Shown here piece after piece: positions 1 to 20,858 of a stretch of 20,858 nucleotides of DNA (the first letter of the stretch is position 1; the number at the start of each line of letters is the position of its first letter). Under the pieces are notes generated by a model. It searched no databases. It was not told the origin of the DNA and worked only from the letters and a program-made list of their open reading frames with translations. Both the position numbers and the translations under genes were made by a program. Source of the stretch: a virus; the IMG/VR virus record IMGVR_UViG_3300047388_000343, positions 1 to 20,858 of that record; one strand, 5' to 3'.

Positions 1-123
1 ACCGGGCACCCCCGCCGGGCGCGCCGTTTCTTTTCCGGCGCCTCGACCCCCGGGGACGTCTGTCAACCGTTTCTCCCCCCGACCCCTCGAAAACACGCCG
101 GCTTCGCCAGATGGGGACAGGTA

Positions 124-411
124 GTGGCCGGATCTCGCCGGATCGGCCGGGTGGAGCGGGGATTGGACCTCGAGCTCCGGGGATCACCCCTCGAGGGGGG
201 AGCTCGAGCCCATCTCCGCGCCGCGGCGCGCCTGGTGGACGTGGTGGAAGCCCTCGCCGACGTTGACGCCGGCGCCAAGATGGTCCGTGCCTATCTCGAG
301 GTGCGCCAAGCGTACGGACTGGCCGGACAACTAAGGGAACCGCTTGACCCCTTCGCCGCCTTCGTGGCCGGACTATCCGTCCCCACGATGGGGGACGCCC
401 CGCACCCCTAG
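124..411 (+). CDS. Probable small terminase subunit
   Basis: A 95-residue protein directly upstream of, and overlapping, the large terminase gene. Small terminases recognise the packaging site and load the large subunit. The assignment rests mainly on this position. The predicted helical middle (LRAAARLVDVVEALADVDAGA, then RAYLEVRQAYGLAG) resembles the helical C-terminal half of P27-type small terminases, but no diagnostic motif is visible. The GTG start at 124 is only one choice: the frame is open to the left window edge with no stop, and a TTG at 163 is also possible. If the window is a closed circle, this frame would join the gene that runs off the right edge. Confidence 0.6.
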   Translation: MAGSRRIGRVERGLDLELRGSPLEGGARAHLRAAARLVDVVEALADVDAGAKMVRAYLEVRQAYGLAGQLREPLDPFAAFVAGLSVPTMGDAPHP

Positions 412-1798
412 CCGTCCCACCTACGGGCCGGCCGTCGCCGCCATGGCGGACGCCATGGGGTGGCCGCTCATGCCCTGGCAACGGATCGCGGCGGACGTGC
501 TGAACGAGGTGGACCCCTTGTCCGGCCTATTCGTCTTCTCGAGCGTGACCATCTCCGTCCCCCGCCAGTCCGGCAAGACAACCCTCGTGGGCGCCAACGC
601 CGAACACCGCACCATCTACCGGCCGCGCGCTCGAGTGTGGTACACGGCGCAGACTCGAGAGATCGCGCGGGACTGGCTACTTAACGAGCACGTCCCCGGC
701 CTACAGCTATCCCCGCTCGAGCCCTTCGCCAAGGTCCGCCGAGCTCAAGGATCGGAGGGGATCGCCTACCCCCACGGCGGGATGCTCCGGATCTTCGCCC
801 CGCTACCGGCCGCCCTCCACTCCAAACAATCGGACCTCGTGATCGTGGACGAAGCGTGGGCCCACGAGCTCGAGCGGGGCCGCCAGATAGACCAAGCGAT
901 CGTCCCCACCCAAGCCACGCGTCCGGGCGCCCAAGTGTGGAAGGTTTCCACCGCCGGCGACGAATCTTCTCTGTGGCTATGGGACGCCGTGACCCGTGGC
1001 CGGGCCGCCGTGGACGCCGGCCGGCGCGAGGGGGTGGCATATTTCGAGTGGTCTTGTCCGGACGATCTCGACCCGTGCGCGCCGGCCTCGTGGCCGCTCT
1101 ACCATCCCGCCTACGGGATCACCATCGGCGCGCCACAGATGAAAGCGGCCCTCGAGGAACTAGGGCCGGCCGGCTTCGCCCGGGCCTACGGGAACCGCTG
1201 GCCGGAGGGGATGGGGGTGGCCGCGGCGCCGAAGATCCCGCCCGGCCGGTGGGCCGCCGTCCAAGTCCCCGCCGTGCGCGCCATCTCCGCCGGCATGCGG
1301 TGCGCCCTGGCCTTCGACACGCCGCGGGACCGGGCCTCCGGCGCTATCGCGGTGGCCTGGCGGGACCGCCAAGGGCCGCGGTGTGAGCTCGTGGAAGTCC
1401 GGCCGGGGACGGGGTGGATGGCGGAGAAGATCGGGGAGCTCACCGCCCGCCGCCATCCCGTAGGCATTGGCTATCCGGCGGACTCGCCGGCGCTGGACAT
1501 TGCGGACGAGCTCGCCACCGCCGGCCTGCCGGTGGTCCCCATCCGTGGCCGGGACTGGCCGGCCGCGTGCGCCGGATGGCTCGCGGCGGTGCTCGAGCGC
1601 CGGATCCGGATCGGATCCCATCCCGCCCTAGCCGCCGCCGCGGAGGTGGCGCCGGCGCGCGATAGCGGGGACGGGGGGTGGGTATGGCATCGCCGAGGGG
1701 CGATCGCGTCTATTGCGCCGGTGGTCGCGTGCACGGCCGCGGCGTGGGCCCTCGAGCATCCCGCCACCGCGGAAGTGGCCTCGTGGACCGCTTTCTAG
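344..1798 (+). CDS. terL: Terminase large subunit
   Basis: The packaging motor that translocates DNA into the prohead and cuts it. The ATPase half has a Walker A-type loop PRQSGKT at residues 73-79 and a Walker B strand LVIVDEAWA with D169 and E170. The C-terminal half (from about residue 300, starting ALAFDTPRDRASGAIAVAW) fits an RNase H-like nuclease fold, with an acidic residue after the first strand and a later YPADSPALDIADEL segment. The 484-residue length is normal for HK97-type terminases. Start: TTG at 344 keeps the conserved-looking TYGPAVAAMADAMGWPLMPWQ segment but overlaps the upstream gene by 68 bases. ATG at 443 would cut into that segment, so the upstream start is preferred. Confidence 0.93.
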   Translation: MTPSPPSWPDYPSPRWGTPRTPSRPTYGPAVAAMADAMGWPLMPWQRIAADVLNEVDPLSGLFVFSSVTISVPRQSGKTTLVGANAEHRTIYRPRARVWYTAQTREIARDWLLNEHVPGLQLSPLEPFAKVRRAQGSEGIAYPHGGMLRIFAPLPAALHSKQSDLVIVDEAWAHELERGRQIDQAIVPTQATRPGAQVWKVSTAGDESSLWLWDAVTRGRAAVDAGRREGVAYFEWSCPDDLDPCAPASWPLYHPAYGITIGAPQMKAALEELGPAGFARAYGNRWPEGMGVAAAPKIPPGRWAAVQVPAVRAISAGMRCALAFDTPRDRASGAIAVAWRDRQGPRCELVEVRPGTGWMAEKIGELTARRHPVGIGYPADSPALDIADELATAGLPVVPIRGRDWPAACAGWLAAVLERRIRIGSHPALAAAAEVAPARDSGDGGWVWHRRGAIASIAPVVACTAAAWALEHPATAEVASWTAF

Positions 1799-1948
1799 TT
1801 TCTAGGATCTAGAACTTTCGTTTTCGAGCTCAATCGCGACAACTACAAGGGGAAGTCTTGCCCGCGGCGCGAAAGCCCTGGTCGCCGGGATGACCGATCA
1901 TCCATCCCCCGCCGTTTCATCGCCTTAGGCGGGATCCTAGGGGGCCCC
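1799..1948 (+). other. Gap between terminase and portal with a small dyad
   Basis: One of the few non-coding stretches in the late region, and richer in A and T than its surroundings. It opens with a tandem TTTCTAG that overlaps the terminase stop codon, followed by a dyad TTCTAG (1800-1805) and CTAGAA (1809-1814) with a GAT centre, then CTTTCGTTTTCG. A weak terminator or a protein-binding site is possible. No convincing promoter hexamer pair and no small gene were found here. Confidence 0.35.
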
Positions 1949-3286
1949 GTGGGGCCGGGAGTACCCTGGCGGAGTGTGGTGGCCTTACCGTGGAAGCGGA
2001 AGCCGGCGCCGGCGCCGATTGGAGCCGCGGCCGGCATCCCTAGCGTGTTCGGGGCCGCCGTGCCGGGGCCCGGCGTCCAAGGGGACGTGGAAGGCTTCTT
2101 GGAGCTCTGGCGCCGAAGGGCCGAACAGAATTCGATAGACGCCGGCGGCTATGCCGGCGTGCCGGGGGGGTGGGCCCCGTACGTGTCGGAGTGGGGGGCC
2201 CGCCAGGTACCGGCCCTCACCGCCGGCCTTCGTCTGATCTCCGGCGTGGTGATGCAGTTACCCCTACGCCAGAAGCGGGGGGATACGGAGGTGGATCCGC
2301 CGGCGACGATCATCACCAATCCGACCCCCGGGCCGAATCGCACCGTGGCGGACTTCGTGGACGAGTACGTGTCCGACGTGCTCTTGTACGGGAACTATGT
2401 GGCCCTGTTGGGGCCGATGGACTCCACCGGGTGGCCGTCTTCGCTTATCCCGCTGGACGTGACCTCCGTGTCTGTGGGCCGGGACCCGGACTCGTGGCTT
2501 CCCCTCTATGCCCTCAAGGGGGTGGACGAGCCGCTACCGGCGGACCGGATCTTCCACGTGGCGATTGACAAGCGATCCGGGGAGCTCAAGGGCCGCGGCG
2601 TGTTGCCTACCCTCACGGGCGCTATCGGCGCGGCGCTGGCCGCGGACGCCTACGCCGGCCGCTACTTCCAAGAGTCCGGCGTCCCCTCCGGCGTGATTAC
2701 CGATAGCCGGCCGAACCTGACCCAAGCCCAAGCGGACGAGCTCAAGATGAAGTGGATCGCGGCCGTGTCGGGGACTCCGGTCCCCGTGGTGGTCCCCTCG
2801 TCCACGACGTTTACCCCGCTGGCCACCGACGCCGACAAAGCGCAGCTAGTCCAAGCCCGCCAGTGGGACGCCACCATGGTCGCCATGATCCTGGGTGTCC
2901 CCCCGTTTCTGTTGGGGATCGAGACCCAACGTCACACCTACACCAACGCGGAAACAGAATTCGGCCGCTTCGTGTCGACGACAATCCTCCGGCTTCTAAA
3001 GCCGCTCGAGCAACAGCTAACCGCCCAATGCCTACCGCGGGGGAACGCCGCCGAATTCTGGACCGGGGCCCTGTTGCGGGCCGATACCGCTACTCGAGCT
3101 CAAGCCGCCGCCGGCCTCTACGGGGCGGGGATCATCACACTCGAGGAAGCCCGCGTGTTGGCCGGCTTCCCCCCCACGGGGGGCCCCGCCGCCACCCCCG
3201 TACCCTCGCCGGCGCCGGCGCCGAGCTCGAGCCCTGCCGCCGGCGCCGCCGACGCGTCCGGCCGTCTTCATCTCGTGGAGGTGTGA
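1949..3286 (+). CDS. Portal protein, HK97 family
   Basis: Forms the ring at the capsid vertex through which DNA enters and leaves. The body matches the HK97/phage portal family: an N-terminal core with AGLRLISGVVMQLPLR and NRTVADFVDEYVSDVLLYGNYVALLG, a central PADRIFHVAIDKRSGELKGRGVLPTL block, and the hallmark late segment LGIETQRHTYTNAETEFGRFVSTTILRLLKPLEQQL. The C-terminus is a low-complexity Ala/Pro/Ser tail (about residues 410-440), common in portals. Start is uncertain: GTG at 1949 has AGGGGG upstream, while GTG at 1976 or 1979 follows GGCGGAG and gives a protein beginning VALPWKRKPAP. The terminase and the protease flank it in the usual order. Confidence 0.92.
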   Translation: MGPGVPWRSVVALPWKRKPAPAPIGAAAGIPSVFGAAVPGPGVQGDVEGFLELWRRRAEQNSIDAGGYAGVPGGWAPYVSEWGARQVPALTAGLRLISGVVMQLPLRQKRGDTEVDPPATIITNPTPGPNRTVADFVDEYVSDVLLYGNYVALLGPMDSTGWPSSLIPLDVTSVSVGRDPDSWLPLYALKGVDEPLPADRIFHVAIDKRSGELKGRGVLPTLTGAIGAALAADAYAGRYFQESGVPSGVITDSRPNLTQAQADELKMKWIAAVSGTPVPVVVPSSTTFTPLATDADKAQLVQARQWDATMVAMILGVPPFLLGIETQRHTYTNAETEFGRFVSTTILRLLKPLEQQLTAQCLPRGNAAEFWTGALLRADTATRAQAAAGLYGAGIITLEEARVLAGFPPTGGPAATPVPSPAPAPSSSPAAGAADASGRLHLVEV

Positions 3287-3289
3287 TCC

Positions 3290-3925
3290 ATGCCCAAGAT
3301 CCTGTCCCGCGTCTTCGCCTCCGGCCTTCGTGTCCGCGAAGACGGGGACGCCGCGGGCGACGGCCGGACCCTCGTGGGCCTGGCCGTCCCCTTCGGGGTG
3401 GAGTTAGACGTGGTGGATTGGTGGGACGAATACACGGAGACCTTCGAGAAGGGGGCCTTCGCCAAGACCATCCGCGACCGGAAGTGGCCTGTCCCCCTCT
3501 TGTTTCATCACCAACACCGGAGCCTAGGCATCGGCCGCGCGACGCACCTCGAGGAAACGGACGCCGGCCTCGAGGCGGAATTCCATCTCACCGAAGGGGT
3601 ACAACTGGCGGACGAGGTGCTGGCCCTGGTGCTGGACGAGGCGATCTCCGGCCTGTCCATCGGCTTCGAGCCTGTCGATGAACGTCCGACCGTGAAGGGG
3701 CCGGATCGGACGCCGCCCTCGAGCCGGGATCTCGTCATCCGGACCGAAGTCAACCTTCGCGAAGTGTCCGTGTGTAACTTCCCCGCCTACACAGACGCCG
3801 GCGTGACCGGAGTCCGCGAAGCCCAAGCCCGCCACCCCTCCCTAGCCGCCCTGTCCGCGGAGCGGGGCCGCCTTCACGAGCTCCGTACCGTGGCGGTGGA
3901 CCGATGGGGGAGGGTACGGCGGTGA
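3290..3925 (+). CDS. Prohead serine protease, HK97 family
   Basis: Cleaves the scaffold-like N-terminus of the capsid protein and other prohead parts during head maturation. The sequence shows the family core: GLAVPFGVELDVVDWWDEYTETFEKGAF, then PVPLLFHHQHRSLGIGR carrying the likely catalytic His (H74) and AISGLSIGFEPV carrying the likely catalytic Ser (S123). The 211-residue length is normal. The start is ATG at 3290, four bases after the portal stop, with GGAGGTG just upstream inside the end of the portal gene. The last bases overlap the next tiny gene in a GTGA junction, which suggests translational coupling. Confidence 0.9.
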   Translation: MPKILSRVFASGLRVREDGDAAGDGRTLVGLAVPFGVELDVVDWWDEYTETFEKGAFAKTIRDRKWPVPLLFHHQHRSLGIGRATHLEETDAGLEAEFHLTEGVQLADEVLALVLDEAISGLSIGFEPVDERPTVKGPDRTPPSSRDLVIRTEVNLREVSVCNFPAYTDAGVTGVREAQARHPSLAALSAERGRLHELRTVAVDRWGRVRR

Positions 3926-4008
3926 GCCACGCCCAAGCGATCGTCCTACTCGTGGAGGTGGGGATCATCGCCCTCTATGCCCTCGTGGCGCTCGTGGTCC
4001 GCCGGTGA
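3922..4008 (+). CDS. Tiny single-pass membrane protein (28 aa)
   Basis: A 28-residue reading frame, VSHAQAIVLLVEVGIIALYALVALVVRR, that starts in a GTGA overlap with the protease stop and ends in a GTGA overlap with the next small gene. Nearly the whole chain is one hydrophobic segment closed by two arginines, the pattern of a single transmembrane helix with a positive cytoplasmic end. Function is unknown. It is too short for default gene callers. Support comes from the precise overlaps at both ends and from codon use like that of its neighbours. A chance hydrophobic frame in GC-rich DNA is the alternative. Confidence 0.5.
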   Translation: MSHAQAIVLLVEVGIIALYALVALVVRR

Positions 4009-4145
4009 GCGGGGAAAAGGGGAACCGTCCGGACGAGCCGGAGCCGCCGGCGGAGCCGGAGCCGGAGCCGCCGGAGGACGAGCGACCGAAGCGGGGGGCC
4101 GCGCCCTCGAGCGTGGACCCCGGCCGGCGGATCTCCACGCGCTAG
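4005..4145 (+). CDS. Small Pro/Glu-rich protein (46 aa)
   Basis: Starts at GTG 4005 in a GTGA overlap with the tiny membrane protein and ends with TAG at 4143-4145. The protein is dominated by an acidic proline repeat, PDEPEPPAEPEPEPPEDE (about residues 9-26), followed by a basic C-terminus. Such a chain should be extended and disordered. Its position just before the capsid gene would fit a head accessory or decoration role, but nothing in the sequence proves that. Repetitive GAG CCG codons could have arisen by slippage, so the frame may be under weak constraint. Confidence 0.45.
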   Translation: MSGEKGNRPDEPEPPAEPEPEPPEDERPKRGAAPSSVDPGRRISTR

Positions 4146-4255
4146 TCTTCGCCTGTCCGGGGCCGGACGCCTAGCCGGAGCCAAGTTGTGTGAGCCACCA
4201 CTAGGGAGCGTGGAGCCACCCCAAGGGGACGCCAGATAGATCCGTCTTCACCCTT

Positions 4256-4261
4256 GGAGGA
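4256..4261 (+). promoter_or_regulatory. Strong ribosome binding site of the capsid gene
   Basis: GGAGGA lies four bases before the ATG at 4265 and is among the best Shine-Dalgarno matches in the window, as expected for the most highly made protein. It closes a 119-base non-coding stretch (4146-4264) that otherwise shows only repeated GGAGCCA-type words (4184, 4212) and no clear promoter. Confidence 0.7.
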
Positions 4262-4264
4262 ATC

Positions 4265-5551
4265 ATGGCAATTTCGCTCGTGGACGTGCTCCGCCAGTCC
4301 ATAGACGAGCTCCACGGCCGGATGAACGCAATCGAAGCCGCGGCCGTGGCCGATCAACGCGACACCCTGAACGACGTGGAACAGACCACGTGGGACGAGC
4401 TCCGCACCGAAGCCGAAGCGAAGACCAAGCGTCTAGAGCTCTTGGTGTCGCGTGCCGAGCTGGACGCCCACGCCGGCGAGTTAATCGCCCGGACTCGAGG
4501 CGGGGCCCCGCCGGCGGGGGAGGTGATCGCCAACGCCCGGCCGGACTTCCCCTACCGGACCCCCGGCGATTACGTGTTGGCCTATATGCGGACCAAGCAC
4601 GGGGACACCGGCGAAGCGGCCCGCTTCACTCGAGCCCTCGCCGACGTGACCACGGCGGGGACGCCGGGCCTGGTCCCCCCGCAAGTCACCGGCGACATAT
4701 TGGGCGAGTGGCTCGCCAACCGGCCGTCCGTGGACGTGATGACCAAGCCGGAGCTCCCCCCGGTAGGGATGGAAGTCCAACGGCCCCATATCTCCCAACA
4801 CACCGACGTTGCTCCGCACGTGGAGAAGGGCCCCGTCGCGTCGCAACAGTTCACGCTTGACCTTGCGAGGATCCCGCTCAACTCTTACGCCGGCGGGGTG
4901 GACGTGTCGTGGGAGCTCGCCAACCGCTCGAGCCCGGCCGCGCTGGACGTGATCTTCCGGGACCTCGTGAACGTCTACGCCCGCAAGAGCGACCAAGCTG
5001 CCTTCGGCGGACTGGCCGCCAACGTGACCCAAGCCGTCGCGTGGGACGGGACCGCCGCCACGCTGGCCAAGGCGATCGCGGACGCCGCCGTGGACGTGGC
5101 GACGAACAGCGAAGAAAACTTGTTCCCCGACACGGTATGGCTAGGCCTCGCCGCCTACGGACTTCTGGCCAGTCTCACGGACGGGAACGGCCGGCCCCTG
5201 TTCCCCTATCTGGCCCCGGCGAACGCCTACGGGACCGCCGACGCGGTGGGGAACATCTCGAGCGTGATGGGACTCCGGCCCGCCGTGGACCCCTACATAA
5301 CGCCGAATTCGTTTCTGGTGGGCGCCTCCGATCAAGCGGAGTTTTACGAGACCCCCGGAGCTCCGGTCCAGCTGTCCGTGGTGGACGTGGGGGTGGCCGG
5401 CTACAACGTGGGAGTTATCGGTATGTGGGCCGCGGCCGCCGTGGATCCCGCCGCCTTCTGCAAGATAACGAGCGTGCTCCTTCCCCTCGCGGCGCGTGGT
5501 AGCACGGAGCCGGCGCCGGCGTCAGGAGCGACGAAGAAAGCCGCTTCCTAG
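4265..5551 (+). CDS. Major capsid protein, HK97 fold
   Basis: Builds the icosahedral head. Residues about 1-75 are charged and helical (DVLRQSIDELHGRMNAIEAAAVADQRDTL onwards), as in the delta or scaffold domain that the prohead protease removes. A linker rich in Gly, Ala and Pro follows. The HK97-fold body starts around LADVTTAGTPGLVPPQVTGDILGEW and contains the typical VDVSWELANRSSPAALDVIFRDLVNVYARKSDQAAF spine-helix region. The length of 428 residues suits a full-length member with an N-terminal scaffold domain. The preceding protease and portal genes confirm the assignment. Confidence 0.93.
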   Translation: MAISLVDVLRQSIDELHGRMNAIEAAAVADQRDTLNDVEQTTWDELRTEAEAKTKRLELLVSRAELDAHAGELIARTRGGAPPAGEVIANARPDFPYRTPGDYVLAYMRTKHGDTGEAARFTRALADVTTAGTPGLVPPQVTGDILGEWLANRPSVDVMTKPELPPVGMEVQRPHISQHTDVAPHVEKGPVASQQFTLDLARIPLNSYAGGVDVSWELANRSSPAALDVIFRDLVNVYARKSDQAAFGGLAANVTQAVAWDGTAATLAKAIADAAVDVATNSEENLFPDTVWLGLAAYGLLASLTDGNGRPLFPYLAPANAYGTADAVGNISSVMGLRPAVDPYITPNSFLVGASDQAEFYETPGAPVQLSVVDVGVAGYNVGVIGMWAAAAVDPAAFCKITSVLLPLAARGSTEPAPASGATKKAAS

Positions 5552-5553
5552 CG

Positions 5554-5913
5554 ATGGTGTCACCGGGGCCGGGAGCGTGGCTAACGCTCGAGGAATATAA
5601 AGCGTGGGCCCGGATCGACGCGTCCGACGTGACCGACGATGCCGCCATAACCGAAGCGGTGGACGCCACGATGGAAGCCCTCGAGATCCGGGCCCCGGTG
5701 GCCTTCGTGACCGACGACACTGGCGCCCTGGCGGAGCCGGTGCCCAAGTCCGTCCACGAAGCCGGCTTGTTGCTCACTAACCGGCTAATGGCCCGCCGGA
5801 ACAGTCCGGACGGGGTAGTGGGTGTCTCCGATATGGGGACGGCCCGGATCCTGTCCTACGACGCCGACATAACCGCGATGGTCGCGCCGTGGACGGAGAT
5901 GGTCGTGGGATGA
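5554..5913 (+). CDS. Head-tail adaptor, gp6-like
   Basis: A 119-residue protein right after the capsid gene. It opens WLTLEEYKAWARIDASDVTDDAAITEAVDATMEALEIRAP, the pattern of HK97 gp6-like head-tail connectors, in which an N-terminal helix with a LTLEEYK-type start is followed by a helical bundle. These proteins form a ring below the portal. The later VHEAGLLLTNRLMARRNSPDGVVGVSD segment fits the family's second helix and loop. It starts at ATG 5554, two bases after the capsid stop, and overlaps the next gene by four bases (ATGA). Confidence 0.8.
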   Translation: MVSPGPGAWLTLEEYKAWARIDASDVTDDAAITEAVDATMEALEIRAPVAFVTDDTGALAEPVPKSVHEAGLLLTNRLMARRNSPDGVVGVSDMGTARILSYDADITAMVAPWTEMVVG

Positions 5914-6248
5914 GCTCGAGCCAAGCCGCCCTAGATATCTGTGAAAAGTTGAAAGCTGCCGGCGTGCGCGCCACCACGGACGCCGGCGCCCTCAACCCCC
6001 CGGCCGTGCTCGTGGTCCCACCACGGCGGGTGTATGACCTGGCGTGCGGCTATACCGCCGTATGGAACGTCCACGCCATCGCCTCCGCGCCCACCGGCGG
6101 GGACCGCAACACGTGGGCGCAGCTGGACGAGCTCGTGGACGCCATCGCCTCCGTCTATCCCCTCGAGCTCGCCCAACCCGGGGCCTACGTGTTGGGCCCC
6201 AACACCCTTCCTAGCTACCTTGTCCAATTCTCCGAAGGGATCGAGTGA
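5910..6248 (+). CDS. Probable tail terminator protein
   Basis: A 112-residue protein starting MSSSQAALDICEKLKAAGVRATTDAGALNPPAVLVVPP. The plan (first helix, AGVRAT strand, NPPAVLV strand, a WNVHAIA strand, then a second helix AQLDELVDAIASVYP and a last strand) matches the tail terminator family of actinophage siphoviruses. These proteins cap the tail tube and fix its length. The ATG at 5910 sits in an ATGA overlap with the adaptor stop, and this start is preferred over an upstream GTG inside the adaptor gene. A head-closure role is the main alternative. Confidence 0.65.
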   Translation: MSSSQAALDICEKLKAAGVRATTDAGALNPPAVLVVPPRRVYDLACGYTAVWNVHAIASAPTGGDRNTWAQLDELVDAIASVYPLELAQPGAYVLGPNTLPSYLVQFSEGIE

Positions 6249-6685
6249 TGATTAACGAATCAAGACTGATTAACGGGACGCTCCAACTAGGGCCGACCGG
6301 AACCGAAACGGACTTCTCGTGTCAGATCACGAATGTCCGGATCACGTCCGCCTACTCCGACGACGGAGACAGCGTGACGACGTTATGTGGTGACACCAAG
6401 CCGCCGCCGCGCAAGCTGGACGGACACAAACTCGAGGGAACATTGGTGCAGGACTTCGACGCCACCGGATCCGTGATCGCCTACCTATGGGCGAATGATC
6501 TCGCCGTGGTGCAATACACCTACACCCCCAACGACACGACCACCTGTCCGGTAATCACCGGGACCGTGATGATCGAGATCCCGGCCGAGACCTTCGGCGG
6601 GGACGTGAACAAGCGGATCACGTCGGACTTCTCGTGGAACATGCAAGAGAAGCCCACCTTCACGCCGCCCGTGATGGCCGCCTAG
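6245..6685 (+). CDS. Major tail tube protein
   Basis: A 146-residue, mostly beta-strand protein. The segments ITNVRITSAYSDDGDSVTTLCGDTKPPPRK, LEGTLVQDFDATGSVIAYLW and DFSWNMQEKPTFTP have the alternating pattern of siphovirus tail tube subunits, including the common W followed by a polar strand near the C-terminus. Many copies stack into the tube around the tape measure. GTG 6245 gives a GTGA overlap with the upstream stop. ATG 6248, the very next codon, is equally possible and changes one residue only. Confidence 0.75.
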   Translation: MMINESRLINGTLQLGPTGTETDFSCQITNVRITSAYSDDGDSVTTLCGDTKPPPRKLDGHKLEGTLVQDFDATGSVIAYLWANDLAVVQYTYTPNDTTTCPVITGTVMIEIPAETFGGDVNKRITSDFSWNMQEKPTFTPPVMAA

Positions 6686-7053
6686 TGTTCAATCTCCGTG
6701 TCGTGGGCGGGGACGCCCTGGCCGCCAGTCTGGCCGTCGCCGCCCGTGACCTGGCCGATATGAACGAGGGATTTACCCGGGCCGCGCAGATCATCAACGG
6801 GGCCCAACGCTCGAGCGCGCCGCGCCGTACCGGCCGCCTGGCCGGCGCCATGACCATCCACTACGAAGGATCGAATAGCGCCATGCTCACGAATCCCCTG
6901 GTGTACGCCGTGCCGATCCATTGGGGCCGGCCCGCCCACCACATAGCCGCGAACCCTTACGTGATGCGAGCCGCGGACCGGACGGAGCATATGTGGACCG
7001 GCGCGCTCGAGGAAGACGCCCAACGGATCCTAAACGGGGTGCACGGTGCCTAG
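6685..7053 (+). CDS. HK97 gp10-like tail completion protein
   Basis: A 122-residue protein starting FNLRVVGGDALAASLAVAARDLADM and containing SSAPRRTGRLAGAMTIHYEGS followed by VYAVPIHWGRPAHHIAANPYVMRAADRT. The order of a helical N-terminus, P.RTGRLA, a strand, YA..IHWG, and a NPYV.RAA helix is the known signature of the HK97 gp10 / tail-completion family. The GTG start at 6685 shares one base with the tail protein stop (TAGTG). It lies after the major tail protein, whereas gp10-type genes usually precede it, so the gene order is slightly unusual. Confidence 0.8.
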   Translation: MFNLRVVGGDALAASLAVAARDLADMNEGFTRAAQIINGAQRSSAPRRTGRLAGAMTIHYEGSNSAMLTNPLVYAVPIHWGRPAHHIAANPYVMRAADRTEHMWTGALEEDAQRILNGVHGA

Positions 7054-7342
7054 CTTCCGCAACGAAGTAGACCTGACCATCGACGGGGAGCGGTTCCGGA
7101 TCCGGTGCAACCTAGGCGACCAACTCCGGGGGGAGCGGGCCCTAGGCCGCAGCCCGGAAAATACCCCGCTCGAGTTAGGGGTACAAGTGTGGTACTCCGC
7201 CTTCAAGCGGGCCTTCCCCGATCATCCCGCCGCCAAGGCCTTCGGCCGTTTCGTGGACGGATGCGAAGCCGCCGACGAGCTCGAGGACGAAGACACCGAC
7301 CCTTTAGCGACACCTACCCCGCCGGCGGAATCGGAAGACTAG
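7046..7342 (+). CDS. Tail assembly chaperone, short (G-like) form
   Basis: A 98-residue protein made by normal reading of the first frame, between the tail tube group and the tape measure gene. This is the standard place for the chaperone that coats the tape measure during tail assembly. It is acidic, especially near the end (DELEDEDTDPLATP). The GTG start at 7046 overlaps the previous gene by eight bases (GTGCCTAG). A slippery heptamer near the end allows part of the ribosomes to move to the -1 frame and make a longer product, described separately. Confidence 0.85.
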   Translation: MPSFRNEVDLTIDGERFRIRCNLGDQLRGERALGRSPENTPLELGVQVWYSAFKRAFPDHPAAKAFGRFVDGCEAADELEDEDTDPLATPTPPAESED

Positions 7343-7467
7343 CCGTGACCCTAGCCGTACAGACGGGGGTGCCGGCTAGGGAGTGGCTACGCGATCCGGT
7401 GGCCATGGCGACCGCCGTGGAAGTGCTCGCCGAGCTCGCCGACGAGCTCGAGCATCGGACGGGGTAG
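7046..7467 (+). CDS. Tail assembly chaperone, frameshifted (G-T-like) form
   Basis: Predicted product of -1 frameshifting at 7300-7306: 87 residues of the first frame joined to 53 residues of the second, about 140 in all. The second part reads SDTYPAGGIGRLAVTLAVQTGVPAREWLRDPVAMATAVEVL. The YP.GG.GRL....A..TG.P..EWL.....MATA.EVL pattern is the typical actinophage chaperone extension. Translated alone it would need GTG 7345 (40 residues) and would lose the YPAGGIGRLA segment, so the fusion is the better model. In lambda the equivalent gpGT links the tube subunit to the tape measure. Confidence 0.85.
7300..7306 (+). other. -1 ribosomal frameshift site CCCTTTA
   Basis: The heptamer CCCTTTA stands in the phase needed for slippage in the first chaperone frame (GAC CCT TTA), that is X XXY YYZ. 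After a -1 shift the next codon is AGC at 7306, and reading continues open to TAG at 7465-7467. Downstream there are a GC-rich palindrome CCGCCGGCGG (about 7318-7327) and a 9-bp stem (7349-7357 with 7373-7381) that could modulate slippage. The second is further away than a typical stimulator. Confidence 0.85.
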
Positions 7468-7470
7468 CTG

Positions 7471-9447
7471 GTGCCGGCGAAGCTACTCATCCAGCTACTA
7501 GGCGAGTCCACGTCCGCCGTATCGGCGATCAAGAAAACTTCCGCGGCCAGCGACGAAGCTACTGGCGCGGCGAAGAAGACGGGGAGCGCGTGGTCCGGCG
7601 TAGGGAAGATCGCCGCCGCCGCCGGCGGGGCCTTCGCCGCCGCCAAGATCGTCCAGTTTGCGAAAGACTCCGTGTCCGCCGCTTCGGACCTCAACGAGTC
7701 ATGGTCGAAGGTGGGGGTAGTTTTCGGGAAGTCCGCCGGCGAGGTTTACAAGTGGTCCGCCACGTCCGCCACCGCCATGGGCCTATCCCGCCAACAAGCC
7801 CTCGAGGCGGCTTCCACCTACGGGAACCTGGCCGTAGCGTTAGGACTCCCCCCCGCCCAAGCCGCCAAGATGAGCACGAGCCTCGTGGGCCTGGCCGGCG
7901 ACCTGGCCTCGTTTAATAACGTCCCCGTGGGGGACGCCCTCGACGCCCTCCGCTCCGGCCTTACCGGCGAGGTGGAACCGCTCCGCCGTTTCGGCGTGAG
8001 CCTGTCCCAAGCCCAAGTCCAAGCCGAAGCCCTCCGGATGGGACTCACGAAAGCGCCGGTGGATATGGCCAAGGTGACCTTGGCCACCCAACGCCTAGCC
8101 CTGGCCCAAGGCAAACAAGCCGAATCCGTGAAGAAGTACGGGGCCTCGAGCAAACAAGCCCAAGCCGCCAACGTCGCCGTGGCCTCGTCCCAACAGAATC
8201 TCAGTAAAGCGATGGCCGGCGGGAAGGTGGAGCTCACCGCGGCGCAGAAAGCCCAAGCCACCTACTCCCTGATAATGAAGCAAACGAGCGTGGCGCAAGG
8301 GGACTTCGCCCGGACGAGCTCCGGCCTGGCCAACCAACAGCGGATCGCGTCCGCCCAATGGAAAGATATGCAATCCACGGTAGGGACGGCCCTACTTCCG
8401 ATCGTCCGGACCTTCGCCAGTATGCTCACGTCCACGCTTATTCCGGCCCTGACCGTCGTGGCCAAGGTGTTTAAGAACAATTCGACCGTGATTCAGATCC
8501 TCGCCGCGGCGATCGGCGCCATCATTATCGTCACCAAGATATGGACGATCACGACCGCGATCCTCAATAGCACCCTTCTCGCTAACCCCATATTCCTGGT
8601 GGTCGTGGCCGTGGTCGCCCTGGTGGCCGTGATCGTGCTCGTGGCCACCAAAACCCGCTTTTTTCAAGCGGTTTGGGCGGCTGTATCCCGGGCCATGGTC
8701 GCGGCGTGGAACGCCACCACTCGAGCCATATGGGTCGCGTGGAACGCCACCGTAGGGGCGATCGTGGGCGCGTGGAACGCGACCTATCGCGTGATCTCGT
8801 CCGTCTTTCGTGCCATCTTGTCCGCCGCTATGTCCGTGTGGTCTTGGATCAAGGGGAATTGGCCGCTCCTGCTGGGGGTGATTACCGGGCCCTTCGGCCT
8901 GGCCGTCGTGCTCATCATTCGCTACTGGTCGCAAGTGTCCGGTTTCTTCGCCGGCGTGGTGGGCGCCATCGCCGGCGTGTTCTCCCGCGTGTATGGCTAC
9001 ATCACCCAACCGTTTATCTCCGCCTTTAATCTGATCCGCTCCGTAGCCGAAGCCGCCCTAGGGTGGATCCAAGCCCGCGTTCAGACCGTTATGGCCGCCG
9101 TAGCGTGGGGGATCAACGCGGCCAAGTCCGTCTACAACGCCTTCGCCCGGACGTGGAACGCCATTCAGGTCACCATGCCGGCGATCGACACCCACATTCC
9201 CGGCGTGGGCAAGGTGGGCGGCTTCACCCTAGGCCTGCCGGACCTCCCCATCCTGGCCCGCGGCGGACTGTTGACCCGCTCCGGTCTCGTGTTCGCCCAC
9301 GCCGGCGAAGTGATCTCGCCGGCGCCGGCCCGGGCCCGGGGCGCCGGCCCCTTGGTCCGGATCGAACACGCCCATTTCAGCGAGAAGATCGACGTGGCCA
9401 CCTTCGGCCGGCGTCTGGCGTGGGAGCTCGAGACCGCGGGGGTGTGA
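7471..9447 (+). CDS. Tape measure protein
   Basis: The longest gene (658 residues), placed right after the chaperones. It sets tail length, fills the tube, and is ejected at infection. The N-terminal part is helical and rich in Ala, Ser, Lys and Gln (SAIKKTSAASDEATGAAKKTG; QKAQATYSLIMKQTSVAQGDFARTSSGLANQQRIASAQW is typical of the family). Strong hydrophobic segments lie at about residues 339-398 and 464-485, with a weaker one near 492-505. Trp at 413, 424 and 435 marks three 11-residue repeats around WNAT, the spacing seen in many tape measures. By the usual rule of about 0.15 nm per residue the tail would be near 100 nm. The start is GTG 7471. Confidence 0.92.
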   Translation: MPAKLLIQLLGESTSAVSAIKKTSAASDEATGAAKKTGSAWSGVGKIAAAAGGAFAAAKIVQFAKDSVSAASDLNESWSKVGVVFGKSAGEVYKWSATSATAMGLSRQQALEAASTYGNLAVALGLPPAQAAKMSTSLVGLAGDLASFNNVPVGDALDALRSGLTGEVEPLRRFGVSLSQAQVQAEALRMGLTKAPVDMAKVTLATQRLALAQGKQAESVKKYGASSKQAQAANVAVASSQQNLSKAMAGGKVELTAAQKAQATYSLIMKQTSVAQGDFARTSSGLANQQRIASAQWKDMQSTVGTALLPIVRTFASMLTSTLIPALTVVAKVFKNNSTVIQILAAAIGAIIIVTKIWTITTAILNSTLLANPIFLVVVAVVALVAVIVLVATKTRFFQAVWAAVSRAMVAAWNATTRAIWVAWNATVGAIVGAWNATYRVISSVFRAILSAAMSVWSWIKGNWPLLLGVITGPFGLAVVLIIRYWSQVSGFFAGVVGAIAGVFSRVYGYITQPFISAFNLIRSVAEAALGWIQARVQTVMAAVAWGINAAKSVYNAFARTWNAIQVTMPAIDTHIPGVGKVGGFTLGLPDLPILARGGLLTRSGLVFAHAGEVISPAPARARGAGPLVRIEHAHFSEKIDVATFGRRLAWELETAGV

Positions 9448-9448
9448 G

Positions 9449-10348
9449 ATGGCGGAGTGTGTCCGGCGCGCCTGGCTCGTGATGGGGACCCGTACCCTCG
9501 AGCTCGAGGACGATCTAGCCGGCTACGCGTGCACGGAGCTCAACCTTGGCTATCCGGAGGTGCGCGAAGTCTCGAGCAACCGGCCCGACGCGGACGGTAC
9601 GGACGACCGGACGAGCCTGATGGGGGCCCGGGCCGTGTCCGCCAATATCCGGGCCTACGGCGGGGCCGCCACCCCTGACGAGATCGGGGCCCTGTTCGCG
9701 CCTTTCATGCTGCCGAGCGCGCGGCCGGAGCTCCACTACGTGTTGGACCGCCCTGGCACGCCAGAGCGTATGTGTACCGTCCGGGCCTCCGGCTACGCCT
9801 GGCCGATCACCGGAAAGCGGGACCGGGACATACAACTAGGTTGGGTGGCTTCCGATCCGGTGATGAGAGATCCGGCGGCCCGCTCGAGTGTGAGCCGGAG
9901 CGGATCCACCACGATCCCCGGCCGGGCCTATCCCCTCCACTTCAATCGCATCTATCCGGTGGGCGGGGGGGCCGCCACCACGGGGGAGATTGTCTCCCCT
10001 GGCGATGTTCCGGTCCGTCCACTCGTCCGGATCTTCGGACCGATCACCGATCCCCGCGTGGACTTGCAAGTGATGGACCCGGCCGAACCGCTGGCCACCT
10101 ACTCCCTAGCCTTCGTGGCCGGCTTCCGGATCGACGCCGGCGAGTGGGTGGACGTGGATACCGACCGGAAGACCGTCTTCCGGAACAGTGACCCCACCCA
10201 ATCGGCTATGGCGGATATGGACTGGCAGACCTCTACGTGGCCGGTACTTCCCCCCTCGCCGGCGCTTACCTATCTCAACCTGTACGGGGATTCCACGAGC
10301 GGGGTAACCCAAGCGGAAGCCACTTGGACGGATGGGTATCTGACGTGA
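9449..10348 (+). CDS. Distal tail (Dit-like) protein
   Basis: A 299-residue protein in the first position after the tape measure, where siphoviruses encode the distal tail protein that joins the tube to the tip. The N-terminal half carries NRPDADGTDDRTSLMGARAVSANIRAYGG followed by YVLDRPGTPERMCTVRASGYAWPITGKRDRDIQLGWVASDP. That is the ring-forming beta domain with a strand pair ending in a conserved W-ASDP-type turn seen in actinophage Dit proteins. The C-terminal half (VRPLVRIFGPITDPRVDL onwards) resembles a galectin-like insertion. The start is ATG 9449, one base after the tape measure stop. Confidence 0.75.
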   Translation: MAECVRRAWLVMGTRTLELEDDLAGYACTELNLGYPEVREVSSNRPDADGTDDRTSLMGARAVSANIRAYGGAATPDEIGALFAPFMLPSARPELHYVLDRPGTPERMCTVRASGYAWPITGKRDRDIQLGWVASDPVMRDPAARSSVSRSGSTTIPGRAYPLHFNRIYPVGGGAATTGEIVSPGDVPVRPLVRIFGPITDPRVDLQVMDPAEPLATYSLAFVAGFRIDAGEWVDVDTDRKTVFRNSDPTQSAMADMDWQTSTWPVLPPSPALTYLNLYGDSTSGVTQAEATWTDGYLT

Positions 10349-11574
10349 CCGACGTTCCCCCGGACCGCGCGAGGTGGAGACTCACCGTCCACCGCCGGGA
10401 CTTCGCCGCCCTGGCCTACGCCGGCGACACGGGGATTACGGAGCTCGCCGACGCCCGCAGCCGGCGCCTCGAGCTCGCCCTAAACACGCCGGCGAAACTT
10501 ACCTTCACCGTGGACGGCCGATCGGCGGCCGCCGTCTACGTCCAAGAGCTCACCACGGAGATCATGGCGTGGCGGTGGGACGCCGCGCTCGAGCGGGATC
10601 GCCTGATGTTCCGCGGCGTGGTCTCCCAATCGGAAGACACCATCTCCGAACAAGCCCATACCGTGAACTTCACCGCCCACGATTACCTAGCCGTGCTGGT
10701 CCGCCGCTACCTGACCAACCCGGCGGACCGCTCGTGGGCCCAGAAGGATCAAGACGATATCGTGGCGGACCTGTTGGCCACCGCCCAAGCCGGCGCCAAC
10801 TCCGCCGGAGCGGCTTTCACCCCCGGATCTCATCTCCCCCTGGCCGTCGCCCTCACCAATCCGGACGGGACCGCTCGAGCCACCAAGTCCGGCCGGCTAC
10901 GGGACCGCACCTACTCCGGACAACAGTCCATAGGACAAGCGATCATGGATCTAGGGGCCTGCCTAGACGGATTCGATATCGACGCCGCGCCGGCCGCCGA
11001 CACGGACGGGATCGACCATCTCCGCATCTTCTACCCCTCCCAAGGGATCTCGAGGCGGGACGTGGTATTGGCCTATGGCTCGAGCGTGGCCGCCGCGACC
11101 CGGACCGCGAGCTCCGCCGATTACGCCAACTACTGGCGGGTGATCGGCGACAGCGGTGGGACCGAAGGGGCCCCGCAGCTGTACGCCGAAGCGTGGAACG
11201 CCGACGCCAACGACGTGGGCCGGATCCCGGTGGGACTGTGGCAAGGGGCCGCCAACGAATCGGACGTGAAGGTGGCCGCCACCCTGAAAGAGAAAGCGGA
11301 CGGGGACCTCGAGCGGAGCGGGGCCCTGGTGCCGGCCTACACCCTGACACTCCGGCCCGGATGGCCGGCGCCGAACCTAGGCGATACCGTCCCCCTCGAG
11401 ATCCGCTCCGGCCGCCTAGACGTGTCCGCCACCGTGCGCGTGATGGGACTGAATTACGTGATCGGCGACGACGGACAAGAGGACCTGGAGCTCGAGGTGG
11501 GCCGGCCCGCCCTTACCCTGTCCGCCCTGTTCCGCCAACAGAAGCGCGACATAGACGCCCTGGCCCGGAGGTGA
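10345..11574 (+). CDS. Tail tip hub / Tal-like minor tail protein
   Basis: A 409-residue protein with ARSRRLELALNTPAKLTFTVDGRSAAAVYVQELTTEIMAWRWD, then LMFRGVVSQSEDTISEQAHTVNFTAHDYLAVLVRRYLT. This resembles the Gp37-like hub proteins of actinophages, in which small hub domains describe a property of an object (…F.G.V…; ..V.FTAHDYLA.L..R). A C-terminal domain of alternating strands (LRPGWPAPNLGDTVPLEIRSG) closes the protein, consistent with a hub that holds the tip. The start is GTG 10345 in a GTGA overlap with the Dit stop. An earlier in-frame ATG would overlap far more and is not preferred. Confidence 0.75.
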   Translation: MTDVPPDRARWRLTVHRRDFAALAYAGDTGITELADARSRRLELALNTPAKLTFTVDGRSAAAVYVQELTTEIMAWRWDAALERDRLMFRGVVSQSEDTISEQAHTVNFTAHDYLAVLVRRYLTNPADRSWAQKDQDDIVADLLATAQAGANSAGAAFTPGSHLPLAVALTNPDGTARATKSGRLRDRTYSGQQSIGQAIMDLGACLDGFDIDAAPAADTDGIDHLRIFYPSQGISRRDVVLAYGSSVAAATRTASSADYANYWRVIGDSGGTEGAPQLYAEAWNADANDVGRIPVGLWQGAANESDVKVAATLKEKADGDLERSGALVPAYTLTLRPGWPAPNLGDTVPLEIRSGRLDVSATVRVMGLNYVIGDDGQEDLELEVGRPALTLSALFRQQKRDIDALARR

Positions 11575-11578
11575 CCTC

Positions 11579-12493
11579 GTGACCCGCTACGCCCCGCAAT
11601 GGCTACAGTCCGGAAGCTACGCCGCGTCATTGGACCGCCGGCTAATCGGAGCCCTATGGCCGGCGCCGGCGTGCTCCGGCGTGGCGGTGACCGCGGTGGG
11701 GACGGGGATGGATCTCCACGTGGATCCTGGCCAAGTGGCCGTCCCCTCCCCCAATAACACCGGGTCCGTGTTGTGCACCTCCGACGCCATCGAGACTGTC
11801 ACCCTGGCGCCGGCGCCGCCGGCGAACACGGACCGCGTGGACCTCGTGGTCTGCCATCCCCGCTCCGTGGACCTAGACGGATCCTCGAGCCAAGAGGACT
11901 TCATCTTCGAGGTGGTCGCCGGCGCCGAGGGGGCCCCGCCAGGTGTAGCGCCGGCCGTGCCGGCGGGGACGGTAGCCCTGGCGCAAGTCCACGTGGTAGG
12001 CGGATCGGCCACCATCGCGGCGGGGAACATCACTGACCGCCGGCCGCCGGGCCTGGCCATTCCCACTCCGGCGACGATCGCCAAGTACGGGATGCGCGCT
12101 AGCGCCGGGGCGGTGACCTCGCCGGCGACCGCCAGTACCGCGCAGAAGGTGCCGCTCGTGAAGGTGTATGACCAAGCGAACGCCCTCGCCAACAGCACCT
12201 ATACCTGCCCGGTAGCGGGGCGCTATCTGGTGCGCGGTTCGGTATCGGCGTCCGTGAATAACGGCGTGAACGTCAACTGTCGCCTCTACCGTAACGGGGC
12301 CGCAGATACCATCTACGGCGCCGCGAACGCCTACCCGTCAAGCGCGGCAACCGGGGTGCAGGCTGTCGCCCTCATTATGTGCGCGGCCGGCGACACCTTG
12401 GAGTTGTGGTGGCAGACCACCGCGGCCAGCATCCCTATGCGCGCCGTGGCCAGCGAAGCGTATTTGGCCATCGACTATTTGGGGCCCACCTAA
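11579..12493 (+). CDS. Minor tail protein with C1q-like tip, receptor-binding candidate
   Basis: A 304-residue protein. Residues about 1-165 look like a baseplate attachment part (RYAPQWLQSGSYAASLDRRLIGALWP; DLVVCHPRSVDLDG; PAVPAGTVALAQVHVVGGSATIAAGNITDRRP). From about residue 185 the sequence fits a C1q/TNF-like jelly roll: YTCPVAGRYLVRGSVSASVNNGVNVNCRLYRNG, then VQAVALIMCAAGDTLELWWQTTA and a closing AYLAIDYLGP strand. C1q-like heads usually trimerise and bind surface ligands, so this is the best receptor-binding candidate. Codon use in the last 400 bases differs from the neighbours (TCA, GCA, CGT appear), and CTCGAG is absent from 11889 to 12846, hinting at domain exchange. GGAGG lies before the GTG start. 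Confidence 0.75.
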   Translation: MTRYAPQWLQSGSYAASLDRRLIGALWPAPACSGVAVTAVGTGMDLHVDPGQVAVPSPNNTGSVLCTSDAIETVTLAPAPPANTDRVDLVVCHPRSVDLDGSSSQEDFIFEVVAGAEGAPPGVAPAVPAGTVALAQVHVVGGSATIAAGNITDRRPPGLAIPTPATIAKYGMRASAGAVTSPATASTAQKVPLVKVYDQANALANSTYTCPVAGRYLVRGSVSASVNNGVNVNCRLYRNGAADTIYGAANAYPSSAATGVQAVALIMCAAGDTLELWWQTTAASIPMRAVASEAYLAIDYLGPT

Positions 12494-12502
12494 GGAGGAA
12501 CC

Positions 12503-12835
12503 TTGTCCTATCAAGCCCAAGCGCAGCTATCCGCCGATAGCACCTTTAACGGCCGGAGCCAAGCCGCCGCCACCCAACAAGCCGGCATCTTCATAAACGA
12601 CCAACGGCCGGACTTCGTGGCCGCCGCCCACGCCGTACTCCGGGCCGATCTCGACGTGTTGTCCGCCTTCGTGCGGACCAACGCCGCCGGCCCTGGCATC
12701 GCCGACAAGGTGGACAACGGGGACGGGACGATCTCACAAGAGAACGTGACCGACGCCGACCTGTTGAGCCTCACTCAAGCGAATTGGCCCACGGTGGCCG
12801 CCCTCTACTTCACGCCGGACGGTACCCCGATATGA
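12503..12835 (+). CDS. Small tail-region protein of unknown function
   Basis: A 110-residue protein with a TTG start preceded by one of the best ribosome sites in the window, AAGGAGG (about 12492-12498). It reads SYQAQAQLSADSTFNGRSQAAATQQAGIFINDQRPDFVAAAHAVLRADLDVLSAFVRTNAAGPGIADKVDNG. Similar small proteins are often found next to tail tip genes in actinophages, where they are annotated only as hypothetical. A strong ribosome site suggests high expression, so a structural role is plausible. No membrane segment or catalytic motif is visible. It ends in an ATGA overlap with the next gene. Confidence 0.8.
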   Translation: MSYQAQAQLSADSTFNGRSQAAATQQAGIFINDQRPDFVAAAHAVLRADLDVLSAFVRTNAAGPGIADKVDNGDGTISQENVTDADLLSLTQANWPTVAALYFTPDGTPI

Positions 12836-13053
12836 GCGGGCCGGAGCTCGAGCGGGAACGCTTCACGGGCGAGGTGGAGTGGCCGGCGCCGGCGCCGGAG
12901 CCGGAGCGCGAACGCGCCGACGATCACCGGGGCCCGCTCGACCGCCTGGCGGACGTGGAGTGGCTCGAGCCGGACGATCCCCGCCGGCGGGAGCTCGAGG
13001 GGGAACAAGTGTTGAGCGATGGCGCCCACGGACGCGAGGTGGACGAGCCTTGA
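12832..13053 (+). CDS. Small acidic charged protein, unknown
   Basis: A 73-residue protein, MSGPELERERFTGEVEWPAP followed by more charged sequence, starting in an ATGA overlap and ending in a TTGA overlap with the endolysin. It is unusually rich in Glu, Asp, Arg and Pro (PAPAPEPERERADD; WLEPDDPRRRELEGE), with Trp at the two EW sites. The chain is probably disordered. Position at the tail-lysis boundary, between a tail gene and the lysin, does not define a function. I do not recognise a family. Confidence 0.65.
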   Translation: MSGPELERERFTGEVEWPAPAPEPERERADDHRGPLDRLADVEWLEPDDPRRRELEGEQVLSDGAHGREVDEP

Positions 13054-13835
13054 CCCTCGAGCGGATCGCCATCCCCTCGCCGAACTACTCGAGCCGGGGC
13101 GGGGCCGCCGTCCGGCTTATCGTGATCCATACCGCGGAAGGGGCCCTGACGATCGAGTCCCTAGGCAACTACTTCGCCTCGAGCTCGTCCGGCGTGAGCT
13201 CCCACGCCGGCGCCGATGACAAGCCCAACACCATCGGGGTATATGTCCGCCGGGCGGACAAAGCGTGGACCCAAGGGGACGCCAACCCCTACTCCGTGGC
13301 CCTCGAGCTCTGTGGCTTCGCCGGGTGGGGGCCGGCGGAGTGGGACGCCCATCCCGTCATGCTCGAGAATTGCGCCAAGTGGATCGGCGAGGAAGCCGCC
13401 GCCTTCGGGATCCCGCTCCGAGCTCTATCCGCCGGCGAAGCCCAAGGCGGGGCCGCCGGCGTCTGCCAACATGTGGACCTAGGCGCGGCCGGCGGGGGAC
13501 ATTGGGACTGTGGCCCCGGCTTCCCTATGGCGCGAGTGTTGGAGATGGCCGGCGGCGCGCCGGGAAGCGCCCCTTCCCCGACGCCACCGCCGGCCGCCGG
13601 CGCCGGCCCGCCCTTCCCTGGCGTGTTGCTCGTGAACTACCACGAGGGGGACGGGACCGCCACGTGGCAAGCCCGCATGGCGGAGCGGGGGTGGGCGATC
13701 GCCGTGGACGATTGCTACGGGAACGAGTCGGAAGGGATCTGTCGCCAGTTCCAAGCGGAGAAGGGCCTAGCCGCCGTGGACGGGATCGTGGGCCCTGACA
13801 CGTGGGCCGCGGCGTGGGTGCTTCCCGTCACCTGA
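13050..13835 (+). CDS. Endolysin: N-acetylmuramoyl-L-alanine amidase with peptidoglycan-binding domain
   Basis: Cuts the bond between muramic acid and the peptide stem to free progeny. Residues about 1-165 form an Amidase_2 domain. The likely zinc ligands are H27 (LIVIHTAEG), H141 (CQHVD) or H151 (GGHWD), and C154 (WDCGPGFP); ALELCGFAGW is also typical. A Pro/Ala/Gly linker (about 170-190) leads to a C-terminal PG_binding_1-type domain (WQARMAERGWAIAVDDCYGNESEGICRQFQAEKGLAAVDGIVGPDTWAAAW). The start is TTG 13050, in a TTGA overlap with the previous gene. A longer frame upstream exists but encodes low-complexity Gly/Ala/Arg and is rejected. No signal peptide is present, so export depends on a holin. 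Confidence 0.92.
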   Translation: MTLERIAIPSPNYSSRGGAAVRLIVIHTAEGALTIESLGNYFASSSSGVSSHAGADDKPNTIGVYVRRADKAWTQGDANPYSVALELCGFAGWGPAEWDAHPVMLENCAKWIGEEAAAFGIPLRALSAGEAQGGAAGVCQHVDLGAAGGGHWDCGPGFPMARVLEMAGGAPGSAPSPTPPPAAGAGPPFPGVLLVNYHEGDGTATWQARMAERGWAIAVDDCYGNESEGICRQFQAEKGLAAVDGIVGPDTWAAAWVLPVT

Positions 13836-13839
13836 TCGC

Positions 13840-14001
13840 GTGCTTACCGCGGGGGAGTGGCTCGCCCTAGGGATCGCGCTAGGGAGCCTGGCCACCGTCG
13901 TGTCCATGCTGGCCGCGGCGGAGCTCGAGCGCCGGCGCCGGAGGATGGAGCGCCGGCGAAGGCCTCCGCCGGCGGACTCCGAAGGTGGGGAGCCGGACTG
14001 A
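13840..14001 (+). CDS. Small membrane protein, holin candidate
   Basis: A 53-residue protein starting at GTG 13840, four bases after the endolysin stop. Residues about 6-27 are hydrophobic (EWLALGIALGSLATVVSMLAAA), followed by a very basic stretch (ERRRRRMERRRR) and an acidic Pro-rich end (ADSEGGEPD). One transmembrane helix next to a strongly charged tail, directly behind a lysin without a signal peptide, fits a small holin or an accessory lysis protein. It is too short for default gene callers. A different membrane role cannot be excluded. Confidence 0.6.
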   Translation: MLTAGEWLALGIALGSLATVVSMLAAAELERRRRRMERRRRPPPADSEGGEPD

Positions 14002-14111
14002 GCGACCGTGAGCGCCGGCTAGTAATCCTGCTGATCTTCGTGGCGATCGCCGCCGGCGCCCTCGCCCTGGCGGAGCTCGCCGTCGTGCTCGTCCGGGCCC
14101 TGTCCGGCTAG
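13998..14111 (+). CDS. Second small membrane protein of the lysis cluster
   Basis: The frame ends SDRERRLVILLIFVAIAAGALALAELAVVLVRALSG, a basic turn followed by about 25 hydrophobic residues, clearly one transmembrane helix. With a CTG start at 13998 it makes 37 residues and overlaps the previous stop as CTGA, the same four-base arrangement used by many genes here with A, G or T as first base. The only standard start in frame is GTG 13857, which would overlap almost the whole previous gene and add a low-complexity Arg/Ala/Gly extension. Two small membrane proteins after a lysin suggest a holin/antiholin-like pair, by inference only. Confidence 0.5.
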   Translation: MSDRERRLVILLIFVAIAAGALALAELAVVLVRALSG

Positions 14112-14136
14112 CGGACATTCCGTCCGGCTAGCGGAC
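14102..14136 (+). repeat. Two tandem hairpins GTCCG-GCTAG-CGGAC
   Basis: The same 15-base unit, a 5-bp stem GTCCG/CGGAC around a GCTAG loop, occurs at 14102-14116 and 14122-14136 with a 20-base period. The first copy overlaps the stop of the last lysis gene. There is no T tract after either, so they are not textbook intrinsic terminators. They may slow polymerase, protect the 3' end of the late transcript, or be protein sites. Confidence 0.6.
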
Positions 14137-14140
14137 TCGC

Positions 14141-14180
14141 GTGACGCGCTCGTGACGCGCGTGACGCGCTCATGACGCGC
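14141..14180 (+). repeat. Tandem 20-bp repeat, two copies
   Basis: GTGACGCGCTCGTGACGCGC (14141-14160) is followed directly by the same 20 bases with one change (A at 14172). Each copy itself contains two GTGACGCGC half-units. A third, exact copy of the first unit lies at 14385-14404, inside the 3' end of the integrase gene. Read on the minus strand this block encodes RARHERVT, matching the end of the integrase, so it may be a duplicated gene end or integrase-binding DNA. Confidence 0.8.
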
Positions 14181-14240
14181 CCGGAACACAACAAGCCGCA
14201 CCTTCGCACCCCACGCCGTCACAGTCCGTCACAAGGGAAA

Positions 14241-14352
14241 GTGCTGGTCACCGGCCCTGTTTGGCCAAAACTGCTGGCCAGCGGATCGGCCGTCATACCC
14301 CCGTGCCATGATGTTCATGAACATGGCCGCCCCGGGGGATACGTGCTGGTCA
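14241..14352 (+). other. Candidate attP region with three TGCTGGYCA sites
   Basis: GTGCTGGTCA occurs at 14241-14250 and again at 14343-14352, with a variant CTGCTGGCCA at 14271-14280, all in the same orientation. They sit in the 245-base gap (14112-14356) beside the 3' end of the integrase, where temperate phages often carry attP. Short direct repeats in such a place are typical of arm-type integrase sites. The gap also holds CCGTCACA twice (14217 and 14227) and a nested dyad. No tRNA fragment was recognised, so the core is undefined. Confidence 0.45.
14298..14338. terminator. Nested dyad, possible bidirectional terminator or att core
   Basis: CCCCCG (14298-14303) pairs with CGGGGG (14333-14338), and inside it GCCATG (14305-14310) pairs with CATGGC (14322-14327). 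The centre contains a perfect 14-base palindrome ATGTTCATGAACAT (14311-14324). The position between convergent lysis and integrase genes is where a two-way terminator is expected, but there is no T tract on either side. A site for a dimeric protein, or the crossover core of attP, is equally possible. Confidence 0.45.
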
Positions 14353-14356
14353 GACC

Positions 14357-15532
14357 CTAAATCGCGCCGCCGGCGCCGGCGTCCGTGACGCGCTCGTGAC
14401 GCGCTCGCCAGACTGACGCCACCGCGGCCCGGGCCCGGGCCGGCGTGGTCTCGAGGGGGTGCGCGTACATATCGGCGGTGATCGAAGGCCTCGAGTGGCC
14501 CAAGAGCTCCGCCACTTCGGCGACGGACAAGCCGGCCGCCAGCGCCGTGGACGCGAAGAAGTGGCGGAGATCGTGGAGCCGCACGCCGGCGAAGCCGGCC
14601 CGGGCCGCCTGGCGCTTCCACGTGTCGTCCGCGGCCCGATGCGAGATCGGGGCCCCGTCTGGCCGGTGGAAGATCAACCGGCCCTCGCCGGCCGGCCGGC
14701 CCTCCTGGTCGACCACCGCCACCGCTGGCCCTAGGGGGTGCTCCGCCAGGTGCGCGGCCAAGAGCTCCACCGTGTCTTCGTCCAGCGGGACCGTCCGCCT
14801 AGAGCTCGCCGTCTTCGGATCGAGGATCACCGCGCCGCGGACCATCTGGCGATCCACGTGGAGCTCTTTACGGAGGAAGTCCACTTGCTCCGCGCACAGA
14901 CCCAAGAGCTCCGCCGGCCGGAGCCCGGTCCGGGCCCCGAAGGGCCCTAGGAACGCCCACGCGGCGGGGAGCCGGGCCGCGATGGCCAAGATCCCATCTC
15001 GAGGCGGGGGGACGATCCGGCGCCGCTCTACCTTCTTCGGGAGCGTGAGTCCGTCGCACGGATTGTCACCGCGTAGCTTGTCCGCCACCGCCGCCGCGAA
15101 CAGTCCCCGGACCCACGTCCAGTCCGTCCGCAGCGTGCCGGCGCCAAGCGTGCCACCGCCGCGGCCGGCCGCTTCGCTGCGAGCCTTCATCCAGCCCCGG
15201 ATATCGGATTGGCGGACCTTCACCAAGGGCCGCGGGCCGATCAAGTCCACGAGGGGGGCGAGCGCCGCCGCCACGCGCTTGGCGGAGCCGGTGCGGTGGA
15301 TCTGAACCGCCGTCCACTCCGCCACGTACTCCGCCACCGTGACCCGCGAACCGCGCGGATCGAGCTCCGTACCCGTGATCTTGTCCGCTTCGATCTTCAC
15401 CGCGAATTCGTCCGCCGCCTTCTTGTGACCCTTCGGGAAGGTCTTGGACAACGGCCGGCCGCCGCTCCGGTAGCGGACGCGGTAGCCGCGCACCTTCCCC
15501 ACTTCGTCATAAAGAGCCTTTACGCTGGCCAT
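14357..15532 (-). CDS. int: Tyrosine integrase
   Basis: Catalyses site-specific integration and, with an excisionase, excision. The 391-residue protein has an N-terminal arm-binding-like part (YRVRYRSGGRPLSKTFPKGHKKAADEFA), a SAM-like core-binding domain (about 60-155, VTVAEYVAEWTAVQIHRTGSAKRVA) and a catalytic domain with the full active-site set: R205 (TGLRPAE), K240 (LDPKTASSRRTVPL), H320 and R323 (HDLRHFFAS), H346 (LLGHSRPS) and Y356 (DMYAHP). It therefore looks active. The start ATG is preceded on the minus strand by GGAAGGGA. It is the only leftward gene. Its last codons lie in a repeat also found 200 bases beyond the gene. Confidence 0.95.
   Translation of the reverse strand: MASVKALYDEVGKVRGYRVRYRSGGRPLSKTFPKGHKKAADEFAVKIEADKITGTELDPRGSRVTVAEYVAEWTAVQIHRTGSAKRVAAALAPLVDLIGPRPLVKVRQSDIRGWMKARSEAAGRGGGTLGAGTLRTDWTWVRGLFAAAVADKLRGDNPCDGLTLPKKVERRRIVPPPRDGILAIAARLPAAWAFLGPFGARTGLRPAELLGLCAEQVDFLRKELHVDRQMVRGAVILDPKTASSRRTVPLDEDTVELLAAHLAEHPLGPAVAVVDQEGRPAGEGRLIFHRPDGAPISHRAADDTWKRQAARAGFAGVRLHDLRHFFASTALAAGLSVAEVAELLGHSRPSITADMYAHPLETTPARARAAVASVWRARHERVTDAGAGGAI
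14385..14404 (+). repeat. Third copy of the 20-bp repeat, inside the integrase end
   Basis: Identical to 14141-14160 and in the same orientation. On the minus strand it encodes RHERVTD near the integrase C-terminus. The distance between first and third copies is 244 bases. Confidence 0.8.
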
Positions 15533-15574
15533 TGGGTCGATTCCCTTCCATGCCTAGGGGATCCGATCCGGGAT

Positions 15575-15600
15575 CCGGCCCGCTCGCTATAGCGGGCCGG
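15575..15600 (-). promoter_or_regulatory. 10-bp hairpin in the integrase leader
   Basis: CCGGCCCGCT (15575-15584) and AGCGGGCCGG (15591-15600) form a perfect 10-bp stem with a CGCTAT loop, one of the strongest hairpins in the window. If the TACAAT at 15605-15610 is the -10 element, the integrase transcript would begin almost exactly at this hairpin and carry it at its 5' end. Such 5' stems can stabilise mRNA. There is no T tract on either side, so a terminator is less likely. Confidence 0.6.
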
Positions 15601-15604
15601 TTCC

Positions 15605-15610
15605 ATTGTA
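15605..15610 (-). promoter_or_regulatory. Leftward -10 element (TACAAT), candidate integrase promoter
   Basis: On the minus strand GTACAATGG matches the sigma-70-type -10 box with one mismatch. The same nine bases are found at the rightward promoter near 16041. No good -35 hexamer is seen at the normal distance, so the promoter may be weak or need an activator. CTGACCTGC overlaps it (15618-15626) and recurs upstream of the rightward promoter (15976-15984), perhaps as a shared operator. The remaining leader (15611-15672) holds the dyad CTACA-TC-TGTAG (15639-15650). Confidence 0.45.
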
Positions 15611-15672
15611 CGGGGCCCTGACCTGCGTCTACCCCCACCTACATCTGTAGTTGCGGCTAGAACCATCTACAC

Positions 15673-15897
15673 ATGGCGGCTTCCCCACGGTATGGCCGGG
15701 CTATCAACGTAAACCTGACCCCCGAAGCCCGCGAGGGGTGGCAAGACCTGGCCGACACCTACGGGGCCGACGTGACCGCCTTACTCGAGGTGATCGGCGT
15801 CCGTCTGGCCGCCGGCGGGATCCGATCGCTTCGCTTGGACGAGATCGGCCGGGCCGCCCGTGAGCTCTCCGCGGCCCGCCGCCGTAGGTCCACGTAG
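15673..15897 (+). CDS. Small ribbon-helix-helix-like protein, candidate repressor
   Basis: A 74-residue protein, MAASPRYGRAINVNLTPEAR and onwards. The short strand RAINVNLTPEA followed by helix EGWQDLADTYG, a turn, and helix DVTALLEVIGVRLAA is the layout of Arc/CopG-type ribbon-helix-helix domains. The C-terminus is basic (RAARELSAARRRRST). It sits alone between the integrase and the early operon, flanked on both sides by dyads and repeats, the usual place of a phage repressor or Cro-like regulator. No clear ribosome site precedes the ATG, so a leaderless or weakly translated message is possible. Fold and role are inferred from pattern only. Confidence 0.6.
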   Translation: MAASPRYGRAINVNLTPEAREGWQDLADTYGADVTALLEVIGVRLAAGGIRSLRLDEIGRAARELSAARRRRST

Positions 15898-15929
15898 GTC
15901 CGTCTATCCAGACGGCTCGCTAAGGGCCT

Positions 15930-16016
15930 TGTGACGCCCTGTGACGCCCTGTGATCCACAGTTACGGCCGGGGCGCTGACCTGCAATTTCCACCGGAAAT
16001 TCACAGCCTGTGACCC
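15930..16016 (+). promoter_or_regulatory. Operator-like cluster: 10-bp repeats and two dyads
   Basis: GTGACGCCCT is repeated at 15931-15940 and 15941-15950, followed in phase by GTGATCCACA (15951-15960), so three GTGA words lie one helical turn apart. The third forms the dyad CTGTG-ATC-CACAG (15949-15961). Further on is a perfect inverted repeat AATTTCC-ACC-GGAAATT (15985-16001), A/T-rich for this DNA, and then CTGTGACCCC. The block lies just upstream of the rightward promoter, so it is a good candidate for binding by the RHH-like or another regulator. A second replication origin is a less likely reading. Confidence 0.6.
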
Positions 16017-16017
16017 C

Positions 16018-16047
16018 TTGTGCCGGCCGGGTGCCCGGGTGTACAAT
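16018..16047 (+). promoter_or_regulatory. Rightward early promoter, TTGTGC - 18 - TACAAT
   Basis: TTGTGC (16018-16023) and TACAAT (16042-16047) are separated by 18 bases, an acceptable sigma-70-type pair. Transcription would start near 16054, leaving a leader of about 75 bases before the GTG at 16130. The -35 element abuts the repeat and dyad cluster upstream, so a protein bound there could block or stimulate it. Confidence 0.55.
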
Positions 16048-16129
16048 GGCCCGGAGCCACCACAGCTAGTCACCATCCGACCGCAGAAGTGGCGGGACTC
16101 GAGCGGCCGGCGGAGATCGGGGAAGGATC

Positions 16130-16348
16130 GTGACCGTTTCTCGTTTACGCAAATTGCCGAGCCCAGAAGCCCAAGAGCTCGAGCCCTTCAAGGTGGTTTG
16201 TCGCCGGCTAGGGATCCACCCCAATACCGGCTACAAGTTGCGCCGCGAAGACCGCTTCCCCTTCGAGGTGATCGAGGTGGGCGACCGCTTCTACTGCCGT
16301 ACGGGGGACGTGGACGCGTTGCTCCGCGACCGGGCCCGCGTCGGATGA
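16130..16348 (+). CDS. Excisionase-like / AlpA-MerR type HTH protein
   Basis: A 72-residue protein whose second half, FKVVCRRLGIHPNTGYKLRR then FPFEVIEVGDRFYCRTGDVDALL, has the helix-turn-helix-wing pattern of excisionase and AlpA-like DNA-binding proteins (a helix, a short turn with a P.TGYKLRR recognition helix, then a strand with G.R.YCR...V). Such proteins bend attP DNA to direct excision or regulate early genes. It is the first gene of the rightward early operon, with GGGGAAGGA as ribosome site and a GTG start. The ATGA overlap with the next gene suggests coupling. Excisionase versus transcription regulator cannot be decided here. Confidence 0.7.
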   Translation: MTVSRLRKLPSPEAQELEPFKVVCRRLGIHPNTGYKLRREDRFPFEVIEVGDRFYCRTGDVDALLRDRARVG

Positions 16349-17028
16349 CCTCGAGCGAACCGGCGACGGGGGAGCTCGTCCCCCTGGCCGTAGGCCGGCT
16401 ATCGCCCACCGAAACGCGCGAGCGCGCGCTATGGGTGCGGGAGGTGACCAAAGCCGCCTTGGTGGAGGGGACGGACTACGGGATCTTCCCTGGTACCGAT
16501 CGGCCGGCGCTTCTCAAGCCGGGCGCGGAGATGTTGCTACTCGCCGCCGGCCTTGGCTTCGCCACCGTGCGCGGCTCGGTGGACCTCGACGCGGACGGCC
16601 GGCGATTGGGGGTGTACTACAAGACCACCGTCCGGCGCGGGGACGTGATCGTGGCCGAGTGCGAGGGGTACGCCGGCTATGACGAGTCGCGGTGGTTCCG
16701 ATCAGCGGAAGACTCCGAGAAGCTCGAGCGCGAATACGCCAAGCGGGACAAGCGCCCGCCGCGTCCGGAGCGATTCGTCGAATACCGGGCCCCGTGGAAC
16801 ACCCTGGTCAAGATGGCCCAGAAGCGGGCCCTGGTGGGCGCCACCCTGAACGCCACCGCCGCGTCCGGCCTGTTCGTAGTGGGGGACTCCGACGATGATG
16901 AGATCGGCCCCGGGTCCGGCGCTGGACGGGGAAGTCCGCCATCCACGGGCCCGGGCCGCTCGAGCTCGAGCGATCGCGTCCCCGATCACGTCCACGACGA
17001 AGCGCCAGAAGCGCGCGGCTACCGGTGA
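16345..17028 (+). CDS. Conserved phage protein, possibly recombination-related
   Basis: A 227-residue protein. It has EGTDYGIFPGTDRPALLKPGAEMLLLAAGLGF, then YYKTTVRRGDVIVAECEGYAGYDESRW and later APWNTLVKMAQKRALVGATLNATAASGLF. This combination (KPGAE near the N-terminus, a VAECEG strand, and N(T)xxKMAxKRAxVxAxLxATxASxLF near the C-terminus) recurs in phage and prophage early regions, often beside recombination genes. I recall no proven biochemical role. A single-strand annealing or DNA-binding function is a guess from context. The tail from about residue 175 is acidic, then Ser/Pro-rich and disordered. ATG 16345 forms an ATGA overlap with the previous gene. Confidence 0.75.
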   Translation: MTSSEPATGELVPLAVGRLSPTETRERALWVREVTKAALVEGTDYGIFPGTDRPALLKPGAEMLLLAAGLGFATVRGSVDLDADGRRLGVYYKTTVRRGDVIVAECEGYAGYDESRWFRSAEDSEKLEREYAKRDKRPPRPERFVEYRAPWNTLVKMAQKRALVGATLNATAASGLFVVGDSDDDEIGPGSGAGRGSPPSTGPGRSSSSDRVPDHVHDEAPEARGYR

Positions 17029-17678
17029 TCCGCGACACGCAACTATCGCTAATCGAGGGGATGGAGCGGCCCGTGGGCCCTGTCCCACAGTCCGTCATCG
17101 GCGGATCTAACGCCGAGCTCGTCCGGCGGATCGCCCCGCTTTACCTGACGGGATCCGTGCTGGACGTCACCTACGGGAAGGGCCGATGGTGGGAGCTCTA
17201 CCGGCCGGAGCCCTTCGCCTTCCACGATCTCGAGGTGGACGGGGTGGACTTCCGGGCCCTTCCCTACCCGCGCCGCTCGTGGGACGCCGTGACCTTCGAT
17301 CCGCCCTATGTGGAATCGGGAAGCCGGGACACCTCGAGCCGGCGGGACTTCCTCGACGGCTACGGACTAGGGACCCAATCGGACGAGCGGGTGGACCCGG
17401 CGGAGACAAGGGCCCTTATGGTGTCCGGCCTTCTCGAGTGCTGCCGGGTGGCGGAATGTTGGGTGCTCATGAAGTGCATGGAATATGTGGCCTGGCACCG
17501 CTTCCACGATGCGCCCACCCTGGCGATCAACGCCGCCGCCGGCGCCGGATGGGAGCTCCATGATCGGATCGTGCACGCCACCGGCGGGGGGATCGGCGGT
17601 GGTTACCGGATCCGAACCGTGAAGCGGTGCCAACGGGCCCACAGCTATCTACTGGTGTTCTCGAGGGGCCGGCGGTGA
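17025..17678 (+). CDS. DNA methyltransferase (amino-methyltransferase type)
   Basis: Transfers a methyl group from S-adenosylmethionine to an exocyclic amine of adenine or cytosine in DNA. Motif IV is FDPPY (residues 91-95), the hallmark of N6-adenine and N4-cytosine enzymes. SVLDVTYGKGRWWE (about 43-57) is the SAM-binding region, with a TYGKG variant of the usual D.F.G.G loop. The 217-residue length is that of a minimal enzyme without a separate target-recognition domain. No restriction partner is nearby, so it is an orphan that may protect phage DNA or mark it for regulation. GTG 17025 overlaps the previous stop (GTGA). The recognition site is unknown. Confidence 0.85.
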   Translation: MIRDTQLSLIEGMERPVGPVPQSVIGGSNAELVRRIAPLYLTGSVLDVTYGKGRWWELYRPEPFAFHDLEVDGVDFRALPYPRRSWDAVTFDPPYVESGSRDTSSRRDFLDGYGLGTQSDERVDPAETRALMVSGLLECCRVAECWVLMKCMEYVAWHRFHDAPTLAINAAAGAGWELHDRIVHATGGGIGGGYRIRTVKRCQRAHSYLLVFSRGRR

Positions 17679-17836
17679 GGCGCGCGATCATCGCTTGGAT
17701 GAAGTGGTGGTGGCATCTGTGGCGCGTCCACCGGGCCGTCTATGTGGCCCACGAGCGGGGGGATCCGATGGCCACCGCTCGAGCCGTGCAACTACTCGAG
17801 CGGATCCGGATCGGCCGGCCGTGGTCTCCGCCGTAG
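17675..17836 (+). CDS. Small Trp-rich basic protein, unknown
   Basis: A 53-residue protein, VRRAIIAWMKWWWHLWRVHR followed by AVYVAHERGDPMATARAVQLLERI. The first part is an amphipathic helix with five Trp and several Arg/His, which may associate with a membrane or a partner protein. The second part is a plain Ala/Arg/Leu helix. It starts in a GTGA overlap with the methyltransferase stop, so it is probably coupled to it. I do not recognise a family, and an accessory role to the methyltransferase is only a possibility. Confidence 0.6.
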   Translation: MRRAIIAWMKWWWHLWRVHRAVYVAHERGDPMATARAVQLLERIRIGRPWSPP

Positions 17837-17845
17837 ACAGAAGGG

Positions 17846-17869
17846 GCCGGCTTCGTGGGAGAAGCCGGC
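17846..17869 (+). terminator. 9-bp perfect hairpin in the early operon gap
   Basis: GCCGGCTTC (17846-17854) pairs exactly with GAAGCCGGC (17861-17869) around a GTGGGA loop, ten bases after the stop of the Trp-rich gene. It is the only sizeable gap (89 bases) in the early operon. No T tract follows, so an incomplete terminator, an RNA-processing or stability element, or a leader for the following genes are all open. Confidence 0.5.
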
Positions 17870-17925
17870 GCCCTGGCTACCGAGGGGGGAAGCCGCCGCC
17901 GATCGTACCTAGAGGGGAAGGGAAC

Positions 17926-18129
17926 ATGGCGGACACCGAAGACGGAGCACGCCGCGCCAACCTGTTGGGAGACCTCGAGATCCTAAATATGGAGCTCGCC
18001 CGGATGCGAGTGGCGCCGATCATCTCCGACGCCGCCGCTTCGCTCTATCCCGTGGACGACCTCCCCGCCCTAATCGCCGCGACCCGCCGCCACCTTCGCA
18101 AGACGGCCGCCGATCTAGGCGGACTGTGA
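17926..18129 (+). CDS. Small helical protein, unknown
   Basis: A 67-residue protein, MADTEDGARRANLLGDLEIL followed by NMELARMRVAPIISDAAASLYPVDDLPALIAATRRHLRKTAADLGGL. It is preceded by GAGGGGAAGGGA, a good ribosome site, and starts with ATG. The sequence predicts two or three amphipathic helices with an acidic N-terminus and a basic C-terminus. No motif identifies it. It directly precedes the winged-helix gene, with one base between its stop and that gene's GTG start, so a helper role in replication is possible but unproven. Confidence 0.7.
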   Translation: MADTEDGARRANLLGDLEILNMELARMRVAPIISDAAASLYPVDDLPALIAATRRHLRKTAADLGGL

Positions 18130-18130
18130 C

Positions 18131-18634
18131 GTGTCGTGGGAGCTCGTCTTGTGGGCGCGAGACGCGCCGGTGGACCCCACCGCCCGCCACGTGCTAATGG
18201 TGATCGCCACCCACGCCAACCGCTACGGCCGGGCCTGGCCCTCGAGCGACACCATCGCCCACGAGACCGGACGCCATATCCGCACCGTGATTAAGGCGGT
18301 GGATCGGATCGAAGAAGCCGGCGTGATTGACGTGATCCACAGACGGGGCCGATCATGCGAATTCGTGTTTCCACAAGATCCACACCCCTGGCGTAGCGCC
18401 CCTAACCCCTGGCATCCGGCCCTAAACCCCTGGCGTAGCGCCACACATAAGAACTTAGAAGAACTACAGAAGAACGCGCCGGACGCCGGCCGCTTCACTA
18501 CGTGGCGGCCCGCCGGCGAAACCCAAGACGCCGGCCCGGTGGATATGCGGGCCCTACTCGCCGGCATGAAAGCCCAACTAGCGGCCCGCTCGAGCAACCC
18601 GGAAGGCATGGCCGGAGATGACCGACACCCCTAA
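18131..18634 (+). CDS. Winged-helix protein, candidate replication initiator
   Basis: A 167-residue protein whose first 80 residues match a winged helix of the phage replication-initiator type: DPTARHVLMVIATHANRYGRAWPSSDTIAHETGRHIRTVIKAVDRIEEAGVIDVIHRRGRSCEFVF. The phrase on whole-cell-like growth (VLMVIATHAN..G.AWPS..TIA..TG...RTV..A...LE..G.I) is the usual HTH_36 pattern. Residues about 85-105 are a 7-residue repeat (PWRSAPN, PWHPALN, PWRSATH) encoded by three DNA iterons. The remainder is low in features. Proteins of this kind bind the origin and recruit host replication enzymes. No helicase or primase gene is present nearby. Confidence 0.75.
   Translation: MSWELVLWARDAPVDPTARHVLMVIATHANRYGRAWPSSDTIAHETGRHIRTVIKAVDRIEEAGVIDVIHRRGRSCEFVFPQDPHPWRSAPNPWHPALNPWRSATHKNLEELQKNAPDAGRFTTWRPAGETQDAGPVDMRALLAGMKAQLAARSSNPEGMAGDDRHP
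18384..18475 (+). other. Candidate replication origin: three 21-bp iterons and an A-rich stretch
   Basis: ACCCCTGGC begins at 18384, 18405 and 18426, exactly 21 bases (two helical turns) apart. Copies one and three continue as an inverted repeat GGCG-TAG-CGCC; copy two is degenerate. Immediately after is an A-rich stretch (18445-18475, 21 of 31 bases A or T in otherwise GC-rich DNA) with AAGAAC at 18449, 18459 and 18470, about one turn apart. Iterons inside an initiator gene followed by an easily opened stretch is the lambda ori plan. Confidence 0.7.
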
Positions 18635-18902
18635 CAGCGAACTAGCCGCCGCCCTCGAGCGATTGGCGGACGGACAAGACGATCCGTTGGGCCGCTTGCT
18701 CACCGAAGCGGCCGGCCGAATCCGATTGCTATCCGACGCGGTCCGCCGCCTAGGCCTGACCGAAGCCCGACACGCCGCCACCTATGAACGAGTGGCCGGC
18801 GTGTTGCTTACTCAGATGGTGGTGGACGGGTGTAGTCGGACCACGGGGGAGCTCTTGGATCTATTGCGGTGGATGGACGAGCTCGAGGTGGCGGACGCGT
18901 GA
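18618..18902 (+). CDS. Early-region helical protein, unknown
   Basis: A 94-residue protein starting at ATG 18618 with a 17-base overlap with the winged-helix gene. The sequence MTDTPNSELAAALERLADGQ and then DDPLGRLLTEAAGRIRLLSDAVRRLGLTEARHAATYERVAGVLL predicts an all-helical fold, ending LLDLLRWMDELEVADA. Leu and Arg spacing in the first half could form a short coiled coil. No recognised family. It runs in the same operon as the presumed initiator. Confidence 0.7.
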   Translation: MTDTPNSELAAALERLADGQDDPLGRLLTEAAGRIRLLSDAVRRLGLTEARHAATYERVAGVLLTQMVVDGCSRTTGELLDLLRWMDELEVADA

Positions 18903-19180
18903 TGGCCCGGGCCCGGATCCGGATCTATGTGGACGGCCGGATCGTGGACGATACGGACGTGGTATTGGGGGTGGGGGCCCGGGATCTCATTGGGGTACTA
19001 GGGGCGCGGCATGGCGCGATAGCGCAAGAGGCGGAGAAGTCCGGCCGGCGGTGGATGATCGAGATCGTCTGGCCGGATGGGGAACATCTCCGATGGGGGA
19101 CGGACCCGGATCCGATGGTGCTCCCCCTCGAGGTGGGACTAGCGGACCTCGCCGCACGGATAGCGGATCTCTACGATTGA
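18902..19180 (+). CDS. Small alpha/beta protein, unknown
   Basis: A 92-residue protein starting at ATG 18902 (TGATG junction with the previous stop; GTG 18899, giving one more residue, is also possible). It has a strand-rich start, RARIRIYVDGRIVDDTDVVLGVGARDLIGVLGARHG, then RRWMIEIVWPDGEHLRWGTDPDPMVLPLEVGLADLAARIADLYD, suggesting strands followed by a closing helix. The gene is followed by GGAGG of the next gene. Function unknown; no catalytic motif is seen. Confidence 0.7.
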   Translation: MARARIRIYVDGRIVDDTDVVLGVGARDLIGVLGARHGAIAQEAEKSGRRWMIEIVWPDGEHLRWGTDPDPMVLPLEVGLADLAARIADLYD

Positions 19181-19192
19181 ACGGAGGTTGAT

Positions 19193-19480
19193 ATGGCCAT
19201 AACTGCAAGTCAACGGGCCCGCCTACCACGGGGGGCCTACGTCTATGGGCCCCGCTCGCCGGTGGGCGGGAAGGGCCGCAAGGCTTACCCGATCGACACG
19301 CCGGCCCGGGCCCGTAACGCCCTCGCTCGCGCCGCGCAGCGGGGGACGAGCGGAAGCTACCGGACCGTGGCTCGAGCGGTGCGGGCCCGGTACGGGAACC
19401 GGATCGCCAGCGTGGGCCGCCGGCGTGGCACCGTGAGCCGGGCCGGCTACGCCCGGGCCGGACGAGCGCGCCGGCGGTGA
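19193..19480 (+). CDS. Very basic small protein, possible DNA-binding
   Basis: A 95-residue protein with a strong ribosome site (GGAGG near 19182) and an ATG start. It is rich in Arg (RARLPRGAYVYGPRSPVGGKGRKAYPIDTPARARNALARAAQRGTSGSYRTVARAVRARYGNRIASVGRRRGTVSRAGYARAGRARRR). The core KAYPIDTPARARNALARAAQRGT resembles a short phage module in which a YPI(D/H)…A.NAL.R… helix is found alone or fused to other proteins. The high positive charge points to nucleic-acid binding or DNA condensation. The function is not established. Confidence 0.7.
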   Translation: MAITASQRARLPRGAYVYGPRSPVGGKGRKAYPIDTPARARNALARAAQRGTSGSYRTVARAVRARYGNRIASVGRRRGTVSRAGYARAGRARRR

Positions 19481-19746
19481 GCCACGATCCTCGAGCCGCC
19501 TGGCTAGCCGCCGAGCTGGAGGATCATCCCGGCGTGAACCTTCACCTAGACGGACACTCCGCCTTCACCCTGGCCGGCGTGATCCAGCTGGCCCTACGTC
19601 ATCCCGCCCTGTCCGTGGCCGGGCCTATCCCCGCACAGATGCGAGACCTCGTGGGCGCCATCGCCGAAGGCCTGGGCCCCGGCGTGGCCGCCGTGGTGGA
19701 GATGGGATGGGACCCGGCGAACGACGTGGACGAAGCCGATGGCTAG
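19477..19746 (+). CDS. Small acidic protein, unknown
   Basis: An 89-residue protein starting in a GTGA overlap with the basic protein. It reads SHDPRAAWLAAELEDHPGVNLHLDGHSAFTLAGVIQLALRHPALSVAGPIPAQMRDLVGAIAEGLGP. It is acidic and helix-rich, the opposite charge of its coupled neighbour, which makes a pair of interacting proteins conceivable. No family recognised. Confidence 0.7.
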   Translation: MSHDPRAAWLAAELEDHPGVNLHLDGHSAFTLAGVIQLALRHPALSVAGPIPAQMRDLVGAIAEGLGPGVAAVVEMGWDPANDVDEADG

Positions 19747-19930
19747 CCGCGGTGACATAGCCACGCCGGCCGCCTTCGCCGAAGCGATCGCCAAGGTGGC
19801 CGCGCCGCTTGGCCTCGAGCTCAACGCCATCACGTGGAAGGTGACGCCGGACAAGGGATCCGTGGTCACCGTCCGCCTTGTCAGTGAGACTCCGCAGCTG
19901 TCCCTATTCACCGAACCGGGGCCGCTGTGA
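19739..19930 (+). CDS. Small protein with C-terminal SLF-type motif, unknown
   Basis: A 63-residue protein starting at ATG 19739 (8-base overlap) and ending in a GTGA overlap. The chain has a helix (TPAAFAEAIAKVAAPLGLEL) and two strands (NAITWKVTPDKGSVVTVRLVSE). The C-terminus, PQLSLFTEPGPL, contains QLSLF, which matches the consensus of the short clamp-binding motif QL(S/D)LF found in bacterial polymerases and some phage proteins. A role in hijacking the host sliding clamp is therefore possible, by motif only. Confidence 0.65.
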   Translation: MASRGDIATPAAFAEAIAKVAAPLGLELNAITWKVTPDKGSVVTVRLVSETPQLSLFTEPGPL

Positions 19931-20109
19931 AGCGGGACCGGGCCGCCATGCTCGCCGCCCTGGCCAAGGGCCGACACACCTACGTCCCCGGCCGCCAGGA
20001 TGACCGGGCTCGCACCGTGTGCGCCTTGTGCGGGGGAGTATGGGAGGATCCCCGCCACAATCGGGGACCTGGCAAGCGCCGCACCTCGAGCCCTCGAGTG
20101 ATCCCGTGA
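19927..20109 (+). CDS. Small protein with one CxxC, unknown
   Basis: A 60-residue basic protein in GTGA overlaps at both ends. It holds a single CALCG pair (C32 and C35 of MKRDRAAMLAALAKGRHTYVPGRQDDRARTVCALCGGVW), followed by WEDPRHN. His residues at positions 17 and 44 could complete a zinc site. The pattern looks like a small zinc-binding phage protein, but only one CxxC is present. Function unknown. Confidence 0.65.
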   Translation: MKRDRAAMLAALAKGRHTYVPGRQDDRARTVCALCGGVWEDPRHNRGPGKRRTSSPRVIP

Positions 20110-20417
20110 CCGCTATGGAGCCGCCCGAAGGTTCGGAGCCGGAAGGGCCCGGTATGGGTAAGCCGTGGGTACCGCGGCCGGGTGTCACCTTCCTAGCCTT
20201 CGGGGCCTACGTCCGCTCACTTGTAGCCCTCAAGCCGCCGCCACCCCGCGGCCTAGTTGGCATGGACGTCAAGGGGAAGTGGAACCACGGAGCGGAAGAC
20301 ACCCTGTCCATGATCGCTTCACCGGACACCATCCGCGAATGGGCGGACGCCATGCTCGAAGCGGCCGACGCGGCCGAACGTGACGAAGCACAAGTGAAGC
20401 GGGAGTCCGGTGCCTAG
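20106..20417 (+). CDS. Early-region protein, unknown
   Basis: A 103-residue protein starting at GTG 20106 in a GTGA overlap (ATG 20115 is an alternative). After a Pro/Glu/Gly-rich start it reads PGVTFLAFGAYVRSLVALKPPPPRGLVGMDVKGKWNHGAEDTLSMIASPDTIREWADAMLEAADAAERDEAQVK. The second half is a charged helix. Nothing identifies a family. Its last eight bases are shared with the HNH gene (GTGCCTAG). Confidence 0.65.
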   Translation: MTAMEPPEGSEPEGPGMGKPWVPRPGVTFLAFGAYVRSLVALKPPPPRGLVGMDVKGKWNHGAEDTLSMIASPDTIREWADAMLEAADAAERDEAQVKRESGA

Positions 20418-20658
20418 CAATCCCCGATGGTCTCGAGCGTGGGCGAAGCGCCGGCGGATCGTGCTCGAGCGGGATGGGTACCGATGCGCCCTCGAGTATC
20501 CGGGGTGCGAGGGGGTGGCGACCCACGTGGACCACGTGGTCCCCCGCAAGTACGGCGGGGGTGACGAGCTCACCAATCTCCGGGCCGCCTGCCGCCGGTG
20601 CAACCTACGGCGGGGGGATGGCACCGCTCCGATAGGGGAGCCGGCGTCGGCGTGGTAG
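20410..20658 (+). CDS. HNH endonuclease
   Basis: An 82-residue protein with a complete beta-beta-alpha metal HNH core: CALEYPGC (C26, C33) and CRRC (C61, C64) as structural zinc ligands, VDH (D41, H42) as the active-site entry, TNLRAACRRCN (N56, N65) for the central and last positions. Small free-standing HNH enzymes next to the terminase genes assist cleavage of packaged DNA in HK97-like phages. Here the gene lies near the right edge and the terminase starts at the left edge, which fits if the genome is circular or was opened between them. The GTG start overlaps the previous stop. Confidence 0.88.
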   Translation: MPSNPRWSRAWAKRRRIVLERDGYRCALEYPGCEGVATHVDHVVPRKYGGGDELTNLRAACRRCNLRRGDGTAPIGEPASAW

Positions 20659-20858
20659 ACGGGGACCTCGAGGACCTCGAGCGCCTGGCCCTCGCCGAAC
20701 TCCGGCGCCGCATGGCCCCGCCCTACCGTCCGGACTGGACACTGATCGCCTGCCGTGCGTGCGGCCGGCGAATGTACGACGACGACGGACGCCACGTCCA
20801 CCGCTGGTGGTGGGACTGGTGGGGTGGTGGGGGGGTGGCGCGCCGGCGCCGAGCGCGA
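20652..20858 (+). CDS. Partial gene, CxxC and Trp-rich, runs off the window
   Basis: Starting at GTG 20652, inside the end of the HNH gene, an open frame of 69 codons reaches the window edge without a stop. It reads VVDGDLEDLERLALAELRRR, then MAPPYRPDWTLIACRACGRRMYDDDGRHVHRWWWDWW and a Gly run. CRACGRR with the later HVH could bind zinc. If the ends are joined, this frame continues into position 1 and on into the terminase small-subunit frame without a stop, so its true end is not defined here. Confidence 0.5.
   Translation, partial: MVDGDLEDLERLALAELRRRMAPPYRPDWTLIACRACGRRMYDDDGRHVHRWWWDWWGGGGVARRRRAR

Follow-up and report, generated by a model that had tools for sequence, protein, structure and literature searches.

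In phage genomes, palindromes of the restriction-site type should be either neutral or avoided, and CTCGAG is one such word, being recognized by restriction-modification systems of the XhoI/PaeR7I type. Whereas those systems predict avoidance, CTCGAG accumulates in the DNA considered here, and the question is what drives it there. The window, i.e. the whole 20,858-nucleotide stretch that was analysed (positions 1 to 20,858 of IMG/VR record IMGVR_UViG_3300047388_000343), comes from a small soil phage and has a G+C content of 68.3 %. Its features are listed in Table 1. Given the tyrosine integrase gene, the phage is probably temperate; searches within the window found no tRNA attachment site and no restriction-modification gene of the XhoI/PaeR7I type. 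The terminase large subunit (TerL) was used as the anchor for finding relatives.

Table 1. Features of the window, with the basis for each assignment
Feature	Position	Strand	Basis or remark
5′ region without assigned gene	1..343		4 CTCGAG: 169, 190, 203, 295
CTCGAG set, 92 copies	169..20681		first copy 169-174, last 20676-20681
Terminase large subunit	344..1798	+	tblastn to Rhodococcus phage RRH1 and Gordonia phage TerL, 33-39% identity
Portal protein	1949..3286	+	Pfam Phage_portal 1.3e-57
Prohead protease	3290..3925	+	Pfam Peptidase_S78 9.6e-19
Major capsid protein	4265..5551	+	tblastn to mycobacteriophage major capsid proteins: 26% identity, 59% of query, E 3e-8
Tape measure protein (assigned from location and length)	7471..9447	+	longest ORF; tblastn similarity to ORFs in other phage contigs
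Endolysin	13053..13835	+	Pfam Amidase_2 and PG_binding_1
Tyrosine integrase	14357..15532	-	Pfam Phage_integrase 1.3e-19
Small putative DNA-methyltransferase-like protein, DPPY motif	17025..17678	+	phrog_24333 DNA methyltransferase 3.3e-16; 4 CTCGAG: 17229, 17333, 17433, 17660
HNH endonuclease	20410..20658	+	Pfam HNH 3.8e-10

Frequency and placement of CTCGAG

An earlier note on this DNA had estimated by hand about 90 copies of CTCGAG where some 7 would be expected at about 68 % GC; the exact count is 92 on the + strand (and, the word being a palindrome, on both strands) against 7.1 by composition, such that the tenfold excess it had proposed is in fact stronger (observed/expected 12.9; 4.4/kb). 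When all 4,096 hexamers are counted, CTCGAG ranks first in its excess over the composition expectation, and its codon-shuffle z score (19-21) is the highest among all 2,080 reverse-complement pairs. A codon-preserving shuffle, named beforehand as the test that could refute the observation, did not yield a similar number, as the coding sequences hold 79 copies versus 15.7±3.1 after per-gene shuffling (z 20, an approximately five-fold excess). The excess occurs in each of the three frames (CTC GAG, 42/13.1; nCT CGA G, 12/0.5; nnC TCG AGn, 25/2.1), amounting to approximately 19-fold off-frame (38 vs 2.0), and the non-coding stretches (2,159 bp), among them the 5′ region, carry another 13 copies at 6.0/kb. 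Codon or dipeptide usage is thus ruled out as the cause by the shuffles and the frames, as the note had argued. Copies are spread along the window, again as described earlier, and their spacing is random rather than regular (gap CV 0.94; random 0.82-1.19).

The flanks of TCGA are tightly coupled in the window (92/9/16/27, odds ratio 16), which argues that the whole palindrome is favoured and rules out a preference for half sites. A general attraction to all palindromes is likewise ruled out, since palindrome closure overall is merely 1.12x in the window and <1 in many relatives. Two further palindromes that were absent from the earlier note, GAGCTC (64 copies) and GCCGGC (148 copies), are also strongly enriched. 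Its comparison with cyanobacterial HIP1 (GCGATCGC) proves apt: CTCGAG is a GC-rich palindrome present genome-wide and far over expectation, and its occurrence in three frames and in non-coding DNA leaves codon usage and reading frame insufficient to account for it, the HIP-like criterion set in this analysis. Pressure on the DNA word itself, be it selection or biased mutation, pulls the window towards CTCGAG, GAGCTC and GCCGGC wherever synonymous change permits.

The proteins appear to be affected as well. Within the window, 40 of the 48 Leu-Glu pairs are written as CTCGAG. The Leu-Glu dipeptide is itself raised in CTCGAG-rich phages (1.70x, compared with 0.87x in CTCGAG-poor phages and 1.13x in hosts), with the Leu-Asp control being flat, and the difference between rich and poor holds for phages that were not picked by CTCGAG arrays (medians 1.74 vs 0.78, P=0.0003). 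Additionally, conservation towards CTCGAG-poor relatives is reduced among the residues that the window's motif copies encode (9/35 against an expected 49 %; 6/28 against 40 %). The pressure therefore apparently also acts through amino-acid changes.

Distribution among related phages and potential hosts

A single TerL clade spans CTCGAG enrichments from 17.8x (L002) to 0.25x (L018), and two Gordonia sister phages isolated on one strain, Gordonia terrae 3612, differ 15-fold, with 30 copies in SallySpecial and 2 in Emperor. Several unrelated palindromes behave like CTCGAG and switch between relatives. Any strongly enriched palindrome is seen in 3 of 42 contigs of an unrelated sample, compared with 13 of 18 members of the clade to which the window belongs and, among isolated actinophages, 8 of 13, neither of these last two sets being random; strongly enriched CTCGAG occurs in none of the 42. 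Dense CTCGAG arrays are present in diverse phages within a set of viral contigs ascertained for density. In these phages, palindromes are approximately twice as extreme as other hexamers, which is not so in hosts (mean |z| 3.9 vs 1.9 in the window; about 1.2-1.7 vs 1.0-1.45 in hosts), and many other palindromes stand at 0-3 copies where 5-69 are expected. The pressure is a property of the phage lineage; among close relatives it is turned on or off for each palindrome separately, and it involves Type II restriction-modification hexamers.

Among 396 Actinomycetota genomes, the top CTCGAG density is 2.8/kb, in a genome (G177) that also has GAGCTC at 2.7/kb and shows off-frame excesses of 2.9x for CTCGAG and 2.7x for GAGCTC. 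In pooled host pieces, the off-frame excess is 1.4x, with CTCGAG lying mostly in-frame. This sample covers a single phylum and about 400 species, and the window's true host may lie outside it; a TerL search of the 396 genomes gave a best match of 39 %, and a prophage search of genome contigs turned up TerL at just 34 % identity, in a Microbacterium and in a MAG from the Actinomycetota. A restriction endonuclease of the XhoI family (PF04555) is encoded in 23 of the 396 genomes, indicating that CTCGAG systems exist in the presumed host phylum. Genomes carrying the enzyme show no CTCGAG enrichment (0.31/kb vs 0.77/kb), nor does the ratio of CTCGAG to GAGCTC differ (P=0.68).

What might drive the excess

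The leading explanation, to which we assign a probability of roughly one in three, is selection for CTCGAG as a site whose modification by host methyltransferases labels the DNA as self. CTCGAG would be modified by methyltransferases of the hosts in which the phage naturally lives, and having many modified copies would be an advantage if what certain host defences attack is DNA devoid of self marks, not DNA with a cut site; selection would then add CTCGAG as 'passport' sites, the opposite of the avoidance that other palindromes of these genomes show. DISARM has been reported to target DNA an order of magnitude more strongly if that DNA lacks methylation targets (PMC9142583); the motifs named in that report are other than CTCGAG, which counts against the self-mark reading. 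Beyond the DISARM report and the XhoI-family enzymes of the host phylum, selection for self marks is suggested by the frame-independent excess and its extension into non-coding DNA, the writing of Leu-Glu, the elevated dipeptide and the relaxed conservation at motif sites, the extremity of palindromes in phages only, the switching among relatives, and the behaviour of avoidance models and synonymous neighbours described below. Weighing on the other side are the ordinary CTCGAG content of XhoI-family carriers and the fact that the sister phages share an isolation host, so that their natural host histories have to be taken as different. That phages are positively selected to gain such sites, enough to alter protein, because some defences spare marked DNA, is put forward a little more tentatively still.

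Biased mutation or repair in place of selection, in which a methyltransferase-coupled or mismatch-repair process turns near-matches into CTCGAG during residence or replication in the host, is unlikely but has a model in the methyl-dependent mismatch-repair ratchet proposed by Elhai (2015; PMC4390886), who links alternate HIPs with specific methyltransferases. The random spacing fits it, as does the summed 1-mismatch ball around CTCGAG, which in the window is just mildly enriched (153 vs about 123), implying that the copies arise largely at their neighbours' expense. However, the depleted neighbours are of several kinds (CTGGAG, CTAGAG, CTTGAG, CTCGAA and CTCCAG) rather than one base change, the off-frame excess in host sequences is weak even in the densest genome, and the sister phages of one strain stand far apart. 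Nor do CTCGAG-rich relatives have a methyltransferase gene in common: the window's own methyltransferase-like protein has no homologue in 32 related records, which speaks against it as the cause, and regular expressions, a coarse test, found no other methyltransferase-like motif common to them. CTCGAG may be a phage methylation site, as proposed earlier, but the only methyltransferase-like gene of the window is missing from the other CTCGAG-rich relatives. A related proposal, that the host genome itself is HIP-like, with the phage ameliorating towards it, is somewhat less probable than biased mutation. The off-frame excess of exactly CTCGAG and GAGCTC in G177 indicates that a mild cellular form exists, but none of the sampled genomes reaches the density of the window or approaches its off-frame excess, close relatives, for which related hosts are expected, span 0.25x to 18x, and the sister phages were isolated on one strain. 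The earlier suggestion of host mutation pressure taken up by the phage thus fares poorly.

It is rather improbable that CTCGAG is simply what is left over after many restriction-type words were purged. Strong avoidance is real in the window (CCGAG, 14/78; CCCAG, 6/50; CAGCC, 5/38), and resampling with a penalty on all depleted words lifts the CTCGAG expectation from 13.6 to 31-44, albeit in a partly circular model. When avoidance is learnt outside CTCGAG-capable loci, 22-24 copies are predicted (19/1.5/3.3 by frame) versus 75 observed (40/12/23), which largely refutes avoidance as the sole cause. Moreover, in 16 CTCGAG-rich phages, words one mismatch away from CTCGAG are depleted at places where a synonymous change would produce it (90/262) but not elsewhere (1419/1325). 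As words, most neighbours are therefore not avoided, even though the contrast results in part from CTCGAG enrichment itself. Least probable is a functional DNA element, such as a recombination hotspot or a site for segregation, packaging or a nucleoid protein. The many copies, their spread over the genome and their presence in non-coding DNA would suit one, but a palindrome lacks the orientation needed by Chi- or KOPS-like sites, the spacing is random, and unrelated palindromes that act alike and switch between relatives are unexpected for a conserved protein-binding site. The segregation or recombination signal raised in the earlier note is accordingly not favoured.

Precedents and significance

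The nearest precedents of the CTCGAG excess are the GGATCC of cluster B3 mycobacteriophages and the cyanobacterial HIPs, both unexplained. In cluster B3, GGATCC/GATC is over-represented, for which the authors gave no explanation (Siranosian et al. 2015; PMC4841201); in the first 50 kb of the B3 phage Phlyer, GGATCC occurs 75 times versus about 17 by codon shuffle (off-frame 46/12.2). As there, a Type II palindrome, in this case CTCGAG, is in excess throughout the genome in one phage subgroup and not in its sister groups. The codon-shuffle frames for CTCGAG, the neighbour analysis, the non-circular avoidance control, the dipeptide effect and the same-host-strain switching go beyond the B3 case. 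Like HIP1 and the alternate HIPs, where a related genome may favour another palindrome in its place (Elhai 2015; PMC4390886), CTCGAG is greatly over-represented and exchangeable between relatives. However, HIPs are features of cellular chromosomes, at about 1/kb and with a matching methyltransferase gene, whereas the window is phage DNA at 4.4/kb, with several palindromes enriched at once and no consistent methyltransferase in CTCGAG-rich phage genomes. Unlike Chi, KOPS and uptake-type motifs, which are non-palindromic and strand- or orientation-biased, CTCGAG is its own reverse complement. Restriction-site avoidance involves the same hexamer class and the same phages with the opposite sign, and the CTCGAG pattern looks like that avoidance in reverse.

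CTCGAG-type words accumulate far past any sampled host, with a matching dipeptide excess, and their enrichment switches from one sister phage to another. Under biased mutation, these small phages would serve as a compact model of the HIP1 problem. Under selection, a reading that SallySpecial and Emperor make testable, host methylation and defence could be read from the over-represented palindromes of metagenomic phages. Should the passport reading be true, restriction-site avoidance would be just one of a pair of opposing responses, and the set of palindromes in excess would show which methylation systems a phage meets in its natural hosts.

Excess of CTCGAG in the window

The window, a virus record of 20,858 bp, holds 92 copies of CTCGAG where composition predicts 7.1, which bears out the roughly tenfold over-representation claimed in the earlier note. 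A per-gene codon shuffle, based on simple gene calls, did not reproduce a similar number (15.7±3.1 versus 79 observed in coding sequence, z 20) and upheld the further claim of an excess in all three frames (observed/shuffled 42/13.1 for CTC GAG, 12/0.5 for nCT CGA G and 25/2.1 for nnC TCG AGn); the off-frame counts carry most weight, because the shuffle preserves codon usage and not codon-pair context. By this measure CTCGAG ranks first for enrichment among 2,080 hexamer pairs; GCCGGC and GAGCTC are among those that follow. Its copies are randomly spaced, reach 6.0/kb in non-coding stretches and show coupling of both flanks of the TCGA core (odds ratio 16). The host is probably an actinobacterium, since the closest terminases among named phages (33-39% identity) belong to small Rhodococcus and Gordonia phages. 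Additionally, 20 IMG/VR contigs carry terminases 72-82% identical to that of the window, and further ones lie at about 50%.

Gene content of the window
Feature	Position	Remark
Terminase, portal, protease, capsid and tail genes		
Amidase endolysin, tyrosine integrase, HNH nuclease		
Replication-initiation-like HTH protein		
Small DNA-methyltransferase-like gene	17025-17678	4 CTCGAG within 654 bp

Palindrome switching among related phages

Relatives whose terminases are 72-82% identical span a CTCGAG range of 17.8x (L002) to 0.25x (L018), and at sites of identical amino acids the motif of the window is kept at 16/18 in the former and 0/11 in the latter. GAGCTC, GCCGGC, CGGCCG, GACGTC, GGATCC and GTCGAC each switch separately, several falling to zero where 4-28 are expected. 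One 4.4-kb relative (L078) has 32 GAGCTC (22.7x) and zero CTCGAG; in two others, L053 (L261) and L058, 17-22 different six-base palindromes stand at 0-1 copies with 4-15 expected. Isolated phages behave likewise. The Emperorvirus members SallySpecial and Emperor, both from G. terrae 3612 and with 79% nucleotide identity over aligned codons, contain 30 CTCGAG (15 off-frame versus 0.9 expected) and 2, respectively; McGonagall has 28 versus 7.7, Prospero has 84 GCCGGC versus about 24, and the Mycobacterium phage Phlyer (L269, positions 1-50000) has 75 GGATCC versus about 17. In that same stretch, GGATCC is up about four-fold in all frames, and CCGCGG, GCCGGC, CCCGGG and GGCGCC occur at 0-1 copies with 46-69 expected. 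In these phages, palindromic hexamers deviate about twice as strongly as non-palindromic ones, a contrast that host pieces lack; the phages compared are non-independent samples, and their on/off groups were partly picked by inspection. In 42 unrelated viral contigs, three had any strongly enriched palindrome and none had strongly enriched CTCGAG.

Attraction, avoidance and protein sequence

Many other words are avoided in the window (observed/shuffled 14/78 for CCGAG/CTCGG, 6/50 for CCCAG/CTGGG and 5/38 for CAGCC/GGCTG). This strong avoidance concerns non-palindromic words; TGC/GCA and CTG/CAG stand at 0.37-0.41 of composition, and CAA is favoured over CAG at 68% GC. Penalizing all depleted words during synonymous-codon resampling raises expected CTCGAG from 13.6 to 31-44, a model that is partly circular because gains of CTCGAG are losses of its synonyms. 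With penalties learnt solely from codons unable to take part in CTCGAG, 22-24 copies are predicted across the whole window (about 19, 1.5 and 3.3 by frame) versus 75 observed (40, 12 and 23), and CTCGAG encodes 40 of the 48 Leu-Glu pairs. In 16 CTCGAG-rich phages, one-mismatch neighbours of CTCGAG number 90 versus 262 expected at positions where a single synonymous change would create it, a depletion due in part to CTCGAG enrichment itself; the informative part is the absence of depletion elsewhere (1419 versus 1325 expected). Two neighbours are exceptions: CTCGGG, under expectation in all frames, and CTGGAG/CTCCAG (34 versus 176), which is scarce in other frames as well and is probably avoided in its own right. 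The latter word, the methylation motif of mycobacterial MamA, is depleted in nearly every one of these 16 phages (the window and 15 others, e.g. L248, L249, L252 and L244), mostly in every frame.

The pull acts at the word level towards specific Type II palindromes, belongs to the phage lineage and apparently reaches protein sequence. Leu-Glu occurs at 1.70x expectation in CTCGAG-rich phages, 0.87x in CTCGAG-poor phages and 1.13x in host pieces, whereas Leu-Asp is flat; when phages found via CTCGAG arrays are left aside, the medians are 1.74 (rich) and 0.78 (poor), with a P of 0.0003 that is indicative because the phages are related. At CTCGAG sites of the window, amino-acid conservation falls below background towards the CTCGAG-poor L018 (9/35 versus 49%) and L013 (6/28 versus 40%), and lies near background towards rich relatives.

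Hosts, methyltransferases and the source of the pull

Across 396 Actinomycetota genomes, CTCGAG density peaks at 2.8/kb, and the 23 genomes with XhoI-family REases are no richer in CTCGAG than the others. In pooled host pieces, which by design come mostly from CTCGAG-rich genomes, enrichment amounts to 1.6x in-frame and 1.4x off-frame. The densest genome, G177 (L103, L273-L292; 2.6 Mb, CTCGAG 2.8/kb, GAGCTC 2.7/kb), has off-frame excesses of 2.9x and 2.7x, respectively, over 355 kb of CDS; this is a mild version of the phage effect and possibly a mild HIP-like case in a bacterium.

A phage-borne methyltransferase does not appear to be the common cause of CTCGAG richness, since the methyltransferase-like gene of the window has no homologue in 32 related records and a regular-expression scan found no methyltransferase motif in most other rich relatives. 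The few matches (SPPF in ORFs of tape-measure length in L019, L008 and L009) do not resemble methyltransferases. The gene, within its clade found in the window alone, is itself CTCGAG-rich; its phage relatives are weak (27-29%), and a search for solved structures gave no match. The main rival to selection is a bias in mutation or repair, of the type suggested for the HIPs of cyanobacteria (PMC4390886), which would generate CTCGAG. Alternate HIPs with matching methyltransferases have been described there by Elhai (PMC4390886); the window is similar, but none of its genes was identified as a matching methyltransferase. Within the open literature searched, the window is of the same kind as the B3 mycobacteriophages, whose GGATCC/GATC excess was reported by Siranosian et al. 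with its cause left open (PMC4841201). In functional terms, the most economical interpretation would have host methyltransferases modify the favoured palindromes and the modified copies confer protection. This protective reading has a concrete basis in DISARM, which acts against DNA without its methylation targets, targeting being reported as tenfold enhanced in their absence (PMC9142583).

Follow-up and report, generated by a model that had tools for sequence, protein, structure and literature searches.

A putative replication origin inside a winged-helix phage initiator gene, and frame-independent DNA repeats in related genes

Phage replication origins are mostly unknown and are rarely marked in records. 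The window analyzed here, the full 20,858 bases of IMG/VR virus record IMGVR_UViG_3300047388_000343, contains a winged-helix gene with short phased repeats in its coding sequence. The question is whether these repeats are DNA sites for replication or the by-product of a repeated protein sequence. The combined evidence makes it very likely that positions 18384-18475 are a replication origin inside its own initiator gene, where the protein would bind the iterons and open the adjoining AT-rich repeats.

The initiator gene and its repeats

The record begins inside a small-terminase-like gene (1-411) and ends just after an HNH gene (20410-20658), an arrangement that resembles a circularly permuted genome which is nearly complete; a search for direct repeats at its two ends found none. 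Over the whole record the cumulative GC skew curve tracks gene orientation, and no clear feature marks 18.4 kb. An integrase gene is located at 14357-15532 on the minus strand. At its 3' end and past it, copies of CGTGACGCGCT about 11 bp apart form two clusters (14140-14170 and 14384-14405). There are six matches to this motif against 0.9 expected, a number reached in 0 of 100 shuffles, and the clusters may be integrase arm-type sites flanking attP. Three TTGTGA/CTGTGA repeats spaced 11 bp apart (cTTGTGACGCCCTGTGACGCCCTGTGATCC, 15929-15957) lie in the gap before a small HTH_17 gene at 16130 and are possible operator or excisionase sites.

The gene that carries the phased repeats has the following parts.

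18131-18634, plus strand: winged-helix (HTH_36) O-like replication initiator gene by profile matches, 167 aa, GTG start
18131-18370, plus strand: predicted winged-helix DNA-binding domain, residues 1-80, from AlphaFold2 and viral-structure matches
18545-18592, plus strand: predicted C-terminal helix, residues 139-154 (pLDDT about 79 for residues 141-150)

The profiles and the predicted fold support the identification of the protein as an O-like winged-helix initiator, in agreement with a sequence-only reading that had called it a winged-helix protein of the initiator kind. Residues 16-64 match Pfam HTH_36 (PF13730, E=4.4e-11, above the gathering score). Over residues 1-72 the protein matches PHROG 1032, "replication initiation protein" (E=5.6e-14). 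PHROG 270 and 391, "replication initiation", match more weakly (down to E=1e-9). AlphaFold2 gives a confident winged helix for residues 1-80, with pLDDT about 88-98 (mostly 91-98) and the order HHHH-EE. Many helix-turn-helix phage proteins match among viral predicted structures (E down to 1e-7), one of them a putative replication protein O (B0FEC8). Among solved structures, the fold search returned weak, generic winged helices (E 0.002 or worse, none at or below 0.001), and the sequence search returned no meaningful match. Compared to other HTH_36 and PHROG 1032, 270, and 391 proteins, the window protein is unusually short. Model confidence is low at residues 90-103 (pLDDT about 44 for residues 91-100); this stretch is probably disordered and coincides roughly with the translation of iterons 2 and 3. 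No helicase or loader was recognized among the genes scanned around the initiator; it is followed by small unassigned genes, and the record may not be complete. The C-terminal helix of the model is a candidate contact for a helicase or loader. Single-protein searches in IMG/VR and GTDB genomes yielded no homologue above 50% identity for this gene, which leaves no close relative in which to trace this particular origin.

The repeats begin 3' of the DNA-binding domain and lead directly into an AT-rich element.

18384-18404, plus strand: iteron 1, ACCCCTGGCGTAGCGCCCCTA, with the inverted repeat GGCG-TAG-CGCC (18390-18400)
18405-18425, plus strand: iteron 2, ACCCCTGGCATCCGGCCCTAA, second half degenerate
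18426-18446, plus strand: iteron 3, ACCCCTGGCGTAGCGCCACAC, with the inverted repeat GGCG-TAG-CGCC (18432-18442)
18445-18475, plus strand: putative AT-rich DNA unwinding element of low GC, with AAGAAC three times

Both the coordinates and the inverted repeats in copies 1 and 3 reproduce what had been claimed from the letters. The motif ACCCCTGGC starts at 18384, 18405, and 18426, a spacing of exactly 21 bp, and scanning both strands of the record gave no further copy. Equally spaced exact 9-mer triples with a period of 9-60 occur twice in the window, and the iterons are one of the two. The other, in the tape-measure gene (8704-8780), is an in-frame repeat of 33 bp (GCGTGGAACGC) and resembles an ordinary protein repeat of 11 residues. 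Among codon-shuffled versions of the initiator gene, 0.4% contain an equally spaced 9-mer triple, and the codon-shuffle P for the repeats of this gene is about 0.003-0.004.

The A-rich stretch with three AAGAAC copies was also found as described. The copies are at 18449, 18459, and 18470, with spacings of 10 and 11 bp, and positions 18445-18474 are the joint lowest-GC 30-mer of the record (30% GC compared to 68% overall). On both strands of the window this is the only chain of at least three GAAC. An AAGAAC triple appeared in 0 of 20,000 codon shuffles of the initiator gene and a GAAC triple in 1.0%. Upstream of the iterons are two sites that resemble DnaA boxes.

18333-18341, plus strand: DnaA-box-like TGATCCACA, one mismatch to TTWTNCACA, at most suggestive
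18367-18375, plus strand: DnaA-box-like GTTTCCACA, 8 bp upstream of iteron 1, also with one mismatch to TTWTNCACA, at most suggestive

The record has five one-mismatch boxes, including these two, and no perfect TTWTNCACA box is present in the window. Perfect boxes are found in 7 of 66 winged-helix origin segments versus 1 of 257 control segments.

A spacing of 21 bp means that the iterons are a 7-residue protein repeat as well. They are translated as (N)PWRSAP/NPWHPAL/NPWRSA, the PW repeat to which the sequence-only reading had pointed. Selection could thus act on the protein, for example on a PW-containing linker that binds a helicase or loader, and the DNA repeat would then be a by-product of coding. 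Consistent with this, the three window copies, one of them degenerate, all lie in one reading frame. When the protein is held fixed and its codons are replaced by synonyms, the observed lag-21 DNA identity is reached in 3% of trials, and so the window taken alone is weak evidence on whether the repeat belongs to the DNA or to the protein. The 21-bp spacing also means that reading-frame independence cannot be judged inside the window. Two observations from the window argue against protein-level selection: the linker is predicted to be disordered, and the AAGAAC triplet spans two frames (2, 0, 2).

Iterons and GAAC repeats in related genes

Repeats after the winged helix are widespread among the relatives of this gene, and they behave as DNA. 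A family set of 66 non-redundant (<60% identity) winged-helix initiator genes was chosen without regard to repeats. Direct repeats after the winged helix were called at codon-shuffle P<=0.01, with other ORFs of the same loci as controls. They are present right after the winged helix in 52 of the 66 genes, which were found by profile and possibly include a few non-initiators, compared to 1 of 72 control ORFs (Fisher 1e-23). The codon-shuffle null alone does not separate protein repeats, and for this reason the reading frame matters. The repeat lags in the 52 genes cluster at 17 and 21-25 bp, plus their double, and 27 of the 52 lags are not multiples of three. Frame counts made on 9-mers tolerated one mismatch. 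In-frame lags (25 of 52) are somewhat over-represented, consistent with some coding constraint. ACCCC or its complement is present in 22 of the 52 repeat units, against about 6 expected from shuffled units.

Intragenic iterons are common in the HTH_36 O-like family, but each phage lineage has an iteron sequence of its own. Two syntenic relatives, identified through a neighboring gene, carry unrelated iterons at the same spot: CGCGGCAACTGSTGCCGGT spaced at 21 and 22 bp (L003), and AAACCGTCGCA spaced at 32, 21, and 22 bp (L005). Proteobacterial-type relatives have ACGGGGTGCA at 22 bp. Streptomyces prophage relatives have GTCACGCAC repeats with mixed spacings that are read as VTH and RHA in different frames. 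The sequence-only reading had named a PW repeat kept without DNA conservation as the result that would count against it. The relatives present the opposite picture, as they keep DNA repeats that encode unrelated peptides and are often out of frame. In L106 and G003 (Pigmentiphaga), two adjacent O-like winged-helix genes stand in tandem at three places in one genome (C2:475525-476281, C2:802649-803402, and C1:1871572-1872361). In L106 the second tandem gene has 22-bp iterons, and the first is without obvious repeats.

The iteron of the window itself is found in other winged-helix genes. A blind DNA search of IMG/VR for ACCCCTGGC pairs separated by 8-16 bp returned 43 loci. At 10 of them the pair is covered by an ORF with a winged helix, compared to 0 of 27 for the reversed pattern (Fisher P 0.005); about 5 of the 43 look like near-copies of each other, and the result is unchanged when they are dropped. 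In nine of the 10 the pair is on the C-terminal side of the winged helix. The same DNA iteron, ACCCCTGGCGT..(A)CGCC, is read in different frames in different genes. The window uses frame 1. In an unrelated phage (L034), frame 0 holds ACCCCTGGCGTAGACGCC, nearly identical to the window's ACCCCTGGCGTAGCGCC, and the ACCCCTGGCGT element is read in frame 2 as well; the L024 copies, of the form ACCCCTGGCACCTGTGCCA, likewise fall in frames 0 and 2. Taken together, distantly related genes read this one DNA element in all three frames, which points to a DNA site and is otherwise hard to explain. Frame breaks and unrelated peptides among the relatives, together with the reading of one iteron in several frames, leave protein-level selection an improbable account of the repeats. 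Inverted ACCCCTGGC pairs, with GCCAGGGGT on the coding strand, are present in winged-helix genes at L028, L033, L042, L047, and L064, showing that the orientation of the iteron relative to the gene is not fixed.

The AT-rich zone past the iterons is also a feature of the family, and the usual order is winged helix, iterons, and then AT-rich GAAC repeats. GC content drops by 10-13 points at +10 to +50 nt past the iterons. GAACC is present in this downstream zone in 33 of the 52 genes versus about 4 expected. Chains of at least three GAAC at intervals of 8-14 bp, mostly 10-13 bp, are found in 18 of 73 genes; codon shuffling predicts 0.4, and 2 of 406 control ORFs have such a chain. In a ranking of all 256 tetramers, AACC and GAAC take the first two places and the complement GTTC scores 0; GAACC was noticed and measured on one gene set, a concern that the control ORFs and this ranking reduce and do not remove. 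More than one reading frame is used by 14 of the 18 chains. Read from the sequences, the EPSxEPS, LNHQ, and RTVNRTVN repeats of the proteins are one DNA motif, GAACC[A/G]TCA, in three frames.

The repeats could also be an operator through which the winged-helix protein autoregulates its transcription, with replication starting elsewhere. Partly palindromic iterons fit an operator too, and the best solved-structure matches are winged-helix regulators, all of them weak (E 0.002 or worse). The sites are 250 bp inside the gene, however, and not at a promoter. The protein profiles are those of replication initiators, and across the family the iterons are followed, at comparable distances, by a GAAC repeat prone to melting. 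There is accordingly little probability that the locus serves as an operator in place of an origin. Short tandem repeats are abundant in high-GC phage genes, but a chance or low-complexity repeat is very improbable here given the codon-shuffle result, the restriction of the motif to one site, and its recurrence across the family.

Comparison with known origins

The plan of the locus is that of the lambda origin. In lambda, the iterons are inverted repeats located midway in gene O; the O protein binds them, and unwinding takes place at the adjoining AT-rich tract (PMC7466680). The lambda origin, with four iterons, is likewise intragenic, lies just after the N-terminal DNA-binding part, and has an AT-rich stretch immediately 3'; its iterons are also imperfect inverted repeats, spaced at 20-24 bp (PMC7466680). 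In the sequence of gene O the iterons are 20, 24, and 23 bp apart and an A-rich tract follows, which bears out the earlier claim that lambda has the same plan. The sequences themselves differ. The lambda iteron core TCCCTC..GAGGGA has no measurable relation to the window iterons, and the window shares neither the iteron nor the A-tract sequence that would mark the lambda O family proper. GAAC repeats were considered as a lambda feature and rejected, as the lambda A-rich tract is without a GAAC chain. Lambda O is also larger and is paired with the P loader, whereas the window protein has 167 aa and no loader is recognized in the record.

Other systems share parts of this plan. By published description, SPP1 oriL resembles the window in having direct repeats and an AT-rich unwinding element inside an initiator gene, gene 38 for the replisome organizer G38P (PMC6316719), and differs from it in that SPP1 also has oriR as a second origin and encodes both a loader and a helicase. 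An intragenic iteron origin has been predicted in Francisella phage KIRK (PMC7924643). Since the intragenic iteron plan is known from lambda and SPP1, the proposed origin of the window adds a member to a known plan. Unwinding-element repeats of varying sequence are known in lambda and plasmid origins (PMC10797057). In iteron plasmids, winged-helix Rep proteins bind one strand of the unwinding element sequence-specifically (PMC4081077). This single-strand binding may, by analogy, serve as a model for the GAAC repeats. RK2 oriV/TrfA-type origins are like the window in placing iterons beside short tandem repeats (13-mers) in an AT-rich element. Iteron plasmids differ from it in that their iterons lie outside the rep gene and the repeat sequences are not the same.

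No published GAACC element of the unwinding zone was found in the open-licence literature, and a prior description is possible. What appears to be new is the shared GAACC repeat, along with how widely the rule holds among HTH_36 initiators and its independence of reading frame.

Proposed mechanism and implications

A mechanism can be proposed from lambda O and the iteron-plasmid Rep proteins, in which the steps after sequence recognition are drawn by analogy. The winged-helix protein, probably as dimers, would bind the partly palindromic iterons at three sites phased by 21 bp. This phasing is two helical turns, which would place the sites on one face of the DNA. The bound initiator could then wrap the DNA into an O-some-like complex that strains and opens the adjoining AT-rich GAAC-repeat element. 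Capture of a single strand at the GAAC repeats would be followed by entry of the helicase. The C-terminal part of the protein, connected through the disordered linker that the iterons encode, may bring in the host replicative helicase either directly or through a loader; the C-terminal helix or a small unassigned gene may serve in this role. Initiator binding, unwinding, helicase recruitment, and origin activity are what we infer from the arrangement of these parts.

We lean toward the broader view that a two-part intragenic origin code is common to winged-helix phage initiators from both Actinomycetota and Pseudomonadota. The first part would be variable iterons matched to each initiator, and the second a conserved tandem GAACC[A/G]TCA, repeated about once per helical turn and indifferent to reading frame. 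GAACC[A/G]TCA would be bound as a single strand by a conserved factor, for which the initiator and host proteins such as DnaA or the helicase are candidates. The conserved GAACC repeat raises the question of which protein reads it. A frame-independent signature of iterons and GAAC(C) after a winged helix would also explain odd linkers (EPSxEPS, NHQ, RTVNRTVN, and PW repeats) as by-products of origin DNA, and it would allow origins to be called in many phages and prophages. If the two-part code is true, origins can be read from phage genomes by sequence alone.
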